From assembly GCF_040110915.1 (NCBI RefSeq), contig NZ_CP157793.1, positions 186,001-250,000 on the forward strand: a stretch of DNA of 64,000 bases. Direction: 5' to 3'. The notes below the pieces were generated by a model that saw only the letters and a list, made by a program, of their open reading frames with translations, was not told where the DNA came from and made no database searches. The position numbers and the translations under genes are program-made. Positions 1 to 64,000 of the stretch are shown here, piece by piece. The first letter of the stretch is position 1, and the number at the start of each line of letters is the position of its first letter. This stretch comes from Stappia sp. (GTDB lineage Bacteria; Pseudomonadota; Alphaproteobacteria; Rhizobiales; Stappiaceae).

Positions 1-407
1 CGGGCGGCGCGCTGACGGTGCTCGTCTTCGACGCCCTGGAGCGAAACCCGGTCTATGACACGATCGCCGCACGGTACGGGGAGTGGATCGGGCCGGTCCT
101 GTCGCAGGCGCTGCGCGCCGCCTTCTCGCTCGGCCGCGAGGGCGATCTCGAGGCGGTGTTCCGCGCCGCCGGGACGACCGCGCCGACCATCCGCACGCAT
201 ACGATCACGGCGCGGTTTCCCTCCGTGGAAGCCCTTGTGCTGTCGGACGTGAAGGGGTGGTTCCCCTTTTCCGGCGTGACGCTCAAGCAGCCGGTGATCG
301 ACCTGATCGTCGCCGACATGAAACAGGCGCTCGCGCCGCATGTGGCGGCGGACGGGTCGCTGTCCTTTCCCGTCGCCGCGCATATGGCGCGGGCCGTTCG
401 TCCCTGA
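1..407 (+). CDS. SAM-dependent methyltransferase, C-terminal part (5' end outside window)
   Basis: The reading frame is open from the first bases of the window (codons start at base 3) and ends at 407, so only about the last 134 residues are present. The pattern ALERNPVYDTIAARYG, followed by a segment ending RFPSVEALV, resembles the C-terminal half of class I SAM-dependent methyltransferases of the UbiE type. The SAM-binding glycine motif would lie upstream and cannot be seen, and the substrate cannot be inferred. The GTG at 18 is internal, not the start. A methyltransferase is the best guess from this fragment. Confidence 0.55.
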   Translation, partial: GGALTVLVFDALERNPVYDTIAARYGEWIGPVLSQALRAAFSLGREGDLEAVFRAAGTTAPTIRTHTITARFPSVEALVLSDVKGWFPFSGVTLKQPVIDLIVADMKQALAPHVAADGSLSFPVAAHMARAVRP

Positions 408-506
408 GGTGGCGAACGGCCGACGGACACCGGCCGCCTCGCCGCTTGCGGCGCACACGCCTTCGCGTCACTCTGGCCCCGGACGCAAGCCGGGGGCGGG
501 GACGCA

Positions 507-962
507 ATGGCCGAGGGGCCGGGAGAAGGCACAGGTGAAGGCGCAGGAAGCGGCTCGGTAACGGGCTCGGGGGCGGCCGACTATCGCCTGCGCCGGCTGC
601 TGGAAGCCTATTACGATCTGACGCTGCAGATGCAGGACCGGCTGCAGGTGCGCGACGTGAGCGACGTGCTCATGCTCGTGCTGGTGGCCGTGGGCGACCT
701 GCGCGGTGCCCCGGTCGATGCCGAATTGCTCGCCGAGAAACTGGACAGTTCCCGCTCGACCGTGGAGCGGCGCCTGCGCCCCTATCTGGAACGCGGGCTG
801 GTGTCCAAGGGGCGGCGGGGAAAGTCGGTCGTCTTTCAATGGACGCCGGCGGCGGACGCGGCCCATCTCGACGACACGGGCGCGCCAGGCGCTCCGCCGG
901 ACATGTCCGCGGACATGGTCCGCGCGCTCATGCGCACCGTCTTCGACATCGCCAATGATTGA
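507..962 (+). CDS. Small winged-helix transcriptional regulator
   Basis: A 151-residue protein with a Gly/Ser-rich N-terminus (about 1-25), a helical segment (about 26-60), then a probable winged helix (about 70-115): AELLAEKLDSSRSTVERRL looks like helix-turn-helix and GLVSKGRRGKSVVFQW like the wing. The fold is MarR/ArsR-like but I do not recognise a named family. It aligns across most of its length with the protein encoded next door at 1135-1557, so the two look like diverged paralogues. The region between the two genes carries three DNA dyads, so one or both may regulate that promoter. Start ATG at 507; the Shine-Dalgarno is weak. Confidence 0.6.
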   Translation: MAEGPGEGTGEGAGSGSVTGSGAADYRLRRLLEAYYDLTLQMQDRLQVRDVSDVLMLVLVAVGDLRGAPVDAELLAEKLDSSRSTVERRLRPYLERGLVSKGRRGKSVVFQWTPAADAAHLDDTGAPGAPPDMSADMVRALMRTVFDIAND

Positions 963-1026
963 GGCTTGGCAAGAGGCGTTTTGCCCAAATATGTGGAAAA
1001 CGCGCGGTTGCCCCCAATTTACAGGG

Positions 1027-1111
1027 CGTAACCTGTCGATTCGGTTACGTCCGGGCGTTGCAGCGCGTTGAAACGCGCCCTTGAATCGGCATGCTTCGTC
1101 AAATTGACGAA
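1027..1111. promoter_or_regulatory. Three consecutive DNA dyads upstream of the second HTH gene
   Basis: Three perfect inverted repeats lie within 85 bases. The first has 7-bp arms CGTAACC (1027-1033) and GGTTACG (1043-1049) around 9 bases. The second has GCGCGTT (1063-1069) and AACGCGC (1072-1078) around 2 bases. The third is TTCGTCAA (1095-1102) and TTGACGAA (1104-1111) around one base, ending 23 bases before the ATG at 1135. None is followed by a T-run, so they look like protein-binding sites rather than terminators. Autoregulation by one of the flanking HTH proteins is inference. Confidence 0.5.
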
Positions 1112-1134
1112 ACAAAACACTGAAGGGGGATGGG

Positions 1135-1557
1135 ATGACCGACTCAGGCGACGCGCTGTCGACCCAGGCGCACCGTATCCTGCGTCTCTATGAGATGTTC
1201 TTCAGTCTCATGTTCCGCTTCATGGAGGAATACGAAGTCAAGGATCTGGGTCAACTTATGATCCTGACCACGATTGCCATCGCGAATGCCAACAAGATCG
1301 ATGCGGATATTGAGATGATATCGGAGGAAACCGATATTCCCTATTCGACTGTACGCCGAAAGATCGAGAAAATGTGTTCGGACGGGATCCTTGACATGCG
1401 AAAAGAGAACCAGAAGCTTTTGTTTTCTGTTTCCGGTGAGATGAATTTCGCCCATCCTGAGCAGGAAAAAGCAGAGGTGAATAAAAGATTTCAGAATGAT
1501 GTTATTGATATTCTTGTTGGGTCTCTCACTTCAATAATACTGGAGAAAAGGAAGTAA
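1135..1557 (+). CDS. Small winged-helix regulator, AT-rich paralogue of its neighbour
   Basis: A 140-residue protein with helices at about 10-45 and a probable winged helix at about 55-105; SEETDIPYSTVRRKIEKM is the likely recognition element. It matches the layout of the protein at 507-962 (helical lead, then HTH with S-T-V-x-R-K/R) at modest identity. The start ATG follows GAAGGGGG. The gene is clearly poorer in GC than its surroundings, especially the last 150 bases with codons such as AAA, ATA and TTT, and the 70 bases after it are AT-rich too. This suggests a different origin or relaxed selection. No ligand-binding domain is visible. Confidence 0.6.
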   Translation: MTDSGDALSTQAHRILRLYEMFFSLMFRFMEEYEVKDLGQLMILTTIAIANANKIDADIEMISEETDIPYSTVRRKIEKMCSDGILDMRKENQKLLFSVSGEMNFAHPEQEKAEVNKRFQNDVIDILVGSLTSIILEKRK

Positions 1558-1590
1558 TAATCATTTTGAAAACATGAAAAAATTGACGCG

Positions 1591-1605
1591 TTAAGGTTTT
1601 GTTAA
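1591..1605. promoter_or_regulatory. CtrA-type binding box upstream of gcrA
   Basis: TTAA-GGTTTTG-TTAA is an exact match to the alphaproteobacterial CtrA consensus TTAA-N7-TTAA. It stands in an AT-rich stretch 224 bases before the gcrA start. In Caulobacter CtrA represses gcrA transcription, so the location makes biological sense. That CtrA acts here is inference from motif and context. Confidence 0.6.
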
Positions 1606-1828
1606 TTATAAAATACGCATAGTCGAGGTCGAGCTTACTGGCCGACGACGAACCACGCGGGGCGAACCCGCGGCATGAGGATCACGGCGGTCTCGATCGC
1701 TTTAGGCACAAACGAACGGCTGGGAACCGGCGCGGCGCGGGCATGCGCGGCACCGGACAGGGCACCTGTGTATCGCGTTCTGGTGACGGGCTGGCCGGCA
1801 GAAGAAGCAGAAGAATAGGGGCATCACT

Positions 1829-2377
1829 ATGGCATGGACCCAGGAACGCGAAGATCTGTTGCGCAAGCTCTGGCTGCAGGGCCTGAGCGCCAGCCAGATC
1901 GCTTATGTCATGGCCGGCATCACCCGCAACGCGGTGATCGGCAAGGCCCACCGCATGGGGCTGCCGAAGCGCTCGCCGGCGACGAGCCATCGTCCCAAGC
2001 CGCGTATCCAGCGGGGCAAGCCTTCGCTCGCGCTGGTCGGCAGCAAGCCGGCGGCCCGCGACAATGCCTCCGACGTCCAGTACCGCAAGCGCTACGATCT
2101 GGAACTCGAGCGCTCGGCGTTCGAGATCGAGCACAGCGACGTCAGTGCCGAAGATCGCATGACGCTGATGACGCTGACCAGCCGCTCCTGCAAGTGGCCG
2201 ATCGGCGATCCGGCCGACCCGGATTTCCACTTCTGCAGCCGCGACGCGGACAATGGCCGCTCCTACTGCGATTTCCACCATCGCCTCGCCTATCAGGGCG
2301 TGCGCCGTCGTCGTCCGGCGGCAACGGCCGAGCAGCGCATCGAGGCGCCGCTCCCGGCCATCCGCGCCGCCGGCTGA
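1829..2377 (+). CDS. gcrA: GcrA cell cycle regulator
   Basis: GcrA is an alphaproteobacterial transcription regulator that works with sigma-70 RNA polymerase at promoters carrying CcrM-methylated GANTC sites and helps drive the cell cycle. The protein is 182 residues, near the usual length. The N-terminus is the diagnostic MAWTQEREDLLRKLW followed by GLSASQIAYVM and TRNAVIGKAHRMGL (HTH, about residues 1-48). The C-terminus carries the conserved Cys/His stretch with CKWPIGDP, DFHFC and YCDFHH (about 113-145), then a basic tail. The ATG at 1829 gives the family's normal N-terminus. A CtrA box lies 224 bases upstream and an intrinsic terminator follows at 2456. Confidence 0.95.
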   Translation: MAWTQEREDLLRKLWLQGLSASQIAYVMAGITRNAVIGKAHRMGLPKRSPATSHRPKPRIQRGKPSLALVGSKPAARDNASDVQYRKRYDLELERSAFEIEHSDVSAEDRMTLMTLTSRSCKWPIGDPADPDFHFCSRDADNGRSYCDFHHRLAYQGVRRRRPAATAEQRIEAPLPAIRAAG

Positions 2378-2455
2378 GCCGCGGCCCGCGCTCGCAAAGC
2401 GTACACGGGTACGACGTCGTCTGGTCTCCCTCCCAAGCAGCCGATGTTGACCCCT

Positions 2456-2488
2456 GGCGGGGCTGGAACACCAGCCCCGCCTTTTTTG
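2456..2488 (+). terminator. Strong rho-independent terminator after gcrA
   Basis: A perfect 11-bp stem, GGCGGGGCTGG (2456-2466) with CCAGCCCCGCC (2471-2481), closes a 4-base loop AACA and is followed directly by six T. It lies 79 bases after the gcrA stop codon. The surrounding 2378-2838 stretch has no convincing gene; it holds this terminator, a second related hairpin and a REP-like hairpin. Confidence 0.85.
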
Positions 2489-2509
2489 TTTGCGCGGTCG
2501 GACCGCGCG

Positions 2510-2536
2510 GGGGCTGGTGTTCCAGCCCCACCTTTT
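2510..2536 (+). terminator. Second hairpin with the same stem core
   Basis: GGGGCTGG (2510-2517), loop TGTT and CCAGCCCC (2522-2529), then ACCTTTT. It repeats the stem of the upstream terminator with an inverted loop sequence. Between the two lies another palindrome, GCGCGGTC-G-GACCGCGC. The paired arrangement looks like a duplicated terminator or a small intergenic repeat unit. Confidence 0.55.
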
Positions 2537-2574
2537 GTCTGCGCTGCCGGGCCGCGCGTACTCCTGCGCGTCGT

Positions 2575-2602
2575 CCCGGCTGGAGCGCAGCGGAAAGCCG
2601 GG
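2575..2602. repeat. REP-like intergenic hairpin
   Basis: CCCGGCT (2575-2581) and AGCCGGG (2596-2602) form a 7-bp stem around a loop containing GGAGCGCAGCGG. This resembles the short intergenic palindromes (CCCGGCT...AGCCGGG) that are repeated many times in alphaproteobacterial genomes. Only one clear copy is in this window, so its repeat status is inference. Confidence 0.4.
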
Positions 2603-2838
2603 ATCGGGGAGCCCCGAAAAGGCGGTTCCTGCTCCCGGGCATCCGAAGCGACGTGCCGCTCCGCTCCCTCTTCTCCGGCTTAGCCTGCGTGGGACGCGCG
2701 CGAGTCGTGACGGGCGGCCGCGCCGGTGCGACCACCGGTGCACAAGCGGCAGGACTTTGATTTCGCGCATTGCTTCCGGCGCCGCGGCGGCGACACTGGG
2801 GGCACATCCAATGCTGTGACGAAGGAGACGGTGCGCCC

Positions 2839-3219
2839 ATGACCGCACACCATGGCTTGAAGAAGATCCGGCTCAACCTGGCCCGCACGAAGGAATTTCC
2901 GAACGGCTCGTCGCGGCACGGCTACGAGTTCATCGCGCCGCTCGATGCCGAGGATCACATCGACGCGGTGCAATGGAAGAAGCACCGCGACGAATGCCGG
3001 GTGCGTCGCTTCTGGGCCGACGAGGAAGAGGACATCGGCCATCTGCTGCACCGTCCGGGCGGCTCCTGGGCCTTCCACTATGACATCGGCGGCGACGAGG
3101 ACGACGAGGCGGGCTACCGCTTCGGCTCGCACCCCTTCCGCCCCGGCGAATACGTCTCCATCCGCGACGAGGACGGCGACCTGCACACCTTCCAGGTGGT
3201 GACCGTCCAGGATCTGTGA
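2839..3219 (+). CDS. Conserved hypothetical protein, 126 aa
   Basis: The start at ATG 2839 (MTAHHGLKKIRLNLART) is chosen because GAAGGAG sits 11 bases upstream; the frame extends further upstream but without a ribosome site. The protein is acidic, with runs of Asp/Glu (DEEEDIGHLL, GGDEDDEAGYRFG) and a C-terminal stretch HPFRPGEYVSIRDEDGDLHTF that looks like a small beta-rich fold. No signal peptide or membrane segment is visible. I do not recognise a function. It stands alone between gcrA and a thiamine-diphosphate enzyme gene on the same strand. Confidence 0.75.
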   Translation: MTAHHGLKKIRLNLARTKEFPNGSSRHGYEFIAPLDAEDHIDAVQWKKHRDECRVRRFWADEEEDIGHLLHRPGGSWAFHYDIGGDEDDEAGYRFGSHPFRPGEYVSIRDEDGDLHTFQVVTVQDL

Positions 3220-3384
3220 TCGTCCGGGTCCCGGACCTGCACCGCGCGATAATGCCGTGACGGCGGTTGCTCATTCCGTTTTGGAATGGGTTGCCGCCGT
3301 TCCTGCTTTTGATTGCGGCGCGCATCCGGGGTTATATCCGGAGAACGCGGATCGGCGGGGCGAAAACAACCGGAAAGGCAGGTC

Positions 3385-5061
3385 ATGGACAGGATCTCGG
3401 AGGCGGAAGGGACGACGGCACCGGGAGGCGCGCTTTTGGTGCGCGCGCTCGAGCAACTCGGGGCGGAACGGGTGTTCTGCGTTCCCGGCGAAAGCTATCT
3501 GCCGGTGCTCGACGCGCTGCATGACGCCAGCATTCCCGTGACCGTGTGCCGCCAGGAAGGCGGCGCGGCAATGATGGCCGAGGCCTGGGGCAAGATGACC
3601 GGGATGCCGGGCATCTGCATGGTGACGCGCGGCCCGGGCGCCACCAACGCCGCCGCCGGCCTGCATGTGGCACAGCAGGATTCCACGCCGATGATCCTCT
3701 TCGTCGGCCAGATCGAGACGGGCATGCGCGGGCGCGACGCCTTCCAGGAGGTCGACTACCGCCAGATGTTCGGCGGCATCGCCAAATGGGTGGCCGAGAT
3801 CGAGGATCCGGCGCGCATTCCCGAAATGCTCTCGCGGGCCTATCACACGGCCACCTCCGGGCGCCCGGGGCCGGTCGTTCTGGCGCTGCCCGAGGACGTG
3901 CTGGCGAAAGGCGCGGGCGTGCCGGACCTTGCGCCCTTCGTGCCGGTCGAGACCCATCCCGGCCTGACCCAGATGGCCGATCTGCAAAAGCGGCTGTGGG
4001 CGGCGAAACGCCCGATCGCGATCCTCGGCGGCAGCCGCTGGAGCGAGCCCGCGCGCGCCGCCTTCACGCGGTTCGCCGAGCGCTTCGATCTCCCCGTGGC
4101 CTGTTCGTTCCGCCGCCAGATGCTGTTCGATCACGACCATCCCAATTATGCGGGCGACGTCGGCATCGGCATCAATCCGGCGCTGGCTGCGCGCATCCGC
4201 GAGGCGGATCTGGTGCTTCTGGTCGGCGGCCGTCTGTCGGAGATGCCGAGCCAGTCCTACACGCTGTTCGACATTCCCGTGCCGGCGCAGACGCTGGTGC
4301 ATGTGCATGCCGGTGCGGAGGAACTCGGCCGCGTCTATCGTCCGGCGCTGGCGATCCATGCCTCGCCCAACGGCTTCTGCGCGGCGCTGGAGGCCGTTCA
4401 GCCCCCGGTCGAATGCCCCTGGCCGGGCGCGGCGGAGGCTGCCCATGCAGATTATCTCGCGTGGTCGGGGGCGCGTCCGCGCGTGCCCGGTGCGCTGCAG
4501 ATGGCCGATGTCATGGACTGGCTGGAGAGCCACCTGCCGCGCGACGCGGTGTTGACCAACGGCGCCGGCAATTACGCGACCTGGGTGCATCGCTTCCACC
4601 GCTTCCACGAGATGAACACGCAGCTTGCCCCGACCAGCGGCTCGATGGGCTACGGCCTGCCCGCCGCCGTCGCCGCCAAGCTGAAGTATCCCGAGCGGAC
4701 GGTCGTCTGCTTTGCCGGCGACGGCTGCCTGCAGATGACCATGCAGGAGTTCGGCACGGCGGCGCAGGAAAAGGCGGCGCTGGTGCTGGTGGTCGTCGAC
4801 AACGGGATGTACGGCACGATCCGCATGCACCAGGAGCGCGACTTCCCGGGGCGCGTGTCGGCGACGACGCTGGTCAATCCGGATTTCGCGGCACTGGCGC
4901 GCGCCTATGACGCCCACGCGGAAACGGTGGAGACGGCGGAGGCCTTCGGCCCGGCGTTCGAACGGGCGCTGGCCTCGGGCAAGCCCGCGCTGCTGCACCT
5001 CAAGCTCGATCCGGAGGCGATCACGCCGGTGAAGAGCCTGAGCGAGATCCGCGCCGGGTAA
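3385..5061 (+). CDS. Thiamine-diphosphate-dependent enzyme, acetolactate synthase-like
   Basis: A 558-residue member of the acetolactate synthase / benzoylformate decarboxylase superfamily. The N-terminal domain carries the catalytic Glu58 in CRQEGGAAMMAEAWG and the usual TRGPGATNAAAG. A central domain (about 190-320) follows. The C-terminal domain has the metal/ThDP motif GDGCLQMTMQEF near residue 445, ending in VVVDNGMYG. Start ATG 3385 follows GGAAAGGCAGG. There is no small regulatory subunit next door and the gene is alone, so it is probably not the housekeeping IlvB. It may be a catabolic ThDP enzyme (oxo-acid decarboxylase or ligase); the substrate cannot be told. It converges on the gene at 5098-7809. 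Confidence 0.8.
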   Translation: MDRISEAEGTTAPGGALLVRALEQLGAERVFCVPGESYLPVLDALHDASIPVTVCRQEGGAAMMAEAWGKMTGMPGICMVTRGPGATNAAAGLHVAQQDSTPMILFVGQIETGMRGRDAFQEVDYRQMFGGIAKWVAEIEDPARIPEMLSRAYHTATSGRPGPVVLALPEDVLAKGAGVPDLAPFVPVETHPGLTQMADLQKRLWAAKRPIAILGGSRWSEPARAAFTRFAERFDLPVACSFRRQMLFDHDHPNYAGDVGIGINPALAARIREADLVLLVGGRLSEMPSQSYTLFDIPVPAQTLVHVHAGAEELGRVYRPALAIHASPNGFCAALEAVQPPVECPWPGAAEAAHADYLAWSGARPRVPGALQMADVMDWLESHLPRDAVLTNGAGNYATWVHRFHRFHEMNTQLAPTSGSMGYGLPAAVAAKLKYPERTVVCFAGDGCLQMTMQEFGTAAQEKAALVLVVVDNGMYGTIRMHQERDFPGRVSATTLVNPDFAALARAYDAHAETVETAEAFGPAFERALASGKPALLHLKLDPEAITPVKSLSEIRAG

Positions 5062-5097
5062 GGCGGTCCAGTCGCGGCCGAGAGGCGCCCGCGCGCC

Positions 5098-7809
5098 TCA
5101 GCCGCCGGCCGCTGCGCTCGCGACCGGCAGGGTGACCTCGGCGATGGCGTCGTCGTCGGGCGACGACTTGATCGAGAAGCCGAGCCCCGTGCACATGGCG
5201 AGCATGGTGGTGTTTTCCTTCAGCACCTCGCCCTTGATCGTCTCGATGCCGTCGGCGGCGGCATAGTCGATGATGAGCTGCATCAGCGCCCAGCCGAGGC
5301 CGACGCCCTTCAGCGACGATTGCACCAGGATCGCGTATTCGCCGGTCCGATGGTCCGGGTCGGCGTGCAGCCGCACCACGCCGAGGATCTCGCCCGTCGC
5401 CGGATCGGAGGCGGCGAAGGCCATGGCGCGCGAATAGTCGAGCTGGACGAGCCGCGCCATGAAGGCGTGATTGAACTCCTTGACCGGGGCGAAGAAGCGC
5501 AGGCGCAGATCCTCCGCCGACACATGCTCGAAGAAGCGGCGGTAACGCTCCTCGTCTTCCGGGCGCACGGGCGCGACGAAGACGTCGGACCCGTCCTTGA
5601 GCGTCAGCGTGCGTTCCCATTCCTTGGGGTAGGGGGCGATCGCCAGCCGCGAGGTGCCGTGGCGGCCGGCGCGCTGCGCCGGCTCGGCGATGGCGACCCG
5701 GGCGTCGAGCGCGCAGACCCCCGCGCCATGGGCGACCAGCGGATTGATGTCCATCTCCCGGATTTCGGGAATGTCGGTGGCGATCTGGGAGATCTTGACC
5801 AAGGTCAGCGCGATGGCGTCGAGATGCGCGGGCGGGCGGTTGCGAAAGCCGTTCAGCAGCTTGACGATCCGCGTCTGGCGCAACAGGGCCTGCGCCAGGT
5901 TGAGGTCGAGCGGCGGCAGGGCGAGCGCGATGTCGCCGACGATCTCCACCGCCGTGCCGCCGTGGCCGAACAGCAGCACGGGCCCGAAGGTGGCATCGTC
6001 CGCCATGCCGACGAACAGCTCGCTGGCGTGGCTGTGCACCAGCATGGGCTGCAGCACGATCCCGGTGATCCGGGCCTGCGGGTGGGCGGCCGACACGCGG
6101 TCGATCAGCTCACGCGCCGTCGTTTCCACCGCCTCCGGCGTGTCGAGATCGAGCACCACGCCGCCGACGTCCGACTTGAAGGGGAGGTCCGGCGAGACGA
6201 GCTTGAGCGCGAGCCGATCGCTGCCGGTCAGCATCTCGCGCGCGATCTCCGCCGCCGCTTCGGGCGTCTCGGCAAGGCGCGTCGGCACCTGCGGGATCGC
6301 GTAGGCGTCAAGCAGTGCGGCCACCTCCGGCGGGGTGAGCCAGGTCCGCTCCGCGTCGAGCGCGGCGCGGACCAGCTCCCGCGCGCGGGCGACATCGGGG
6401 GAAAAATCGTCCGGCAGGCTCGGCGGGGCGGCCATCAGTTGGTCGCGGCCCTCGGCGTAGCGGGCAAGGTGCAGAAAGGCGCGCACGGCCTCGAAGGCGC
6501 TGCCATGGCAGGGCACGCGCGCCGCATCAAGCGCCTGGCGCGGCAGCGGCGCGCCGGTGGCCAGCGACACGAGCAGCGGTTTCTTGCGCCCGTAGCTCGG
6601 CCGATAGGCGGCATAGGCGGCCGCCAGCGCATCGGCGGTTTCGGCGACCGGCGCGAAGGCGGAGGGCGCGGCGACCACCAGCACGCCGTCGACCGCCCGG
6701 TCCGACAGAAGCGTCGTCGCGGCGGTGGCATAGTCGGCCGGCGCGGAGGTTTCGTGCAGCGCCAGCGGATTGGCGCCGTCGCGCCCGGGGCGCTGAAGCG
6801 CGGCCAGCGCCGCGCGACTGTCGGGCCCGAGATCGGCCAGCGCGCCGCCCTGCCGCTCCAGCTGGTCGGCGGCGATGGTGGCGAGACTGCCGCCGGTGGC
6901 GACGATGGCCAGACGGCGCCCGGCGCCCGGCTTGATCCGGGTCACGGTTTCCGCCGCCTGGAACATCTCGTCGATGTCGTCGACGCGCAGGACACCGGCC
7001 CGCGCCAGGGCGGCATCGAACACCGCATCCGGGACGGCGAGCCGTCCGGCATGGGTGCGCCCCTCGCCGCGCGCCTCGCGGCTGGCGCCGGAGCGCAGCA
7101 CGATCACCGGCTTGGAGCGGGCGGCCGCGCGCGCGGCGGACAGGAACTTGCGCGGATTTCCGATGGTTTCCAGATGCACCAGGATCGCGCGGGTGCGGTA
7201 GTCGAGCGCGAACCAGTCGAGCAGGTCCGACACGTCGATGTCGGTGCGCTGGCCGAGCGACGCGACGGCGGAAAAGCCGACGCTGTTGGACGCCGCCCAG
7301 GCGAGCGTCGCGTTCACGATGGTGCCGGAGCGGGCGATGAAGGCGAGGTCGCCGGCCTGCGCGTGGGTCACGCCCAGATGCGCGGCGAGGCGGGCGGCGG
7401 GCGCGGCGACGCCGAGGCTGCCGGGGCCGAGCAGGCGCAAGGTATTGGGGCGCGCCGCCTGAAGCGCGGCCGTCACCTCCGCCTCGCTCCAGCGGTCGTA
7501 ACCGGGCGACAGGGCGATGGCGGCGCGGGTGCCGGCGTCGCCGGCGGTGCGGATCGCCTCGGCGGCCTCGGACGGCGCGCCGACGTAGAGCATGAGATCG
7601 GCCGGCGCGTCGAGATCCTGAAGCCGGCGTTTCGGCCGGAAGCCGTCGGGCACGTCCTTGCCGCAGCCGACGACCGTCATGGGACCGCGAAAGCCGCCTT
7701 GGGCGAGACGGGTGAGCAGCAGGTCCAGCGCGGCCTCGCCGATCCGGTCGGGGCCGACGACGGCGAGCGATGTCGGGCGGAAGAGGCCTTCGAGATTGCG
7801 CAGGGTCAC
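5098..7809 (-). CDS. ADP-forming acyl-CoA synthetase fused to GNAT acetyltransferase (Pat-like)
   Basis: A 903-residue fusion. Order from the N-terminus: CoA-binding Rossmann domain (about 1-130, SLAVVGPD), succinyl-CoA-synthetase-like domains (about 150-460), ATP-grasp domain (about 470-700) and a GNAT acetyltransferase domain (about 735-895, with a SLKGVGLGWALM acetyl-CoA loop). This matches bacterial protein lysine acetyltransferases of the Pat type, which silence acetyl-CoA synthetase. In many Pat proteins the phosphate-accepting His of the ligase half is lost; here a His is kept at position 253 in GRTHAGRLA, so ligase activity is possible. The upstream spacer holds tandem hairpin repeats and the universal stress protein gene on the same strand. 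Confidence 0.85.
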   Translation of the reverse strand: MTLRNLEGLFRPTSLAVVGPDRIGEAALDLLLTRLAQGGFRGPMTVVGCGKDVPDGFRPKRRLQDLDAPADLMLYVGAPSEAAEAIRTAGDAGTRAAIALSPGYDRWSEAEVTAALQAARPNTLRLLGPGSLGVAAPAARLAAHLGVTHAQAGDLAFIARSGTIVNATLAWAASNSVGFSAVASLGQRTDIDVSDLLDWFALDYRTRAILVHLETIGNPRKFLSAARAAARSKPVIVLRSGASREARGEGRTHAGRLAVPDAVFDAALARAGVLRVDDIDEMFQAAETVTRIKPGAGRRLAIVATGGSLATIAADQLERQGGALADLGPDSRAALAALQRPGRDGANPLALHETSAPADYATAATTLLSDRAVDGVLVVAAPSAFAPVAETADALAAAYAAYRPSYGRKKPLLVSLATGAPLPRQALDAARVPCHGSAFEAVRAFLHLARYAEGRDQLMAAPPSLPDDFSPDVARARELVRAALDAERTWLTPPEVAALLDAYAIPQVPTRLAETPEAAAEIAREMLTGSDRLALKLVSPDLPFKSDVGGVVLDLDTPEAVETTARELIDRVSAAHPQARITGIVLQPMLVHSHASELFVGMADDATFGPVLLFGHGGTAVEIVGDIALALPPLDLNLAQALLRQTRIVKLLNGFRNRPPAHLDAIALTLVKISQIATDIPEIREMDINPLVAHGAGVCALDARVAIAEPAQRAGRHGTSRLAIAPYPKEWERTLTLKDGSDVFVAPVRPEDEERYRRFFEHVSAEDLRLRFFAPVKEFNHAFMARLVQLDYSRAMAFAASDPATGEILGVVRLHADPDHRTGEYAILVQSSLKGVGLGWALMQLIIDYAAADGIETIKGEVLKENTTMLAMCTGLGFSIKSSPDDDAIAEVTLPVASAAAGG

Positions 7810-7941
7810 GGGAAACGTCCTTCGGCTTCAGCCCGTCCGCGCACCTGGCCGACGGCATCGATCCTTCGGCGCCTTTCGGCGACGCCTCCCCGGGCACTGT
7901 GTATCCGATTCACGACGGTTCGATGGCACTCCCGCGCCCCC

Positions 7942-8044
7942 GTCCGCCGCGACCAGGTGTCGCGGCGCCCCCGCGAGACTGTCCGCCGCGACCAGGTGTC
8001 GCGGCGCCCCCGCGAGACTGTCCGCCGCGACCGGGTGTCGCGGC
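7942..8044. repeat. Three tandem 39-bp repeats, each holding a hairpin
   Basis: Units start at 7942, 7981 and 8020. The first two are identical over 39 bp; the third breaks off after about 24 bp with one A-to-G change. Each unit contains CCGCGAC and GTCGCGG, a perfect 7-bp stem around a 5-base loop. The array fills the 250-bp gap between the universal stress protein gene and the synthetase/acetyltransferase gene, both on the minus strand, so it would be transcribed in any read-through RNA. It could be an attenuator, an mRNA-stabilising element or a slippage-generated array. Confidence 0.75.
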
Positions 8045-8059
8045 GGGCAGACGCGCCGG

Positions 8060-8887
8060 TCAGTGAGCCATCAGCACCGGAACGGTCATCGCCGCGAGGA
8101 TGTCCCGCGTCGCGCCGCCGAACAGGAACTCGCGCATGCGCGAATGGCCGTAGCCGCCCATGGCGATCATGTCGATGCCGTTGTCCGACACGTAGTTGAG
8201 GATCGCGTCGGCGACGCCCGACTGCGGCCGGGGCACGACGTCGATGGTCACGTTGAGCCCGTGACGGGCGAGATAGGTGGCGATGTCGGCGCCCGGCTGG
8301 CCGGCGGCCGCCTTGCCGGTCTCCACGATCATGACCGTGACCTTCTCCGCCATCTGCAGCATGGGCAGGGCGGCATGCACCGCGCGGCTCGCCGTCGGGC
8401 TGCCGTCCCAGGCGACCATGACGTTCTTCATCGGCAGGCCGCCGCCGATGTAGGGCACGACGAGCACGGGAACGCCGGCCTCGAACAGCACCGATTCGAT
8501 CAGCATCTCGCGCATGGGCTCCGGATCGTCCGGGTTCTCCTGGCCGATGACGACAAGGTCGGTGAGCCGGCAATGGACAAGCACCGGCTCCGTCGAGCCG
8601 CCGGTGATGAGCTCCGCCGTGCGCACCTCCGCGGAGGCGCCGGCCTTGCGGGCCATCTCGGTGAAGACCTCGCCGGATTCCTTGGCGGCCTTCAGCGCCT
8701 GGTTGCGGGCGATCTCCACGTAGTCGGGCGGCATGGGGGCCGCGATGAAGCCCGGGACCACCGGCTCGAAGGCGACCGTCAGCCCCGTGACATGAGCGCC
8801 GGTGCGGGTGCCGAGTTCCAGCGCCACCTGCGCGGTCTTCTGTTTGCCGCTCAGATCGACGAGCGTTGTGATGTCCTTGATCGCCAT
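8060..8887 (-). CDS. Universal stress protein, two-domain UspA
   Basis: A 275-residue protein made of two UspA domains (about 1-145 and 150-275). The second has the ATP-binding pattern GGYGHSRMREFLFGGATRDIL, fitting G-x2-G-x9-G-S/T; the first is degenerate. Such tandem proteins help cells survive hypoxia, starvation or oxidative stress and act in the cytoplasm. Start ATG at 8887 has GGAGGGATATCC upstream. An FNR/FixK-like box about 100 bases upstream suggests induction under low oxygen. The adjacent downstream acyl-CoA synthetase/acetyltransferase gene may share its transcript. Confidence 0.9.
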   Translation of the reverse strand: MAIKDITTLVDLSGKQKTAQVALELGTRTGAHVTGLTVAFEPVVPGFIAAPMPPDYVEIARNQALKAAKESGEVFTEMARKAGASAEVRTAELITGGSTEPVLVHCRLTDLVVIGQENPDDPEPMREMLIESVLFEAGVPVLVVPYIGGGLPMKNVMVAWDGSPTASRAVHAALPMLQMAEKVTVMIVETGKAAAGQPGADIATYLARHGLNVTIDVVPRPQSGVADAILNYVSDNGIDMIAMGGYGHSRMREFLFGGATRDILAAMTVPVLMAH

Positions 8888-8984
8888 ATGGATATCCCTC
8901 CGTTATCCGGCCGGGCGCATCCGTCACGCATCCGCCTCCGGCCGATCCAGACCCGGACGTTAGGACGAGGATCATGACCGATCC

Positions 8985-8998
8985 TTGACCGGGATCAA
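8985..8998. promoter_or_regulatory. FNR/FixK-like box upstream of the universal stress gene
   Basis: TTGACCGGGATCAA differs by one base from the Crp/FNR-family consensus TTGAT-N4-ATCAA. It lies 98-111 bases upstream of the universal stress protein start. USP genes are well-known members of anaerobic FNR/FixK regulons. The rest of the 8888-9224 gap holds promoters for the diverging genes that I cannot place exactly. Confidence 0.5.
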
Positions 8999-9224
8999 TT
9001 GCTTGTGAAGAGAGGTGGGGTTTTCCCGCAGGCGCCACAACCGCATCGCGGGACGCGCGTACGCGGCGTGGTCGGTTGCGGATCAAATGCAAATCAGGGT
9101 TGATTTTGAATTAAACGAATAAAACTGAAGTCTCCGTGGCGCGTAGAACCCGTCGTGTCCGGCCTGACATCCGGTCGGGCGCGCCAATGTGAATTTTTCG
9201 TAATGTAAAAACGGAGGCATCTTC

Positions 9225-9713
9225 ATGCGTAAATCGATCATCGGTCTGTCTGCTGCCGCGTTTCTTGCCATGGCGGGTGCCGCCAATGCGGCGAACATCG
9301 TCGAAACCGCGAAGGAAGCGGGCTCGTTCTCCACGCTTCTTGCCGCCGCGGAGGCTGCGGGTCTCGCCGAGACGCTGGCCACGACCGGGTCGCTGACGGT
9401 CTTCGCGCCGACCGACGAAGCCTTCGCCGCCCTGCCCGAGGGCACGGTGGAAAACCTGCTGAAGCCGGAGAACAAGGATCAGCTCGCGGCCATTCTCAGC
9501 TACCACGTCGTCGGCAGCGAGGTGACGTCCGACATGATCGCGGACGGGACCAGCGAAGTCGAAACGCTCAAGGGCAGCGGCGACCGCACCATCGAGGTCG
9601 TGAAGTCCGGCAGCGGTGTGACCGTCGACGGCGCCAATGTGGTGACCGCCGACATCAAGGCGGACAACGGCGTCATTCACGTCATCGACGCGGTGATCCT
9701 GCCGTCCGATTGA
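9225..9713 (+). CDS. Secreted fasciclin (FAS1) domain protein
   Basis: A 162-residue protein with a clear signal peptide (residues 1-22, ending GAANA) followed by one FAS1 domain. FAS1 signatures are visible: TVFAPTDEAFAALPEG (H1 region), ILSYHVVGSEV and the C-terminal GVIHVIDAVILP (H2 region). Bacterial single-FAS1 proteins are periplasmic or surface proteins linked to adhesion or symbiosis; the exact role is unknown. Start ATG 9225 follows AAACGGAGG. It is monocistronic, with a strong terminator at 9766. An AT-rich stretch at 9085-9130 precedes it. Confidence 0.9.
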   Translation: MRKSIIGLSAAAFLAMAGAANAANIVETAKEAGSFSTLLAAAEAAGLAETLATTGSLTVFAPTDEAFAALPEGTVENLLKPENKDQLAAILSYHVVGSEVTSDMIADGTSEVETLKGSGDRTIEVVKSGSGVTVDGANVVTADIKADNGVIHVIDAVILPSD

Positions 9714-9765
9714 TCTTGCGCGGGCGCCGGTCCCGCGTGAACGGGGCGGGCGCGTCTTTCAAACG

Positions 9766-9794
9766 CGGCCGGCGCGTCGGCGCCGGCCGTTTTT
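9766..9794 (+). terminator. Rho-independent terminator after the fasciclin gene
   Basis: A perfect 10-bp stem, CGGCCGGCGC (9766-9775) and GCGCCGGCCG (9780-9789), around loop GTCG, followed by five T. Confidence 0.85.
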
Positions 9795-9855
9795 GTGGTG
9801 GCTGAGCGACGCAAGGCGGTCTCGCCGCAGGGCCGCTCTCGCGACCCGTCCTGCG

Positions 9856-11010
9856 TCACACCGCCTTCATCGCCTCGCGCGCGATGATCAGCCGCTGGAT
9901 CTCCGAGGTGCCCTCGTAGATCGTGGTGATCCGCGCGTCGCGGGCGAAGCGTTCCAGCGGATAGTCCTGGATGTAGCCGGCGCCGCCGTGCAGCTGCAGC
10001 GCGGTGTAGGTGGCGCGCTGCGCGGCTTCCGAGGCGAAGAGCTTGGCCATCGAGGCCTCGCGGCCGAAGGGTTTGCCGGCGTCCTTGAGGCTTGCCGCCT
10101 GAAGGATCAGCAGCCGTGCCGCCTCGAGATCGGTCTCCCGGTCCGCGATCATCCATTGCACGCCCTGCATGTCGGCGATCGCCTTGCCGAACTGCCGGCG
10201 CTCGGCGACATAGGCCTTGGCCCGCTCCATGGCGGCGCGCGCGATGCCGAGTGCCAGCGCCGCGATCCCGATGCGCCCGCCGGCCAGCTCGCCGACCGCG
10301 ATGCGGAAGCCGTCGTTGAGCGTGCCCATCATGGCGCTCGCCGGCACGCGGCAGTCCTGGAACAGCACCTCGTTGGTGGCCGATCCCGTCTGCCCCATCT
10401 TCTTTTCCGCTTTGCCGACGACCACGCCCGGCGTGTCGGCCTCGACCAGGAAACAACTGATGCCACGGCCTTTCGGGGCGTCCGGATCGGTCACCGCCCA
10501 AACGACGAAGACGCCGGCGTATTCCGCCGAGGTGATGTAGAGCTTCGCGCCGTTGAGCACATAGTGATTGCCGTCGGCCACGGCTTTCGTCTTCATCGCG
10601 GACGGGTCGGAGCCGGCCCCGGCCTCCGTCAGGCAGAAGGCGCCGGCGGAATAGGTGCCGTCGGTGAGCTTCGGCAGATAGGCCGCCCGCTGCTCGTCCG
10701 ACCCCACCGCCTGGATCACCTCCGCGACCATGTTGGACACGGACACCGTCACGCCGGTGGAGGCGCAGGCCCGGCCGATCTCCTCCACCGCGAGGGCGAA
10801 GGCCACCGTGCCCGCGCCCGTGCCGCCATGGTCCGGCGACACGTTGAGCCCCATGAAGCCGTTTTCCGCAAGGCAGCGCAGATTGGCGAGAAAGGCCTCC
10901 CGGCCCTCGCCCCGGTCCAGCTCTTCGGCAAGCGGGGCGATCCGGTCCTCGGCGAGCCTGCGCGCCGTGTCCTGGATCAGGGTTTCTTCTTCACTCAACG
11001 AAAATTGCAT
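9856..11010 (-). CDS. Acyl-CoA dehydrogenase
   Basis: A 384-residue flavoprotein of the standard acyl-CoA dehydrogenase family, which oxidises an acyl-CoA to the 2-enoyl-CoA and passes electrons to ETF. Visible signatures are CLTEAGAGSDPSAMKT (FAD/substrate loop), QFGKAIADMQGVQWMIAD and the C-terminal catalytic motif ITTIYEGTSEIQRLIIAREA with the active-site Glu in YEGT. Length and motifs fit short/branched-chain enzymes. Start ATG at 11010; the upstream 224-bp gap is shared with dctB. No partner genes are adjacent, so the substrate is open. Confidence 0.9.
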   Translation of the reverse strand: MQFSLSEEETLIQDTARRLAEDRIAPLAEELDRGEGREAFLANLRCLAENGFMGLNVSPDHGGTGAGTVAFALAVEEIGRACASTGVTVSVSNMVAEVIQAVGSDEQRAAYLPKLTDGTYSAGAFCLTEAGAGSDPSAMKTKAVADGNHYVLNGAKLYITSAEYAGVFVVWAVTDPDAPKGRGISCFLVEADTPGVVVGKAEKKMGQTGSATNEVLFQDCRVPASAMMGTLNDGFRIAVGELAGGRIGIAALALGIARAAMERAKAYVAERRQFGKAIADMQGVQWMIADRETDLEAARLLILQAASLKDAGKPFGREASMAKLFASEAAQRATYTALQLHGGAGYIQDYPLERFARDARITTIYEGTSEIQRLIIAREAMKAV

Positions 11011-11234
11011 TGGCGTCCTTTCCGGTCATTATGGGGCCGGTCAATGTGGGGCCGGTGATGTGTCCCGCATCGCGGATCGTCTTGCCCCGCAACGCGCCGT
11101 CGGGCAGGACGCCGCTCCGGCGCGTGCCGCCGCACTCGGATCGCTCCGCGCGCCTCCCCGCAAACCGCCTGCCGAACACGGCCATGACGATACGAAACAC
11201 ATATGACCGCAGCCCGGGCAAGTCCACGACGGAT

Positions 11235-13052
11235 ATGTCAGAGCGTGCAATATGGCGGAAAAACGTTTTCTGGTTGCGCTGGGCCTGGGCGCTGCCGCCC
11301 GTGCTTGTCCTGGTGGCGGCGGTCTTTCTCGCCGACTGGGTGCAGGGCCGGGTGCAGGCCGACAGCGACACCCGCGCCCGCGAGCGGCTGACGCTCTATC
11401 GCGAGTCGATCCTGCGCGAACTCGAGCAGTATCGCTATCTTCCCTATGTGCTTGCGCGCGACCCGAGGGCGGTCGGGGTGCTGGTCGACCCCGGCCGGGT
11501 CGATGCGACCAACCGCTTCCTGAAGGAACTGGCGGCCGCGACCGGCGCCGAGGCGCTCTATGTCATGAACGCGCAAGGACGGACGGTCGCCACCAGCAAC
11601 TTCGACACGGCTTCCTCCTTCCTCGGGAGCAACTATGCGTTTCGCCCCTATTTCGAGGCCGCGATGGCCGGCGAGGAGGGGCGTTTCTTCGCGGTCGGCG
11701 CGACGACGGGAAAGCCGGGCTTCTTCTTCGCCCGCGCCACGCCGGAGGGCGAGCCGCGCGGCGTCGTCGTGGTGAAGGTCGACATGGACCGGCTGGAGCG
11801 CAGCTGGCGCGACGGCGGCGAACTCGTCGCACTCAGCGACGTGCATGGCGTGGTCTTCCTGAGCGCCCGCGACACCTGGCGCTACGCCTCCATTGCGCCG
11901 CTCGAGGACATGGTGGTCGCCGCCATCCGCGAAAACCGGCAATACGGCGGCGTGCGGCTCGCCACCTTGCAGCGCGGGCCGGCGCGCGCCACCGAACTGG
12001 TCATCGACGGCACGGCCTTTCGCCAGACCCGCCTCAAGGTCGGTCTGCTGAACTGGACGATCCATTACTTCACCCCCATGCACGAATTGCTGGCGCCGCG
12101 CGGGGCGGTCTGGGCGGGGGCGGTGACGCTCATCCTGCTCTATGCGATCGCGCTGCTGGTCGTGCGCGGCTGGCGGCTGCGGCGGGTGACCGCCGGCCTG
12201 CGGCGCGACGCGGCCGCCTTGCGCGATCTGAACCGGCGGCTGACCGAGGAAGTCGAGGAACGCCGCCGCGTCGAGACGGAGCTGCGCGCGGCGCAGTCCG
12301 ACCTGCAGCGCGCCAGCCGGCTGGCGGCCGTGGGAGAGATGTCGGCGGCGGTGGCGCATGAGCTCAACCAGCCGCTCGCCGCGCTGGGCATGTTCGTCTC
12401 CGGCGCGCGGCTCTATCAGGAGCGCGGCGAGACCGGTGCGGTGCGCGAGAATCTCGACGAGATCGATGCGCTGCGCAAGCGCATGGCGATGCTGACGCAG
12501 GATCTCAAGCGCTTCGCGCGTCCGGCGGAATCGCGGATCGAGACGGTGGACCTGCGCGACTGCGTGAAGACGAGCGCCAAGCTGGTGCAGCCGCGCATCG
12601 CGGAAACCGGCGTGGAGCTGCATCTGGAGTTGCCCGACACGGCCCTGAGCGCCGACACCGCGCCCTTGCGCGTCGAACAGGTGCTGGTCAACCTGCTGCG
12701 CAATGCGATCGACGCCTGCCAGGGCGTCGGGGAACCCCGGGTGGAGGCCCGTGCCTGGGCGGAAGGCGGCCAGGTCCGCGTGGAGATCTCCGACAACGGC
12801 ACGGGCATTCCGCAGGATGCGCAGACGCGGGTGTTCGAGCCGTTTTATTCGACCAAGCAGGCGGCCGGCGGCCTGGGGCTCGGGCTTGCGATTTCCGCCC
12901 GGATCGTCGATGACCTCGGCGGAACGCTGACGGTTTCGGAAAGCCCGGGCGGCGGGGCGGCCTTCGTTCTGGCGCTGCCTGCGACCGGGTGCGACGCGCG
13001 GGCGCCACAGCGCGACGGCGAGGCCGCAGCCCGTGAGGCGAGCGAGGCGTGA
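11235..13052 (+). CDS. dctB: C4-dicarboxylate sensor histidine kinase DctB
   Basis: Membrane histidine kinase. From ATG 11235 (605 residues): transmembrane helix at about 15-34, periplasmic double-PAS sensor with dicarboxylate-binding style segments (FLKELAAATGAEALYVM, SNYAFRPYFEAAM, FFFARATPEG), second membrane helix near 300, coiled coil, then the kinase core. The phospho-acceptor is His375 in AVAHELNQPLAAL; the ATP site shows NAIDAC, DNGTGIP and GLGLAIS. The frame is open upstream to 11010 but 11235 gives the usual short cytoplasmic tail; ATG 11184 is the alternative. It lies 8 bases before dctD, with which it forms a two-component pair. The controlled TRAP genes are downstream at 17172. 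Confidence 0.88.
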   Translation: MSERAIWRKNVFWLRWAWALPPVLVLVAAVFLADWVQGRVQADSDTRARERLTLYRESILRELEQYRYLPYVLARDPRAVGVLVDPGRVDATNRFLKELAAATGAEALYVMNAQGRTVATSNFDTASSFLGSNYAFRPYFEAAMAGEEGRFFAVGATTGKPGFFFARATPEGEPRGVVVVKVDMDRLERSWRDGGELVALSDVHGVVFLSARDTWRYASIAPLEDMVVAAIRENRQYGGVRLATLQRGPARATELVIDGTAFRQTRLKVGLLNWTIHYFTPMHELLAPRGAVWAGAVTLILLYAIALLVVRGWRLRRVTAGLRRDAAALRDLNRRLTEEVEERRRVETELRAAQSDLQRASRLAAVGEMSAAVAHELNQPLAALGMFVSGARLYQERGETGAVRENLDEIDALRKRMAMLTQDLKRFARPAESRIETVDLRDCVKTSAKLVQPRIAETGVELHLELPDTALSADTAPLRVEQVLVNLLRNAIDACQGVGEPRVEARAWAEGGQVRVEISDNGTGIPQDAQTRVFEPFYSTKQAAGGLGLGLAISARIVDDLGGTLTVSESPGGGAAFVLALPATGCDARAPQRDGEAAAREASEA

Positions 13053-13059
13053 GCGAAAC

Positions 13060-14457
13060 GTGAGCGAGACGCAAGGAAGCGAGACGCAAAGAGCCTGGGA
13101 GGGCGCCCCGCCGGTGCTTGTCGTCGATGACGACCCGGCCATGCGCGCGGGCCTCAGGCAGTGGATGCGGCTGGCCGGGTTCACGCCGATCGAGGCCGTG
13201 GATGCCGAGACCGGGCTGGACAGGATCACCGCCGAGTTTCCCGGCTGCATCGTCTCCGATGTGCTGTTGCCGGGCGCCAGCGGGCTGGATCTGCTGCGCA
13301 GGGCGAAGGAGATCGATCCCGATCTGCCGGTGGTGCTGCTGACCGGTCATGGCGATGTGGCCATGGCGGTGGAGGCCATGCGCCAGGGCGCGGCGGATTT
13401 CATCGAAAAGCCCTTCGACCCGGACGTCGTGGCGGCGGTGGTGCGTCGGGCGGTGGACCATCGCCGGCTCGTACTGGAAAACCGCGCGCTCACGCGCCGG
13501 CTGGAGGACTTGCAGGGCCTGGAGGCGCGGCTCATCGGCGAAAGCCCGGAGATGCGGCGGCTGCGCGAGGAGATCGCGCATTACGCGGCCACCGAGGCCT
13601 CGGTGCTGATCATCGGTGAGACGGGCACCGGCAAGGAGGTGGTGGCGCGCGCCCTGCATGAACTCTCGCCGCGCGCGCAAGGCCCCTTCGTTGCGGTGAA
13701 TTGCGCCGCCTTGCCGGACACAATGGTCGAGGCGGAACTGTTCGGCCATGAGGCCGGCGCCTTCACCGGCGCCGACCGGGAGCGACCCGGGCGGATCGAA
13801 CAGGCGGACGGCGGCGTGTTGTTTCTCGACGAGATCGTCTCCATGCCGCTGGCGCTCCAGCCGAAGCTCCTGCGCGCGCTCCAGGAGCGCGAGGTCGACC
13901 GTCTCGGCGGGCGCGGACCGGTGCCGGTCGATCTTCGCGTCGTCAGCGCCGCCAACACCGACCCGCACGCGGCCGTGGCGGACAACCGCCTGCGCGCCGA
14001 TCTGCTCTATCGGCTCAACGCGGTGGAGATCCGCATCCCGCCGCTCAGAGAGCGCGGCGGCGACGTGCATCTCCTGTTCGACCGGTTCCTCAACCGTTTC
14101 GCGGCCGACTATGGCAGCGCGCGACCGGTGCTGAGCGACGAGGACCTCGCCTTTCTGGCCTCCCACACGTGGCCGGGCAACGTGCGCGAGTTGCGCAATC
14201 TGGCTGAGCGCTTCGTGCTGGCCACGCCCATGGGGCCCGTGTCCCTGTCCACGCTGGCGAGCGGCGCGCGCGACCGGACGGGGGCGGTCGCGCGCGGTCG
14301 CCTCAAGGATCTGATGGAAGCCCACGAACGGCGGATCATCGCCGACGCCCTGTCCCGCCATGACGGATCGATCGCGGCGGTTCTGGAGGAACTCGACCTG
14401 CCGCGCCGCACGCTGAACGAAAAGATGAGCCGGCTGGGCATTTCCCGCCAGGGCTGA
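13060..14457 (+). CDS. dctD: C4-dicarboxylate response regulator DctD (sigma-54 activator)
   Basis: An NtrC-family activator. Receiver domain (about 15-135) with acidic pocket VVDDDP and phosphorylation site Asp67 in IVSDVLLPG; AAA+ domain (about 155-390) with Walker A GETGTGKE, the sigma-54-contacting loop GAFTGA near residue 233, and Walker B GVLFLDEI; Fis-type HTH at the C-terminus (about 420-463, DLPRRTLNEKMSRLGISRQG). Length from GTG 13060 is 465 residues; an upstream GTG at 13033 would overlap dctB. It should activate the sigma-54 promoter at 17088 through the paired dyads at 16929-16981. Confidence 0.9.
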   Translation: MSETQGSETQRAWEGAPPVLVVDDDPAMRAGLRQWMRLAGFTPIEAVDAETGLDRITAEFPGCIVSDVLLPGASGLDLLRRAKEIDPDLPVVLLTGHGDVAMAVEAMRQGAADFIEKPFDPDVVAAVVRRAVDHRRLVLENRALTRRLEDLQGLEARLIGESPEMRRLREEIAHYAATEASVLIIGETGTGKEVVARALHELSPRAQGPFVAVNCAALPDTMVEAELFGHEAGAFTGADRERPGRIEQADGGVLFLDEIVSMPLALQPKLLRALQEREVDRLGGRGPVPVDLRVVSAANTDPHAAVADNRLRADLLYRLNAVEIRIPPLRERGGDVHLLFDRFLNRFAADYGSARPVLSDEDLAFLASHTWPGNVRELRNLAERFVLATPMGPVSLSTLASGARDRTGAVARGRLKDLMEAHERRIIADALSRHDGSIAAVLEELDLPRRTLNEKMSRLGISRQG

Positions 14458-14639
14458 ACAATTCTCGTCAGGGGCGGAACCGGAAACGGCGGGCGAGCCA
14501 TGGCGCCCCGGCAAAGCGCGACGACGGGCCTTGCCGGGCTGCGGTGGGCCTTGCGCAAATCTGTGCCGACAGATCGACACAGTTACGGGAACGATGCAGC
14601 CCTTGCGTCCCGGTCGTCGAGGCGGATCGGGCTAAAGGA

Positions 14640-14700
14640 TTATCTTATTTATATAAATTCTGAATTAATATAAGTGCGAAATTGTTCAAGAAACAATTTT
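14640..14700. other. AT-rich segment with an inverted repeat before the chemoreceptor gene
   Basis: About 60 bases are far richer in A+T than the surroundings. They end with AAATTGTT (14679-14686) and AACAATTT (14692-14699), an 8-bp dyad around CAAGA. It may be an operator or promoter region for the chemoreceptor, or a weak terminator. The 14458-14815 gap otherwise shows nothing I can assign. Confidence 0.35.
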
Positions 14701-14815
14701 GATCGCTGTGCCTCCATACCGTCACGTCATGCCCGTCGTCGTCCGGCGGGCGGAAGACGCTTGCGTGAAATCCGCGGGCACCCCGGTCCTGGGGCTCGTT
14801 TTTTCGGGGGTTGCG

Positions 14816-16828
14816 ATGAAATTCTTGGCCAACATCGGCATATCGACAAAGGTGATGGGCGGCTTCGGTCTCGTCCTGCTGTGTCTTCTCGGGATCAGCG
14901 TCACGGGAAGCGTGAATCTGTGGCGCGGCGAGGATGGCCTGTCCCGCTATCGCGCGACCGCGATCCAGACGAATTATGCTGGTGAGGTGCAGGCCAACCT
15001 GCTGGAGGCGCGCCTGGCGGTCCTGGGGTTCACCAACAATGCCTCGCAGGAAGCGATCGCCCGGGTGCAGGAGCGCGCCACGCGCACCCAGGAGCTCAAC
15101 GAGCGTCTGGCCGGCCTGGTCAACAGCCCCGAGAAGAAAGCCGTGGTCGAGCAGACGGCCCGCGATCTCGACGCCTATCTGGAGGCCTTCGACGAGGTGG
15201 TTCGCCTTCAGTCGACGCGCGACGGTCTGGTGTTCGGAACGCTCGACAAGGTCGGTCCGCAGATCGAGGCCACCCTGGCCCGCATCATGACCGGGGCCGA
15301 GGCGGACGGAAACCTCGCCGGCGCCTATCGGGTCGCAGCGGCGCAACGCAATCTGCTCATGCTGCGCCTGTACGCCTCGAAGTTTCTGGTCACCAACGAG
15401 CAGGTCGCCTTCGACCGTGCGATGCGCGAGGCGGAGGAGATGCAGGCCGCGCAGCAGGCGATGGTGGCAGCGCTTGCCGATCCGCAACGCCGCGCCGCCG
15501 CCGCCGGTCTGGGTGATCTGCGCGAAACCTATGTCGCGGCCCTGCGCGGCGTTCACGATGCGATCGCGCAGCGCAACGCGGTGATCGACGGCACGCTCGG
15601 GGCCATCGGGCCGCGCGTGGCGAGCGCGCTGGAGGCCATGAAGCTGGACATCAAGAGCGAGCAGGACACGCTCGGACCGCAGACGAGCGCGGCGATGAAG
15701 ACCGCGGTGACGGTGACCGCCGGCGCCGCCGTCCTCAGCCTCCTGATCGGCGGTCTCGCCGCCTGGCTGATCGGCACCGGCATCTCGCGTCCGATCCAGG
15801 CCATCACCGGCGCCATGGGCCGGCTCGCAAAGGGCGACAAGACGACCGACATTCCCGGGACCGGACGCGGCGACGAGGTCGGTGCCATGGCGGCCGCCGT
15901 CGAGGTCTTCAAGGAAAACATGATCAAGGCCGAGGAACTGGCCGCGCGCGAGGTGGCGGAAAGCGCCGCCCGCGAGGAGCGGGCCCGCCGCATCGAGACG
16001 TTGACGCAGGACTTCGACGCCGGCGTGTCGGAACTGCTGAACGCGGTCGCCGGCGCCTCGACGGAAATGGAAAGCACCGCCGTGTCCATGTCGGGCATTG
16101 CGGAGGACACCAATCACCGCGCCACGAACGTCGCCAGCGCCGCCGAACAGGCCTCGAACAATTTCCAGACTGTGGCTTCCGCGACCGAGGAACTCACCAC
16201 CTCGATCCAGGAGATCGCCCGTCAGGTCGATGCCTCGTCGAAGATCGCATCGGGCGCGGTGTCGCAGGCCGCCGACACCGACCGTCAGGTGCAGGGCCTC
16301 GCGCTCGCCGCCCAGAAGATCGGCGACGTGGTGAAGCTGATCTCGGACATCGCCGAGCAGACCAACCTGCTGGCGCTCAATGCCACCATCGAGGCGGCGC
16401 GCGCAGGTGAAGCCGGCAAGGGCTTCGCCGTCGTCGCGGCGGAGGTCAAGGAACTGGCCAGCCAGACCGCCAAGGCCACCGAGGACATCGGCAAGCAGAT
16501 CACCGGCATCCAGTCCGAGACGGACGGCGCGGTGGCCGCCATCCAGTCGATCGGCGCCGTGATCGGGGAGATCAACGACATCGCGCTCGGGATTTCCTCC
16601 GCGGTCGAGGAACAGACGGCCGCCACCGGCGAGATCGCCCGCAACGTCGAGCAGGCGTCCGAAGGCGCGCAGGAGGTCAGCAGCAACATCCTGGAGGTGA
16701 CGCGCGCGGCCGGAGAAACCGGCGCGGCGGCCACCCAGGTCACGGCCGTCGCCGGCGAACTGAGCAGCAAGTCCGAGCAGCTCAAGGCACGGGTGGAAGA
16801 CTTCCTCGCCGCCGTTCGGGCCGCCTGA
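14816..16828 (+). CDS. Methyl-accepting chemotaxis protein
   Basis: A chemoreceptor of 670 residues. TM1 at about 10-32 (VMGGFGLVLLCLLGISVTGS), a roughly 265-residue helical periplasmic sensor, TM2 near 297-325, HAMP (about 320-372, ISRPIQAITGAMGRLAKGD), then the signalling helical hairpin with the conserved tip DIAEQTNLLALNATIEAARAG near residue 515-535. There is no C-terminal CheR-tethering pentapeptide. Start ATG 14816 (MKFLANIGIS) was chosen over the upstream ATG because it puts TM1 at the N-terminus and follows a GGGGG stretch. Position between dctBD and dctPQM hints at a role in taxis to dicarboxylates, but the ligand is unknown. Confidence 0.9.
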   Translation: MKFLANIGISTKVMGGFGLVLLCLLGISVTGSVNLWRGEDGLSRYRATAIQTNYAGEVQANLLEARLAVLGFTNNASQEAIARVQERATRTQELNERLAGLVNSPEKKAVVEQTARDLDAYLEAFDEVVRLQSTRDGLVFGTLDKVGPQIEATLARIMTGAEADGNLAGAYRVAAAQRNLLMLRLYASKFLVTNEQVAFDRAMREAEEMQAAQQAMVAALADPQRRAAAAGLGDLRETYVAALRGVHDAIAQRNAVIDGTLGAIGPRVASALEAMKLDIKSEQDTLGPQTSAAMKTAVTVTAGAAVLSLLIGGLAAWLIGTGISRPIQAITGAMGRLAKGDKTTDIPGTGRGDEVGAMAAAVEVFKENMIKAEELAAREVAESAAREERARRIETLTQDFDAGVSELLNAVAGASTEMESTAVSMSGIAEDTNHRATNVASAAEQASNNFQTVASATEELTTSIQEIARQVDASSKIASGAVSQAADTDRQVQGLALAAQKIGDVVKLISDIAEQTNLLALNATIEAARAGEAGKGFAVVAAEVKELASQTAKATEDIGKQITGIQSETDGAVAAIQSIGAVIGEINDIALGISSAVEEQTAATGEIARNVEQASEGAQEVSSNILEVTRAAGETGAAATQVTAVAGELSSKSEQLKARVEDFLAAVRAA

Positions 16829-16872
16829 CGCGGGCTCCAACGCATCCTTCGAACACCCCCGGGACACGCAAC

Positions 16873-16900
16873 GGGGCCGTGCGGGACACCGCGCGGCCCC
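16873..16900 (+). terminator. Hairpin after the chemoreceptor gene
   Basis: GGGGCCGTGCGG (16873-16884) pairs with CCGCGCGGCCCC (16889-16900), one wobble pair, around loop GACA. Only GATTTG follows, so the T-run is poor. It lies 45 bases after the stop codon. Confidence 0.5.
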
Positions 16901-16928
16901 GATTTGCGTCCGACGGGGAGAATCCGCC

Positions 16929-16981
16929 CTTCGGCAACTTCTTGCCGATCCGCCGACGATCTCGGCAAGAAGTTGCCGAAG
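16929..16981. promoter_or_regulatory. Tandem dyad operators, likely DctD upstream activating sites
   Basis: Two 18-bp dyads share half-sites TCGGCAA and TTGCCGA: 16931-16948 (spacer CTTC) and 16962-16979 (spacer GAAG). Their centres are 31 bp apart, three helical turns, and together they form a perfect 20-bp inverted repeat (16929-16948 with 16962-16981). They stand about 110-160 bp upstream of a sigma-54 promoter, the normal place and phasing for paired dimers of an NtrC-type activator. DctD, encoded at 13060, is the obvious candidate. Confidence 0.7.
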
Positions 16982-17087
16982 AGTGGGGCGGGGCAATCGA
17001 ACAACGGCGGCGCGAACGGCCCGCAATCCGGCGGTCGATACCCGCGACGTTGCGTCAGTCGTGCCCCTTGAGCGAAGGGGGGCGAAA

Positions 17088-17104
17088 CTGGCATGGTGTT
17101 TGCG
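17088..17104 (+). promoter_or_regulatory. Sigma-54 promoter of dctPQM
   Basis: CTGGCATGGTGTTTGCG matches the -24/-12 consensus (TGGCAC-N5-TTGCW) with the required GG-N10-GC spacing. Transcription would begin near 17115, about 57 bases before dctP. Confidence 0.75.
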
Positions 17105-17171
17105 CAGTTAAAACCGGCTCGCGTCGGAGGGCGCGGGATACGCGAACAACATCCTGTGGGAGGATCAATTC

Positions 17172-18182
17172 ATGCATGCAGGCCGCAAACTGGCCGTGCT
17201 TGGCACGGCCACCGTTCTGACGTTCGGCTTCGCCGCCGAGACCATCGCGCTTGAGTGGAACGTCTCGCTGTGGGGCAAGCGCCGCGCCTTCACCGAGCAT
17301 GTCGAGAAGCTCGCCGAACTGGTCAGCGAGAAGACGAACGGCGAGTTCAAGCTCAATCTCGCCTATGGCGAATCCCTGTCGAAGTCGCGCGAGAACCTCG
17401 ACGGCATCTCGATCGGCGCCTTCGAGATGGCCCAGTTCTGCGCCTCCTACCACGCCGACAAGAACCCGACGCTCACCGTTCTGGAACTGCCCTTCCTTGG
17501 CGTGCCGGATCTGGAGACGCAGGTCGAGCTGGACCGTGCGGTCTATGCCCATCCGGCGGTCGAGAAGGATCTCGCGCGCTGGAACGCCCGGCTCGTGATG
17601 TCCTCGCCGATGCCGCAGTACAATTTCGTCGGCAAGGGCGACGCGCCGACCCAGGTGTCGGACTTCGAGGGCATGCGCGTGCGCGCGCTCGGCGGTGTCG
17701 GCACGGCGATGGAGACGATCGGGGCGGTGCCGACCACGGTGACGGCGTCCGAGACCTTCCAGGCGATCGATTCGGGCACCGTCAGGGCAGCCTCCTTCGC
17801 CCCGCACGCGCATCTGTCGTTCAATACGGTGGAAGCGGGCAACTGGTGGACCACCAACCTGAACCCCGGCACGGTGAACTGCCCGGTCGTGGTCAACATC
17901 GACGCCTACAACGCGCTGCCGGACAACTTCAAGGAAGCCTTCGATTCCTCCGTCGGCCCGGCGATCGACCACTATCTGGCGACCTATGAGAAGGTCTACG
18001 ACAGGTGGTACCCGACGCTCGAGGAGATGAACATCGAGCAGGTCACCTTCCCCAAGGAGCAGATCGACGCCTTCAAGGCGAAGGCCGGTCAGCCGCTCTG
18101 GGACGCCTGGGTCGCGGAGATGGACGCCAAGGGCATTCCGGGCAAGGAGCTGCTTGAGCTGGTTCAGTCCAAGCTGAACTGA
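17172..18182 (+). CDS. dctP: TRAP transporter substrate-binding protein DctP
   Basis: Periplasmic solute receptor of a TRAP transporter, 336 residues. Signal peptide about 1-26 (KLAVLGTATVLTFGFAAETIA); the mature part is a DctP-fold. The stretch GMRVRALGGVGTAMETIGAVPTTVTASETFQAIDSGTV holds the segment that normally carries the carboxylate-binding Arg (here in GMRVRA). Start ATG follows TGGGAGGATCAATTC. A sigma-54 promoter and DctD sites lie upstream, and dctQ and dctM follow, so a C4-dicarboxylate or similar organic acid is the likely ligand. The sequence is not one of the closest DctP types, so the ligand could differ. Confidence 0.88.
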   Translation: MHAGRKLAVLGTATVLTFGFAAETIALEWNVSLWGKRRAFTEHVEKLAELVSEKTNGEFKLNLAYGESLSKSRENLDGISIGAFEMAQFCASYHADKNPTLTVLELPFLGVPDLETQVELDRAVYAHPAVEKDLARWNARLVMSSPMPQYNFVGKGDAPTQVSDFEGMRVRALGGVGTAMETIGAVPTTVTASETFQAIDSGTVRAASFAPHAHLSFNTVEAGNWWTTNLNPGTVNCPVVVNIDAYNALPDNFKEAFDSSVGPAIDHYLATYEKVYDRWYPTLEEMNIEQVTFPKEQIDAFKAKAGQPLWDAWVAEMDAKGIPGKELLELVQSKLN

Positions 18183-18212
18183 TCCGGCACCGCTCCCGCC
18201 TCGACGGGACGA

Positions 18213-18239
18213 CGGCCGGCGCGTCCGACGCGCCGGCCG
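18213..18239 (+). other. Long perfect hairpin between dctP and dctQ
   Basis: Two 13-bp perfect arms, CGGCCGGCGCGTC (18213-18225) and GACGCGCCGGCCG (18227-18239), without a T-run. Such intercistronic stems commonly protect the 3' end of binding-protein mRNA, giving more DctP than membrane subunits. The rest of the 337-base gap (18183-18519) contains nothing I can assign. Confidence 0.6.
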
Positions 18240-18519
18240 GTATCGGGGGCGCGTCGCGCGCCGAGGGAAGGACGCGCTGTCCGTCTCGACAGCCGGGACC
18301 GACGACCCGTCTCGGTCGCTGGCCGCGACGGTCCGCCTGGTGCGGGTCGGGCGTCGATCGCGACGCTCCGGTCGTGACGCACGGACGTCGCGACGCACGG
18401 ACACCGCTCCGGCGCATCCGCTTACCGGCGCCACCGCATATCGATTCCGTCTTGCGCCCTGTCGCTTTCGCCCTGTTTCCCGATCCGGCGCCGTGTCGGC
18501 GCACCGGTTGGAGATCGTC

Positions 18520-19164
18520 ATGACATCCGCCTCCGCATCGCGGCAACGGCCGGGCACATACATCCGTTTCGACGGGTGGCTGCTCAAGGTCGAGAACGCG
18601 TTCAACATGGTGGCCGCGGCAAGCATTCTCGTGCTCATGCTACTTGCGGTCCTTCAGATCATCGGCCGCAACGGCTTCAACCTGCCCGTTCCCGGGTTCA
18701 TCGATATCACCGAGCAGGCCATGGCCGTCTTCGCCTTCATGGGCGTCGCCTACTGCCAGCGCCTCGGCGGCCATATCCGCATGGAACTGGTCCTCGGCAA
18801 GCTGTCGGGGCGCGCGCTGTGGGTGTTCGAGCTGCTCGGCGTGGTGCTGATCTGGCTCGTCGTCGCGGCGCTGGTCTATGGCTCCTGGTTCCACTTCGAG
18901 CGCTCCTGGACCATCGGCGACAGCTCGATCGACATCGGCCTGCCGACCTGGCCGTCCAAACTCGTGGTGCCGGTCGCCCTGTCGCTCCTGCTCGCCCGCC
19001 TCACCCTGCAGATCTACGGCTACTGGCGTCTCGTGCGCGATCCGGGGGCCGAGCCGATCGCGGTGCCGGTGATCGCCGACATCGAGGACGTCGCCCGTCA
19101 CGAAATCGAGGAGACCTTCGGCTCCGACGACGACACGACCACCAGGGAAGGACGCGGCCGATGA
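18520..19164 (+). CDS. dctQ: TRAP transporter small permease DctQ
   Basis: A 214-residue membrane protein with four hydrophobic helices (about 27-50, 60-80, 100-125, 145-170) and the typical DctQ motif GFIDITEQAMAVFAFMGVAYCQRLGGHIRMELV. It is the small integral subunit linking DctP and DctM. The start ATG 18520 was chosen over an upstream in-frame start because of GGTTGGAG and because it places TM1 near the N-terminus. Its stop overlaps the dctM start (ATGA), so the two are translationally coupled. The C-terminal tail is acidic. Confidence 0.88.
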   Translation: MTSASASRQRPGTYIRFDGWLLKVENAFNMVAAASILVLMLLAVLQIIGRNGFNLPVPGFIDITEQAMAVFAFMGVAYCQRLGGHIRMELVLGKLSGRALWVFELLGVVLIWLVVAALVYGSWFHFERSWTIGDSSIDIGLPTWPSKLVVPVALSLLLARLTLQIYGYWRLVRDPGAEPIAVPVIADIEDVARHEIEETFGSDDDTTTREGRGR

Positions 19165-20528
19165 CCCCCTTCGATATCGGCCTGATCATGACGGGCCTGC
19201 TTCTCGTCCTCGTCATCTTCGGCATGCGCGTCGCCTTCGCCGCCGCTCTGGTCGGCATTCTCGGGCTGATCGCGATCTTCACCCAGAAGCTCGGCTTCGA
19301 GCGCGGCGTGGTCGTGGCGCTCAAGATGGCCGGCACCATTCCGCATTCCAAGTCGGTCACCTATTCGCTGTCGGTGCTGCCGACCTTCATCCTGATCGGC
19401 TTCCTCGCCTTCTATGCCGGCTTCACCCGGCAATTGTTCGAGGCCGCGAAGCGCTGGCTCGGCTGGCTGCCGGGCGGCATGGCGGTGGGGACGGTCTTCG
19501 CGACCGCCGGTTTCGCCGCCGTCTCCGGCGCATCGGTCGCAACGGCGGCCGTGTTCGCCCGCGTCGCGATCCCCGAGATGCTGGCGGTGGGGTATTCCAA
19601 GCGCCTGTCGGCGGCCGTGGTCGCGGCCGGCGGCACGCTGGCCTCGCTGATCCCGCCCTCGGCCATCCTCGTGATCTACGCGATCCTGGTCGAGCAATCG
19701 GTGGCCAAGCTGCTGATCGCCGGCTTCCTGCCGGGCATCTTCTCGGCCGTCGTCTATGTGGCGATCATCATCGGGCTTGCGATGTGGAAGGGCGACGCGC
19801 CGCCGGTGCGCGGCTTCACCTGGGGCCAGCGTTTCGCCTCGGTGCCCGGCACGCTGCCGATCATCGCGGTGGTGGTGATCATCTTCGGCTCGCTCTACTT
19901 CGGCTATGCGACGCCGACGGAAGCCGGTGCGCTCGGCGCCTTCGTCGTGCTCGTCTCCGCCGTCGTCAACGGCATGCGCGGCAAGCAGCTGTGGCAGGCG
20001 CTGCACGAGACGGCCAAGCTCACGGTGATGATCTTCACCCTGATCTGGGGCGTGCTGGTCTATGTGCGCTTTCTCGGCTTCGCCCAGCTTCCCGAGGCCT
20101 TCCGCGACTTCATCGTGTCGTTGGAGTTCTCGCCCTGGCTGGTGCTGATCCTGATCCTCTGCGCCTATGCGGTGCTCGGCATGTTCATGGATGCGATCGG
20201 CATGCTGATCCTCACGCTGCCGGTGGTCTATCCGGCGGTGATCGCGCTCAACGGCGGCGAGAGCGTGTCGGCGGCCGACAGCGCCTTCGGCATGTCGGGG
20301 GAAATGTGCGCGATCTGGTTCGGCATCCTGGTGGTGAAGATGGCGGAGCTCTGTCTCATAACCCCGCCCATCGGGCTCAACTGCTTCGTGGTGGCGGGGG
20401 TGCGCGACGACATTCCGGTGCAGGAAGTCTTCCGCGGCGCGACCCCGTTCTTCGTCGCCGACGTGCTGACCATCGGCGGCCTCGTCGCCTTCCCGGCGAT
20501 CGTGACCTTCCTGCCGTCGATCATGTGA
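19161..20528 (+). CDS. dctM: TRAP transporter large permease DctM
   Basis: A 455-residue polytopic membrane protein, the sodium-driven transport subunit. About 11-13 hydrophobic helices are visible, with family signatures VSGASVATAAVFARVAIPEM, GGTLASLIPPSAILVIYAI, TPTEAGALGAF and ITPPIGLNCFVVAGV. Start ATG overlaps the dctQ stop. A bidirectional-looking terminator follows at 20558. With DctP and DctQ it imports organic acids using the sodium gradient. Confidence 0.92.
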   Translation: MTPFDIGLIMTGLLLVLVIFGMRVAFAAALVGILGLIAIFTQKLGFERGVVVALKMAGTIPHSKSVTYSLSVLPTFILIGFLAFYAGFTRQLFEAAKRWLGWLPGGMAVGTVFATAGFAAVSGASVATAAVFARVAIPEMLAVGYSKRLSAAVVAAGGTLASLIPPSAILVIYAILVEQSVAKLLIAGFLPGIFSAVVYVAIIIGLAMWKGDAPPVRGFTWGQRFASVPGTLPIIAVVVIIFGSLYFGYATPTEAGALGAFVVLVSAVVNGMRGKQLWQALHETAKLTVMIFTLIWGVLVYVRFLGFAQLPEAFRDFIVSLEFSPWLVLILILCAYAVLGMFMDAIGMLILTLPVVYPAVIALNGGESVSAADSAFGMSGEMCAIWFGILVVKMAELCLITPPIGLNCFVVAGVRDDIPVQEVFRGATPFFVADVLTIGGLVAFPAIVTFLPSIM

Positions 20529-20557
20529 CGGCCAGCGAGGAAACGTCGCGACAAGAC

Positions 20558-20586
20558 AAAGGGGCGCCCGCGCGGCGCCCCTTTTT
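20558..20586 (+). terminator. Terminator between dctM and xseA
   Basis: GGGGCGCC (20561-20568) and GGCGCCCC (20574-20581) around CGCGC, with five T after and AAA before. It can serve dctM and, more weakly, the converging xseA. Confidence 0.85.
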
Positions 20587-20612
20587 GCATTCGGCGATCA
20601 GATCCTGCGCTG

Positions 20613-22076
20613 TCAGAAGAGCGTGCCCTGCGTCGGGGCCGATTTCGCCGCGGCAGCCTTCGCCTTGGCCCGGCGCGGTTTCGCGGCGGGTTTCGCGGGC
20701 GCGTCGTCGGAGGGCGCGGGCGCGGGGCCGTCGCCGCCGGCGACCGCGTCGAGCCGGCTGTCGTCGCCGAATTCGATCCCGATCCGCGCGCCCGGAACGA
20801 CGCCCTTCGCGGAGCGGATCGGCTGGCCGTCCGCGTCGCGCACCAGCGCGTAGCCGCGCGCGAGCACGTTCTTGTAGGACAGGCTGTCGAGCAGCTTGGC
20901 GGAGGCGGACAGCCGCGCCCGCTCCGCCGCGAGGCGCTGGGCGTGGGCACGCGCCAGGCGTCCCTCAAACCCGGCAAGCCGCTCGCGGGCGATTCCGAGC
21001 CCGCGCGCCAGCGCATGCGGGGACAGCCGCGCGGTCGCGGCGGTGAAGCGGTTGCGCCGGTCGCGCAGGGTCGCGTTCAGCGCCGGGGCGAGCCGTTCGC
21101 CGGAGGTGTCGAGGCGCTGACGCGGCAAGGCGAGAAGGTCGCGCGGCGAGGGCAGGGCGGCGGCGGCCGCGCGCAACTCCGTGCGCCGCGTGCGGGCAAG
21201 GCGAAGCAGCGCCGCGACCTGACGGCGGGCCAGATCGTCGACGCTCGCCAGCAGTTCGGCGCGCACCGGCACGGCGAACTCCGCAGCACCCGTGGGCGTC
21301 GGGGCGCGCAGGTCGGCCGCATGATCGATCAGCGTCCAGTCGGTCTCGTGGCCGACGGCGGAGATCAGCGGAATGTCGGAGGCGGCCGCCGCGCGCACCA
21401 CGGCCTCGTCGTTGAAGCCCCACAGATCCTCCAGCGACCCGCCGCCGCGCGCCACGATGATGAGATCCGGGCGCGGGATCGCGCCGCCCTCCGGCAGACG
21501 GTTGAAGCCTGCGATGCCGTTGGCGACCTCCGCGCCGCAGGTCTCGCCCTGCACCCGCACCGGCCACACCAGCACATGCAGCGGAAAGCGGTCCGAGATG
21601 CGGTGGAGAATGTCGCGGATGACCGCGCCGGTCGGCGAGGTGACCACGCCGATGACGCGCGGCAGCGCCGGCAGGGGGCGCTTTCGTTCGGCCGCGAACA
21701 GGCCCTCGGCGGCGAGTGTCTTGCGCCGTTCCTCCAGAAGCGCCATCAGCGCGCCGACGCCGGCCGGCTCCAGCGTGTCGATGACCATCTGGTACTTGGA
21801 CTGACCCGGGAAGGTGGTGATCTTGCCGCTGGCGATCACCTCCATGCCCTGCTCGGGCTGGATCTTGAGCCGGCTGGCCTGGCCGCGCCAGATGACGCCG
21901 GACAGCACGGCGCGCTCGTCCTTGAGGTCGAGATAGACGTGACCCGAGGCGGGGCGCGAGATGCGACCCAGCTCGCCGCGTACGCGCACATAGCCGTAGG
22001 TGTCTTCCATCGTGCGCTTGATCGCGCCGGAAATCTCTGACACCGAGTATTCGGCGATGTTGCTGCTGTCTGCCAA
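20613..22076 (-). CDS. xseA: Exodeoxyribonuclease VII large subunit
   Basis: XseA with XseB degrades single-stranded DNA in both directions and takes part in mismatch and recombination repair. The N-terminal OB-fold (about 5-105) begins [17 protein letters not shown] and includes [12 protein letters not shown] and VIWRG. The central domain has the conserved [36 protein letters not shown] and [20 protein letters not shown]. The C-terminus has [15 protein letters not shown] and an Ala/Lys/Pro-rich tail ending TQGTLF. A TTG start at 22076 (487 residues) fits the family's N-terminus; ATG at 22172 is an alternative. The frame runs far upstream across rsmE, which cannot be real coding. Confidence 0.9.
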
Positions 22077-22241
22077 GACCGTCCCCGCTGCGTCGAACCG
22101 GCCTGTGAGGGGACCCCAGTCGGGCAGCCCCGTCAAGGGGCGGCGCGGGGCTATCGACAGGCGCGGCGCCATGCGGCCACGGACCATCCGCAGCGGGGAC
22201 GCGGGCACCGGGAAACGGACATCGAAGGGATCGGGAATCGA

Positions 22242-22991
22242 ATGCCGCGTTACGAGTTTCGCATGCAGCGTCTGTTCGTGGAGGCGCCGCTCGGGGAGGC
22301 GGCGCGTGTCGCCGTCGAGCGGGCCCAGGCCAATTACCTGCTGAACGTGTTGCGGCTGAAGGCGGGCGATGCGGTGCTCGTCTTCAACGGGCACGACGGG
22401 GAATGGCGCGCCGAGCTGGAGGTGGAGGGGCGCAAGCAGGCGTCGCTCGTCTGCCGGGAGCGGACGCGCGTGCAAGGCGCGGCGCCGGACCTGCATTACC
22501 TCTTCGCGCCGCTGAAACACGCGCGTCTCGACTACATGGTGCAAAAGGCGGTGGAGATGGGAGCGGGCGTGCTGCGGCCGGTGATCACCCGCCACACCCA
22601 GGCGGCGCGGGTCAATCTCGAACGCATGCGCGCCAACGCCATTGAGGCCTGCGAGCAATGCGGGGTGCTGAGTATCCCTGAGATCCGCGAGCCGGTCGCG
22701 CTCGACAAGCTGCTTGCCGGCTGGGCGGCGGCCGAGGGCGCGCGCCGGCTGATCTTCTGCGACGAGGGCGAGGCAACGCAGAACCCGCTGCCGGCGCTGG
22801 AGACGCTCGCGCGCGGGCCGCTCGCGGTGCTGATCGGCCCGGAGGGCGGGTTTTCGGAAGAGGAACGCGCGCGATTGCGCGCCGAAACCTCCGTCACGCC
22901 GATCCCGCTGGGCCCCCGCGTGCTGCGCGCCGATACGGCCGCCGTTGCGGCCCTTGCGCTCGTGCAGGCGGTCGTCGGAGACTGGGAGTGA
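22242..22991 (+). CDS. rsmE: 16S rRNA (uracil-1498-N3)-methyltransferase RsmE
   Basis: A 249-residue SPOUT-family methyltransferase that methylates U1498 of 16S rRNA. The N-terminal PUA-like part (about 1-75) has [20 protein letters not shown]; the C-terminal knotted domain shows [34 protein letters not shown] and [20 protein letters not shown], which are the SAM-binding knot motifs. Start ATG 22242 follows AAGGGATCGGGAATCGA. It precedes gshA on the same strand, an order common in rhizobial genomes. Confidence 0.93.
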
Positions 22992-23103
22992 GCTCACGGT
23001 TTTCGGCGACCCGGCCTTTGGCGTCGGATCACGAAAAATCGCATTTGTTTTGCCGCAGGCGGCTGAGTATGGTGCGCGCCGACCATTCGAAGGATTACCG
23101 ATC

Positions 23104-24477
23104 ATGGCCCGCGACACCATCGACATCACCCCGGTTGGCGGGGTGGCGGAGCTCGCCGCGACGCTCGAGGCCGGATGCAAGCCGCCCAGCGACTTCCGCA
23201 TCGGCACCGAACACGAGAAATTCGGCTTCAACGTCGCGGATCTGTCGCCGATTCCCTATGCCGGGGAACGCGGCGTGGAGGCCGTGCTGTCGGGCATGGA
23301 GCGCCTGCTCGGATGGGAACGGATCGACGACAACGGGCTGATCATCGGTCTGGCGGATCCGGTCGGCGGCGGCGCGATCTCCATCGAGCCGGGCGGGCAG
23401 TTCGAGCTTTCCGGCGCGCCGCTGGAAAACCTGCACCAGACCTGCCGCGAGACCAATTGCCATCTGGCGCAGGTGCGGCAGGTGGCCGAACCGCTCGGCA
23501 TCGGCTTCCTCGGTCTCGGCATGACGCCGACCTGGCGGCGCGAGGACGTGCCGGCGATGCCCAAGTCGCGCTACGAGATCATGACGCGCTACATGCCGAA
23601 GGTCGGCACGCTCGGCCTCGACATGATGTATCGCACCTCCACGATCCAGGTGAACCTCGACTTCGCCGACGAGGCCGACATGCGCAAGAAGATGCGGGTC
23701 GGTCTGGCGCTGCAGCCGGTGGCCACCGCGATCTTCGCCAATTCGCCCTTCACCGACGGCAAGCCGAACGGCTTCAGGTCGTTCCGCGCCGAGATCTGGA
23801 AGGACACGGACAACGACCGCTCCGGCGGGCTGCCCATCGCCTTCGACGAGGGCTTCGGCTTCGAGGCCTATGTCGAATGGGCGATCGACGTGCCGATGTA
23901 TTTCGTCAAGCGCGGCAGCGCCTATCACGATGTGACCGGCACGACCTTCCGCCAGTTCATGAACGGCGCGCTCAAGGGCGTGATTCCCGACCCCGAGCCG
24001 ACGCTCGGCGACTGGAACAACCACCTCTCGACCCTGTTCCCGGATGTGCGGCTGAAGAAATATCTGGAAATGCGCGGCGCGGATGGCGGCCCCTGGCGGC
24101 GCATCTGCGCGCTGCCCGCGCTCTGGGTCGGGCTGCTCTACGATCCCGGCATTCTCGATCAGGCGTGGCAGATGGTGCGCGATTGGACGGACGGTGAGCG
24201 CGCGGCCCTGCGCGACGCGGTGCCGCGCGGCGGTCTGGAGACGCCGTTCCGCGGGACGACCGTTCTGGAGATCGCCAAGGAGATGGCGGCGCTCTCCCGC
24301 GAGGGGCTCAAGCGGCGCGCGCGCATCAACGACGGCGGCCAGGACGAGCGCGTGCATCTCGCGGCTGTCGAGGAGACGCTGGCGAGCGGACTGTCGCCGG
24401 CCGATGTCATGCTGCGCCGCTATCACGGCGAGTGGAAGGGCGATCTGGCCCGCGCCTTCGCGGATTACGCCTACTGA
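23104..24477 (+). CDS. gshA: Glutamate-cysteine ligase
   Basis: First enzyme of glutathione synthesis, joining glutamate and cysteine with ATP. The 457-residue length and motifs fit the plant/alphaproteobacterial GCS2-like family: [10 protein letters not shown] near the N-terminus, [32 protein letters not shown], and a C-terminal [10 protein letters not shown]. Start ATG 23104 ([13 protein letters not shown]) is chosen since the upstream extension has no homology and overlaps the promoter region. It is followed after about 100 bases by an unknown acidic-tailed protein gene. Confidence 0.93.
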
Positions 24478-24583
24478 TCCCTGAGATCCGGCCGTCAACC
24501 CGCGCGGCATCCGCGCGGTGACGGATTTGACCGACCCGGTGCAAGCGCCGATGATGGGGCCCCGCAACCAGGAAGGGCGCGCC

Positions 24584-25423
24584 ATGAGCGACGGATTTCC
24601 ATCTCCGGCTGCCTTCGATCCCGCTGCCTTCGACCCGGCTGCCGTGGTCGAGCGGATGCAGCGGCAGTTCGGCTGGAGCGAGGGCGATATCCTGCGCGCG
24701 GCCGAGGCGCTGATGCCGGCCGCCTTTGCCGGCCTGCGCCGCTTCGCGACCTCGCCGTCCAGCCTCGAGACGCTGATGGCGCTGATGCCCGGGCCCGGGC
24801 GCATCCGCTCGCTGCCCGATCCCGACGGTCTGGTCGGCGAGCCGCTGGCGCTGTTCTTCGGCACGGCGGAGACGCAGCGCGCGCTGGCGGATTTCGTGGC
24901 CCGGCAGACCGGTCTGGAGCGCCCCGGCGTGGAAACGCTGATGCCGGTCGTCGCCACGCTCGCGCTCGGCCAGGTGGCGCGCCAGTTCACCGGCGGGCCG
25001 GCCCGGGACCTGCTGGACGCCTTTCTCGCCGGCTATGCGCGCGGGCGACCGAAACCGGCGCCCAATCCCATGCGGATGATGGCGCCCTACACCGAGGCGA
25101 TGCGCTCCTTCTGGGACGGCTATCTGGGCCTGTTCGAGCAACCGGGGCGCCCGGAGGCCGCGCCCGCGACCGGAACGAAAGCGCCGGACACCGACAGCCC
25201 GGGCCAACAGGCCTCCGTCACGCCCAACGACGATGCGCCCAACGCCGAAGCGCCCGCAGACGACGCGCCCGCAGACGAGGCACCGAACGACGCGCCGACG
25301 GACCGCGACGCCGCCCTGCTGGATCGCTGGATCGCGCTCGGCCGCGACATCCAGGACACGCAGATCCGCGGCTTCGAGACGTTTTTCGAGAAGGTGTCCT
25401 CGGAGGGGCGCACCCGCTCCTGA
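24584..25423 (+). CDS. Hypothetical protein, DUF937-like
   Basis: A 279-residue cytoplasmic protein; start ATG 24584 follows AGGAAGGGCG. The middle (about 95-165) reads LALFFGTAETQRALADFVARQTGLERPGVETLMPVVATLALGQ, a pattern of the DUF937 family, whose function is not known. It then has a low-complexity linker rich in Asp, Glu, Pro and Ala (about 190-240), and a helical C-terminus. The N-terminus repeats AAFDPAAFDPAA. No signal peptide. Function unknown. Confidence 0.65.
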   Translation: MSDGFPSPAAFDPAAFDPAAVVERMQRQFGWSEGDILRAAEALMPAAFAGLRRFATSPSSLETLMALMPGPGRIRSLPDPDGLVGEPLALFFGTAETQRALADFVARQTGLERPGVETLMPVVATLALGQVARQFTGGPARDLLDAFLAGYARGRPKPAPNPMRMMAPYTEAMRSFWDGYLGLFEQPGRPEAAPATGTKAPDTDSPGQQASVTPNDDAPNAEAPADDAPADEAPNDAPTDRDAALLDRWIALGRDIQDTQIRGFETFFEKVSSEGRTRS

Positions 25424-25487
25424 TTCGGATCCCGCGGGGGCTCTCCTGACCGGGGATGCCGGGCTTCGCTCGTCCGTGGCGTACAAA

Positions 25488-25526
25488 ACGTGGCGCGCAA
25501 AAAAAAACGTGGCGCGCCAAAAAAAA
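25488..25526. repeat. Direct repeat ACGTGGCGCGC plus poly-A, twice
   Basis: ACGTGGCGCGC followed by nine A (25488-25507) is repeated as ACGTGGCGCGCC plus eight A (25507-25526). The second A-run is also the T-run of the minus-strand terminator. It looks like a local duplication of a terminator tail. Confidence 0.5.
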
Positions 25527-25546
25527 GCCCGCCCCGAAGGGCGGGC
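25519..25546 (-). terminator. Rho-independent terminator on the minus strand
   Basis: Read on the minus strand, GCCCGCCC (25546-25539), loop TTCG and GGGCGGGC (25534-25527) are followed by eight T. It serves the DUF1127 gene at 25708-26034. Confidence 0.8.
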
Positions 25547-25707
25547 CAGGTGCGTCGGCGAGGGGCCGACAGGGCCTTGCGGACCGGGCGCGCGGCGGAA
25601 GGGGCGTGCCGCGCGCGGGTCGTTGGCAAGACGATCAGCGCAGGATTGCCGATGTGCGGGCGACCGACGGGCAGCCGGTCGCCGGCCCGGGCGCACTCGA
25701 GGTGTGG

Positions 25708-26034
25708 TCAGGGACGCCGGGCCGGCCGGGCGCGATTGGCCGAGCGGTTGCGCAAGAGGCTCAGCTTCACGCTCGGATCGAGCCCGTGGTCGCCGTAGAG
25801 CGCGGCCTGAACGTCGGCGCGTTCGATTCCGAGGTCGCGCAGCATGCGCTCGTCCATGTCGAGAAGCCGCGTGATCTGACGCCGGTTGCGGTAGCGCCGC
25901 CACAGCGTGGCGATGAGGCCCGCCACCGGCGCGGCGCCGGCGACAAGCGCGCCGCGTCCGGCCTGGAGCGCGGATCCGCGGGACGGAGGGCAGGGAGGCG
26001 CGGCGGGCGCGCGCGGGTCACAGGTCTGCGACAT
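25708..26034 (-). CDS. DUF1127 family protein
   Basis: A 108-residue protein. ATG at 26034 is preceded by AAAGGAG, so the longer frame upstream is not used. The C-terminal half carries the DUF1127 signature: helical WRRYRNRRQITRLLDMDERMLRDLGIERADVQAAL. DUF1127 proteins are small Arg-rich alphaproteobacterial proteins; some act in RNA-based regulation of phosphate or carbon metabolism. The N-terminal half is Ala/Pro-rich with a weakly hydrophobic stretch. It diverges from the LysR gene at 26285 across a 250-base promoter region. Confidence 0.8.
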   Translation of the reverse strand: MSQTCDPRAPAAPPCPPSRGSALQAGRGALVAGAAPVAGLIATLWRRYRNRRQITRLLDMDERMLRDLGIERADVQAALYGDHGLDPSVKLSLLRNRSANRARPARRP

Positions 26035-26284
26035 GGCGTCAGTCTCCTTTCCGGCGCCTCGCGGGGAAACGCCTGGTGTCAGCGGCACGACCGGACAGGT
26101 CGGTGCGGGGTTTGCTGTTGCGATGACTGGAACGGTAAGTCAGGCTTAATAATGAGACAATCGAATGTTTTGAATGGATACTGATCTCAATCGGTGATGT
26201 ATTAGGGCCTGGCCTTGATGGCCCGCCGGGAGGCCTTGACGCAGGGCCTCGACGAAAGGCGTCGAGACACGGGAGACGCGATCC

Positions 26285-27169
26285 ATGCCGCATGCTCTGG
26301 ACATCGACCAGTTGCGCACGTTTCTGGCCATCGCGGAGCTTGGCAGCTTCACGAAGGCGGCGGAGGCGGTCAACAAGACCCAGTCGGCCGTTTCCATGCA
26401 GATGAAACGGCTCGAGGAACGGCTGGAGCGGCCGATCTTCGTCAAGGACGGCCGCCAGTCGCGCCTGACGGAGGACGGGCACAGGCTGATCGACTTTGCG
26501 CAGCGGATGATCCGGCTGAACGACGAGACGCTGTGCCAGTTCACCGAGCCCACCACGGTCGCGCGGGTGCGGCTCGGCCTGCCCGACGATTATGCCGAAC
26601 GTCTGTTGCCGCAGGTGCTGGCCGCCTTCGCCCGGCTGAACCCGGCGATCGAGATCGCCGTGCAGTGTCAGGGATCCTTGTCCACGGTGGATCTGATCCG
26701 GCGCGGCGATCTGGATCTCGCGATCATCACCTCCGACGATTGCAAGGATATCGCTGGCGACGTGATCCGCCGCGAGCCCTTGCACTGGGTTGCGCCGGCC
26801 AAGCTGTGCCTGCATTGCGAGGAGACGCTGCGTCTTGCGCTCGGCCCGAACAATTGTTCCTGGCGGGCGCAGGCGGTGGCGGCGCTGGATCGCGTCGGCC
26901 GCCGCCATGTCGTGTCCTACACGTCGTCGAGCGCCGCCGCGCTGATCGGCGCGGTGCAGGCGGGGCTCGCGGTCGCCGTGCTGCCGGAAAGCGCGGTGCG
27001 CTCAGGCATGCGCATTCTGGGCGAGGGCGACGGCTTTCCGCCGCTGCCGCCCTGCGACATCACGCTGGTGCGCGCCGCAGGGGCCACCGATCCGGTGCAT
27101 GACGCGCTCTGCGCCCATATCCAGGCCGCGATCGGCAATGTCTCCGTGCAGATGAACGCCGCCGAATAG
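26285..27169 (+). CDS. LysR-family transcriptional regulator
   Basis: A 294-residue LysR regulator. Winged HTH at 1-65 with LRTFLAIAELGSFTKAAEAVNKTQSAVSMQMKRLEERL; effector-binding domain about 90-290 with VRLGLPDDYAERLLP and AGLAVAVLPESAVR. Start ATG 26285. Effector unknown. It is transcribed away from the DUF1127 gene, and an AT-rich stretch at 26145-26205 in between is a likely shared operator/promoter area. LysR proteins often control the divergent gene. Confidence 0.9.
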   Translation: MPHALDIDQLRTFLAIAELGSFTKAAEAVNKTQSAVSMQMKRLEERLERPIFVKDGRQSRLTEDGHRLIDFAQRMIRLNDETLCQFTEPTTVARVRLGLPDDYAERLLPQVLAAFARLNPAIEIAVQCQGSLSTVDLIRRGDLDLAIITSDDCKDIAGDVIRREPLHWVAPAKLCLHCEETLRLALGPNNCSWRAQAVAALDRVGRRHVVSYTSSSAAALIGAVQAGLAVAVLPESAVRSGMRILGEGDGFPPLPPCDITLVRAAGATDPVHDALCAHIQAAIGNVSVQMNAAE

Positions 27170-27178
27170 GCGCCGCGT

Positions 27179-27805
27179 TCAGCACGGGCCGGCGCTGGCG
27201 TGCCACAGCGGACGGTACCCCGCCTGCAAGGCGGCGACGACCGCCGGCGGCGTCAGAAGCTCCACCAGCGTCTCGCATGCCGGTCGGGCGATTTGCGCCC
27301 CATAGCCGGCGAAGGACCAGGGGAGCAGACCGGTCTCGCGCACCGCCAGAGGGGTGTCGCCCATGCGGATCATGCTGCCCGGCGGGAGGTCCGACAGGGG
27401 ACGGCGCAGGGTGCGTTTGGTGCGACCTGTGCGCCGTTCGCGGTGCAGCAGTGCGTCCATCTCGCTGGCGCGCGGGGGCGTGGGCAGCGCGTGAGCGGTC
27501 TGCCACGCCGCCTGAAACCGCAGGGCGTCGGCCCGCCGGCACTCGAAGCAGGGGCGGTGGCCGTCGGCGAGCGCGGTCACCTCGTCGAGAAAGAACAATT
27601 CCGTATAGCCCGCCCCCATCACGTCGCGATGGCGCCTGCGAAAACACAGGGTGCAGGCGATCCAGCGGATCGAGCGCCACCCCTGCGACAGGAGCCGCCG
27701 CGTCGCGGGATCGTGCAGCCGCCCGCCGCGATTGCCCATGAGCGTGCCGCGATGGGGCGTGGCATGCAGGGCGCCATCCGGCGCGACGCGGTTTTGCAGC
27801 GGCAT
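27179..27805 (-). CDS. Conserved hypothetical protein with two Cys pairs
   Basis: A 208-residue protein of unknown function. Two CxxC pairs, CTLC near residue 51 and CFEC near residue 86 (HRPCFECRR), with nearby His, suggest a zinc-binding site; GYTELFFLDEVTALADGHRP lies between them. The start ATG at 27805 is 5 bases from the stop of the thioredoxin-like gene upstream, so the two are co-transcribed. It ends a few bases before the converging LysR gene's end. Confidence 0.65.
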   Translation of the reverse strand: MPLQNRVAPDGALHATPHRGTLMGNRGGRLHDPATRRLLSQGWRSIRWIACTLCFRRRHRDVMGAGYTELFFLDEVTALADGHRPCFECRRADALRFQAAWQTAHALPTPPRASEMDALLHRERRTGRTKRTLRRPLSDLPPGSMIRMGDTPLAVRETGLLPWSFAGYGAQIARPACETLVELLTPPAVVAALQAGYRPLWHASAGPC

Positions 27806-27810
27806 CCGGG

Positions 27811-28449
27811 TTATCCGAGCCGCCAGGCGTCCGGGTCCGTGCCTTGCTCGCGCAGCTGATTGACCCGGTCGTTGGCGTAGCGCTGGAAGCCTTGGGTTTC
27901 ATGCGCGCCGGAGCGCACCCATTCGAAGAAATGGTAGAAGTAGAAGGGCGGCAGATAGCCCTGGATGCGGGCGAGTTCGCCCTGGCGCCCGGGCTGGCCG
28001 ATCACCGTGTCGGCTTGCATCGGGAAGAACAGGATCGTCGGCGTGAAATTGACGAGCCAGCGGCGGCCGAGCGCGCGCTCCTCCATTGCCTCGCCGTCGA
28101 AATCCACGACCTCGCGGGCGCCGAACAGATCGAGCTGCAGGATCGCGAAATTCTCCTTCAGATAGGGCAGGTAATCCGCGCGCTGGAGATTGACTTCATG
28201 CGTCTTGCGGCAGAAGGGGCAGCCGGCCTGCTCGAACATCACGACGAAATGCTTGCCCGCGTCCTGCGCCTCGGCGATGTCGTCGGAGAGTTCCAGAAAG
28301 CTTTCGACGAACCAGTCCTGCTTGTAGAGCCCGTCGTCGCCAAGCGTCGCGGCCCGCGCGCGGGACGCACCTCCGCCACCCCCCGCTCCGACTGCCGCGA
28401 TGCCGCCGGCGGCCAGCAGGCCGCGCCCGAATGTCCTGCGCGTGATCAT
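27811..28449 (-). CDS. Tat-exported thioredoxin-fold protein (SoxW-like)
   Basis: A 212-residue protein from ATG 28449, chosen because GGGGAGG precedes it and because the N-terminus then reads MITRRTFGRG, a Tat signal; cleavage is probably after about residue 35. The thioredoxin-like domain has the redox pair in EQAGCPFCRKTH, then LQLDLFGAREVVDFDGE and a cis-Pro segment NFTPTILFF. Similar proteins keep periplasmic enzymes reduced, for example in sulfur oxidation. No sox genes are near. It precedes the CxxC hypothetical gene in an operon. Confidence 0.8.
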   Translation of the reverse strand: MITRRTFGRGLLAAGGIAAVGAGGGGGASRARAATLGDDGLYKQDWFVESFLELSDDIAEAQDAGKHFVVMFEQAGCPFCRKTHEVNLQRADYLPYLKENFAILQLDLFGAREVVDFDGEAMEERALGRRWLVNFTPTILFFPMQADTVIGQPGRQGELARIQGYLPPFYFYHFFEWVRSGAHETQGFQRYANDRVNQLREQGTDPDAWRLG

Positions 28450-28565
28450 CCTCGTCCTCCCCGACATATTCATTCACCAGAATGTATCAGGTCGGAGGGA
28501 GCCATGCACGCGTTCCGTGCAGGTGCGTGGGCACGCCGGTCGGGGGGATCGGTCGGGGGGATCGG

Positions 28566-29828
28566 TCAGGGGTCGTCGGGAAAGAGCGGCAGGGTTTCCG
28601 GCTCGTCCGCATCCGGCGCGGGGCTCTTGCGCCGGGCCGTCGTCGCGCCCGCTTCGTTGGCATTCGCCTCGATGGCCTCCGCGTCGGTGGCCTCCCGCTC
28701 ATCGGGATCCGCGTCCGGGAGAGCCGCGACCCCGTGCGCGCCGTCGAGGTCTGCCGCCGGCTCCGTCTCCGCCGCGCGCTCCTGCGCGTCGCGCTTCGCG
28801 GCGGCCGTGCGGGCCTGGGTGTCCAGGTGGACGATCAGCGCCTCGACCTCCTCCCAGAAGCCGTCGGGCACCTTGTCCCGCTGGCCCTGGCACATCAGCA
28901 CGGTGCGCGCGCGCTGCGCCGCGCCGGCGGCCGCGAGCGCCGTGCCGAGCGCATTGGCCGCGGCCTTGCCGGTGGGATCGAGTTCCCAGGCATAGCGCGC
29001 CTGCCGCAGGGCGCCGATGAGATCGCCGGCGCGCCGGTAGCAGGAGGACAATTGCACCGCGTGGTCGGGATTCTCCGGCTCGCGGGTCTGGGCGGCATCG
29101 AAGGCGGCCAGCGCCCCGGACAGATCGTCGCGCGCCAGCAGGATGCGGCCGAGCAGGGCCTGCAGGGACGCCGACTCGGGCTGAATGTGCGCGGCCTTGC
29201 GGGCGTAGTCTTCCGCGTCGTCGAGCCGGTTCTGCCGGAACAGCGTTTCGGCCAGCCCGGTGAGCGCCGGCCCGTAGGCCGGATCGATGCGCAGGGCCTG
29301 GCGGTATTGCGCGATCGCCGGCGCGACCCGGTTCAGCGCGGCCTGCGCATCGGCATCCAGCGTCAGCACGGCGGCCGACCCGGGGAGCAGCTCCTTCAGG
29401 CGCAGCGCGAAGGGGGCGGCTTCGTCCGGCCGTCCCAGACGCATCAGCACGGTGGCCAGGCCGTAGAGCGCGTTGCGGTTGTCCGGGGCGCGCTCGAGCA
29501 CGGCCAGAAAGGCATCGCGCGCCGGCTCGATGCGCTCCAGCAACAGCAGCGCGTTGCCCAGGTTGGCGCGGGCGGGAACGTGATCGGGGCAGGCGAAGGA
29601 CACCTGGCGCAGCAAGGTCACCGCCTCGTCCAGATCGCCGCGCCGCATCAGCGCCGTGCCGGCCCGGTACTTTGCCTCATGGGCCCGGTCGTCGCGCTGC
29701 ACCAGCTCCAGATAGACCCTGAGCGCGCCATCCGGATCGCCACTGGCCTCCTGCGCCGCCGCGTCGGCGAGCGCCTGGTCCATGTCCTTCTCGCCGGGAC
29801 GCACGAAGGTGGGGGGCTGTGAACTCAT
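28566..29828 (-). CDS. Tetratricopeptide repeat protein
   Basis: A 420-residue protein with about eight TPR units between residues 15 and 310; examples are ALRVYLELVQRDDRAHEAKY and ALAAFDAAQTREPENPDHAV. The last 100 residues are acidic and low-complexity (EPETLPLFPDDP). No signal peptide or catalytic domain; it is presumably a protein-interaction scaffold in the cytoplasm. It is transcribed away from guaA; the 297-base gap between them shows no feature I can name. Confidence 0.8.
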   Translation of the reverse strand: MSSQPPTFVRPGEKDMDQALADAAAQEASGDPDGALRVYLELVQRDDRAHEAKYRAGTALMRRGDLDEAVTLLRQVSFACPDHVPARANLGNALLLLERIEPARDAFLAVLERAPDNRNALYGLATVLMRLGRPDEAAPFALRLKELLPGSAAVLTLDADAQAALNRVAPAIAQYRQALRIDPAYGPALTGLAETLFRQNRLDDAEDYARKAAHIQPESASLQALLGRILLARDDLSGALAAFDAAQTREPENPDHAVQLSSCYRRAGDLIGALRQARYAWELDPTGKAAANALGTALAAAGAAQRARTVLMCQGQRDKVPDGFWEEVEALIVHLDTQARTAAAKRDAQERAAETEPAADLDGAHGVAALPDADPDEREATDAEAIEANANEAGATTARRKSPAPDADEPETLPLFPDDP

Positions 29829-30125
29829 GGACGATCTGTCCGCATGACGCGGCTCCCTTGAAAAACGCGCGCGCGAGTGTGGAGGATCCCCGCCCGCGTG
29901 GTTCCTGCGCGAAATCTTCGCGCCCGGCCCCCTTCGCGGCCGCGACTCGTGGCCGCGAACGCCTGCCGAGCCTACGGGTGCGGTGGCGGCGGGTCAAAGG
30001 ATGGCCCGCCGTGGCAGGCGGCGGGGGCGACGTTATCCGCAGTCTTCGCGCCAGATTGCGGCAGCCCGGCGACGGGCGCGCAGATTTCGGTTCAAAACCC
30101 GCGACGCTTTGGGTAGAAGCGGCGC

Positions 30126-31677
<1,552 letters not shown>

Positions 31678-31792
31678 GGCCCCGCGGGGCAGCCGCTAAC
31701 GGGCTGCGACATTCCGACCGGGACGGCCGACCGACTTTGGCCACAATCGCGTTGCGAGATCGCGACCGTCGCTCCCTGTGCCCAGGAAGGTC

Positions 31793-32233
31793 ATGCCCGC
31801 TTTGCCGCGCGCCATCGTCCGCCTCTCGATTGTCCTGACCGTTTTCGCGGCCGGGCTTGCCATGCTGGTCGGCACGGTCGCCGCGCACGGCGGCGCCGGC
31901 GTCCCGCAATCCGCAAGGGAGGGCGGCACGGTGCTGGCGGTTCAGGGTGCGCCCGGCGCGGCGCCAGCGTCCCGTCGCGGCGATGCTTCGCAGACCGCGC
32001 TCCGCCCTGCCGCCCCGCGCCAGACGGTCGGTCCGTCCCGGGACTGCACGACCACGGCTCCGTCGATTTTCGTCTCTCATTGCGGCGCGCCCGCGCTGCC
32101 GGTGAGCGCCGCAGAAGCAGCCTCCGCCATCTGCCACGGCTGCCGGCAGCCGCGCCCCTTGCGCGATCTCGCGCCGGGGCGGGCAACGTCCGTCGACCTG
32201 CCTCCGCCACGCGTCCGCTTCCAGAGCGTGTGA
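31793..32233 (+). CDS. Small Cys-containing secreted or membrane protein of the copper island
   Basis: A 146-residue protein; ATG 31793 follows AGGAAGG. A hydrophobic helix at about 8-30 (LSIVLTVFAAGLAMLVGTVAA) acts as signal peptide or anchor. The rest is low-complexity with four cysteines, including DC, HC and CHGC, and a His/Cys-containing region that could bind metal. No family recognised. It is the first gene before copC, on the same strand, and has a similar layout to the protein at 36161-36604 at the other end of the island. Confidence 0.5.
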   Translation: MPALPRAIVRLSIVLTVFAAGLAMLVGTVAAHGGAGVPQSAREGGTVLAVQGAPGAAPASRRGDASQTALRPAAPRQTVGPSRDCTTTAPSIFVSHCGAPALPVSAAEAASAICHGCRQPRPLRDLAPGRATSVDLPPPRVRFQSV

Positions 32234-32397
32234 GCTTGCCCGCGCCGTGGTTCGGCCGCGCGCGGGTCGATCCCCGACACCGTCGACGGCGCGTCACCCG
32301 GCGCCGGCCTGCCGACGCCCCGTTTGGGCGTGCGCACGGCTCTTGCGCGAGGTCTGTGCGAAAGGCGCCCGTCGCGGACACATCTGGAAGACATGCA

Positions 32398-32775
32398 ATG
32401 AAGACAATTGCGACTGTGGTGACTGCCGGCGTGATCGCCGGCCTGACGAACGGCCTGGCGGCGACGCCGGGTCTGGCGCACGCCGAAAAGAGCGGGACGG
32501 TGCCGCCCGACGGCGCCCGACTGGCGTCGGCGCCAGAACGCCTCGAGTTGCGCTTTTCCGATCCCGCCCGGCTGATGAAGGTGGACATCGTCCGCGAGCG
32601 CGGCGGCCGCAGCGACGACATCGGCGTTGCCATTCCCACCCGCGCGAAGATCGAGACCATCACCCTGACGCCCGATCTGGATGGCGCGGGCCTGTATCGC
32701 GTGCGCTGGCGGGCGCTCGGGGCGGATGGGCATGTGATGACCGGCGGCTTCTCCTTCTCCGTCGCGGGGGAGTGA
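32398..32775 (+). CDS. copC: Periplasmic copper-binding protein CopC
   Basis: A 125-residue CopC. Signal peptide about 1-28 ends LAHA, so a mature protein starting with His (HAEKSG) would supply the usual N-terminal copper ligand. Conserved CopC features are LASAPERLELRFSDPARL and the C-terminal GADGHVMTGGFSFSV, whose Asp-x-His is the remaining Cu(II) ligand set. Start ATG 32398 was chosen because upstream codons give no signal peptide. The CopD gene starts 3 bases after its stop. Confidence 0.88.
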   Translation: MKTIATVVTAGVIAGLTNGLAATPGLAHAEKSGTVPPDGARLASAPERLELRFSDPARLMKVDIVRERGGRSDDIGVAIPTRAKIETITLTPDLDGAGLYRVRWRALGADGHVMTGGFSFSVAGE

Positions 32776-32778
32776 GCC

Positions 32779-33660
32779 TTGACCGATCTGTTCGACACCT
32801 GGAGCTTGCTCGCGGCCGCGAGCAAGCTGGTTCTCTATGCCTCGAGTCTCGTTGCAGTGGGCTCGCTGCTGTTTGCCATCGCGATGCCGCGCGTTGGCGT
32901 CGCGGTGGCCGGCGCACTTCGCCGGCTGGCGATCGGCGCAACCCTGCTCGCGATCGCGGCCACCGTGGTCCGCGTGATGGTGCAGGGCGGGCGCATGCTG
33001 GACGAGTGGGCCGGCATGACGGACCCCGACATCCTCATGATCAGCCTGGACGGACCGCTCGGCGCCTCGACCGGCGTCCGCCTTGCCGGGCTCGGCCTCC
33101 TTCTGCTCGCCGCCCTGGTCCGCCCCTTGCGGGGTCCGGCGACGCTTGTCGGCGCGGTGCTTGTCGCCGGTTCCTTCGCCCTGACCGGCCATGCCACGCG
33201 GGCGCCGCAGTGGGCGCTCGGCGGGCTGGTGACGATCCACCTGCTGGCGCTCGCCTACTGGGTCGGGGCATTGGCCCCGCTCTACCGCCTGGCCGGCGCG
33301 TCAGACGACAGGCGCCGGGCAGCCGAGATTGCCGAGCGATTCGGGCGTCAGGCGAGTGTCGTCGTGCCCGTGCTGGTCCTGGCGGGGGCGGGCTTCGCCT
33401 ATGTGCTGCTCGGCGGTCTTGTTCCGCTCGTGACCGCGGGCTACGGACAGGTGCTGCTCGCCAAGCTCGGGCTGGTCGCGCTCGTTCTGGGCATCGCCGC
33501 GCTCAACAAGTGGCGCTTCGTGCCGGCGCTTGCGTCGGGCGGCGCCGAGGCCGGTTTCCGTTTCCGCCGGGCGCTCGCATTGGAAGCGCTCGCGTTTGTG
33601 GCCGTGTTCGCGATGACCGCGGTCATGACCACCTCCTTCACCGTTCCGGAGGCCGCATGA
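32779..33660 (+). CDS. copD: Copper import/resistance membrane protein CopD
   Basis: A 293-residue inner-membrane protein with about eight hydrophobic helices, matching the CopD family (GHATRAPQWALGGLVTIHLLALAYWVGALAPLYRL and the C-terminal LALEALAFVAVFAMTAVMTTSFTVP). It is thought to pass copper from CopC to the cytoplasm or to cuproprotein assembly. TTG start at 32779, coupled to the copC stop. Its stop overlaps the ATG of the multicopper oxidase gene. Confidence 0.88.
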   Translation: MTDLFDTWSLLAAASKLVLYASSLVAVGSLLFAIAMPRVGVAVAGALRRLAIGATLLAIAATVVRVMVQGGRMLDEWAGMTDPDILMISLDGPLGASTGVRLAGLGLLLLAALVRPLRGPATLVGAVLVAGSFALTGHATRAPQWALGGLVTIHLLALAYWVGALAPLYRLAGASDDRRRAAEIAERFGRQASVVVPVLVLAGAGFAYVLLGGLVPLVTAGYGQVLLAKLGLVALVLGIAALNKWRFVPALASGGAEAGFRFRRALALEALAFVAVFAMTAVMTTSFTVPEAA

Positions 33661-35084
33661 TGGCTTTGTCACGACGCGGATTTCTCGCGGGGGCGGGCAC
33701 GGCGCTGCTCGCCGCCCGGGCCCCCGGCCTCGCCCTGGCGCGCGATGCGCGGGCGACGGCCGGCGGGGTTATCGATCTTGTCGCGGGGCCGTCGCGCGCG
33801 CCCATCGGCGCGGCTGACGCGCTGCCGTCCAATCTGTGGACGTACAATGCCAGCGCGCCCGGTCCGGAGATTCGGGTCACCCGCGGCGCCCGGGTGCGCG
33901 TGCGCCTGACCAATCGGCTGGAAGAGCCGACCTCCGTGCATTGGCATGGCCTGCGCCTCGCCAATGCGATGGACGGGGTCGCCGGGCTGACACAGGCGCC
34001 GATCGCGCCGGGGGAGACCTTCGCCTACGACTTCGTCGCGCCCGATGCCGGAACCTATTGGTACCACGCCCACAACAAGAGCTGGAATCAGGTCGCGCGC
34101 GGGCTCTACGGAGCGCTGATCGTGGAGGAGGAGGTCCCGGCCTTCCCGCCGGAACGGGATCTGACGCTCATGCTCGACGACTGGGTGGTGGGCGACGACG
34201 GTCGGCTGGATCTCGCCAGCCTCGGGTCGCTGATGGACTGGAGCCATGCCGGGCGGCTCGGCAACCGCGTGACGGTCAACGGCCGGGTGGATCCGCTGTT
34301 GACGGTGCCGGCGGACATGCCCTGCCGGCTGCGGCTGATCAACGCCTCCAACGCGCGCATATTCGCGCTCGATCCGAACCGCTTCGACGCTCGTGTGCTT
34401 GCCTACGACGGGCAGGCGCTGCCCGAGCCGGTGCGGCTCGCCTATGCGCCGCTTCTTCTGGGGCCGGCGCAGCGCGTCGATCTTCTGGTGGTGCCCGAGG
34501 CGGGAACGCAGATCCCGCTGGAGGATGTGTCCGGCGCCGCTCCCCTTCCGCTCGCGCGCATCCGGGCGGGCGAGCCGCCGGACGCGCCGGCGGAGCGGGC
34601 GGGCGAGGTGCCTGTCGTGCGGCCGAACCCGCTTCCCGAGCCCGATCTCGCGAGCGCGCGCACGGTGCGCCTGCGCATGACCGGCGGCGCGATGCGCCCG
34701 ATCGGTCCGGTGACCTATCGCGGCGAGGAGATGCGCGGCGGCGACTTCCGCCGCACCCGTCAGGCCTGGGCCTTCAATGGCGTGGCGAACATGCCCGAAA
34801 CGCCGTTGTTCGCGGCCCGGCGCGGCGAAACCATCGTGCTGGAAACGGTGAACGAGACGGCCTTCATTCATGCCATGCATGTTCACGGGCATCATTTCCG
34901 GATCCTGCAGCGCTCCGGCAGTGACATCGACGAGGGACGCCCCTGGCGCGATACCTTCCTGATCGGCCCGGACCAGACGACCCGGATCGCCTTTGTCGCC
35001 GACAATCCGGGCAAGTGGCTCTACCACTGCCACATGCTCGAACATGCCGCCGCCGGCATGACCACATGGTTCGATGTCAGCTGA
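33657..35084 (+). CDS. Tat-exported multicopper oxidase
   Basis: A 475-residue multicopper oxidase, likely oxidising Cu(I) or phenolics in the periplasm. Tat signal SRRGFLAGAG at the N-terminus. Copper ligands are complete: HWHG near residue 97, HAH (YWYHAHNKS) near 139, HAMHVHGHHF near 405, and HCHMLEHAAAGM (T1 and trinuclear sites) near 460. ATG 33657 overlaps the copD stop, arguing for coupling; the open frame reaching much further upstream through copC/copD is a shadow. There is no long Met-rich insert; that role may be taken by the next gene's product. Confidence 0.9.
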   Translation: MMALSRRGFLAGAGTALLAARAPGLALARDARATAGGVIDLVAGPSRAPIGAADALPSNLWTYNASAPGPEIRVTRGARVRVRLTNRLEEPTSVHWHGLRLANAMDGVAGLTQAPIAPGETFAYDFVAPDAGTYWYHAHNKSWNQVARGLYGALIVEEEVPAFPPERDLTLMLDDWVVGDDGRLDLASLGSLMDWSHAGRLGNRVTVNGRVDPLLTVPADMPCRLRLINASNARIFALDPNRFDARVLAYDGQALPEPVRLAYAPLLLGPAQRVDLLVVPEAGTQIPLEDVSGAAPLPLARIRAGEPPDAPAERAGEVPVVRPNPLPEPDLASARTVRLRMTGGAMRPIGPVTYRGEEMRGGDFRRTRQAWAFNGVANMPETPLFAARRGETIVLETVNETAFIHAMHVHGHHFRILQRSGSDIDEGRPWRDTFLIGPDQTTRIAFVADNPGKWLYHCHMLEHAAAGMTTWFDVS

Positions 35085-35205
35085 CCGCGCCTCGGGGCGC
35101 TGCACACGGCCGGCGCCGGCCTGTAATTTCGAAAGCCTGAATGCGTCTGAAGAAGAGAGGAGCGGGGCGTTTCCCGCTTCCGGTTCGAAACGCATGAGGT
35201 AACCG

Positions 35206-35952
35206 ATGAAACGCAAATCGATGACCGCGCTCGCGCTGACTACGGCTCTTGCCCTCGCAATGGCGACGGCCGCGCCGGCTTGGGCCCAAAGCCCCGGCGG
35301 GAGCGGTCAATCGGACATGCCCGGAATGGGCATGATGGGCCAGGGCATGGGCTCCGGCATGATGGGCCAGGGCATGAATTCCGGCATGAGGAGTCAGGGT
35401 ATGCGCTCGGGAATGATGGGGCAGGGCATGATGCCCGCGATGCATCGGATGCACCGCGCCATGATGAGCGGCGGCATGATGGGCGCCGGAATGATGGGCC
35501 AGGGTGGCATGCAAGGAATGATGGGCCAGGGGGCCATGGGAGATATGATGGGCCAGGGGGGCATGATGGGCCAGGGAGCCATGGGAAGAATGATGGGCCG
35601 CATGTGGCTCGATGCCTTCGATGCCGATGACGACGGGACCCTCGGCGCCGAGGAACTGCGGAGCGGGCTTGCCGGTCAGCTCGAAACCTACGATGCCGAT
35701 GGAAACGGCACCCTGTCGCTCGACGAGTATGAAGCGCTGCATTCGGCGATGATCCGTGCACGCATGGTCGACCGTTTTCAGGCGCTGGACGCCGATGGCG
35801 ACGGCCGGGTCACCGGCGAGGAAATCGTCGCGCCGGCCAAGCGTCTGGAGCGCATGGAGAAGCGGCGCGCGGCCATGCGGGCCACGCAGGCGCAGCAGGG
35901 CCGGCCGGGCGCCATGATGCGGCAGGGCGACGCGACGACGGGCGACGACTGA
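35206..35952 (+). CDS. Secreted Met-rich, triple EF-hand protein
   Basis: A 248-residue protein with a signal peptide (1-27, ending PAWA). Residues 38-133 hold 34 methionines in GMMGQGM-type repeats, a pattern used to bind Cu(I) in periplasmic copper proteins. Three canonical EF-hand loops follow: 139-150, 163-174 and 195-206, each with D1, D3, D5, G6 and E12. The C-terminal tail is basic then acidic. It starts 121 bases after the multicopper oxidase gene and is transcribed the same way. The combination suggests a calcium-dependent copper chaperone or buffer; I know of no characterised case. Confidence 0.75.
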   Translation: MKRKSMTALALTTALALAMATAAPAWAQSPGGSGQSDMPGMGMMGQGMGSGMMGQGMNSGMRSQGMRSGMMGQGMMPAMHRMHRAMMSGGMMGAGMMGQGGMQGMMGQGAMGDMMGQGGMMGQGAMGRMMGRMWLDAFDADDDGTLGAEELRSGLAGQLETYDADGNGTLSLDEYEALHSAMIRARMVDRFQALDADGDGRVTGEEIVAPAKRLERMEKRRAAMRATQAQQGRPGAMMRQGDATTGDD

Positions 35953-36160
35953 CCGTCCGGGCCGCCCGGCCCGTGCTCCCCGGGTGCGCCGCCTCCGGCG
36001 GCGTGCGCGGGGTCATCACGATCCCGTGACCGTTCCGCCCGGATCCCGAAATCGACACAGAGTGTCGCCACGTTCCCGATATCGGGCCGCGGCGGGGCAG
36101 GAGACCGGACGTCGGTCGCCCCGTCGCCGCCCGGTCTGACAGGGATCGCACGGGGACGAA

Positions 36161-36604
36161 ATGGTGTCGCCAAGGACCTTGAAAACGTCCGGATGGGCGC
36201 AGGCGACGCGGCGCATCGGGTGGAGCCTCGCCCTGGCCGCGATGCTCGTGGTGGTGCTCGGCGGAGCGACGCGGCCCGCCGCCAGTCCCCCGATGATCGA
36301 TGCCGCAATCGCGGCGGATCACCCGGCGGTGTCCCGGTCGAACGCGCCGGCCGGCCGCTCTGCGCGGCACATTCTGGCGCGTGCGGCGCCATCCCCGGGC
36401 ACCGAGGGGCCCTTGCGCCCGGCCGCAACGGCCGATCGTTGCTGCCGCATCGTGGGGCCCTGCGTGGCGATCCTTCCGCCCCCGCCGCTCGCTCCGGTGA
36501 TCGGCCTGCGTGCCGAGCGTCCGGTGCGCCTTGCAGGGGCGCCCGGACCGCGGTCGCGCGCCTATTCCCATTTCCGACCGCCGCGTCTCCAGGCGGCAAG
36601 CTGA
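36161..36604 (+). CDS. Small hydrophobic-N-terminal protein upstream of the ECF sigma factor
   Basis: A 147-residue protein; ATG 36161 follows GGGGACG. A hydrophobic segment at about 20-38 (IGWSLALAAMLVVVLGGA) is a signal or anchor; the rest is Pro/Ala/Arg-rich with three cysteines in RCCRIVGPC. It could be a signal-transducing partner or just an exported copper-island protein. No family recognised. It lies 70 bases before the ECF sigma factor gene and mirrors the protein at 31793-32233 in size and layout. Confidence 0.45.
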   Translation: MVSPRTLKTSGWAQATRRIGWSLALAAMLVVVLGGATRPAASPPMIDAAIAADHPAVSRSNAPAGRSARHILARAAPSPGTEGPLRPAATADRCCRIVGPCVAILPPPPLAPVIGLRAERPVRLAGAPGPRSRAYSHFRPPRLQAAS

Positions 36605-36674
36605 TCGATCCGTGCCGACGCGGCGTGCGACCCGCCGTCGGCCCTGTGTCACGCTGATCCCTGGAGATCCGTCC

Positions 36675-37232
36675 ATGTCTGTATCCGTCCGCCCCTCCGG
36701 CGCGGCAAGAACGGCGCATCTGCGCCTGATCGAGAACCGAAGCCTCTACGTCCGATACCTGCGCTGGCGCCTGAGTCGGCCGGAAGACGTGGAGGACGCC
36801 TATCAGGATTTTTGTCTGAAGGTGCTGCGGCACCACGATGCGCCGGACGACGGCGCCCAGGCCGAGGCCTGGCTGCAGTGCGTTCTGCGCTCCACGCTGA
36901 TCGATCACTACCGCCGGCGGGCGAGCCGGCGGCGCGGCGAGGAGGCCTATGCGCGCGAACCGCGCGCGGACCGGGACGAGCCCGAGGCGGAGGCCGTCCC
37001 GCTGTGCCGGTGCGTGCCTCTGGCGCTTCAGCGGCTCAGGGACGATCACGCCGATCTCATCCGCCGCATCGATCTGGAGGAGGAGCCCCGCGCCGGGGTC
37101 GCCGCCGAGCAGGGCGTGACCCTCAACCATCTGGGAGTCCGTCTGCACAGGGCGCGCCGTGCCCTGAAGGCGCGCATCGCCGAGATCTGCGCGACCTGCG
37201 GCGACGGTCGCTTCGTGGAGTGCGATTGCTGA
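36675..37232 (+). CDS. ECF sigma factor with Cys-rich tail (CorE/ECF44-like)
   Basis: A 185-residue ECF sigma factor from ATG 36675. Sigma-2 region about 20-90 (DVEDAYQDFCLKVLRHH; WLQCVLRSTLIDHYRRR), sigma-4 about 115-170 (GVTLNHLGVRLHRARRALKARI). The linker holds Cys111-x-Cys113 and the C-terminus holds Cys172, Cys175, Cys183 and Cys185 (CATCGDGRFVECDC). A CxC linker motif plus a C-terminal Cys-rich domain is the hallmark of metal-sensing CorE-type (ECF44) sigma factors, which need no anti-sigma factor. None is encoded here. It probably turns on the copper genes upstream. Confidence 0.82.
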   Translation: MSVSVRPSGAARTAHLRLIENRSLYVRYLRWRLSRPEDVEDAYQDFCLKVLRHHDAPDDGAQAEAWLQCVLRSTLIDHYRRRASRRRGEEAYAREPRADRDEPEAEAVPLCRCVPLALQRLRDDHADLIRRIDLEEEPRAGVAAEQGVTLNHLGVRLHRARRALKARIAEICATCGDGRFVECDC

Positions 37233-37383
37233 CCGTCCGGCCGGCCCGTCGCGCGGCGGGTCGGCCGACGCCTCTCCCGCCGCACACAAGCCGTTCGGGC
37301 GAGGCCGACCGTCGCGCCGGCCGTTCTGGATCATTTCTCGTGAATGTCGAATCACGCAAAATACTCTATGTCTTTGTTTTTAC

Positions 37384-37427
37384 GCAATTTCGCGAGCGCA
37401 AAAGTCTCCAGCTTTTGCTGAAATTGC
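37384..37427. terminator. Bidirectional hairpin between ECF sigma and LuxR genes
   Basis: A two-part stem: GCAATTTC (37384-37391) with GAAATTGC (37420-37427), and inside it GCAAAAG (37398-37404) with CTTTTGC (37412-37418). It ends one base before the stop codon of the LuxR gene and lies 151 bases after the sigma gene, so it can end transcripts from both sides. Confidence 0.6.
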
Positions 37428-37428
37428 T

Positions 37429-38484
37429 CTAGTCGTCCGGGCTGGCGATCGGCGTCATGCCGAGCATGGCCGCGCTGCTCAGCATCAGGCGCATCAACTC
37501 CGTCTGCCGGCTGATGCCGCTCTTGGAGAAGATCGAGCGCAGATGCGTGCGGGCCGTGTTGCGGCTGATGTTGAGGGATTGCGCCGTTTCGTCCAGCGAC
37601 AGGCCCGAGGTCAGGCTGCAGGCGACTTCCGCTTCCGCCGCCGTCATCGCGAAAAGATTGCGCAGGATCGCGCGCTCCGGTTCGCCGCCCTGGTCCGGAT
37701 CGCGGATCATCACCACGGCGGCGAAGCCGCCCGGCGCTTCGGGCGCACTGCTCAGGCTGTGCACGATGAGCCCGAGCTCGCGCGCGCCCGACGGGCGCGA
37801 CACGACCAGCGTTTGCGGATGCGGCCGGGGCGCGGCCTCGGCGGGCGCGAGCCGGCTGCGAATGGCGGCCTGCAGGGCGCGGTTGTCGAGCGCGTCGGCC
37901 GCCGCGAGGGTGCCGCGCGACAGCCGCAATCCGTCCTGACTGTCGATCAGGTCGCGCGCCACCCGCGTGGTGTGAATGACCCGGCCTTGAGCATCGAGGA
38001 AGATGGCGCCGACGGCCAGGCGGTCGAGCGTGCCGGAATAGACGTTGCGCTCCTGCTCGGACCGGTCGATGCGGGCGGCCAGCCGGTGCGCGCGGCGCAT
38101 GTGCCGCAGGAGATCCTCGGCGAGCGGCTGAACGTCCGGCGAAAACGGCTGACCGTCGTGGCTCGGCGTCAGATGCAGACGGTAGTGGTCCTCCTGCGGA
38201 TCTCCGCAGTCGGCGGTGATCCGGGCGCCGGTGGTGGCGAACAGCTCCTGGCGCTGGCCCGCGTCGCGCGCCGTCTCGTCGCGGACTTCCGCCGCGCTCG
38301 AGGTCAGGCGACGGTGGCGAACGCTGGCGCCCCGGGTCTCGATCTCGAGCGTCACCTCCATCGCGCCGGTGGCGTCGCGCACCAGCATCAGGCACTGGCG
38401 CAGCGTGCCGCCGCCGGTGAGCGTGTCGTAGATGCTTTCGATGAGATCCGCAATTTCGGCGGTGTGCCGTCCCGTGTCGAACAT
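37429..38484 (-). CDS. LuxR-family transcriptional regulator
   Basis: A 351-residue regulator. Start at 38484 (MFDTGRHTAEIADLIES) is set by GGGAGGAA just upstream; the frame is open further but lacks such a site. The N-terminal 230 residues have no domain I can name, with a PAS-like segment about 180-260 (GAIFLDAQGRVIHTTRVARDLI). The C-terminal HTH at about 285-345 reads SLDETAQSLNISRNTARTHLRSIFSKSGI, a LuxR-type DNA-binding domain. No receiver domain is present. It diverges from the thiolase gene at 38775 across an AT-rich 290-base region. Confidence 0.85.
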   Translation of the reverse strand: MFDTGRHTAEIADLIESIYDTLTGGGTLRQCLMLVRDATGAMEVTLEIETRGASVRHRRLTSSAAEVRDETARDAGQRQELFATTGARITADCGDPQEDHYRLHLTPSHDGQPFSPDVQPLAEDLLRHMRRAHRLAARIDRSEQERNVYSGTLDRLAVGAIFLDAQGRVIHTTRVARDLIDSQDGLRLSRGTLAAADALDNRALQAAIRSRLAPAEAAPRPHPQTLVVSRPSGARELGLIVHSLSSAPEAPGGFAAVVMIRDPDQGGEPERAILRNLFAMTAAEAEVACSLTSGLSLDETAQSLNISRNTARTHLRSIFSKSGISRQTELMRLMLSSAAMLGMTPIASPDD

Positions 38485-38665
38485 GTCGCTTCCTCCCGCG
38501 ATGCAATGCCTTGCGCCGGATCTTGTCGCCGGGCCCGGGCTCCCGGCCCGACCGCTGCGTTGCCCGATCCGTGTCGGCATTTTCACCATCATGCCGATTA
38601 ATCGACGTAGTGTCAATTTATCGGTTGAGCGTTGAATATTCGGCAGGTGGTGGTCGAGGGGCCGC

Positions 38666-38681
38666 TCGTCCTCTTGGACGA
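38666..38681. promoter_or_regulatory. Palindromic operator, perfect copy (site A)
   Basis: TCGTCC-TCTT-GGACGA, perfect 6-bp arms, 93 bases upstream of the thiolase gene at 38775. The same 16-bp palindrome recurs at 44611 and 63429 with different spacer bases, and imperfectly elsewhere in the catabolic cluster. Confidence 0.7.
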
Positions 38682-38774
38682 TGCGCCTCGTGCCGGTCCG
38701 CCTGAAAAAGGCCGGGACCGTCCCGGGCGTGCGCAGTGCCGCGCCCGGCAAGAGAATCCGGGCAGGGAGTTGTC

Positions 38775-39980
38775 ATGCGCGAAGCAGTCATCGTCTCGGT
38801 GGCGAGAACGCCGATCGCGAAAGCCTACAAGGGAGCCTTCAACGACACGGAGGCGCCGGCGCTGTCGGGCCACGCCGCGCGCGCCGCGCTGGAGCGCGCG
38901 GGTGTCGAAGGCGGCGAGGTCGACGACGTCGTCATGGGATGCTCGGCGCAACAGGGCACGCAGGGCTACAACATCGGGCGTCTGACCGCCGCCGCCGCCG
39001 GCCTTCCGGACACCGTGCCGGGAATGACGGTCGACCGCATGTGCTCGTCCGGACTGATGGCGCTGGCCATCGGGGGGCGGCAAATCGTGCTCGACGGGAT
39101 GGAGACGGTGCTCGCCGGCGGGGTGGAATCGATCAGCCTCACCCAGAATGCCCACAAGAACACCCATCGCAACCGCTCCCGGGCGGTGACCGCGCGGTGG
39201 CCGCATATGTACATGCCCATGATCGAGACGGCCGAACTCGTCGCCGCCCGTCATGGCGTCGACCGCGACGCGCAGGATGCCTTCGCGCTGCAGAGCCAGC
39301 AGCGCACGGCCGCCGCGCAGGCCGCCGGCCGCTTCGACGCGGAACTCGCCCCCCTGCCGACGCGCAAGCTCGTGAAGGATCGCGAGACCGGCGAGACGCG
39401 TCATGAGGACGTGCGTCTGGAGCGGGACGAGGGCGCGCGGGCGGACACGACGCTGGAGCGCCTGACCGGTCTGGCGCCGGTCTATTCCAACGGCGAACTG
39501 GTCGAGGAGGGGCGTTTCGTGACGGCGGGCAACTCCTCCCAGCTGTCCGACGGCGCGGCGGCGCTGGTTCTGATGGAGGGGCGGCGGGCGGAGCGCCTGG
39601 GGCTTGCGCCGCTCGGCGCCCTGCGCGGGATCGCCGTGGCGGGCTGCGCGCCGGAGGAGATGGGCATCGGTCCCGTTCTCGCCGTGCCGAAGCTTATGGA
39701 CCGGCATGGCCTGACGGTGGACGACATCGATCTGTGGGAACTGAACGAGGCCTTCGCCAGCCAGGCGGTCCATTGCCGCGACCGCCTCGGTCTCGATCCG
39801 GAGAAGCTCAATGTGAACGGCGGCGCGATTGCGGTCGGCCACCCCTTCGGCATGACCGGCGCGCGTCTGTCGGGACATCTTCTGATCGAGGGGCGCCGGC
39901 GGGGGGCGCGGCGCGGCGTGGTGACCATGTGCATCGGCGGCGGCATGGGGGCGGCCGGCCTGTTCGAGATTTTTTGCTGA
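38775..39980 (+). CDS. Thiolase (acetyl-CoA acyltransferase)
   Basis: A 401-residue thiolase cleaving 3-oxoacyl-CoA with CoA. Nucleophile Cys in [13 protein letters not shown] (near residue 90), His in [16 protein letters not shown] (near 355), and second Cys in [10 protein letters not shown] (near 387). Start ATG 38775 follows GGCAGGGAG. It is the first gene of the right-hand catabolic cluster and has operator site A upstream. It is a different thiolase from the FadA6-like one at 49676. Its substrate is likely a side-chain or ring-derived acyl-CoA. Confidence 0.88.
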
Positions 39981-40083
39981 CGGCGGGCAGGCGCGGCGCG
40001 GGGCCGGTTCCGCTTCGCGCGTCACCGATGGTAGAAAACCTGCTGTATGTATCGAGGCGAAGGACCGCCGGGGAGAGACGGAA

Positions 40084-40824
40084 ATGGGGAACGGGGGCGA
40101 TGGCGCCGGCGAGCGCGGCGAGGCGCGTCAGCCGAAGGCGGAGCGGCGCGACACCAATCCGCGCAAGGAACTGGTGCGCGAACAGCTTCTCGACATCGCC
40201 GCGCGCATGTTCGACGAGAAGGGCTACGATCGCTGCAGCATGGCGGCCATCGCCAGCGAGGTCGGTCTCGGCCGCTCCGCGATCTACCATTATTTCGGAT
40301 CGAAGGACGAGATCCTGGCGGCGCTGATCGACACGGAGGCGCTGGAACCCTTGAGCCGGTTGCGGGAACTGGCCGACGACACGACGCACAGCCCGGCCGA
40401 ACGGCTGCGGGTGGCCATCGTCGACGGGGTGGTGCGGCGGCTGTCCAGCGGTGCGCGCTTCGTGCGCCTGGCGCGGCTGGAGGCGCAGATCCCCGACCAT
40501 CTGCTCGCCGACTACAACAGCTCGCGCCGGGCGATCTACGATTACTATGTCGATTGCATCGAGCAGGGCATCGCCGCCGGCGAATTCCGTCAGGTGGACA
40601 CCCATATCGCCGCCTTCGCGGTGATCGGCATGGCCAACTGGACGTCGCGCTGGTATCGGCCCGACGGCCGCCTGAGCGCCCAGGAGATCGGCGAGGCGAT
40701 GGCGGATCTCGCTCTGGCGGGCCTGTTGTCCAACGACCAGAACACGCGTCGGCTGGAAGAGGCGCGCGCCCGGGTGCGTGCGTTGAGCGACGATGTCGCC
40801 GTCCTGAGGCAGCTTCTGGGATAG
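40084..40824 (+). CDS. TetR-family regulator, possible KstR2-like repressor
   Basis: A 246-residue TetR regulator. After a 25-residue polar tail, HTH at about 30-75 (LLDIAARMFDEKGYDRCSMAAIASEVGLGRSAIYHYFGSKDEIL). The ligand domain ends with TSRWYRPDGRLSAQEIGE, resembling the end of mycobacterial KstR2 (RWYRPGGPLTAQQVG), which represses HIP catabolism genes and is released by HIP-CoA. It sits inside the cluster between a thiolase and the ABC importer. A C-terminal helical extension of about 25 residues is unusual. It is the best candidate to bind the TCGTCC-N4-GGACGA palindromes. Confidence 0.82.
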   Translation: MGNGGDGAGERGEARQPKAERRDTNPRKELVREQLLDIAARMFDEKGYDRCSMAAIASEVGLGRSAIYHYFGSKDEILAALIDTEALEPLSRLRELADDTTHSPAERLRVAIVDGVVRRLSSGARFVRLARLEAQIPDHLLADYNSSRRAIYDYYVDCIEQGIAAGEFRQVDTHIAAFAVIGMANWTSRWYRPDGRLSAQEIGEAMADLALAGLLSNDQNTRRLEEARARVRALSDDVAVLRQLLG

Positions 40825-40874
40825 CCACGGCCGCGCCGCTCGAGGCCGCGGGACGGGGCGCGCAAGCGGCTTCG

Positions 40875-40890
40875 TCGTCCGATTGCATGA
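40875..40890. promoter_or_regulatory. Operator, imperfect copy (site B)
   Basis: TCGTCC-GATT-GCATGA, 10 of 12 arm positions as in the perfect palindrome. A further half-site, TCGTCC at 40936-40941, lies 61 bases on. They are in the 343-base region before the ABC permease gene at 41168, which holds nothing else I can assign. Confidence 0.45.
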
Positions 40891-41167
40891 TGCCTGTCCC
40901 GCACTTTCCAAGCATGCTGTGACGATACGCGTTCGTCGTCCGACGGGTCCGACGGGCGTCGGGCGCCGGCCGTTCGCGCCGCTGTCGGGTTTTCAAAGCG
41001 GCCGAATCCCGGACGCGGAGAGGGGGGCGGACGGCAAGAGGAGGGCGGACGTCGGACGGCCGGACGTCGGGTGGACAAAAACGGGCCGGTATCTCGGGAA
41101 CGCAGACCGAAATGCTCGCGAAAAGAGCGCCGAAGGCCTTGAGTGCCGGGAGTTAAGGGGGAGGAAA

Positions 41168-42049
41168 ATGCTCAGTGAGATCGCCATCATCGTGGTGCGA
41201 GGCGTGGCCATCGGCGCGCTGTTCTCGATCATCGCGATGAGCTTCAACATCGTTCACAACGCCACGCGCATCCTGAATTTCGCGCAAGGCAACATCTTCA
41301 TCCTCGGGGGGTTCGCGGCCTATCTCCTGGCCAACAACGCAAGCTTTCCGATGTGGCTCGCGATGCTCGCGGTCACCAGCGTGGTGATCGCCGTTTTCGT
41401 GGCGATGCAGGGCTGGCTGACGCTGCTGCCGCTGCGCGGCAACACCACCGAGCAGGACAGCTGGATGATCTCGACCGTCTCGGTCTCGGTGATCATCGCG
41501 GCGATCCTGATGCTGATCTACGGGCCGTTCGCCTATTCCGTCGGCGGCGTAACGCCCGCGTTCGAGATCTTCGGCGTCAAGACGCCCGGCGCCTTTCTGC
41601 TGGCGATCGCCGTGATGATCGGCTGGTATCTCCTGCTGTCCTGGTTCCTGCGCCATTCCTTCACCGGACTGGCGATCAGCGCCCTGTCGCAGGACTTCGA
41701 CGCCGCCCGCGCGGCCGGGCTCAACGTGCGTCGACTGCAACTCCTCGCCTTCGGCATCAGCGGCATGATCGCCGGCTCCGCCGGCTTCATGGTGGCGCCG
41801 ATCATCTCCGTCAGCCCGGACGCCGGGCTGCGCTATGTGCTGAACGGCTTCATCGCCGCGGTCGTCGGCGGGATCGGCAACAACACCGGCGCCCTGATCG
41901 GCGGCCCGCTCGTCGGCGTGATGGCGATGCTGATGGCGTACAAGGTCGGCGGCGCCTATCAGGACCTCGCCTCGCTCATCGTGCTCGTCGTGATCCTGAT
42001 GTTCTGGCCGCAGGGCCTGTTTGGACGCGCGACCGCGCGCAGGGTGTAG
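41168..42049 (+). CDS. Branched-chain-type ABC permease LivH
   Basis: A 293-residue inner-membrane permease of the HAAT (LivH) family with about eight hydrophobic helices. Typical segments: FSIIAMSFNIVHNATRILNFAQGNIFILGG near the N-terminus and FMVAPIISVSPDAGLRYVLNGFIAAVVGGIGN near residue 220-245. Start ATG 41168 follows GGGGGAGGAAA. It pairs with the LivM-LivG fusion that begins 4 bases after its stop, and with LivF. The binding protein gene is 11 kb downstream at 55478. In this context the solute is more likely a steroid-derived or other carboxylate than an amino acid. Confidence 0.88.
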   Translation: MLSEIAIIVVRGVAIGALFSIIAMSFNIVHNATRILNFAQGNIFILGGFAAYLLANNASFPMWLAMLAVTSVVIAVFVAMQGWLTLLPLRGNTTEQDSWMISTVSVSVIIAAILMLIYGPFAYSVGGVTPAFEIFGVKTPGAFLLAIAVMIGWYLLLSWFLRHSFTGLAISALSQDFDAARAAGLNVRRLQLLAFGISGMIAGSAGFMVAPIISVSPDAGLRYVLNGFIAAVVGGIGNNTGALIGGPLVGVMAMLMAYKVGGAYQDLASLIVLVVILMFWPQGLFGRATARRV

Positions 42050-42053
42050 CACC

Positions 42054-43865
42054 ATGGCAAGCCAGAACGACAGTCTCGCCGAGGCCGCCGGGCCGCAGGT
42101 GTCCCTGCCCACCGCACGCGGGCGCTTCCGCTCCGACGGGCTTCAGCTTCGCCTCGGCATCCTGCTGATCCTGCTGACCGGGATCGGGCCGAGCCTTCTG
42201 GGCAATTCCTACTGGGAGCACACGTTTCAGCTGGTGAACATCCTGATCGCGGTCGCCGTGCTGCAGAACTTCCTGTTCGTCGACGCCGGGCAGAAGAGTT
42301 TCGGCCAGGGCGCGATCCTCGGTCTCGGCGCCTATGGGCTGGCGATCGCCAGCGGCATTCACGGGGCGCCGCTGGCGCTTGGCGTTGTGGCGGCGGTCGG
42401 CGCCGCCATGCTGGGCGGGCTGCTGTTCGCCTTGCCCGCGCTCAGGGTCCAGGGCTTCCACCTCGGTTTCGCGACCCTGAGCGCGGCAATCGTCTTTCCC
42501 CAGCTCCTGATCCAGTTCGACGGCGTCACCCGGGGCATCAACGGCATCAGCCTCTACATTCCGGCCCTGACGAAACCCCTGGTGTTCGGTCTGAGCGGGC
42601 TGACGCTGCTGGTGACGGCGGTGCCGATCGCCGCGCTTCTGCTGCACTACAGCATCCGCAGCGCGCGGCTGGGGCGGCGCATGCGTCTGGCGGCGGAAAG
42701 CGCAGAGGCGGCGCGTGCGCTCGGGGTGCGCCCCGGCGCCATGCGGGCGCTCGCCTTCATGATCGTCTCGGCCGGCACCGGCCTGTGCGGGGCGCTTTAT
42801 GTGCCCACCGTCGGCTTCATCAGCCCGCAAGCCTTCATCATCGAACTGTCCTTCACCCTGTTCTTCGTGGTGGTCGTCGGAGGGCGCGGGCAACTGCTCG
42901 GACCGATCGTCGGCATCTGGGTGATCTACATCGTGCCCAATGTGCTGCTGGTGCAGCTCGTCGAATACCGGCTGCTGATCTACGGGTTCCTGACGCTGGC
43001 GGTGGTGATCGCCTTTCCCGACGGCCTCGTGGGCACCGTCGAGATGTGGCGCCGCAAGCGCTTCCAGCGCGGCGGCGGCGAGCAGGGCTTCCGCCTCGCG
43101 CCCTTCTCCGAAACCCTGGAGACGGTCGCGCCGCGCCCGGCCCCGGCGGACGCGCCTCCCATTCTCGAGGTCCGGGGCGCGGTCAAGCGCTTCGGGCAGG
43201 TCGTGGCGCTCGACAGGGTCGATCTGGAGGTGCGCCCCGGCGAGGTGCATGGCCTGGTCGGGGCCAACGGCTCCGGCAAGACCAGTCTTTTGAACATCGT
43301 TTCCGGGTTCAGCCGGCTGGATGACGGGAGCTACAGCTTTCGTGGTCGCGACGTGACCCGGCTGAATGCCACCGGCGTCGCCCGGATGGGGCTCGGTCGA
43401 ACCTTCCAGACCCCGCGCATCTTCACCGACGTGTCGGTATGGGCCAACATGCAGCTTGGCCTCGATGCCCGGGCGACGCCGCTCGACCCGCAGATGGCCC
43501 GGCTCGCCGAGCGCTTTCGCGAGGCCTATGGCGAGGACAATCCGGCCCTGCTGGCGCATGGCCAGCGGCGTCTTCTGGAAGTGATCCGGGTGGTCTTCGC
43601 CGATCCGGCGCTGGTGTTGTTCGACGAACCGGCGGCGGGGCTCGCGCCCGCCGAGCGGGCCGAGTTCTCCCGCCTGCTGCGCCAGCTCAGCACGCGGCTC
43701 GGCATGGCGGTGATCCTGGTGGAGCACGATCTCGACCTGGTCTGGGACATCGCCGACCGCATCACCGTTCTGGAGACGGGCCGGGTCGTGGCTTCCGGGC
43801 CGCCGCAGGCGCTCGCCAAGGACCCGGCGGTTCAGCATCTCTTCGTCGGAGGCAGCCATGCTTGA
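42054..43865 (+). CDS. ABC permease-ATPase fusion (LivM-LivG)
   Basis: A 603-residue fusion. Residues 1-about 330 are a LivM-type permease (FVDAGQKSFGQGAILGLGAYGLA; GVRPGAMRALAFMIVSAGTGLCGALYVPTVGFISP). About 365-600 is a LivG-type ATPase: Walker A GANGSGKTS near 405, QTPRIF Q-loop, signature LLAHGQRRLLE (Ser of LSxGQ replaced by Ala), Walker B LVLFDEPAAGL and H-loop VEHDLDL. LivM-LivG fusions occur but are less common than separate genes. Start ATG 42054. The stop overlaps livF by 8 bases. Confidence 0.9.
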   Translation: MASQNDSLAEAAGPQVSLPTARGRFRSDGLQLRLGILLILLTGIGPSLLGNSYWEHTFQLVNILIAVAVLQNFLFVDAGQKSFGQGAILGLGAYGLAIASGIHGAPLALGVVAAVGAAMLGGLLFALPALRVQGFHLGFATLSAAIVFPQLLIQFDGVTRGINGISLYIPALTKPLVFGLSGLTLLVTAVPIAALLLHYSIRSARLGRRMRLAAESAEAARALGVRPGAMRALAFMIVSAGTGLCGALYVPTVGFISPQAFIIELSFTLFFVVVVGGRGQLLGPIVGIWVIYIVPNVLLVQLVEYRLLIYGFLTLAVVIAFPDGLVGTVEMWRRKRFQRGGGEQGFRLAPFSETLETVAPRPAPADAPPILEVRGAVKRFGQVVALDRVDLEVRPGEVHGLVGANGSGKTSLLNIVSGFSRLDDGSYSFRGRDVTRLNATGVARMGLGRTFQTPRIFTDVSVWANMQLGLDARATPLDPQMARLAERFREAYGEDNPALLAHGQRRLLEVIRVVFADPALVLFDEPAAGLAPAERAEFSRLLRQLSTRLGMAVILVEHDLDLVWDIADRITVLETGRVVASGPPQALAKDPAVQHLFVGGSHA

Positions 43866-44580
43866 CGTTCGCAACCTGGTCGCCGGCTACGGGGACATTC
43901 CGGTGCTGCGCGGCATCTCGCTCCGGGCCGAGCCCGGCGAGATCCTCTTGATCGGCGGCGAGAACGGAGCCGGGAAATCCACGCTGCTGCGCGCGATCGC
44001 CGGTTTCATCAAACCCTCGCAAGGCAGCGTGGAGCTGGACGGAAAGCCGATCACCGGCATGGCGCCGGAAACCGCGGCGCGCGCGGGCTTGCGGCTGGTT
44101 CTGGACGGGCACCGCGTCTTTCCCGAACTCACCGTCTACGACAACCTGCGCATGGGGGTGGCCGCCCGTCCCGACGACCGGGCCAATCTGGCGCACTCGC
44201 TGGAAGAGATCTACGAGGTCTTCCCGATCCTCAAGGAGCGCTCCCGGGCGCTGGCGCGCGATCTGTCCGGCGGCCAGCAGCAGATCCTGGCGCTCGGGCA
44301 GGCCTTCGTCGCCCGGCCGCGCGTGCTGTTGTGCGACGAGCCGTCGCTCGGGGTGGCGCAGGCGCTGTTGCCGCCGATCCTGGCGTTCCTGCGGCGCTGG
44401 GCGCAGAGCGGAACGGCGGTCGTCATCGTCGACCAGCACGTGAAGATCAGCCTTCCCTACGCGGACCGCGCGATGATCGTCCAGCGCGGCGAGGTTCTGC
44501 TGGAGTGCCCCGCCGGCGAGCTGGACCGCAAGCTTTCGAGCATGCATGCGGCGCGCCAGAGCGCCCATGCCGGACGCTGA
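43858..44580 (+). CDS. ABC transporter ATPase LivF
   Basis: A 240-residue ATPase of the LivF type: Walker A GGENGAGKST, Q-loop region RLVLDGHRVFPELTV, canonical signature LSGGQQQILALGQ, Walker B RVLLCDEPSLGV and H-loop VDQHVKISL. It begins inside the end of the LivM-LivG gene, so translation is coupled. A perfect copy of the 16-bp palindrome follows its stop and precedes the next catabolic unit. Confidence 0.9.
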   Translation: MLDVRNLVAGYGDIPVLRGISLRAEPGEILLIGGENGAGKSTLLRAIAGFIKPSQGSVELDGKPITGMAPETAARAGLRLVLDGHRVFPELTVYDNLRMGVAARPDDRANLAHSLEEIYEVFPILKERSRALARDLSGGQQQILALGQAFVARPRVLLCDEPSLGVAQALLPPILAFLRRWAQSGTAVVIVDQHVKISLPYADRAMIVQRGEVLLECPAGELDRKLSSMHAARQSAHAGR

Positions 44581-44610
44581 TCGCCGGCCGCGCCGCGCGT
44601 CCGCCTGATG

Positions 44611-44626
44611 TCGTCCCATCGGACGA
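44611..44626. promoter_or_regulatory. Palindromic operator, perfect copy (site C)
   Basis: TCGTCC-CATC-GGACGA, perfect arms, 65 bases upstream of the crotonase-family gene at 44691. Confidence 0.7.
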
Positions 44627-44690
44627 TGAGGCGGGCGGGCGGGCGCGGTATCCCTGATGGCACCAGACAGCGAAGCCACAGGAGCGCGCC

Positions 44691-45575
44691 ATGCCGGATC
44701 GCGACAGCCCGCCGCCGCAGTATGAAACCGACCAGCCGGTCCTCTACCGGGTCGAGGGCGCGGTCGCCTGGATCACCATGAACAGGCCCGCCTACAACAA
44801 TGCCCAGAACGCACAGATGACCTATGCGCTCGACGACGCCTTCAGGCGGGCGGTCGACGACGACGCGGTGCGGGTGATCGTGCTGGGCGGCGAGGGCAAG
44901 CATTTTTCCGCCGGACACGACATCGGCACGCCGGGCCGCGACGTCGAGCGCAGCTTCGACCGGCGGCTCTTGCTGCCCGATCATGTCGGGCGGTCGGGCG
45001 CGGAGTTCCTCTATACGCGCGAACACGAGGTGTATCTCGGCATGTGCCGGCGGTGGCGCGACTGTCCGAAGCCGACCATCGCCATGGTGCAGGGCGCCTG
45101 CGTCGCCGGCGGACTGATGCTCGCCTGGGTGTGCGATCTGATCGTGGCGTCGCAGGACGCCTTCTTCCAGGATCCGGTGGTGCGGATGGGCATTCCCGGC
45201 GTGGAGTATTTCGCGCATGCGTTCGAGCTGCCGCCGCGCGTCGCCAAGGAATTCCTGCTGCTCGGCGAGCGGATGAGTGCCGCGCGGGCGGAAAGCTTCG
45301 GGATGGTCAACCGGGTGGTGGCGCGCGAGGCGCTGCGGGACGAGGTGGACGGGCTCGCCGCGAAGCTCGCCGAGCGACCGCCGCTCGGCACCTGGCTGAT
45401 CAAGCAGGCCGTGAACCATGTCGAGGATCTGCGCGGCAAGCGCACCGGCATGGATGCGGTCTACCACATGCATCACTTCGCCCATGCCCAGAACGAACTG
45501 GCGACCGGACACAGGCTGGCCGGGCTCGACGGCACCGCCATGGCGGCGGCGAACAAGGCGGAAAACGGAGGCTGA
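44691..45575 (+). CDS. Crotonase-fold protein lacking both catalytic glutamates
   Basis: A 294-residue member of the enoyl-CoA hydratase superfamily; start ATG 44691 follows GGAG. The oxyanion-hole element HFSAGHDIGT (about 71-80) and GACVAGG are kept. At the two positions that hold the acid/base Glu pair in classical enoyl-CoA hydratase there are Met143 (AGGLMLAWVCD) and Val163 (QDPVVRMGIPG). It therefore probably is not a simple hydratase; hydrolase, isomerase or thioester-shuffling activity is possible. It heads an operon with two acyl-CoA dehydrogenases and an SDR. Confidence 0.82.
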   Translation: MPDRDSPPPQYETDQPVLYRVEGAVAWITMNRPAYNNAQNAQMTYALDDAFRRAVDDDAVRVIVLGGEGKHFSAGHDIGTPGRDVERSFDRRLLLPDHVGRSGAEFLYTREHEVYLGMCRRWRDCPKPTIAMVQGACVAGGLMLAWVCDLIVASQDAFFQDPVVRMGIPGVEYFAHAFELPPRVAKEFLLLGERMSAARAESFGMVNRVVAREALRDEVDGLAAKLAERPPLGTWLIKQAVNHVEDLRGKRTGMDAVYHMHHFAHAQNELATGHRLAGLDGTAMAAANKAENGG

Positions 45576-45577
45576 CG

Positions 45578-46741
45578 GTGGACCTGCGCTATACGGACGA
45601 TCAACTGGCCTTTCGCGCGGAGGTGCGGGAGTGGATGGCGGCCAACGTGCCGGACGAACCGCTCCCCTCCTTCGACGGCACGCGGGCGGGCTTCGAGGCG
45701 CACAGGGAGTGGGAGGCCCGGCTCAACGCCGGCCGCTGGGGCATGGTCACCTGGCCGGAGGCCTATGGCGGCCGCGGGCTGGACCTGATCCGCTGGCTGA
45801 TCTTCGAGGAGGAATATTACGCCGCCGGCGCGCCGCAGCGGGTCAACCAGAACGGCATCTTCCTGCTCGGCCCCACCTTGATCGACTATGGCACGCAGGC
45901 GCAGAAGGCGCGCTTCCTGCCGCCGATGGCCAATGGCGAGGAAATCTGGGCGCAGGCCTGGTCCGAGCCGCAGGCCGGCTCCGATCTCGCCGCGGTGCGG
46001 GCGAAAGCGGTGCGCGACGGCGACAGCTATCTGCTGTCCGGACACAAGATCTGGTCGTCGCGGGCGGTGATGGCCGACTGGGCCTTCGGCCTGTTCCGCA
46101 CCGACCCCGCCAGCGAACGGCACAAGGGCCTGTCGCTGATCCTCTTCCCGCTCGACGCGGAGGGTGTCCGCCGTCAGGCGATTGCCCAGATCAACGGCGA
46201 GACCGGCTTCGCCGAACTCTTTCTCGACGAGGTGCGGGTTCCGGTGGAGAACCGGGTGGGGGCGGAAGGCGAGGGCTGGCGGATCTGCATGGCCACCGCC
46301 GGCTTCGAACGCGGATTGATGCTGAGAAGCCCGGCCCGCTTCCAGATGACGGCGCGGCGGCTGGTGGAGCTCTACGAGGCCAACCGCGAGACCTGCGGCC
46401 CGGCCCAGCGGGACGCGGTCGCGCAGGCCTGGATGGCCGCCGAGGCCTATGCGCTTTCGGTCTACGCCACCGCGTCGCGGCTGATCGCCGGCGGCGGCAT
46501 CGGCGCCGAGGCCAGCCTGAACAAGATCTTCTGGTCGGAGATGGACATCGCGATGCACGAGACCGCGCTGGCGATCCTGGGCGCGCGGGCGGAGCTGTTG
46601 CCCACCGCGCCGGCGGCCGGCGACGTCGGGCGCTGGCTCGACGGCTACCTCTTTTCGCTGGCCGGGCCGATCTACGCCGGCACCAATGACATTCAGCGCA
46701 ACATCATCGCCGAACGGCTGCTTGGGTTGCCGCGCGCATAG
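45578..46741 (+). CDS. Acyl-CoA dehydrogenase, catalytic-type subunit
   Basis: A 387-residue acyl-CoA dehydrogenase starting at GTG 45578 just after GGAGG, 3 bases beyond the previous stop. FAD/substrate loop AWSEPQAGSDLAAV. The C-terminal motif is IYAGTNDIQRNIIAERLLG, where the Glu of the usual YEGT is Ala; the base is more likely the Glu in AGFERGLML (near 243), as in steroid-type dehydrogenases. It is followed by a second, degenerate dehydrogenase gene, an arrangement typical of heteromeric alpha2-beta2 enzymes for CoA-activated steroid side chains or rings. Confidence 0.88.
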   Translation: MDLRYTDDQLAFRAEVREWMAANVPDEPLPSFDGTRAGFEAHREWEARLNAGRWGMVTWPEAYGGRGLDLIRWLIFEEEYYAAGAPQRVNQNGIFLLGPTLIDYGTQAQKARFLPPMANGEEIWAQAWSEPQAGSDLAAVRAKAVRDGDSYLLSGHKIWSSRAVMADWAFGLFRTDPASERHKGLSLILFPLDAEGVRRQAIAQINGETGFAELFLDEVRVPVENRVGAEGEGWRICMATAGFERGLMLRSPARFQMTARRLVELYEANRETCGPAQRDAVAQAWMAAEAYALSVYATASRLIAGGGIGAEASLNKIFWSEMDIAMHETALAILGARAELLPTAPAAGDVGRWLDGYLFSLAGPIYAGTNDIQRNIIAERLLGLPRA

Positions 46742-46753
46742 GAGGGACGCTCC

Positions 46754-47860
46754 ATGAACTTCGCCTTCAGCGAGGAACAGACGATGATGGCCGACGTGGT
46801 GCGCGACGCGCTGCTGCGCGAATGCGGATCGGCGGCGCTTCGCAGCCGGATCGGCGCCGTCTGCAGTTTCGATCAGGATCGTTGGCGCAAGCTTCTCGCG
46901 CTTGGCGTGGCCGGCGTGCTGGTTCGCGAAGAGGCCGGCGGCCTGGGGCTTGGCGGCCCGGATTTCGTCCAGATCGCGGAGGCCTGCGGCTACGCCTGCC
47001 TGCCCGAGCCGCTCGTCGACCACGCCGGCGTCGTGCTGCCGCTCCTGAGTGCGTGCGAGGGCACGGCCGCCGGCGAGGCGCTGGCGCGCGGCCTGGAGGA
47101 CGGCGCGTTCCTCGCGCTGGCGCATCCGCAGACGCCCTGGGTGGTCGCGGCCAATGCGGCGCAGGCGGTGGTCCTGCCGGGGCCCGACGGCCTGCGTCTG
47201 GTGCCGGGCGCGGACACCGTCCGGGTTCAGCAACCCGGCATCGACCCCTTGCGCCAGCTCTTCACGGTGAGCGCGCCGCCAGAGGCCGGCGTGCGGATCG
47301 CCGGGCCGCAGGCGAGCCGCACGCTGCTGGCCCGGGCCGCCGAACGCGGCGCGGTGTTCACGGCGGCAGAGCTCGTCGGCCTCGCCCAGGCGAGCGTCGA
47401 CCTTGCCGTCGCCTATGCGAAGGAACGACACCAGTTCGGCCGGCCGATCGGGGCCAATCAGGCGATCAAGCACCATCTCGCGAGCGCGCAGGTGAAGATC
47501 GCCTTCGCTCGCCCGGTGGTGCATGCGGCCGCCGCGCTCGTTCCCCCGGAACCGGGCGCCCCGCCGGAGGACATGGAAGCGCGGGCGCGCATCTCCCATG
47601 CGCTGCTGGCGGCGGGCGAGGCGGCCGAACTGGCCACCCGCACCGCGCTGCAGGTGCATGGGGCGATGGGCTATTCGTGGGAGGTCGACGTGCACCTCTA
47701 TCTGAAGCGCGCGCTGTCGCTCACCGGGCGCTGGGGCGGGCCGGAGTATCACCGCCAGCGGGTTGCCGAACGGGTGCTCTCCGCCCCGCTCGGGCCCGAC
47801 CGGCTGTTCCCGCAGCCGGTCCGGGAGACGGACACGACGCCAATGAAAAGGACGGCATGA
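46754..47860 (+). CDS. Acyl-CoA dehydrogenase, partner-type subunit
   Basis: A 368-residue acyl-CoA dehydrogenase-fold protein, 12 bases after the preceding one. N-terminal helical domain (SEEQTMMADVVRDALL), middle beta domain poorly conserved, C-terminal helices with ERHQFGRPIGANQAIKHHLA and QVHGAMGYSWEVDVHLYLKRA. The catalytic Glu motif (YEGT or FERG) is missing at both known places. This fits the non-catalytic FAD-completing subunit of a heteromeric enzyme with the gene product of 45578-46741. The stop overlaps the next SDR gene (ATGA). Confidence 0.85.
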   Translation: MNFAFSEEQTMMADVVRDALLRECGSAALRSRIGAVCSFDQDRWRKLLALGVAGVLVREEAGGLGLGGPDFVQIAEACGYACLPEPLVDHAGVVLPLLSACEGTAAGEALARGLEDGAFLALAHPQTPWVVAANAAQAVVLPGPDGLRLVPGADTVRVQQPGIDPLRQLFTVSAPPEAGVRIAGPQASRTLLARAAERGAVFTAAELVGLAQASVDLAVAYAKERHQFGRPIGANQAIKHHLASAQVKIAFARPVVHAAAALVPPEPGAPPEDMEARARISHALLAAGEAAELATRTALQVHGAMGYSWEVDVHLYLKRALSLTGRWGGPEYHRQRVAERVLSAPLGPDRLFPQPVRETDTTPMKRTA

Positions 47861-48768
47861 TGGGGATTTGCGAGGATCGCGTGGTGATCGTCACCGGCGC
47901 GGGACGGGGGCTCGGCAGGGCCTATGCGCTCGAGCTGGCGCGCCAGGGGGCGGCCGTGGTGGTCAACGACCTGGGGGTCGGCAACCACGGCGAGGCGGCA
48001 GAAGCCGGCCTGAACCCGGCGGAGCAGGTCGTGGCGGACATCACCGCCGGCGGCGGACGGGCGATCGCCAACGGCGAGGACGTCGGCGATTGGGACGCCG
48101 GCAAGCGCATTGTCGAGGCCGCGCTCGACAGCTTCGGGGCCCTGCATGCGGTGGTCAACAACGCCGGCTTCGTGCGCGACAGGATGTTCGTGTCGGCCAC
48201 CCCGCAGGAGTGGGATGCGATGATGCGGGTCCATCTGCGCGGCCACTTCTGCACGACGCGTCATGCGGTCGACCACTGGCGGGCCGAGGCCAAGGCGGGG
48301 CGCGAGGTGGCCGCGCGCATCGTCAACACCACGTCCGGCGCCGGCTTGCAGGGCTCCATGGGCCAGAGCGCCTATTCCGCCGCCAAGGCGGGCATCGCGG
48401 GACTGACGCTGGTGCAGGCGGCCGAACTGGCGCGCTACGGCATCACCGCCAACGCGATCGCGCCGCAGGCCCGCACCCGCATGACGGAAGAAGCCTTCGG
48501 CGCGGCGATGTCGCGCAAGGACGGGGACTTCGATCTCTATGCGCCGGAAAACACCGCGCCGCTGATTGCCTGGCTCTGTTCCGCGCGTTCGGGGGATGTC
48601 ACCGGCGAGGTGTTCGAACTGCTCGGCGGGCGGCTGTCGCTGGCCCGGGGCTGGGCCGACGGCCCGTGCCGGGATCGGGGCAGGCGATGGCAGGCGGAGG
48701 AGATCGGCGCGGCAGTGGCGGCCCTGACGGCGGAAAAGCCCGCGGCCAAACCGGTCTACGGCCAATAG
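47857..48768 (+). CDS. Short-chain dehydrogenase (17-beta-HSD4-like)
   Basis: A 303-residue SDR. Cofactor motif TGAGRGLGRAYAL (about 13-25), NNAG near 98, and catalytic Ser/Tyr/Lys in NTTSGAGLQGSMGQSAYSAAKAG. The sequence VVVNDLGVG matches the hydroxyacyl-CoA dehydrogenase type of multifunctional enzymes, so it probably oxidises a 3-hydroxyacyl-CoA with NAD. Start ATG 47857 overlaps the previous stop. The last 50 residues are an Arg/Ala-rich extension. Last gene of the unit 44691-48768. Confidence 0.87.
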   Translation: MMGICEDRVVIVTGAGRGLGRAYALELARQGAAVVVNDLGVGNHGEAAEAGLNPAEQVVADITAGGGRAIANGEDVGDWDAGKRIVEAALDSFGALHAVVNNAGFVRDRMFVSATPQEWDAMMRVHLRGHFCTTRHAVDHWRAEAKAGREVAARIVNTTSGAGLQGSMGQSAYSAAKAGIAGLTLVQAAELARYGITANAIAPQARTRMTEEAFGAAMSRKDGDFDLYAPENTAPLIAWLCSARSGDVTGEVFELLGGRLSLARGWADGPCRDRGRRWQAEEIGAAVAALTAEKPAAKPVYGQ

Positions 48769-48824
48769 GACCGGGACGCGGCGGGAGCGGGCGACGCCCG
48801 CCCCTGTGCGGGGGAGGCGGCAGG

Positions 48825-49625
48825 TCAAAGCCCGCCGAGCCGCTCCACCTGATCGAGAAACAGCGGTTTTTCGCCGCCGCCATGGATCTCCAGCGTCGCG
48901 CCGGAGATGTAGCGGGCCATCGGGCTGCACAGGAACACGACGCCCTTGGCGATGTCCTCCGGACGCCCCATCCGCCGGGCCGGCAGCGCGGCGGCAATCG
49001 CGGCGCGGGCGGCCTCGCTGCCATAGGCCTCGACCTCCCCATCCGTTTCCACCAGGCCGACGACGATGGCGTTGACGCGGATGTCGGGGCCCCACTCGGC
49101 GGCGAGGCTGCGGGTGAGACCCAGAAGCCCCGCCTTCGCGGCGCCGTAGACGGCGGTGCCGGGGGAGGGCCGGATCGCCGAGACGCTGGCGATATTGACG
49201 ATGGAACCGGCGTCGCGGCCGCCGCGCATCCAGGACGTCACCGCTTGCGACAGATGAACGGGGCCCGTCAGGTTCAGCGCGACAATGGCCTCGTGAAAGC
49301 GCGGCGAGACGGTCGCCGCATCCACCGCCGGCGAGCCGCCGGCATTGTTGACCAGAATGTCGATGCGACCGAACTCCCGGCCGACCGCGTCGACGAAGCC
49401 GGCCACCTCCTCGTGCTTGCGCACGTCGCAGGGCAGGAACCGCGCCGTGCGGTCGCCGGCCCGGGGAAGGCCGTCCGGCTGGCTGCGGCCGCATACGACG
49501 ACCTCGGCCCCGGCGGCGAGAAGATCGCGGGCGATCGCCGCTCCGATGCCGCGGGTTCCGCCCGTGACGATCGCCACGCGACCGTCGAGACATATGTCGG
49601 CATCGGACAGGTTGGATGCGATCAC
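48825..49625 (-). CDS. Short-chain dehydrogenase/reductase
   Basis: A 266-residue classical SDR with VTGGTRGIGAAIARDL, NNAGGSP, Ser in NIASVSAIR and Tyr-x3-Lys in YGAAKAG; the C-terminus SGATLEIHGGGEKP is typical. GTG start at 49625 is chosen because CAGGAG lies upstream; the frame continues further without support. It is transcribed with, and after, the FadA6-like thiolase gene. Probably oxidoreduction of a hydroxylated ring intermediate; exact substrate unknown. Confidence 0.85.
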   Translation of the reverse strand: MIASNLSDADICLDGRVAIVTGGTRGIGAAIARDLLAAGAEVVVCGRSQPDGLPRAGDRTARFLPCDVRKHEEVAGFVDAVGREFGRIDILVNNAGGSPAVDAATVSPRFHEAIVALNLTGPVHLSQAVTSWMRGGRDAGSIVNIASVSAIRPSPGTAVYGAAKAGLLGLTRSLAAEWGPDIRVNAIVVGLVETDGEVEAYGSEAARAAIAAALPARRMGRPEDIAKGVVFLCSPMARYISGATLEIHGGGEKPLFLDQVERLGGL

Positions 49626-49675
49626 GGCGTCAGGCTCCTGTGTCGGGAGGATCGGATCTTGCGGGCGCGCATGGC

Positions 49676-50827
49676 TCAAAGGCGCTCGATGATGGTCACA
49701 TTGGCCTGGCCGCCGCCCTCGCACATGGTCTGCAGGGCGAAACGGCCCTTGCGGCGTTCCAGCTCGTTCAGCATCGAGGTCATCAGCCGCGCGCCGGTGG
49801 CACCGAGCGGATGGCCGAGGGCGATGGCCCCGCCGTTGACGTTGACCCTTTCATGCGGAACGTCGAGATCCTTCATCCAGGCCAGCGGGATCGAGGCGAA
49901 GGCCTCGTTGCATTCGAACAGGTCGAAGTCGGCGATCTTCATGCCGGTCTTTTCCAGCGCGTGGCGCGTGGCCGGGATCGGCGCGGTCAGCATCCAGACC
50001 GGATCGGCGCCGCGCACGGAGAGGTGGTGGATGCGGGCGCGGGGCGTCAGGCCATGGTCCCGGACCGCCCGTTCCGAGGCGATCAGCAGCGCCGCGGACG
50101 CATCGCTGTTCTGGCTGGCGACGCCGGCATGCACGCGTCCGCCCTCGATCAGCGGTTCGAGGCCGGCCATCTTCTCCAGCGAGGTATCGCGCCGCGGCGG
50201 CTCGTCCACGCAAAACCCGTCGAGCGGGGCGATCTCATTGCGGAAAAGGCCGCCGTCGATGGCGGCGATGGCGCGCCGGTGGCTTTCGAGCGAAAACGCC
50301 TCCATCTCCGCGCGCGAGGAGTTCCAGTGCTCGGCGATCATCTCGGCGGCGCGAAACTGGCTGACCTCCTGATCGCCGTAGCGGGCGTGCCAGCCGGGCG
50401 AGGTGCTGAAAGGATCGGGATAGCCGAATTGCGCGCCCACCGTCATGGCCGCGCCGATCGGGATGGTGTTGAGGCTCTGCACGCCGCCGGCGATTACGAG
50501 ATCCTGCGTGCCGCTCATCACGGCCTGCGCGGCGAAATGGAGCGCCTGCTGGGAGGAGCCGCACTGCCGGTCGACGGTGACGCCGGGCACATGGTCGGGC
50601 AGACCGGCGACCAGCCAGCAGGTGCGGGCGATGTCGCCGGCCTGCGGACCGATGGTTTCCACGCATCCATAGATCACGTCGTCGACGGCGGCCGGGTCGA
50701 TGCCGGTGCGTGCCATCAGCGCCTTGATCGGGTGCGCCCCGAGATCGGCTGCGTGGAGCGTGGCCAGCGCCCCCTTCTTGCGGCCCACGGGGCTGCGCAC
50801 GGCATCGACGATATAGGCTTCGGGCAT
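49676..50827 (-). CDS. fadA6: FadA6-like thiolase of steroid C/D-ring degradation
   Basis: A 383-residue thiolase. Cys nucleophile in TVDRQCGSSQQALHFAAQA (about residue 88), His in NGGAIALGHPLGATGARL and Cys in LQTMCEGGGQANVTIIERL. Stretches such as DDVIYGCVETIGPQAGDIAR and RYGDQEVSQFRAAEMIAEHW closely resemble mycobacterial FadA6, which cleaves the ring-opened product of IpdAB. ATG 50827 has GAAGAGG upstream. Two imperfect operator copies lie in the divergent promoter region just upstream. The SDR gene follows in the same direction. Confidence 0.87.
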   Translation of the reverse strand: MPEAYIVDAVRSPVGRKKGALATLHAADLGAHPIKALMARTGIDPAAVDDVIYGCVETIGPQAGDIARTCWLVAGLPDHVPGVTVDRQCGSSQQALHFAAQAVMSGTQDLVIAGGVQSLNTIPIGAAMTVGAQFGYPDPFSTSPGWHARYGDQEVSQFRAAEMIAEHWNSSRAEMEAFSLESHRRAIAAIDGGLFRNEIAPLDGFCVDEPPRRDTSLEKMAGLEPLIEGGRVHAGVASQNSDASAALLIASERAVRDHGLTPRARIHHLSVRGADPVWMLTAPIPATRHALEKTGMKIADFDLFECNEAFASIPLAWMKDLDVPHERVNVNGGAIALGHPLGATGARLMTSMLNELERRKGRFALQTMCEGGGQANVTIIERL

Positions 50828-50892
50828 GGTTCGGACCTCTTCACAGAACGCGCCAGGGGCCGGCACCCTAGGCAAGGAGTGGACGCGGACAA

Positions 50893-50945
50893 TCACCCGA
50901 ATAGACGAGCCGGAGGGCTGCCGGACCGCTCACCCAAACAGACGA
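50893..50945. promoter_or_regulatory. Two imperfect operators in a divergent promoter (sites E1, E2)
   Basis: TCACCC-GAAT-AGACGA (50893-50908) and TCACCC-AAAC-AGACGA (50930-50945) share identical arms and the same 4-base spacing as the perfect TCGTCC-N4-GGACGA sites, matching 9 of 12 arm positions. One lies 66 bases before the FadA6-like gene, the other 59 bases before the divergent gene at 51004. Their identical deviations suggest duplication. Confidence 0.5.
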
Positions 50946-51003
50946 TGCGGTAAAGCGGAAACGGACCAATCCTGAATTGCATGCTGCGCAAAGGGAGGAG
51001 TTC

Positions 51004-52020
51004 ATGTCACGTCGCCTCGGTTTGTTTTTCACGCTTTTTCTGTCCACGTCCCTTCTGGCGGGCCCAGCTGCCGCCTCCGAGTGGCGCATTCTGGCGCAAT
51101 TCGATGACGCGCCGGAGGGCCTCGTCGACGACGGAGAGGGCGGCTTTTACGTCAGCCTGTTTCACTCCGGCCATGTGATGCAGGTCGCCGCCGACGGCAC
51201 GGTCGAGCAGATCGCCGATCTGCGGACGGTGATCGGAGAGGCCAAGGGCAGCACCGTCGGCATCGATTGGGACGGCGAGGACACGCTCTATGTCGCCTTC
51301 TCCGAGTATTCCAAGCGCTTTCCCTGGCCGGCCGAGGCCGAGCTTTCCGTCGAGGCCTGCGGCGATGCGACCGTGACCCGGTCGGGTCTCTACGCGGTGA
51401 CCCTGTCGAGCGGGAAGGTGGAGCCCGTGGTGACGCGAGCGGACGGCTATCCGTTCTGCTTTCCCGACGATCCGGTGGTCGCCTCCGACGGCAGCATCTA
51501 TCTGTCCGATCTCAGCCTGAAGGGGATCTGGAAGATCGACCCCGAGGAAAAGTCCGCGGTGCTGTGGTCGAAGGACCCGTTGTTCGACCCGGCCGGCAAA
51601 TCGCTGAGCGGATATCCCGTCGGCGTGAACGGCATTGCCCTGGCGCCGGATGAAAGCGCGCTGTTCGGCGTGACGGGCGGGATCCCGATGCTGGTCAAGG
51701 TGCCGATCGAGGCCGACGGCAGCGCCGGCAAGGCGGAGATGCTGACCTTCGGCTACGACAACATGGACGGCCTGGAGGTCGATCCGCAGGGAAATTTCTA
51801 CCTGACGGAGACCCTGCGCAGCGAAATCTGGAAGGTGAGCCCGGACGCGGGCCGGCGCGAACAGCTCGGCGAACCGCTGCAGGCGCCGCTCGGCGCGCCG
51901 GCCAGCCTCGCCTTCGGCGACGACAGCATCTGTGTGACCAATCTCAACTTCTTCGGCCATCTTCCCGACGACAAGGCGCGCTCGATCGCCTGTCGCAAGC
52001 TCGGCCCCACGCTCTGGTAA
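51004..52020 (+). CDS. Secreted SMP-30/gluconolactonase-like protein
   Basis: A 338-residue beta-propeller protein with a signal peptide (1-24, LGLFFTLFLSTSLLAGPAAA). Repeated blades read EGLVDDGEGGFYVSLFHSGHVMQV, DDPVVASDGSIYLSDLSLKGIWKI and DGLEVDPQGNFYLTETLRSEIWKV, the SMP-30 / strictosidine-synthase-like pattern. Such proteins hydrolyse lactones or bind metal in the periplasm. Four Cys may form disulfides. Start ATG 51004 follows GGGAGGAG. Co-location with steroid genes suggests action on an exported or imported lactone or ester, but this is open. Confidence 0.75.
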   Translation: MSRRLGLFFTLFLSTSLLAGPAAASEWRILAQFDDAPEGLVDDGEGGFYVSLFHSGHVMQVAADGTVEQIADLRTVIGEAKGSTVGIDWDGEDTLYVAFSEYSKRFPWPAEAELSVEACGDATVTRSGLYAVTLSSGKVEPVVTRADGYPFCFPDDPVVASDGSIYLSDLSLKGIWKIDPEEKSAVLWSKDPLFDPAGKSLSGYPVGVNGIALAPDESALFGVTGGIPMLVKVPIEADGSAGKAEMLTFGYDNMDGLEVDPQGNFYLTETLRSEIWKVSPDAGRREQLGEPLQAPLGAPASLAFGDDSICVTNLNFFGHLPDDKARSIACRKLGPTLW

Positions 52021-52092
52021 CGGGCACGGCCCCGAGGCCGCGCGGACAGACGATGCGACTGCCGTCGTCGCGACCGGGCGTCCCCGTCTTGC

Positions 52093-52104
52093 GGACCATG
52101 GTCC
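52093..52104. promoter_or_regulatory. 12-bp palindrome upstream of the halogenase-like gene
   Basis: GGACCATGGTCC is a perfect palindrome 70 bases before the ATG at 52174. It is followed by TCCCC and GGGGA arms (52119-52123, 52132-52136). Not the cluster's common operator; possibly a separate regulator's site. Confidence 0.35.
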
Positions 52105-52173
52105 TGAAAGGAAAAGGGTCCCCGATGTCTTGGGGATCCGGTTTCAGACGACGAAATTCTCCAGGAGGCTCAG

Positions 52174-53619
52174 ATGAAACAGTATGAAACGGATGTCCTC
52201 GTCATCGGAGGCGGACCGGCGGGATCGACGGTGGCGACCATCCTGGCGCAGAACGGGATCAGGACGAACGTCCTGGAGCGCGACACCTTTCCCCGCTATC
52301 ACATCGGCGAATCCCTGCTCGCCTCCCTGATGCCGATGATCGACATCATCGGCGCGGGAGAGAAGATCAAGGCGCATGGCTTCGTCGAGAAGCCCGGGGG
52401 CTACTTCAACTGGGGCAACGAGAAATGGTCGTTTCGCTTCGATGAGGTCGAGGGCGCGCCGACGCATTCCTATCAGGTGAAGCGCTCGGAGTTCGACGAA
52501 CTGCTGCTCGACCACGCCGGCGAGACGGGTGCCAGCGTGCATCAGAACGTCAAGGTCACGAAGATCAACTTCGAGGACGGGCGGGCCGTCAGCGCCGATT
52601 TTCATGACCGGACCAAGGACAGCAAGGGCACGATCCGCTTCAAGTATCTGGTCGACTGTTCGGGCCGCAGCGGCGTGATGGCCACCGAGTACACCCGTAG
52701 CCGGCAGTTCCACGAAGCCTTCAAGAACGTGGCGATCTGGTCCTATTGGACCGGCTGCGACCTGAACTATGACGATCTGCCCGAGGGCTCCACGCGCATC
52801 ATCTCCATCGAGGCCGGCTGGATCTGGTTCATTCCGCTGCACGACGGCACCGTGAGCGTCGGCATCGTGCTGAGACACGACCATCTGCGCAAGGAGCGGG
52901 CGGCCGGTCGCAGCAACGAGGAGATCTACGACCGCACGCTCGCGGAACACCCCGAGGCGCAGATCATCCTGGCCAACGCCACGCGCCGCGAGGTGCGCAT
53001 GGAGACGGATTATTCCTACACCTCCGACCGGTTTTCCGGCCCCGGCTACTTCATGTGCGGGGATGCCGCCTGTTTCCTCGACCCGCTGCTGTCGAGCGGC
53101 GTGCATCTGGCGATGGTGTCCAGCCTGATCGCCGGAGCCTGCATCGCCAGCGTGCTGAAGGGCGAGGTCGCCGAGGACCGGGCCGTCAACTTCTTCGAGA
53201 CCAGCTATCGACAGGCCTACCTCCGGTTCCTCATGCTCGTCTCGTCCTTCTATGACCTCGGTCGGGGTCAGGACGGATACTTCTGGGAGGCGCAGCGTCT
53301 CACCTCGAAGGACTATGCCGACGGCGACATGAAGAAGGCCTTCGTGAGCATCGTCTCCGGCGGCGCCGATTTCGACGATGTCCGCGACGGGCAATACGGC
53401 GAGGTGGTTGCGAAGAAGGTGTCGGAGAAGCTGCGCCTGGGGGTCGACATGCGGCGCGGGGCGGCCGAGGTCGGCGAGGAAACGCGGCAGCAGACCATGG
53501 AGTTCATGGACGCCCTCAACGGTCTGACCTTCCTGCAGAAGACCGCCGCCATCGACGGTCTCTATGTGGCCACATCGCCGGAGGTCGTCCTGAAGGAAAC
53601 GGCAGACGCGCACGTTTGA
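52174..53619 (+). CDS. FAD-dependent halogenase-like flavoprotein
   Basis: A 481-residue flavoprotein. FAD Rossmann motif IGGGPAGST (11-19); PRYHIGESLL (40-49) typical of flavin halogenases; Lys73 in FVEKPGGYFNWG at the place of the conserved catalytic Lys; W-I-W-F-I-P (216-221), the WxWxIP signature that excludes monooxygenase activity; and FLDPLLSSG (301-309), the FxxPxxSxG halide-site motif. Both signatures together point to an FADH2-dependent halogenase of the phenol/CmlS type rather than a geranylgeranyl reductase. Start ATG 52174 follows AGGAGG. No carrier protein or flavin reductase gene is adjacent. Halogenation in a steroid-catabolic cluster would be novel; a non-halogenating role is possible. 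Confidence 0.78.
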   Translation: MKQYETDVLVIGGGPAGSTVATILAQNGIRTNVLERDTFPRYHIGESLLASLMPMIDIIGAGEKIKAHGFVEKPGGYFNWGNEKWSFRFDEVEGAPTHSYQVKRSEFDELLLDHAGETGASVHQNVKVTKINFEDGRAVSADFHDRTKDSKGTIRFKYLVDCSGRSGVMATEYTRSRQFHEAFKNVAIWSYWTGCDLNYDDLPEGSTRIISIEAGWIWFIPLHDGTVSVGIVLRHDHLRKERAAGRSNEEIYDRTLAEHPEAQIILANATRREVRMETDYSYTSDRFSGPGYFMCGDAACFLDPLLSSGVHLAMVSSLIAGACIASVLKGEVAEDRAVNFFETSYRQAYLRFLMLVSSFYDLGRGQDGYFWEAQRLTSKDYADGDMKKAFVSIVSGGADFDDVRDGQYGEVVAKKVSEKLRLGVDMRRGAAEVGEETRQQTMEFMDALNGLTFLQKTAAIDGLYVATSPEVVLKETADAHV

Positions 53620-53787
53620 CGCGCGTTTGCGGTGCGGGACACGGGTCCGCGCGGCCCGGCTCCCGCGCCGCCCCGCTCTCCGCGCGCGGCAAGACCGGCG
53701 AGAGCGGCAGGAGTTGCGTCCGATCGGGGCGTTCACGCAATTTCAGGGCGAGCGGCGCGCATCGCGCGCCCCGCGACGGGTGACGAA

Positions 53788-55386
53788 ATGATAGCAGAAG
53801 ACGACCAATGGAGGTTCACCACGATCCCGGCGCTGTGCGCCCGCGCCGCGCGGGTCTATGGCGACCGGCTGGCGGTCGAGGACGCCGGGATGACACTGTC
53901 CTTCGTCGAACTGGACGCCATGCGCCGGCGGATGGCCAAGGCGATGATGGCGGCCGGCGTGGAGAAGGGCGACCGGGTGATGATCTGGGCGCCGAACGGC
54001 TGGCGCTGGTTCGTGACCGCGCTCGGCCTCGTCAGCGCCGGCGCCGTGCTCGTGCCGGCGAGCACCCGCTTCAAGGGCGGCGAGATCGCCGATCTGGTCA
54101 AGCGCAGCGGCACGTCGCTTCTGTTCTCCGTCGGCGACTTTCTCGACCGCTATTATCCCGATCAGCTGAAGCCGGACACGCGGGCGCGGCTGCGGGAGGT
54201 CGTCGTCTTCGAGGGTCCGCGCGGCGGCGACCGCGACTGGGAGGCGTTTCTGGCCGCCGGCGACGAGATTTCCGACGCGGACCAGGCCGCGCGCGAGGCC
54301 ACGGTGGGGCCGGATGACCTGTGCGACATGCTGTTCACCTCCGGCACCACCGGCTACCCGAAGGGCGTGATGTACGCCCATCGCCAGTGCCTGCGCGGCA
54401 TCGACGGCTGGGCGACGAGGGTCGGGATCCGCGAGCACGACCGCGTGCTGGTCATCCCGCCGTTCTTCCACGCCTTCGGCTACCGCTGCGGCGCCATCGT
54501 CTCGATGATGCGCGGCGCGGTGCTGATCCCGCATCTGACCTATGACGCGGAGGAAATCCTGCGGCGGGTGCAGGACAGCGGCATCACCGTCATTCCCGGT
54601 CCGCCGGCGGTCTTTCACGGCATGCTGCAGCATCCGGGGCTGGCCGCGTTCGACACGCGGACGCTGCGCCTCGGCGTGACCGGCGGGGCGTCGGTGCCGG
54701 ACGTTCTCGTCCGGCGCATGCGGGAGGATCTCGGGTTCGAGGGCGTGGTGAGCGGCTATGGCCTCACCGAGTGCGGCGGCTTCGGCACCATGTGCGACGC
54801 ATCCGATCCGGATGCGGTGATCGCCAGGACCGCGGGCCGGGCGATGCCCGACACGCAAGTGCGCATCATGGGGGCGGACGGCGCGTTCGTGCCGGACGGC
54901 GAGCCGGGCGAGGTGGTGATCCGCGGCTACTCGGTGATGAAGGGATACTTCGAGGATCCGGTCGCGACCCGCGAGACGATCGACGCCGACGGCTGGCTGC
55001 ATACCGGCGACATCGGCGTCCTCGACGCGAACGGCAATCTGCGCATCGAGGACCGGCTGAAGGACATGTACATCACCGGCGGATTCAACTGCTATCCGGC
55101 GGAAATCGAACGCATTCTCAGCGGTCATCCGGCGATCGGCGTCGTCTCGGTGATCGGCGTCCCCGACGAGCGTCTCGGCGAGGTGGGCCGGGCCTTCGTC
55201 ATCCTGCGTCCCGGCAAGACGGCGAGTGAGGAGGAGATCATCGCCTGGGCGCGGGCGAACATGGCGAACTTCAAATGTCCGCGCGCGGTCGAGATCCGCA
55301 CCTCCCTGCCGATGAGCGCGCAGGGCAAGGTGCAGAAGCAGCGCCTGCGGGAGGAACTGGCGGGCCGCGTCGGCGTCGCGGTCTGA
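53788..55386 (+). CDS. fadD3: Acyl-CoA synthetase, FadD3-like (HIP-CoA ligase candidate)
   Basis: A 532-residue ANL-superfamily ligase. AMP-binding motif LFTSGTTGYPKGVMYAH (about 186-202), FFHAFGYRCG, GYGLTECGG, TGD in WLHTGDIG and C-terminal catalytic Lys in QGKVQKQRL. Features RFKGGEIADLVKRSG and the overall pattern resemble FadD3, which activates the steroid fragment HIP to HIP-CoA. Start ATG 53788 was chosen over upstream in-frame codons in a Pro/Arg-rich stretch. It lies between the halogenase-like gene and the ABC binding protein gene. Confidence 0.82.
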   Translation: MIAEDDQWRFTTIPALCARAARVYGDRLAVEDAGMTLSFVELDAMRRRMAKAMMAAGVEKGDRVMIWAPNGWRWFVTALGLVSAGAVLVPASTRFKGGEIADLVKRSGTSLLFSVGDFLDRYYPDQLKPDTRARLREVVVFEGPRGGDRDWEAFLAAGDEISDADQAAREATVGPDDLCDMLFTSGTTGYPKGVMYAHRQCLRGIDGWATRVGIREHDRVLVIPPFFHAFGYRCGAIVSMMRGAVLIPHLTYDAEEILRRVQDSGITVIPGPPAVFHGMLQHPGLAAFDTRTLRLGVTGGASVPDVLVRRMREDLGFEGVVSGYGLTECGGFGTMCDASDPDAVIARTAGRAMPDTQVRIMGADGAFVPDGEPGEVVIRGYSVMKGYFEDPVATRETIDADGWLHTGDIGVLDANGNLRIEDRLKDMYITGGFNCYPAEIERILSGHPAIGVVSVIGVPDERLGEVGRAFVILRPGKTASEEEIIAWARANMANFKCPRAVEIRTSLPMSAQGKVQKQRLREELAGRVGVAV

Positions 55387-55390
55387 CGGA

Positions 55391-55407
55391 GCGGGGCCAA
55401 GCCCCGC
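55391..55407 (+). other. Intercistronic hairpin before the binding protein gene
   Basis: GCGGGGC (55391-55397), loop CAA, GCCCCGC (55401-55407), no T-run. It could stabilise or attenuate the message between the ligase and binding-protein genes. Confidence 0.35.
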
Positions 55408-55477
55408 CGCCAGCGCGCCCCGGCGCGAGAGAGCCGGAGACGACACCAACACCAAAGGTCTGAAGGAGGAAGACACC

Positions 55478-56671
55478 ATGATCGGGAATGGAAGGTGGCT
55501 CGGGTTCTGCGCCGCGATGGCGATGGCGCTCGTATCGACGCAAGGTCGCGCGGCGGAACCGCTGAAGCTTGGCGGCATGGTCTCCCTGACCGGGACCGGC
55601 GCCTCCATCGGCAAGGTGGCGGAGATCGGCTGGCGCATGGCGGTGGAGGACATCAACGCCCAAGGCGGCATCGCGGGGCGGCCGGTGGAGTTCATTCTGG
55701 CCGACACGCTGACGGATCCGACCCATGCGGTCGGCGAGGCGCGGCGGCTGATCGAGAACGAGCGGATCGCGGCGATGGTCGGCCCGGTGACCAGTCAGGA
55801 GGTGATCCCGGTGACCGCCGTCACGACGGCGGCGAACCTGGCGCAGATCACGGCGGCGTCCTCGGCGACGCTGACGCCCCAGGCCGCGCCCTATCATTTC
55901 TCCAACTCGCCCACCGGTCTCGCGCAGATGATCCCCAACATCGATTATGCGCTCGATGTTCTGGGACTGACCAGACTGGCGATCATCTCCGACAATGGCG
56001 GCATGTCGAAGGATGCCGTCGCGCAGATGATCCGCTATCTGGAAACGCGCGAGCTGGAGCCGGTCGAGGTGCAGGAATTCGCCTTCCGCACGGAGGACAT
56101 GACGCCGCAGCTGTTCTCCCTGCGCTCGAGCGGCGCGGAGGCCGTGCTGATCATCAACTCGCTCGGAGACGATGCCCGCAAGTTCCTGCAGAACCGAGAT
56201 GAAATCGGGTGGGACGTGCCGGTGTTCGGCAGTCTGACGATGACCAATTTCGCCGTCGGAAACGCCAGGGTTCTCGGCGAGGAGGCCTTCGACGGTGTCC
56301 GCAGCGTGCAATTCGTCGGCATGACCTATTGCGAGGGGGATCCGGTCGGGGCCTCCGACTATGCAAGGTTCGACAAGCGCGCGAAGGACACGGTGAGCGA
56401 TCTCGAGCGGCTCGGCGGCAGTTCCTCGATCATCCCCTACTACATCGAGCCCTTCATCCTGAAGGCGGCGATCGAAGGGGCCGGTTCGACCGACGGCGAC
56501 CGGATCGCCGCCTGGATCGAGGCCAATGCGTCCTCGATGGACAACATGCTGGGAACTTTCGAGGCCAGCAGCGAAACCCATTTCCTGCCGTCGTCGGAAA
56601 CGCTGACGGTGGTCGAGGATGCCTTCGCGCCGCGCGAGGACGGGCTGACCCGACGCGCCCACTGCGACTGA
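55478..56671 (+). CDS. ABC transporter substrate-binding protein (Leu/Ile/Val type)
   Basis: A 397-residue periplasmic binding protein. Signal peptide about 1-25 (GFCAAMAMALVSTQGRAA). Type I periplasmic fold: LKLGGMVSLTGTGASIGKVAEIGWRMAVEDINAQGG at the start, and IAAMVGPVTSQEVIPVTAVTT in the ligand cleft. A very strong ribosome site (AAGGAGGAAG) suggests high expression. It completes the importer formed by the genes at 41168-44580. Binding-pocket residues do not identify the ligand; a steroid-derived acid is suggested by context only. A strong terminator follows. Confidence 0.9.
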   Translation: MIGNGRWLGFCAAMAMALVSTQGRAAEPLKLGGMVSLTGTGASIGKVAEIGWRMAVEDINAQGGIAGRPVEFILADTLTDPTHAVGEARRLIENERIAAMVGPVTSQEVIPVTAVTTAANLAQITAASSATLTPQAAPYHFSNSPTGLAQMIPNIDYALDVLGLTRLAIISDNGGMSKDAVAQMIRYLETRELEPVEVQEFAFRTEDMTPQLFSLRSSGAEAVLIINSLGDDARKFLQNRDEIGWDVPVFGSLTMTNFAVGNARVLGEEAFDGVRSVQFVGMTYCEGDPVGASDYARFDKRAKDTVSDLERLGGSSSIIPYYIEPFILKAAIEGAGSTDGDRIAAWIEANASSMDNMLGTFEASSETHFLPSSETLTVVEDAFAPREDGLTRRAHCD

Positions 56672-56709
56672 CGGAAACCCACGGGCACGGCCGTGCCAGA
56701 CCGGGAGGA

Positions 56710-56735
56710 GGGCCGCCGCCAGGCGGCCCTTTTTT
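56710..56735 (+). terminator. Rho-independent terminator after the binding protein gene
   Basis: GGGCCGCC (56710-56717), loop GCCA, GGCGGCCC (56722-56729), then six T. Confidence 0.85.
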
Positions 56736-56832
56736 GTGTGCCCGCATTCGCATGTGTCGGCATCCGAACGCGCGGGGCATGCGCGCGCCGCGCGCAGCGG
56801 CGCCGGATTGCGCGCCGTCGGTCAAGGCTCCA

Positions 56833-56848
56833 TCCTGCATATGGACGA
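56833..56848. promoter_or_regulatory. Operator, weak copy (site F)
   Basis: TCCTGC-ATAT-GGACGA: one perfect half-site GGACGA followed by TG as in sites A, C and D, the other half matching 4 of 6. It is 61 bases before the fused acyl-CoA dehydrogenase gene and just after a terminator, where a new promoter is expected. Confidence 0.35.
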
Positions 56849-56908
56849 TGCGGCACGGCGTCCGGCGTGGCTGATGGACGGTGGAACAAGGCAGATCCGG
56901 GAAGACCC

Positions 56909-59278
56909 ATGGACACGCTATCGAGCGATGAACACACGATGATCCGAGATGCGGTGGCGCGCTTTCTGGAGCGCTCCGGCGGGCTGGAGCCGGCGGCCCG
57001 GGTCTCGGACGGCGGCGAGGCGGGCGCCGTGTGGCGGGGGCTGGCCGCGGAGTTGCAGGTCACCGCCGTCGGCCTGCCCGACGCATGCGGCGGCCTGGGT
57101 CCCGACATGCGCGCGCTGGTCGCGGTCGCGCGGGAACTGGGCAGGGTGCTGACGCCGGTTCCTTACGTGAGCACGGTGGCGGTCGCCGGGCAGATCCTGG
57201 CGGCGGCGACGCCGGGCGCGGGCCGCGATTCGTGGCTGTCGCGGATCGCGGAGGGACGCCTGCGCGCCGTGGTCCCGCAGGGCGGCACGCGCGCCGGCGA
57301 TTGCTGGGACACGTCCCCCTTTCACGCCGAGCGCGCCGGCGAGACCTATGTGCTGGCGGGCCGGGGCGGTCCGTTCGCCGATCTGATGGAGGCGGATCTG
57401 GTGCTGGTCCCGGCGCTCTGCGCGGGCGAACCGCTGCTCTTCGCGCTCGACGCCGAGGCGCTGGCGGACCGCCGCGAGGCCTGCGCGCCCATGGACGCGA
57501 CGCAGCCGACGGGCCGGCTGCGCCTGGACGGCCTGCGCCTCACCGCCAGTGCCGTTCTGGACGCAGGCGCCGGTTTCCGGCGCCGGTGCCGGGAGGCGAA
57601 CGACCGGGCGCGGCTCGCCCGCGCGGCCGAGATGAGCGGCGCGGCGCGCGGCGCCTTCACGCTGACACGCGACTATATCGCCGAGCGTCGCCAGTTCGGC
57701 CGCACCATTGCCTCCTATCAGGCGATCAAGCATCGGATGGCGGATCTCTTCGTCCGGTTGAACCGGGTGGATGCGCTGATCGACGGCGCGGCGCTGGCGT
57801 TCGACCGTCTCGACGGCGGAGCCGGCACGGGCGACGGGGATGCGGCGGCGGTCGCGGGAGCCGAGGCCCGCGTCGCCCAGGCGATGGCCTGCGAGGCCCT
57901 GTTCGCCGCAAGTGCCGAGGCAATCCAGCTTCACGGCGGCGTCGGCATGACCTGGGAGTATGCGCCGCATCTGTTCTTCAAGCGCGCCACCGCCATGCGG
58001 GCCCTGTGCGGTCCCCCGGAGGCTGCATTCCGGGCGTGCGGCGGGGATCTGATCGACCGGCGGCTTTCCGCGCTTCCGCTCGGCGGGGCCGAGGGCGGCG
58101 GCGAGGCCGCGCTGCGCAAGGCGGTGGCCATCTGGATGGCGGACAACCTCACCGGCGATTTCGCGCCTCTGCGCGGGCGCGGCGGAGCCGGCGACGGCGA
58201 TGCCCTCCCGGACTTGCGAAAGGCCTGGGAGCGGCGTCTGGCGGCGGGCGGCTGGACCTGTCTGGGCGTGCCGAAGGCGCTCGGCGGGCGCGGCATGTCG
58301 GTGCGCGATCAGGTGATCTTCAACGAGGAATATGCCCGGGCGGGCGGCCCGGGGCGTCTGGGGCACATCGGAGAGGGGCTGCTGGCGCCGACACTTGCCG
58401 CCTTCGGGACGCAGGACCAGAAGGCGCGCTTCCTGCCCGGGATCCTGCAGGGCACTGTCTTCTGGGCGCAGGGCTATTCGGAGCCGGGGGCCGGGTCGGA
58501 TCTTGCGAGCCTGCGCACCCGGGCCCGCCGCGATCCTGCGTCCGGGGACTGGATCGTGGACGGACAGAAGACCTGGACCTCGCTCGCGCATCTTTCCGAC
58601 TGGATCTTCGTGCTGGCCCGGGCCGAGGAAGGATCGCGCGGCCGCGACGGCCTGATCCTGCTGCTGATGCCCCTCGACCAGCCGGGGATCGACATCCGGC
58701 CGATCCGGCAGATCAACGGCGGCCGCGAGTTCAACGAGGTCTTCTTCGACGCCGCCGTGGCGCGCAAGGAAGACGCGGTGGGGGCGCCGGGCGAGGGCTG
58801 GTCCATCGCCATGGCGTTGCTCGGCTTCGAGCGCGGCATCTCGACCCTGGGTCAGCAAATGGGCTTCGCGCGCGAACTGGAGGCGATCGTCGCGCTGGCG
58901 CGCCGGGTGGCCGAGCCCATGCAGCATGCCGAGGCGCTGGGGCGCGCCTGGGCCGGATTGCGGGCGATGCGCCACGGCGCCTTGCAGATCCTCGGCGCGG
59001 CCGAGCGCGGCGAGGCGGGGGCCGAGGCCCTTGGCTACAAATACGACTGGTCGAACTGGCATCGCGGGCTTGGCGAACTGGCCATGGACGTTCTGGGGCC
59101 GGAGGCGGCCGCGCACGCGACAGAGCCCGAGATCGCCCGCCTGCAGCAGATGTATCTGTTCTCCAGAGCCGAGACGATCTACGGCGGCACCAACGAGATC
59201 CAGTTGAATATCATTGCGGAACAGGGCCTTGGCATGCCGCGCGAGCCGCGTGGACAGGCCCGGGGCGCGCCGCGATGA
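56909..59278 (+). CDS. Fused double acyl-CoA dehydrogenase
   Basis: A 789-residue protein made of two acyl-CoA dehydrogenase units. Residues 1-about 385 lack a catalytic Glu motif but keep ERRQFGRTIASYQAIKHRMA and QLHGGVGMTWEYAPHLFFKRA (partner type). About 395-789 is catalytic type with YSEPGAGSDLASL, a Glu in LGFERGIST, and IYGGTNEIQLNIIAEQGLG. This equals the two separate genes at 46754 and 45578 joined in one chain, in partner-then-catalytic order, and parallels alpha2-beta2 steroid acyl-CoA dehydrogenases. ATG 56909 follows GGGAAGA. Probably acts on HIP-CoA-derived or later ring intermediates. Confidence 0.87.
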   Translation: MDTLSSDEHTMIRDAVARFLERSGGLEPAARVSDGGEAGAVWRGLAAELQVTAVGLPDACGGLGPDMRALVAVARELGRVLTPVPYVSTVAVAGQILAAATPGAGRDSWLSRIAEGRLRAVVPQGGTRAGDCWDTSPFHAERAGETYVLAGRGGPFADLMEADLVLVPALCAGEPLLFALDAEALADRREACAPMDATQPTGRLRLDGLRLTASAVLDAGAGFRRRCREANDRARLARAAEMSGAARGAFTLTRDYIAERRQFGRTIASYQAIKHRMADLFVRLNRVDALIDGAALAFDRLDGGAGTGDGDAAAVAGAEARVAQAMACEALFAASAEAIQLHGGVGMTWEYAPHLFFKRATAMRALCGPPEAAFRACGGDLIDRRLSALPLGGAEGGGEAALRKAVAIWMADNLTGDFAPLRGRGGAGDGDALPDLRKAWERRLAAGGWTCLGVPKALGGRGMSVRDQVIFNEEYARAGGPGRLGHIGEGLLAPTLAAFGTQDQKARFLPGILQGTVFWAQGYSEPGAGSDLASLRTRARRDPASGDWIVDGQKTWTSLAHLSDWIFVLARAEEGSRGRDGLILLLMPLDQPGIDIRPIRQINGGREFNEVFFDAAVARKEDAVGAPGEGWSIAMALLGFERGISTLGQQMGFARELEAIVALARRVAEPMQHAEALGRAWAGLRAMRHGALQILGAAERGEAGAEALGYKYDWSNWHRGLGELAMDVLGPEAAAHATEPEIARLQQMYLFSRAETIYGGTNEIQLNIIAEQGLGMPREPRGQARGAPR

Positions 59279-59389
59279 CGGGGTGCCACGGCGCGGGCGG
59301 AGGAGCGACGGAGCACCGGGGGTGGGGCTCGGGGCGGCGCGGCATGGCTCATGACACATGACGAAACGAGATCGCAGGAAGGGAGCGAA

Positions 59390-60148
59390 ATGACGGGGGA
59401 TTTCAGGGGAAAAGTGGTTGCCGTCACCGGGGCGGCGCATGGCATCGGCCGGGCGATCGCGCTCGGGTTCGCGGCCGAACAGTCGGATCTGGCCTTGCTC
59501 GACCGCGACGGCGAGGCCCTGATGGCGACGGCGGAGGAGGCGCGGGCGCGCGGCGCGCGGGTCATGGTGATCGAGGGCGATCTGCTGGACCGGGCGCATG
59601 TCGCCGCCGGCTTCGCGCGGATCGAGACGGAGCTCGGGCCGGTGCACACGCTGGTCAACAATCTCGGCCAGACGGCGCGGGAACGCTACTCCGAGTTCTA
59701 TCTGGCGGAAGGCGACACGCTGGATTTCGTGATCGATATCTCGCTCGGCGCCACGCTGCATTGCTCGCGCCAGGTGGTGCCGGGGATGCGGGCGCGCGGA
59801 GCGGGGCGGATCATCTCGATATCGTCGGACTCCGCCCTCAACGGCGATATCGGAACCGTCGACTATGCGGCGGCCAAGTCCGGGGTGCTCGGCTTCACCC
59901 GCGCGCTCGCCCGCGAACTGGGGCCGCACAAGGTGACGGTCAACGCGATCTGCCCCGGTCCCACCAACACGCGCGCGATGCAGCGCATCCCCAAGGACGC
60001 CTATGAGCGCGCCCGCGACGCGATCCCCCTGGGCGAACTCTGCGAGCCGGAGGACATCGCCAACGCGGCGGTGTTTCTGGCCAGCGACAAGGCCCGCTGC
60101 ATCACCGGCCAGACGCTCGTCGTGAACGGGGGGCGCGTCTTCAACTGA
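59390..60148 (+). CDS. Short-chain dehydrogenase/reductase
   Basis: A 252-residue SDR: VTGAAHGIGRAIALGF, NNLG in place of NNAG, Ser in SISSDSAL, Tyr-x3-Lys in YAAAKSG. ATG 59390 follows AGGAAGGGAG. The C-terminus ITGQTLVVNGGRVFN is typical of the 3-oxoacyl reductase type. It belongs to the co-directional run 56909-64000. Substrate presumably a hydroxyacyl-CoA of the pathway. Confidence 0.87.
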   Translation: MTGDFRGKVVAVTGAAHGIGRAIALGFAAEQSDLALLDRDGEALMATAEEARARGARVMVIEGDLLDRAHVAAGFARIETELGPVHTLVNNLGQTARERYSEFYLAEGDTLDFVIDISLGATLHCSRQVVPGMRARGAGRIISISSDSALNGDIGTVDYAAAKSGVLGFTRALARELGPHKVTVNAICPGPTNTRAMQRIPKDAYERARDAIPLGELCEPEDIANAAVFLASDKARCITGQTLVVNGGRVFN

Positions 60149-60229
60149 GGGCGTGCGAACTGAGGGCGGGCGGTCCGGCGATGCGCTGCCGACACATGAA
60201 GACACCGGGGGAGACGGGGACATGAGGCG

Positions 60230-61342
60230 ATGGAGATGATCGGGCAAGGGCTGGAAACACGCCTCACGCGGGCGCTCGGGTGCCGCTATCCGGTGGTTCA
60301 AACGGCGATGGGATGGGTGGCCGACCCGAACCTCGTGGCGGCGACGACCAATGCCGGCGGGTTCGGCTTTCTGGCCGCCGCCTCGATCCCGCCGGGGGAA
60401 ATCGACGCCGCGATCGCCGCCGTCAAGGCGGCCACGGACGGTCCGTTCGGGGTCAACTTCCACATGTTCCAGCCCAATGCGGAGGAAGTGATCGAGGCGA
60501 TCCTGCGGCACCGGGTGCGCGCGGTGAGCTACGGGCGCGGCCCGGACGCGGCGACCATCGCCCGGTTCCGCGATGCCGGGATCGAGTGCATGCCGACCGT
60601 CGGTGCGGTGAAACACGCCGTGCGGGCGGTTGAACTGGGCGCCAGCATCATCACCGTGCAGGGCGGGGAAGGGGGCGGGCATACCGGATCGGTGCCGACC
60701 TCGCTGCTTCTGCCGCAGGTGCTCGATGCCGTCGACGTGCCGGTGGTCGCCGCCGGCGGCTTCTACGACGGGCGGGGGCTGGCCGCCGCGCTCGCCTGGG
60801 GCGCGGACGGCATCGCCATGGGCACCCGCTTTCTCCTGACCCGGGAAAGCCCGGTGCATCCGGAAACGCTCGCCCGCTACCTCAAGACCGCCGATCCGGC
60901 GGCGATCCGGGTGTCGAAGGCGGTCGACGGTCTGCCGCAGCGCTTTATCGACAACGAGGAACTGCGCCGCATGGAAGGGATGCGCGCCCCGGCGCGCTTC
61001 GTCGCCAGCCTGCGTCATGCCCTGTCCTGGGGGCGCGCGCAGGGGATGGGGCATGCCGACATGCTGCGGCTGGCGCTGCGCGCCTTCCGGGCCGGCGACG
61101 CGGGCTTCGCCGCCACCGTGATGGCCCCGAACCTGCCGCGCCTGGTGGAACAGGGTCTCGTCGCCGGCAACACCCGGGGCGGGCTGCTGCCCTCCGGGCA
61201 GGTCGCGGCGCTGATCGGCGAGCTGCAAAGCTGCGAGGCGCTGATCGCCGGGATTGTCACGCAGGCGATGCAACGGCTGGCCGCCTTGCGGCGGATGGAT
61301 CCCGGCCCCTGCGACGCGCCGGAACGGGGAGCGATGGCATGA
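60230..61342 (+). CDS. ipdC: IpdC-like flavin-dependent reductase (nitronate monooxygenase family)
   Basis: A 370-residue FMN protein of the nitronate monooxygenase fold. PVVQTAMGWVADPNLVAATTNAGGFGFLA near the N-terminus, QGGEGGGHTGSVPTSLLLP for FMN phosphate binding, and AGGFYDGRGLAAALAWGADGIAMGTRFLLT. These stretches closely resemble mycobacterial IpdC, which introduces a ring double bond in HIP-derived CoA esters. ATG 60230. The stop overlaps the EchA20-like gene (ATGA), as expected for a pathway operon. Confidence 0.87.
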   Translation: MEMIGQGLETRLTRALGCRYPVVQTAMGWVADPNLVAATTNAGGFGFLAAASIPPGEIDAAIAAVKAATDGPFGVNFHMFQPNAEEVIEAILRHRVRAVSYGRGPDAATIARFRDAGIECMPTVGAVKHAVRAVELGASIITVQGGEGGGHTGSVPTSLLLPQVLDAVDVPVVAAGGFYDGRGLAAALAWGADGIAMGTRFLLTRESPVHPETLARYLKTADPAAIRVSKAVDGLPQRFIDNEELRRMEGMRAPARFVASLRHALSWGRAQGMGHADMLRLALRAFRAGDAGFAATVMAPNLPRLVEQGLVAGNTRGGLLPSGQVAALIGELQSCEALIAGIVTQAMQRLAALRRMDPGPCDAPERGAMA

Positions 61343-62109
61343 GCACGCCCTTTGCCGTGGAGGTCGCCGACCATATCGGCGAAATCGTTTTGAACCGACC
61401 GCCGGTCAATGCCTTCGACAGCGCCGGCTGGGCCGCGCTGGCGCGAGCGGTCGACGCGCTGAACGCCGATCCCCGGGTGCGGGTGCTTCTGATCCGCGCG
61501 GAGGGGCGCGGGTTCTGCGCCGGCGTCGACATCAAGGAATTGCAGCGCCATCCGGAGCGGATCGTCGAGGTCAACCGGGGCAATTACGACACGTTCCGCG
61601 CCATCCACCGGGGGCGGGTGCCGGCGATCGCCGCCGCCCATGGCTATGTGCTCGGCGGCGGGATCGGCATCTGCGGCGCGGCGGATATCGTGCTTGCGTC
61701 GGAGTGCGCCAGCTTTGGCGTGCCGGAGGTGGACCGCGGGGCGCTGGGCGGCGGTGCGCATCTGCGGCGCCTGTTTCCGCTGCAGAAGGTGCGGCGGATG
61801 TATTTCACCGGCGAGCCGGTCGACGCGCGCGAGGCGTATCGCCTGGGCGGCATCGAGGCGGTTCTGCCCCGGGACGAGCTTGCCGGCGCCGCGCGGGCGC
61901 TGGCGGAGAAGATCGCCGCCAAGAGCCCGACGATGATCGCGCTGGCCAAGGAGGCCCTCAACGGGGTGGAGGCGACCGATCTCGAGGCGCACTACCGCTG
62001 GGAGCAGGGCTTCACCGCGCAGGCCTATCTGATGGCCGATTCCCAGGCGGCCCGCGATGCCTTCGTCGCCGAGGGCCGTCCCGCCGATTTCTCGAAGACC
62101 CGAGGATGA
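61339..62109 (+). CDS. echA20: EchA20-like ring-opening hydrolase
   Basis: A 256-residue crotonase-fold enzyme. RAEGRGFCAGVDIKELQR, VNRGNYDTFRAIHRG, HGYVLGGGIGICGAADIV and FGVPEVDRGALGGGAHL closely match EchA20, which hydrolyses ring D of the bicyclic HIEC-CoA. The first classical Glu position is Gly while the second (VPEV) is kept, as expected for this subfamily. Translation starts within the ipdC stop. The IpdF-like gene begins 6 bases after its end. Confidence 0.88.
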   Translation: MSTPFAVEVADHIGEIVLNRPPVNAFDSAGWAALARAVDALNADPRVRVLLIRAEGRGFCAGVDIKELQRHPERIVEVNRGNYDTFRAIHRGRVPAIAAAHGYVLGGGIGICGAADIVLASECASFGVPEVDRGALGGGAHLRRLFPLQKVRRMYFTGEPVDAREAYRLGGIEAVLPRDELAGAARALAEKIAAKSPTMIALAKEALNGVEATDLEAHYRWEQGFTAQAYLMADSQAARDAFVAEGRPADFSKTRG

Positions 62110-62115
62110 CCCGAC

Positions 62116-62931
62116 ATGGATCTTGATACTTCGCCTGACCGCGCCCCGGCCGTCGCCCCGCCGTATGTTCCCGGCCATGGACTGCTCGCGGGACGGTCGG
62201 TTCTGATCACCGCCGCCGCCGGACAGGGCATTGGCTTCGCCACCGCCCGCCGCGCGCTGGAAGAAGGCGCGCGGGCGCTGACCATCTCCGACATTCATCC
62301 GCGCCGCCTCGAGGAGGCGGTGGCGACCTTGCAGGAGATCGCGCCGCAGACCCCGGTGGCCGGCCAACTCGCCGATGTCACCGTCGAGGAGCAGGTGCAG
62401 GGCCTGATCGGCAAGGCCGACGCGGCGATGGAGGGCATCGACGTGCTCGTCAACAATGCCGGTCTGGGCGGCGTCAAACCGGTCGTGGAGATGACCGACG
62501 AGGACTGGCACCGGGTGCTCGACGTGACGCTGAACGGCACCTTCCGCATGACCCGCGCGGGATTGCGGGCGATGATGTCCCGCCGGCGCGGCACCATCGT
62601 CAACAACGCCTCGGTGCTCGGCTGGCGGGCGCAGAAGGGGCAGGCGCATTACGCCGCCGCCAAGGCGGGGGTGATGGCGCTGACGCGCTGCAGCGCGCTT
62701 GAAGCGGCGGAGCACGGCATTCGCGTCAACGCCGTCTCCCCCTCCATCGCCATGCATGACTTCCTCAAACGCTCGGCGCCCGAGGAGGTGCTGTCTCAGC
62801 TTGCGGCGCGCGAGGCCTTCGGCCGGGCCGCCGAGGTCTGGGAGGTGGCCAATGTGATCATGTTCCTGGCCAGCGACTATGCCTCCTACATGGTCGGCGA
62901 AGTGGTCTCCGTGTCCAGTCAGCACGCGTGA
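62116..62931 (+). CDS. ipdF: IpdF-like short-chain dehydrogenase
   Basis: A 271-residue SDR with long N-terminal lead. LITAAAGQGIGFATARRALEEGA (cofactor), NNAGLGGVKPVVEMTDEDWHRVLDV, NNASVLGWRAQKGQAHYAAAKAGVMALTRCSALEAAEHGIRVNAVSPSIA and FLASDYASYMVGEVVSVSSQH. These almost read as mycobacterial IpdF, which oxidises the 5-hydroxyl of the HIP-derived CoA ester. ATG 62116. Catalytic Ser, Tyr and Lys are in place. Confidence 0.9.
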   Translation: MDLDTSPDRAPAVAPPYVPGHGLLAGRSVLITAAAGQGIGFATARRALEEGARALTISDIHPRRLEEAVATLQEIAPQTPVAGQLADVTVEEQVQGLIGKADAAMEGIDVLVNNAGLGGVKPVVEMTDEDWHRVLDVTLNGTFRMTRAGLRAMMSRRRGTIVNNASVLGWRAQKGQAHYAAAKAGVMALTRCSALEAAEHGIRVNAVSPSIAMHDFLKRSAPEEVLSQLAAREAFGRAAEVWEVANVIMFLASDYASYMVGEVVSVSSQHA

Positions 62932-62944
62932 GGGGGAAGAGCGC

Positions 62945-63412
62945 ATGACATTCCGTTTTCGCTCGGCCGACGAGGCCATCGCCGCCATCGGCCGCACGCT
63001 CGGTCCCAGCGATTGGCTGACCATCGACCAGGAGCGCATCAACCTGTTCGCGCAGGCCACCGGGGATTTCCAGTGGCTGCACGTGGATCCGCAGCGCGCG
63101 GCCGAGGGGCCGTTCGGCGGGACCATCGCCCACGGGTTCCTGTCGCTGTCGCTGACCAACCTGTTTCTGCCGGATCTCTTCATGCCGGACAATCTGGACT
63201 GGGGCGTGAACTATGGTCTCGACCGGGTGCGCTTTCCCGCGCCGGTGCCCGTCGGGTCGCGCATCCGCGCCCGTGGCGAGTTGCTCGACGCCAGGCCCGT
63301 CGGCGAGGGCGTGGTCCAGACGAAGGTGCGCATGGAGATCGAGGTCGAGGGCGGGGACAAGCCGGCCTGCGTGGCCGACACCCTCCAGCGCTATGCGTTT
63401 CTCGCGACCTGA
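62945..63412 (+). CDS. MaoC-family (R)-enoyl-CoA hydratase
   Basis: A 155-residue single hot-dog domain protein. The hydratase-2 motif is clear: FAQATGDFQWLHVDPQRAAEGPFGGTIAHGFLSLSL, with Asp and His in place for catalysis. Acts as a dimer on trans-2-enoyl-CoA. ATG 62945 follows GAGGGGGAAGAG. Position just before the IpdA-like gene suggests a role in the late, ring-opened acyl-CoA steps. Confidence 0.9.
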   Translation: MTFRFRSADEAIAAIGRTLGPSDWLTIDQERINLFAQATGDFQWLHVDPQRAAEGPFGGTIAHGFLSLSLTNLFLPDLFMPDNLDWGVNYGLDRVRFPAPVPVGSRIRARGELLDARPVGEGVVQTKVRMEIEVEGGDKPACVADTLQRYAFLAT

Positions 63413-63428
63413 GCTTTCGCTGTCGGGG

Positions 63429-63444
63429 TCGTCCTGTTGGACGA
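63429..63444. promoter_or_regulatory. Palindromic operator, perfect copy (site D)
   Basis: TCGTCC-TGTT-GGACGA, perfect arms, 88 bases before the IpdA-like gene and 17 bases after the MaoC gene stop. It marks a new promoter for ipdA and what follows. Confidence 0.7.
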
Positions 63445-63531
63445 TGAAGGAGACGCCGCGCGGCTCTAGCCTCTCCGGGACATGGCGGACGACCGTCCGC
63501 GAAACGACAACGGCGAGTACGGGTTCTGGGT

Positions 63532-64000
63532 ATGGACAAACGGAAGAGTCTGCGCGAGGCCATCGGCCGTCTGCGGGACGGGATGGTGATTGGCGTCGGC
63601 GGCTGGGGGGCGCGGCGCAAGCCGATGGCGCTGGTGCGTGAGATCCTTCGGTCGGATCTGAAGGACCTGACGCTGGTGGCCTATGGCGGTCCGGAAGTGG
63701 GGATGCTGTGTGCCGCCGGCAAGGTGCGCAAGGTGATCTACGGCTTCGTGTCGCTCGACAAGATCCCGCTGGAGCCCTACTTCCGAAAGGCGCGCGAGGC
63801 CGGGGCGATCGAGGTGATGGAACTCGACGAGGGGATGTTCCTGCTCGGCCTGAGGGCGGCGGCCGAGGGCGTGCCCTTCGCGCCGACCCGCCTCGGCATG
63901 GGCACCGATGTGCTGACCCACAATCCCGATCTTCGCCTGGTCGCCTCGCCCTATGGCGACGGCGAGGTGCTGGTGGCGATGCCGGCGCTGCGGACCGACG
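63532..64000 (+). CDS. ipdA: IpdA-like CoA transferase-family hydrolase, alpha subunit (3' end outside window)
   Basis: The first 156 codons are present. MDKRKSLREAIGRLRDGMVIG, GWGARRKPMALVREILRSDL, TLVAYGGPEVGMLCAAGKVRKVIYGFVSLD and ELDEGMFLLGL closely match IpdA, the alpha subunit of the IpdAB hydrolase that opens ring C of COCHEA-CoA. The family fold is class I CoA transferase. ATG 63532; a perfect operator copy lies 88 bases upstream. The reading frame continues past the window; the catalytic Glu of IpdB would be in the next gene. Confidence 0.88.
   Translation, partial: MDKRKSLREAIGRLRDGMVIGVGGWGARRKPMALVREILRSDLKDLTLVAYGGPEVGMLCAAGKVRKVIYGFVSLDKIPLEPYFRKAREAGAIEVMELDEGMFLLGLRAAAEGVPFAPTRLGMGTDVLTHNPDLRLVASPYGDGEVLVAMPALRTD

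Follow-up and report, generated by a model that had tools for sequence, protein, structure and literature searches.

A conserved promoter box of a Stappia steroid-catabolic cluster and a LuxR-type protein as its candidate reader

How the HIP (steroid C/D-ring) pathway is controlled is understood in detail for actinobacteria, where KstR2 is central, but far less for Proteobacteria. The stretch of Stappia sp. DNA analysed here (64,000 nucleotides, "the window") encodes a HIP-catabolic gene set like that of the KstR2 regulon: two of its proteins score above the cutoffs of NF005925 and NF005880, which we take to be echA20 and ipdF, and its IpdA matches 6co6_A, a "probable CoA-transferase alpha subunit" (phmmer E 4.4e-80). 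A palindrome recurs upstream of these genes. The original prediction read it as a repressor operator, and named the TetR-family protein encoded at 40084 as the candidate reader. We asked what the conserved unit is, how it sits relative to the promoters, and which regulator it accompanies from genome to genome.

A recurring box in the HIP cluster

When compared with gene calls across the window, exact copies of TCGTCC-N4-GGACGA are found at 38666, 44611 and 63429; all three are intergenic, and TG comes directly after every copy. Imperfect copies are present at 40875 and 56833 (two mismatches each) and at 50893 and 50930 (three each), and all seven sites, these four included, lie outside called genes. 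The idea that promoters of the catabolic genes carry a regulatory box is supported. Some details of it had to be revised. The copies of the 16-bp palindrome are real, but the better unit is an asymmetric 18-mer, TMGTCC-N4-GGACGATG. The spacer, whose bases were said to differ while the arms stay fixed, is in fact constrained, with position 9 mostly T and position 10 C or T. The site assigned to the ABC importer exists, but the box ends 275 bp short of the importer start codon. The sites and neighboring genes are collected in Table 1.

Table 1. Boxes, candidate regulators and catabolic genes in the window
Feature	Position	Strand	Remarks
Box A, TCGTCCTCTTGGACGATG	38666..38683	+	Between divergent luxR and thiolase gene; perfect copy
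Box B, TCGTCCGATTGCATGATG	40875..40892	+	Upstream of LIV-type importer; none of the 18 bases differs among the five Stappia genomes
Box C, TCGTCCCATCGGACGATG	44611..44628	+	Before crotonase / acyl-CoA dehydrogenases; -10-like TATCCC 44649-44654
Box D1, TCGTCTATTCGGGTGATT	50891..50908	-	Facing fadA6; -10-like TAGGGT 50865-50870
Box D2, TCACCCAAACAGACGATG	50930..50947	+	Facing SMP-30-like gene; -10-like AATCCT 50968-50973
Decayed eighth box, CCGCGCGGACAGACGATG	52038..52055	+	Before FAD oxidoreductase gene
Box E, TCCTGCATATGGACGATG	56833..56850	+	Before fused acyl-CoA dehydrogenase; without A at +22
Box F, TCGTCCTGTTGGACGATG	63429..63446	+	Before ipdA; -10-like TAGCCT 63467-63472
LuxR-type (GerE) regulator, proposed box reader	37429..38484	-	PF00196 above cutoff
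TetR-family regulator, TetR_N + TetR_C_24	40084..40824	+	Candidate reader in the original prediction
Thiolase, first gene past box A	38775..39980	+	
LIV-type ABC importer: permease, permease-ATPase fusion, ATPase	41168..44580	+	
Crotonase and two acyl-CoA dehydrogenases	44691..47860	+	
fadA6-like thiolase	49676..50827	-	NF005865 above cutoff; name fadA6 from the original prediction
Fused acyl-CoA dehydrogenase, SDR, ipdC-like NMO, echA20-like (NF005925), ipdF-like (NF005880), MaoC-like	56909..63412	+	
ipdA, continuing beyond the window end, then ipdB	63532..64000	+	

Across the Stappia genome (4,672,223 bp) the exact palindrome occurs at three places, all inside one 24.8-kb stretch, and there are at least 12 more places with one mismatch. 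The same pattern read backwards, used as a control, also occurs at three places, and because the reversed pattern is as frequent (3 vs 3), the raw count is not unusual and we discarded raw motif counts as evidence. The clustering of the three exact places does go beyond chance, with a rough P of 8e-5 for three random places falling in such a span. When up to three mismatches were allowed, the window gave 143 matches versus 62 in shuffles, most of them far from cluster promoters. In box-match counts set against gene calls, the two strands of one place may count as two hits. Genome-wide profile scans placed the best matches inside the cluster, but with weak E-values of 0.28 (R1) and 0.08 (R2); among them, the scan with a profile trained on Rhizobiaceae sites only had the 44611 site as its best match in the Stappia genome, at a modest E of 0.28, which we also count as beyond chance. 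One profile match outside the cluster, near G000:287392, falls within long open reading frames. Inspection by eye of conserved stretches in four other intergenic regions revealed no second palindrome.

Conservation and promoter geometry

All seven sites are kept in four Stappia congeners even though the flanking DNA has diverged, a conservation that likewise exceeds chance. Box A is present in five Stappia genomes, with C6 changed to T in two, and the eighth box, decayed in the source genome and in G080, is intact as TCACCCAAACAGACGATG in G076, G085 and G086. The original prediction proposed a search for the motif beside orthologous clusters, and it does occur there, including in rearranged HIP clusters of Rhizobiaceae, in which it takes the form TAGTCC-N4-GGACGATG. 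A motif near fadA6, common to G352, G255 and G128, was discounted, since it lies inside the end of the preceding acyl-CoA dehydrogenase frame. A search for more HIP clusters in the order of G473 returned G473 itself only (1 of 397).

We found that the box keeps a fixed distance from a -10-like element. With class weighting, 11.5 of the 14 site classes have an A at offset +22 (p = 1.3e-7, uncorrected for the 55 offsets compared), and no other offset stands out. Rhizobiaceae sites of the 8850 type were excluded from this test, since they point toward no visible gene, though they were retained in the profile, and for the r_div1 and r_div2 sites near the ends of L037, L038 and L040-L042 an orientation toward a gene was assumed. 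Sixteen further sites (at least 15 bits, each place counted in a single orientation; some possibly in coding DNA, and some orthologous to earlier classes) have A at +22 in 12 cases and T at +26 in 10. The agreement is looser in four other pseudomonadotal genomes (G1164, G924, G1146 and G941), where only 8 of 17 hits, at least one of them in coding DNA, have A at +22. The fixed A at +22 therefore puts the box near -42, with a mere ATG at the -35 place, which is activator geometry. A near-symmetric box centered near -42 of the predicted start sites, combined with a poor -35 element, is what would be expected of a class II LuxR/GerE activator.

The same sites could in principle act in RNA, as a leader hairpin with six-base arms and a four-base loop. 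Perfect copies are foldable, and the C6 to T change in two species retains a U-G pair. We give this reading almost no credence: all six arm pairs are kept in only 4 of the 14 site classes, the conserved feature is the sequence of one half rather than pairing, the box precedes the -10-like element, and an Rfam search of the window gave no match.

The regulator that accompanies the box

We consider it probable, from the promoter geometry and from co-occurrence across genomes, that the reader is the LuxR-type (GerE-HTH) protein encoded by the divergent gene beside box A, acting as an activator. The GerE HTH (PF00196) is recognized in all 10 homologs with E no higher than 0.01, the Stappia protein scoring 26.3 bits versus a cutoff of 23.5, and the reading helix RNTARxHLRSIFxKxG does not vary among the 10 homologs aligned in A6, while whole-protein identity to the Stappia LuxR spans 33-92%. 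Its sensor part is less clearly defined: Pfam PAS was matched in 1 of 10 homologs, at E 0.008. Foldseek with the poor structure model (mean pLDDT 55) returned VqmA and EL222, which we take to join a GerE-type HTH to PAS/LOV domains, as the best matches of that make-up at E <0.001, with TM-scores on the query of 0.22-0.26 for this low-confidence model.

Across genomes, the box accompanies the LuxR regulator, the exceptions being Cupriavidus N-1 and most sphingomonad loci. Eight of 385 Alphaproteobacteria are IpdF-positive; six of these encode the LuxR protein (three of the six, G000, G332 and G412, belong to the profile) and one the TetR ortholog, while among the other 377 a weak LuxR match (about 1e-47) appears in two. 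LuxR is present in all six Rhizobiaceae/Aquibium genomes. G332 and G412 have box and LuxR, and no TetR ortholog was found in either; their strong boxes stand close to luxR and ahead of a gene for a luciferase-like monooxygenase rather than at the HIP operons. In the four pseudomonadotal genomes mentioned above, the LuxR homolog is present, TetR matches are remote only, and 17 hits of at least 18 bits, counted without gene calls, fall in 11 of 12 windows, against 0.3 in shuffles. The Caballeronia plasmid pSBC2-1 carries five boxes and a Vibrio alfacsensis plasmid three, each with a LuxR homolog and with no TetR match within the plasmid stretch searched. HIP clusters without either regulator (G236 and G138) have no box.

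Other loci fit less well. At a threshold of 18 bits, the box is absent from Cupriavidus N-1, Sphingobium TYG72 and N. aromaticivorans pNL2, the last two of which have more diverged LuxRs. The single hit in TYG65 (18.4 bits) lies inside an annotated gene, and G255 and G128, which encode a LuxR, have 18-bit hits in coding DNA only.

The TetR protein, by contrast, is probably not the reader. In that reading, this protein would bind the palindrome and repress the HIP regulon until a CoA ester, for instance HIP-CoA, released it, like actinobacterial KstR2. Its gene does lie within the cluster and accompanies the box in 11 clusters, five from Stappia and six from Rhizobiaceae/Aquibium, its helix GLGRSA(I/V)YHYF is conserved, palindromes suit TetR dimers, and the protein has a TetR_C_24 domain and weak similarity to KstR2, whose chains match it at 3.8e-18, fourth in rank behind other TetR proteins. 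However, the box is asymmetric and tied to the -10-like element, and it occurs in G332, G412, the four genomes with remote TetR matches and the plasmid stretches, where no TetR ortholog was found. Moreover, within 1.5 kb of the more distant TetR homologs (L062-L068) the best match reaches 14.2 bits, too low to convince, and the DNA before tetR gave no box hit. Together these observations make TetR control through the box unlikely.

Both proteins might instead share the box or neighboring DNA, with LuxR activating and TetR repressing in clusters that have both. LuxR is present in 11 of 11 TetR-bearing clusters, and the two genes also adjoin in the Caenibius pdc cluster (PMC12239570). Yet nothing in the sequence demands a second protein at the box, and the box at TetR-less loci is no different, so we regard joint control as less likely still.

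If LuxR is the reader, a dimer bound to TMGTCC-N4-GGACGATG would sit about 42 bp ahead of the point where transcription begins, adjoining a -35 region reduced to ATG. The TG that follows the palindrome would then be the TG of the -35 element, 17 bp ahead of the -10. From there LuxR would recruit RNA polymerase to the HIP operons and the LIV-type importer, possibly once its sensor part has picked up a signal derived from a steroid.

Implications and relation to known regulators

On balance we lean, by a small margin, to a broader proposal: that GerE/LuxR with TMGTCC-N4-GGACGATG at about -42 may be a general on-switch for steroid-ring catabolism in Alpha-, Beta- and Gammaproteobacteria. It would travel with the clusters, plasmids included, and its logic would be the reverse of that of the actinobacterial KstR2 repressor. 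A defined box would make regulons readable from sequence, draw attention to steroid genes that lack an assignment, and provide promoter elements for building steroid sensors. The locus also carries a caution, in that the nearest TetR gene is no safe basis for assigning an operator. A literature search, covering mainly papers outside subscription journals, found no description of such a box in the text available.

Known steroid regulators form what one paper calls a "very short list" (PMC8700777). EdcR of Caenibius tardaugens, described there, resembles the Stappia system in regulating a steroid (estrogen) cluster through a palindromic operator; it is a TetR repressor, and its operator, TnnCnnTACnAnTnGTAnnGnnA, overlaps the -10 box. 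In the Caenibius pdc cluster, the LuxR-type gene EGO55_13855, suggested by the authors to encode an activator, adjoins a gene for a luciferase-like monooxygenase, an arrangement also found in G332 and G412; it differs in that the available text gives no box (PMC12239570), and the related N. aromaticivorans pNL2 locus lacks an 18-bit hit. TesR/TeiR of Comamonas testosteroni is described as a positive regulator, and its LuxR-type gene likewise stands at the end of a steroid cluster containing C/D-ring genes (PMC13101464, PMC6895838, PMC6678751). No DNA box is given for it in the parts of these papers that could be consulted, and according to a review it is a polar membrane protein that has kinase activity (PMC6678751). 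Compared by description only, the Stappia LuxR is perhaps related to it.

KstR2 controls the equivalent HIP gene set in actinobacteria (PMC3068626, PMC5380842). It is a TetR repressor with the box AnCAAGnnCTTGnT (PMC3068626). The Stappia box differs from it, as originally predicted: the conserved sequence is TMGTCC-N4-GGACGATG, its geometry is activator-like, and it tracks a LuxR-type protein.

Content and conservation of the palindrome in the HIP cluster

We found that the cluster encodes the HIP pathway (steroid C/D-ring catabolism): two NCBIfam models, which we take to be EchA20 and IpdF, score above their cutoffs, and ipdA matches a solved mycobacterial protein (E = 4.4e-80). Acyl-CoA dehydrogenases, thiolases, an AMP ligase and a LIV-type importer are also encoded, and DNA similarity to congeners spans ~37.4 kb to ~65.2 kb, the end of ipdB. 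There are two regulators in the cluster. The TetR protein named in the original prediction is present, and a LuxR/GerE protein on the opposite strand had gone unmentioned. Because a TetR ortholog occurs in only 5 of the 14 genomes of the host genus, the cluster seems to be patchily distributed within it. Most species carry conserved promoter-like elements before tetR (GGTTCCGCTT ... CTAG), without a box. Congener G086 has a ~270-bp insertion with inverted ends (TCAGGACCTATTGATTTG) before tetR, perhaps a small mobile element.

Regulator genes, boxes and associated elements in the Stappia sp. window
Feature	Position	Strand	Context
luxR (GerE-HTH)	37429-38484	-	
Box A	38666		before thiolase
Promoter-like elements	39980-40084		before tetR
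tetR	40084-40824	+	
Box B	40875		
Box C	44611		before crotonase/acyl-CoA dehydrogenases
Box D1	50891		facing fadA6
Box D2	50930		
Box E	56833		
Box F	63429		before ipdA

All three perfect copies of TCGTCC-N4-GGACGA, and all four imperfect ones, were recovered where they had been described. When the entire host genome (4,672,223 bp) was scanned, the exact pattern appeared at three places, all within the HIP cluster, and one-mismatch matches at no fewer than 12 further places. The bare copy number is weak as evidence, because the pattern read backward is equally frequent (three places). Unlike the number alone, the clustering of the exact copies does mean something, and so does conservation: all seven sites are retained amid diverged intergenic DNA in the four Stappia congeners that carry the cluster, and 18 of 18 bases of site B are unchanged.

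The original prediction proposed looking for the motif beside orthologous clusters, and it is there. Five Rhizobiaceae MAGs and one Aquibium genome encode TetR orthologs (57-61% identity) in rearranged HIP clusters, in which TAGTCC-N4-GGACGATG or close variants lie before the thiolase (6/6), ipdC (6/6) and the acyl-CoA dehydrogenase operon (5/6); in Aquibium, boxes also precede crot1 and ipdA, whose Stappia orthologs lie behind boxes C and F. Very little varies in the right half, GGACGATG; the left half is looser. With gene calls based on codon usage, and with a profile built from the other family alone, matches of at least 9 bits number 3.3-12.6 per kb of intergenic DNA vs 0.08-0.32 per kb in genes (11 clusters). 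We judge the box to be real, conserved and regulatory.

Distribution of the candidate readers

While the conserved regulatory box of the original prediction stands, its reading by the TetR protein as a repressor is less likely than the alternative that we favor, in which the reader is most likely a LuxR-type protein acting as an activator. TetR orthologs do accompany boxes in the Rhizobiaceae/Aquibium clusters, and LuxR is found in all six of those genomes. A close IpdF occurs in 8 of 385 Alphaproteobacteria; LuxR is present in six of these eight (the box profile includes three of those six) and weakly in 2 of the 377 others, and the TetR ortholog in one of the eight. In two genomes, G332 and G412, perfect boxes lie close to luxR and upstream of the gene for a luciferase-like monooxygenase; no TetR ortholog was found in them at a threshold of 1e-35, nor a strong intergenic box in the stretches read of their HIP operons. 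No box of 18 bits was found in HIP clusters that lack both regulators (G236, G138), and no convincing box within 1.5 kb of distant TetR homologs. The LuxR reading helix is more diverged in G352, which has intergenic box candidates, and in G255 and G128, where 18-bit matches were found in coding DNA only. Upstream of the G255 HIP operon (L102), an inverted repeat of another sequence, GGCGAA-N7-TTCGCC, is accompanied by a -10-like CCTAGG; this repeat may serve as the box for the diverged LuxR.

The prediction that LuxR homologs are accompanied by boxes was tested on nine plasmid records that encode a LuxR homolog. Caballeronia sp. SBC2 combines a HIP cluster with five boxes (21-27 bits); the Vibrio alfacsensis plasmid (L123) has three, each between annotated genes, Burkholderia arboris two and Cupriavidus C39 one. 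Sphingobium TYG65 has a single 18-bit box, inside a gene, and none of 18 bits was found in the records of Cupriavidus N-1, Sphingobium TYG72, N. aromaticivorans pNL2 and Rhizobium indicum. No TetR match was found in the fetched betaproteobacterial or Vibrio plasmid stretches. The L123 plasmid, from a fish-associated Vibrio, bears a large acyl-CoA catabolic cluster; on the Cupriavidus C39 plasmid (L117), a box-like palindrome follows each of the two luxR homologs (17240, 25.1 bits; 22056, 16.7 bits).

LuxR matches at 1e-50 or better occur in 17 of 339 sampled Pseudomonadota genomes. Twelve windows from the four best besides the host (G1164, G924, G1146, G941), around 10 of the 11 LuxR copies listed, contain 17 boxes of at least 18 bits vs 0.3 expected from shuffles; 11 of the 12 have at least one, and at least one of the 17 is coding (L151:18452, within an ipdF match). 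TetR matches in these genomes are remote (~1e-17) in two and absent from the other two. Four LuxR homologs reach 1e-50 in each of G1164 and G924 (loci L126, L127, L143, L144, L147-L150); several have boxes of their own close by, which suggests duplicated sensors.

Promoter geometry and known systems

The downstream DNA was compared in 14 site classes (seven Stappia, seven Rhizobiaceae/Aquibium), each turned so that GGACGATG faced the presumed gene. A single offset was distinctive, +22, where 11.5 of the 14 classes have A (p = 1.3e-7, not corrected for the 55 offsets). This A occupies the second position of a -10-like hexamer (TATCCC at box C, TAGCCT at F, TAGGGT at D1) and is missing at box E. 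Among 16 further sites, 12 have A at +22 and 10 have T at +26; the A is weaker in the boxes of G1164, G924, G1146 and G941 (8/17). Given the -10 spacing, the -35 hexamer would be ATGNNN, and this would account for the TG trailing the palindrome. We infer a transcription start at +33/34, which would place the box centre at ~-42, where class II activators usually bind; the box may instead be a repressor site that overlaps the -35.

As for known systems, KstR2 is described as binding AnCAAGnnCTTGnT (PMC3068626), and Table 1 of PMC5380842 has no kstR2 entry for its two proteobacteria. Our literature searches found no description of the TMGTCC-type box. LuxR-type regulators have been described elsewhere: TesR/TeiR of C. 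testosteroni is presented as a LuxR-type positive regulator at a steroid cluster, and in the Caenibius pdc cluster a LuxR gene, suggested to encode an activator, adjoins a luciferase-like monooxygenase gene (PMC12239570), an arrangement that, as described there, resembles that in G332 and G412.

Follow-up and report, generated by a model that had tools for sequence, protein, structure and literature searches.

A flavin-dependent halogenase-family gene within a HIP catabolic cluster of Stappia

Results

We analysed a window of 64,000 nucleotides of Stappia sp. DNA and considered a gene cluster that extends from 38.7 to 65.2 kb in window coordinates (Table 1). Judged by its gene set, which includes FadD3, IpdC, an EchA20-type hydrolase and IpdAB, this is a HIP (C/D-ring) catabolic cluster. 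The exact roles of the enzymes are putative and follow from protein family and gene set; IpdB is confirmed by its top PDB match, the IpdAB entries 6co6/6con. As in the KstR2 regulon for HIP catabolism of Mycobacterium and Rhodococcus (PMC5380842), FadD3, IpdC-like, EchA20-type, IpdAB, thiolase and acyl-CoA dehydrogenase genes lie beside a TetR regulator. Unlike that system, the genome of the window lacks the A/B-ring genes KshA and HsaC-like, and the text of PMC5380842 names no halogenase. KstR2 is known to respond to a HIP lactone (PMC8399759), so the secreted SMP-30-like propeller may possibly act as a periplasmic HIP-lactonase.

Table 1. Genes and operator-like sites of the cluster, in window coordinates.
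Feature	Position	Strand	Remarks
Operator-like site CTCGTCCTCTTGGACGAT	38665..38682		upstream of thiolase PRK07108
Thiolase PRK07108	38775..39980	+
TetR-family regulator, candidate operator-binding protein	40084..40824	+	62-64% identity to Phyllobacteriaceae HIP-cluster counterparts
Branched-chain-type ABC transporter: LivH, LivM-LivG fusion, LivF	40883..44580	+
Operator-like site GTCGTCCCATCGGACGAT	44610..44627		upstream of hydratase/dehydrogenase genes
Enoyl-CoA hydratase, two acyl-CoA dehydrogenases (one IpdE2-like), SDR PRK07791	44691..48768	+
SDR PRK07856, IpdF candidate	48825..49724	-
Thiolase PRK07801	49676..50827	-	divergent from SMP-30-like gene; homologue beside Phyllobacteriaceae halogenase
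Variant sites ATCACCCGAATAGACGAG, CTCACCCAAACAGACGAT	50892..50946		between thiolase and SMP-30-like gene
Secreted SMP-30/gluconolactonase-like beta-propeller	51004..52020	+	PF08450; PDB lactonase matches
Half-site AGACGAT	52048..52054		126 bases upstream of halogenase start
Flavin-dependent halogenase-family protein, 481 aa	52174..53619	+	K73, W216-P221, D303, F301-G309
FadD3-family acyl-CoA ligase, HIP-CoA ligase candidate	53788..55386	+	NF005801 659.7 bits, cut-off 657
Branched-chain-type ABC substrate-binding protein	55478..56671	+
Two acyl-CoA dehydrogenases fused, one 861-aa ORF	56693..59278	+	separate genes in Aquamicrobium, Aminobacter
SDR, BadH/FabG-like	59351..60148	+
IpdC-like FMN enzyme, FabK/nitronate monooxygenase family	60230..61342	+
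EchA20-type ring hydrolase candidate, PRK07938	61339..62109	+
SDR PRK07831	62116..62931	+
MaoC-like hydratase	62879..63412	+	long ORF, true start further in
Operator-like site GTCGTCCTGTTGGACGAT	63428..63445		upstream of ipdA
IpdA, followed by IpdB	63532..64000	+	runs beyond window end; IpdA-IpdB = genome 249532-251223

The original prediction had placed the gene in a steroid degradation cluster. Targeted searches of the one-contig genome resulted in zero matches to KshA_C and zero to a BphC-like extradiol dioxygenase (HsaC/TesB); that is, the combination taken to mark a complete 9,10-seco steroid pathway (KshA with HsaC/TesB) was not found in the genome. Since both are absent, the label of steroid degradation is too broad: the C/D-ring (HIP) part holds and the wider pathway does not, and the strain therefore seems to feed on HIP-type compounds, which other steroid degraders perhaps supply. 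As had been claimed, neither a carrier protein nor a flavin reductase is found among the annotated cluster genes from 38.7 to 65.2 kb.

The halogenase-family gene starts with ATG, with AGGAGG shortly upstream. Its translation carries both signature motifs of flavin-dependent halogenases (FDHs), WIWFIP at residues 216–221 and FLDPLLSSG at 301–309, and the lysine of the KPGG loop at position 73, all as predicted, together with a GxGxxG dinucleotide-binding motif (GGGPAG, 12–17). K73 aligns with the corresponding lysine of RadH, CmlS, CndH, FasV and Mpy16, and D303 with D325, the second essential residue of RadH; the RadH mutants K74A and D325A lose activity (PMC5637929). In an alignment that also included CrpH-type proteins and solved halogenases, K73, D303, WxWxIP and FxxPxxSxG are unchanged among the window protein and seven close orthologues; K73 and the two motifs are likewise invariant in a second alignment. 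Judged from these residues, the halide and catalytic site appears intact, and hence loss of the halide site was not seen. The substrate-stacking phenylalanine of RadH, F328, is replaced by Leu306, and leucine is also found in CrpH-type proteins and FasV. Because of this replacement we regard the window protein as a neighbour, not a member, of the fungal RadH/Rdc2 phenol halogenases. The gene is under strong purifying selection, with dN/dS of 0.03–0.08 within Stappia and of 0.12 between Stappia and Phyllobacteriaceae, where dS is near-saturated.

Profile and PDB comparisons agree with the motifs. The protein matches Pfam Trp_halogenase with 127 bits and the CmlS equivalog model NF033113 with 293.6 bits, far below its curated cut-off of 900, and its PDB sequence matches to FasV (8zop), CmlS (3i3l), RadH (8gu0) and CndH (3e1t) have E-values of 1e-67 or better. 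As the homology to FDHs spans most of the protein, the motifs are not a chance match. Thus, the core claim of a halogenase-signature flavoprotein within a degradation cluster was confirmed. An AlphaFold2 model, for which plasmid-derived rows were left out of the alignment, reached a mean pLDDT of 77.7, with residues 1–350 mostly near 90 and a poor C-terminus. The folds nearest to this model are FDHs, with structural Z-scores of 35–46 (45.8 for FasV, 40.9 for CndH and 40.5 for RadH) compared with 32.5 or less for monooxygenases. FasV, CndH and CmlS are among the best matches in both sequence and fold, but they share only about 33–36% identity with the window protein and come from biosynthetic clusters.

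In a maximum-likelihood tree the window protein falls in one clade with RadH and CrpH-type proteins (support 98/96); the placement of RadH is less sure because it sits on a long branch. The closest relative with a known setting is WP_114085963.1 of Nostoc ATCC 53789 (46% identity over 97%), which has the same lysine, aspartate, WxWxIP and FLDPLLSSG. Its gene adjoins genes for a PKS-type protein, a P450, a TauD-like dioxygenase and an aspartate decarboxylase, a neighbourhood that we take to be the cryptophycin cluster; the name CrpH for this protein is our assumption from gene order. Unlike the Stappia gene, it belongs to a PKS/NRPS natural-product cluster, and RadH to a fungal polyketide setting. 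Further CrpH-like members of the clade are encoded by a Chloroflexota MAG and by Fischerella, Streptomyces and Nocardia. A class-level search resulted only in further homologues at 36% identity or less, which the tree puts in other FDH clades. The same Stappia genome encodes a second FDH (locus 3004889–3009127, ORF 1438–2949 of the locus, + strand) of the classical Trp-halogenase type (Pfam 334.7 bits, GWIWEIP and FIEPLESTG). By sequence, tree position and predicted fold, the 481-aa protein is a flavin-dependent halogenase.

Conservation of the neighbourhood had been proposed as a check, and HIP clusters do accompany the halogenase gene in both Stappia and Phyllobacteriaceae. Orthologues in named Stappia genomes are 91–96% identical to the window protein, which places the window in this genus. 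Among 14 Stappia genomes, the same five carry the halogenase and IpdB, a co-occurrence that may reflect a single gain event. Orthologues with 77–79% identity were detected in two Aminobacter and one Aquamicrobium, and all three carriers have IpdB (63–66%), the EchA20-type hydrolase (69–70%) and most or all other HIP-cluster genes. KshA-like matches in Aminobacter (25–29 bits) were too weak to be accepted as KshA. In Aquamicrobium a flavin reductase-like protein (PF01613, locus ORF 4152–6088) is encoded about 5 kb from IpdB and is a possible source of FADH2. An order-level sample, in which the genome of the window was the only carrier, showed no co-occurrence beyond that genome.

Synteny was compared in eight loci, the window and the seven close orthologue loci. 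A four-gene module of halogenase, FadD3, thiolase and SMP-30-like genes is present in 8/8, with a FadD3 orthologue next to the halogenase and the SMP-30-like gene retained in each. In Stappia, FadD3 is single-copy and adjoins the halogenase. Aminobacter and Aquamicrobium have two FadD3 and two PRK07801 thiolase genes: one pair lies in the HIP cluster, and the second FadD3 and thiolase form a side module with the halogenase and the SMP-30-like protein. LysR and LysE-type genes also occur in those Phyllobacteriaceae halogenase modules that were annotated. FadD3 and thiolase trees did not show the Stappia copies to group with the copies of the Phyllobacteriaceae module.

The palindrome TCGTCC-N4-GGACGAT occurs in three exact copies in the window, upstream of thiolase PRK07108, the hydratase/dehydrogenase genes and ipdA, while shuffled windows contain on average 0.21 matches even with one mismatch allowed. 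The motif was spotted by inspecting these same promoters, and the shuffle counts serve as a guard for this guided discovery. Before the halogenase gene, the window strain has only one arm of the site, the other being degenerate, and a whole variant site, TTCACCCAAACAGACGAT, is present at this position in S. indica, S. taiwanensis and S. stellulata DSM 5886. The two Aminobacter and the Aquamicrobium carry an exact copy of a related palindrome, ATCGTC-N6-GACGAT, about 125–130 bases upstream of the halogenase gene (expected count 0.01 per 21 kb locus), and the first FadD3 gene of these genera has upstream sites with one or two mismatches. Thus, HIP genes and the halogenase gene have in common a putative operator site of the type found at ipdA. 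Because of this shared operator-like site and the four-gene synteny, we set aside mere hitchhiking of the halogenase gene.

Discussion

The main setting in which FDHs are known is the biosynthesis of natural products. We found no description of an FDH in a HIP or steroid-degradation regulon in the open-access literature, covered as full text and in part as titles and the opening of abstracts. The most likely interpretation of the sequence data is that a working FDH was recruited to the HIP regulon, where it would halogenate a phenolic or enolic HIP-linked compound. In its specific form, this explanation holds that a few Rhizobiales gained a two-component, FADH2-dependent halogenase of the RadH/CrpH clade and brought it under HIP regulon control; we give it an even chance.

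The steps of the proposed mechanism are drawn from known FDH family chemistry. FADH2 would be supplied by a reductase encoded elsewhere and react with O2 to C4a-hydroperoxyflavin, which with a halide would yield HOX. HOX would then move to K73 and form a haloamine, while D303 would deprotonate the phenol or enol, which would then be halogenated at carbon. The paired CoA ligase and thiolase would process the substrate, presumably an enolisable or phenolic HIP-linked acid. The product might be exported, as the LysE-type gene in the examined Phyllobacteriaceae modules would allow, or the halogen might be lost later as a cryptic step. Several points speak against this explanation. It is not obvious why HIP catabolism should need a halogen, since the classical pathway runs without one (PMC5380842). 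In addition, the cluster has no flavin reductase or carrier protein, Leu306 replaces the stacking phenylalanine, and one arm of the site is degenerate in the window strain. A link to CmlS-type chlorination, considered for the acyl-CoA ligase and thiolase near the halogenase, was rejected, as the open-access papers examined gave no support for it and CmlS lies elsewhere in the tree.

The main rival, which we consider possible though doubtful, is a repurposed halogenase fold that acts on a HIP variant as a halide-free monooxygenase or oxidase via C4a-hydroperoxyflavin, in a hydroxylation, ring oxygenation or dehydrogenation. The catabolic setting fits such a role, as HIP chemistry calls for oxidations and not for halogens, and no halogenated product is known; the protein also matches the models of QhpG (187 bits), annotated as a superfamily monooxygenase, and LodB (129 bits). 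However, K73, D303, WxWxIP and FxxPxxSxG are all kept under purifying selection, WxWxIP has been suggested to prevent monooxygenation (PMC8407142), and the nearest clade members of known role or setting are halogenases.

A working FDH could also serve catabolism itself if halogenation of a HIP-derived enol or acyl-CoA enabled a C–C bond or ring step, a cryptic halogenation in degradation that we think unlikely. We assign a low probability, too, to the four-gene module being a small biosynthetic unit that is merely co-regulated with HIP catabolism and draws off a HIP-type or phenylpropanoid acyl-CoA to make a halogenated compound for export, as a signal or deterrent. The Phyllobacteriaceae module, with its own FadD3 and thiolase apart from a complete HIP cluster and with a LysR regulator and LysE-type gene in the modules examined, is consistent with such a unit. 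However, it lacks a carrier protein, PKS or NRPS, and in Stappia the module is embedded among HIP genes and holds the only FadD3 copy; therefore its genes must also serve catabolism.

A role in removing halogen from halogenated steroids or HIPs, for which the suggestion in the original prediction is the one argument, is highly improbable, as no known dehalogenase is among the annotated genes of the cluster and FDH family chemistry runs in reverse. Membership in the geranylgeranyl reductase or BchP-like reductases, raised as a refuting placement, is close to negligible: the fold is common to both (3oz2) and TIGR02032 does match, but with 116.1 bits it stays below its curated cut-off of 158.8 and far below the 294 of the CmlS model, the Z-score of 30.4 for 3oz2 compares with 35–46 for FDHs, the halogenase motifs are retained, and the tree places the protein with RadH and CrpH. 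Of the original prediction, the halogenase signature and the conservation in similar clusters hold, the broad steroid setting narrows to HIP, and the dehalogenation-linked step finds no support.

If the preferred explanation of a halogenase recruited to the HIP regulon is true, bacteria would make halogenated steroid-ring fragments or would employ a halogen as a temporary catabolic handle. The enzyme would then be a phenol or enol halogenase that might accept steroid-like bicycles. As Stappia and Aminobacter are culturable, both readings, halogenated fragments and a temporary handle, would be directly testable.
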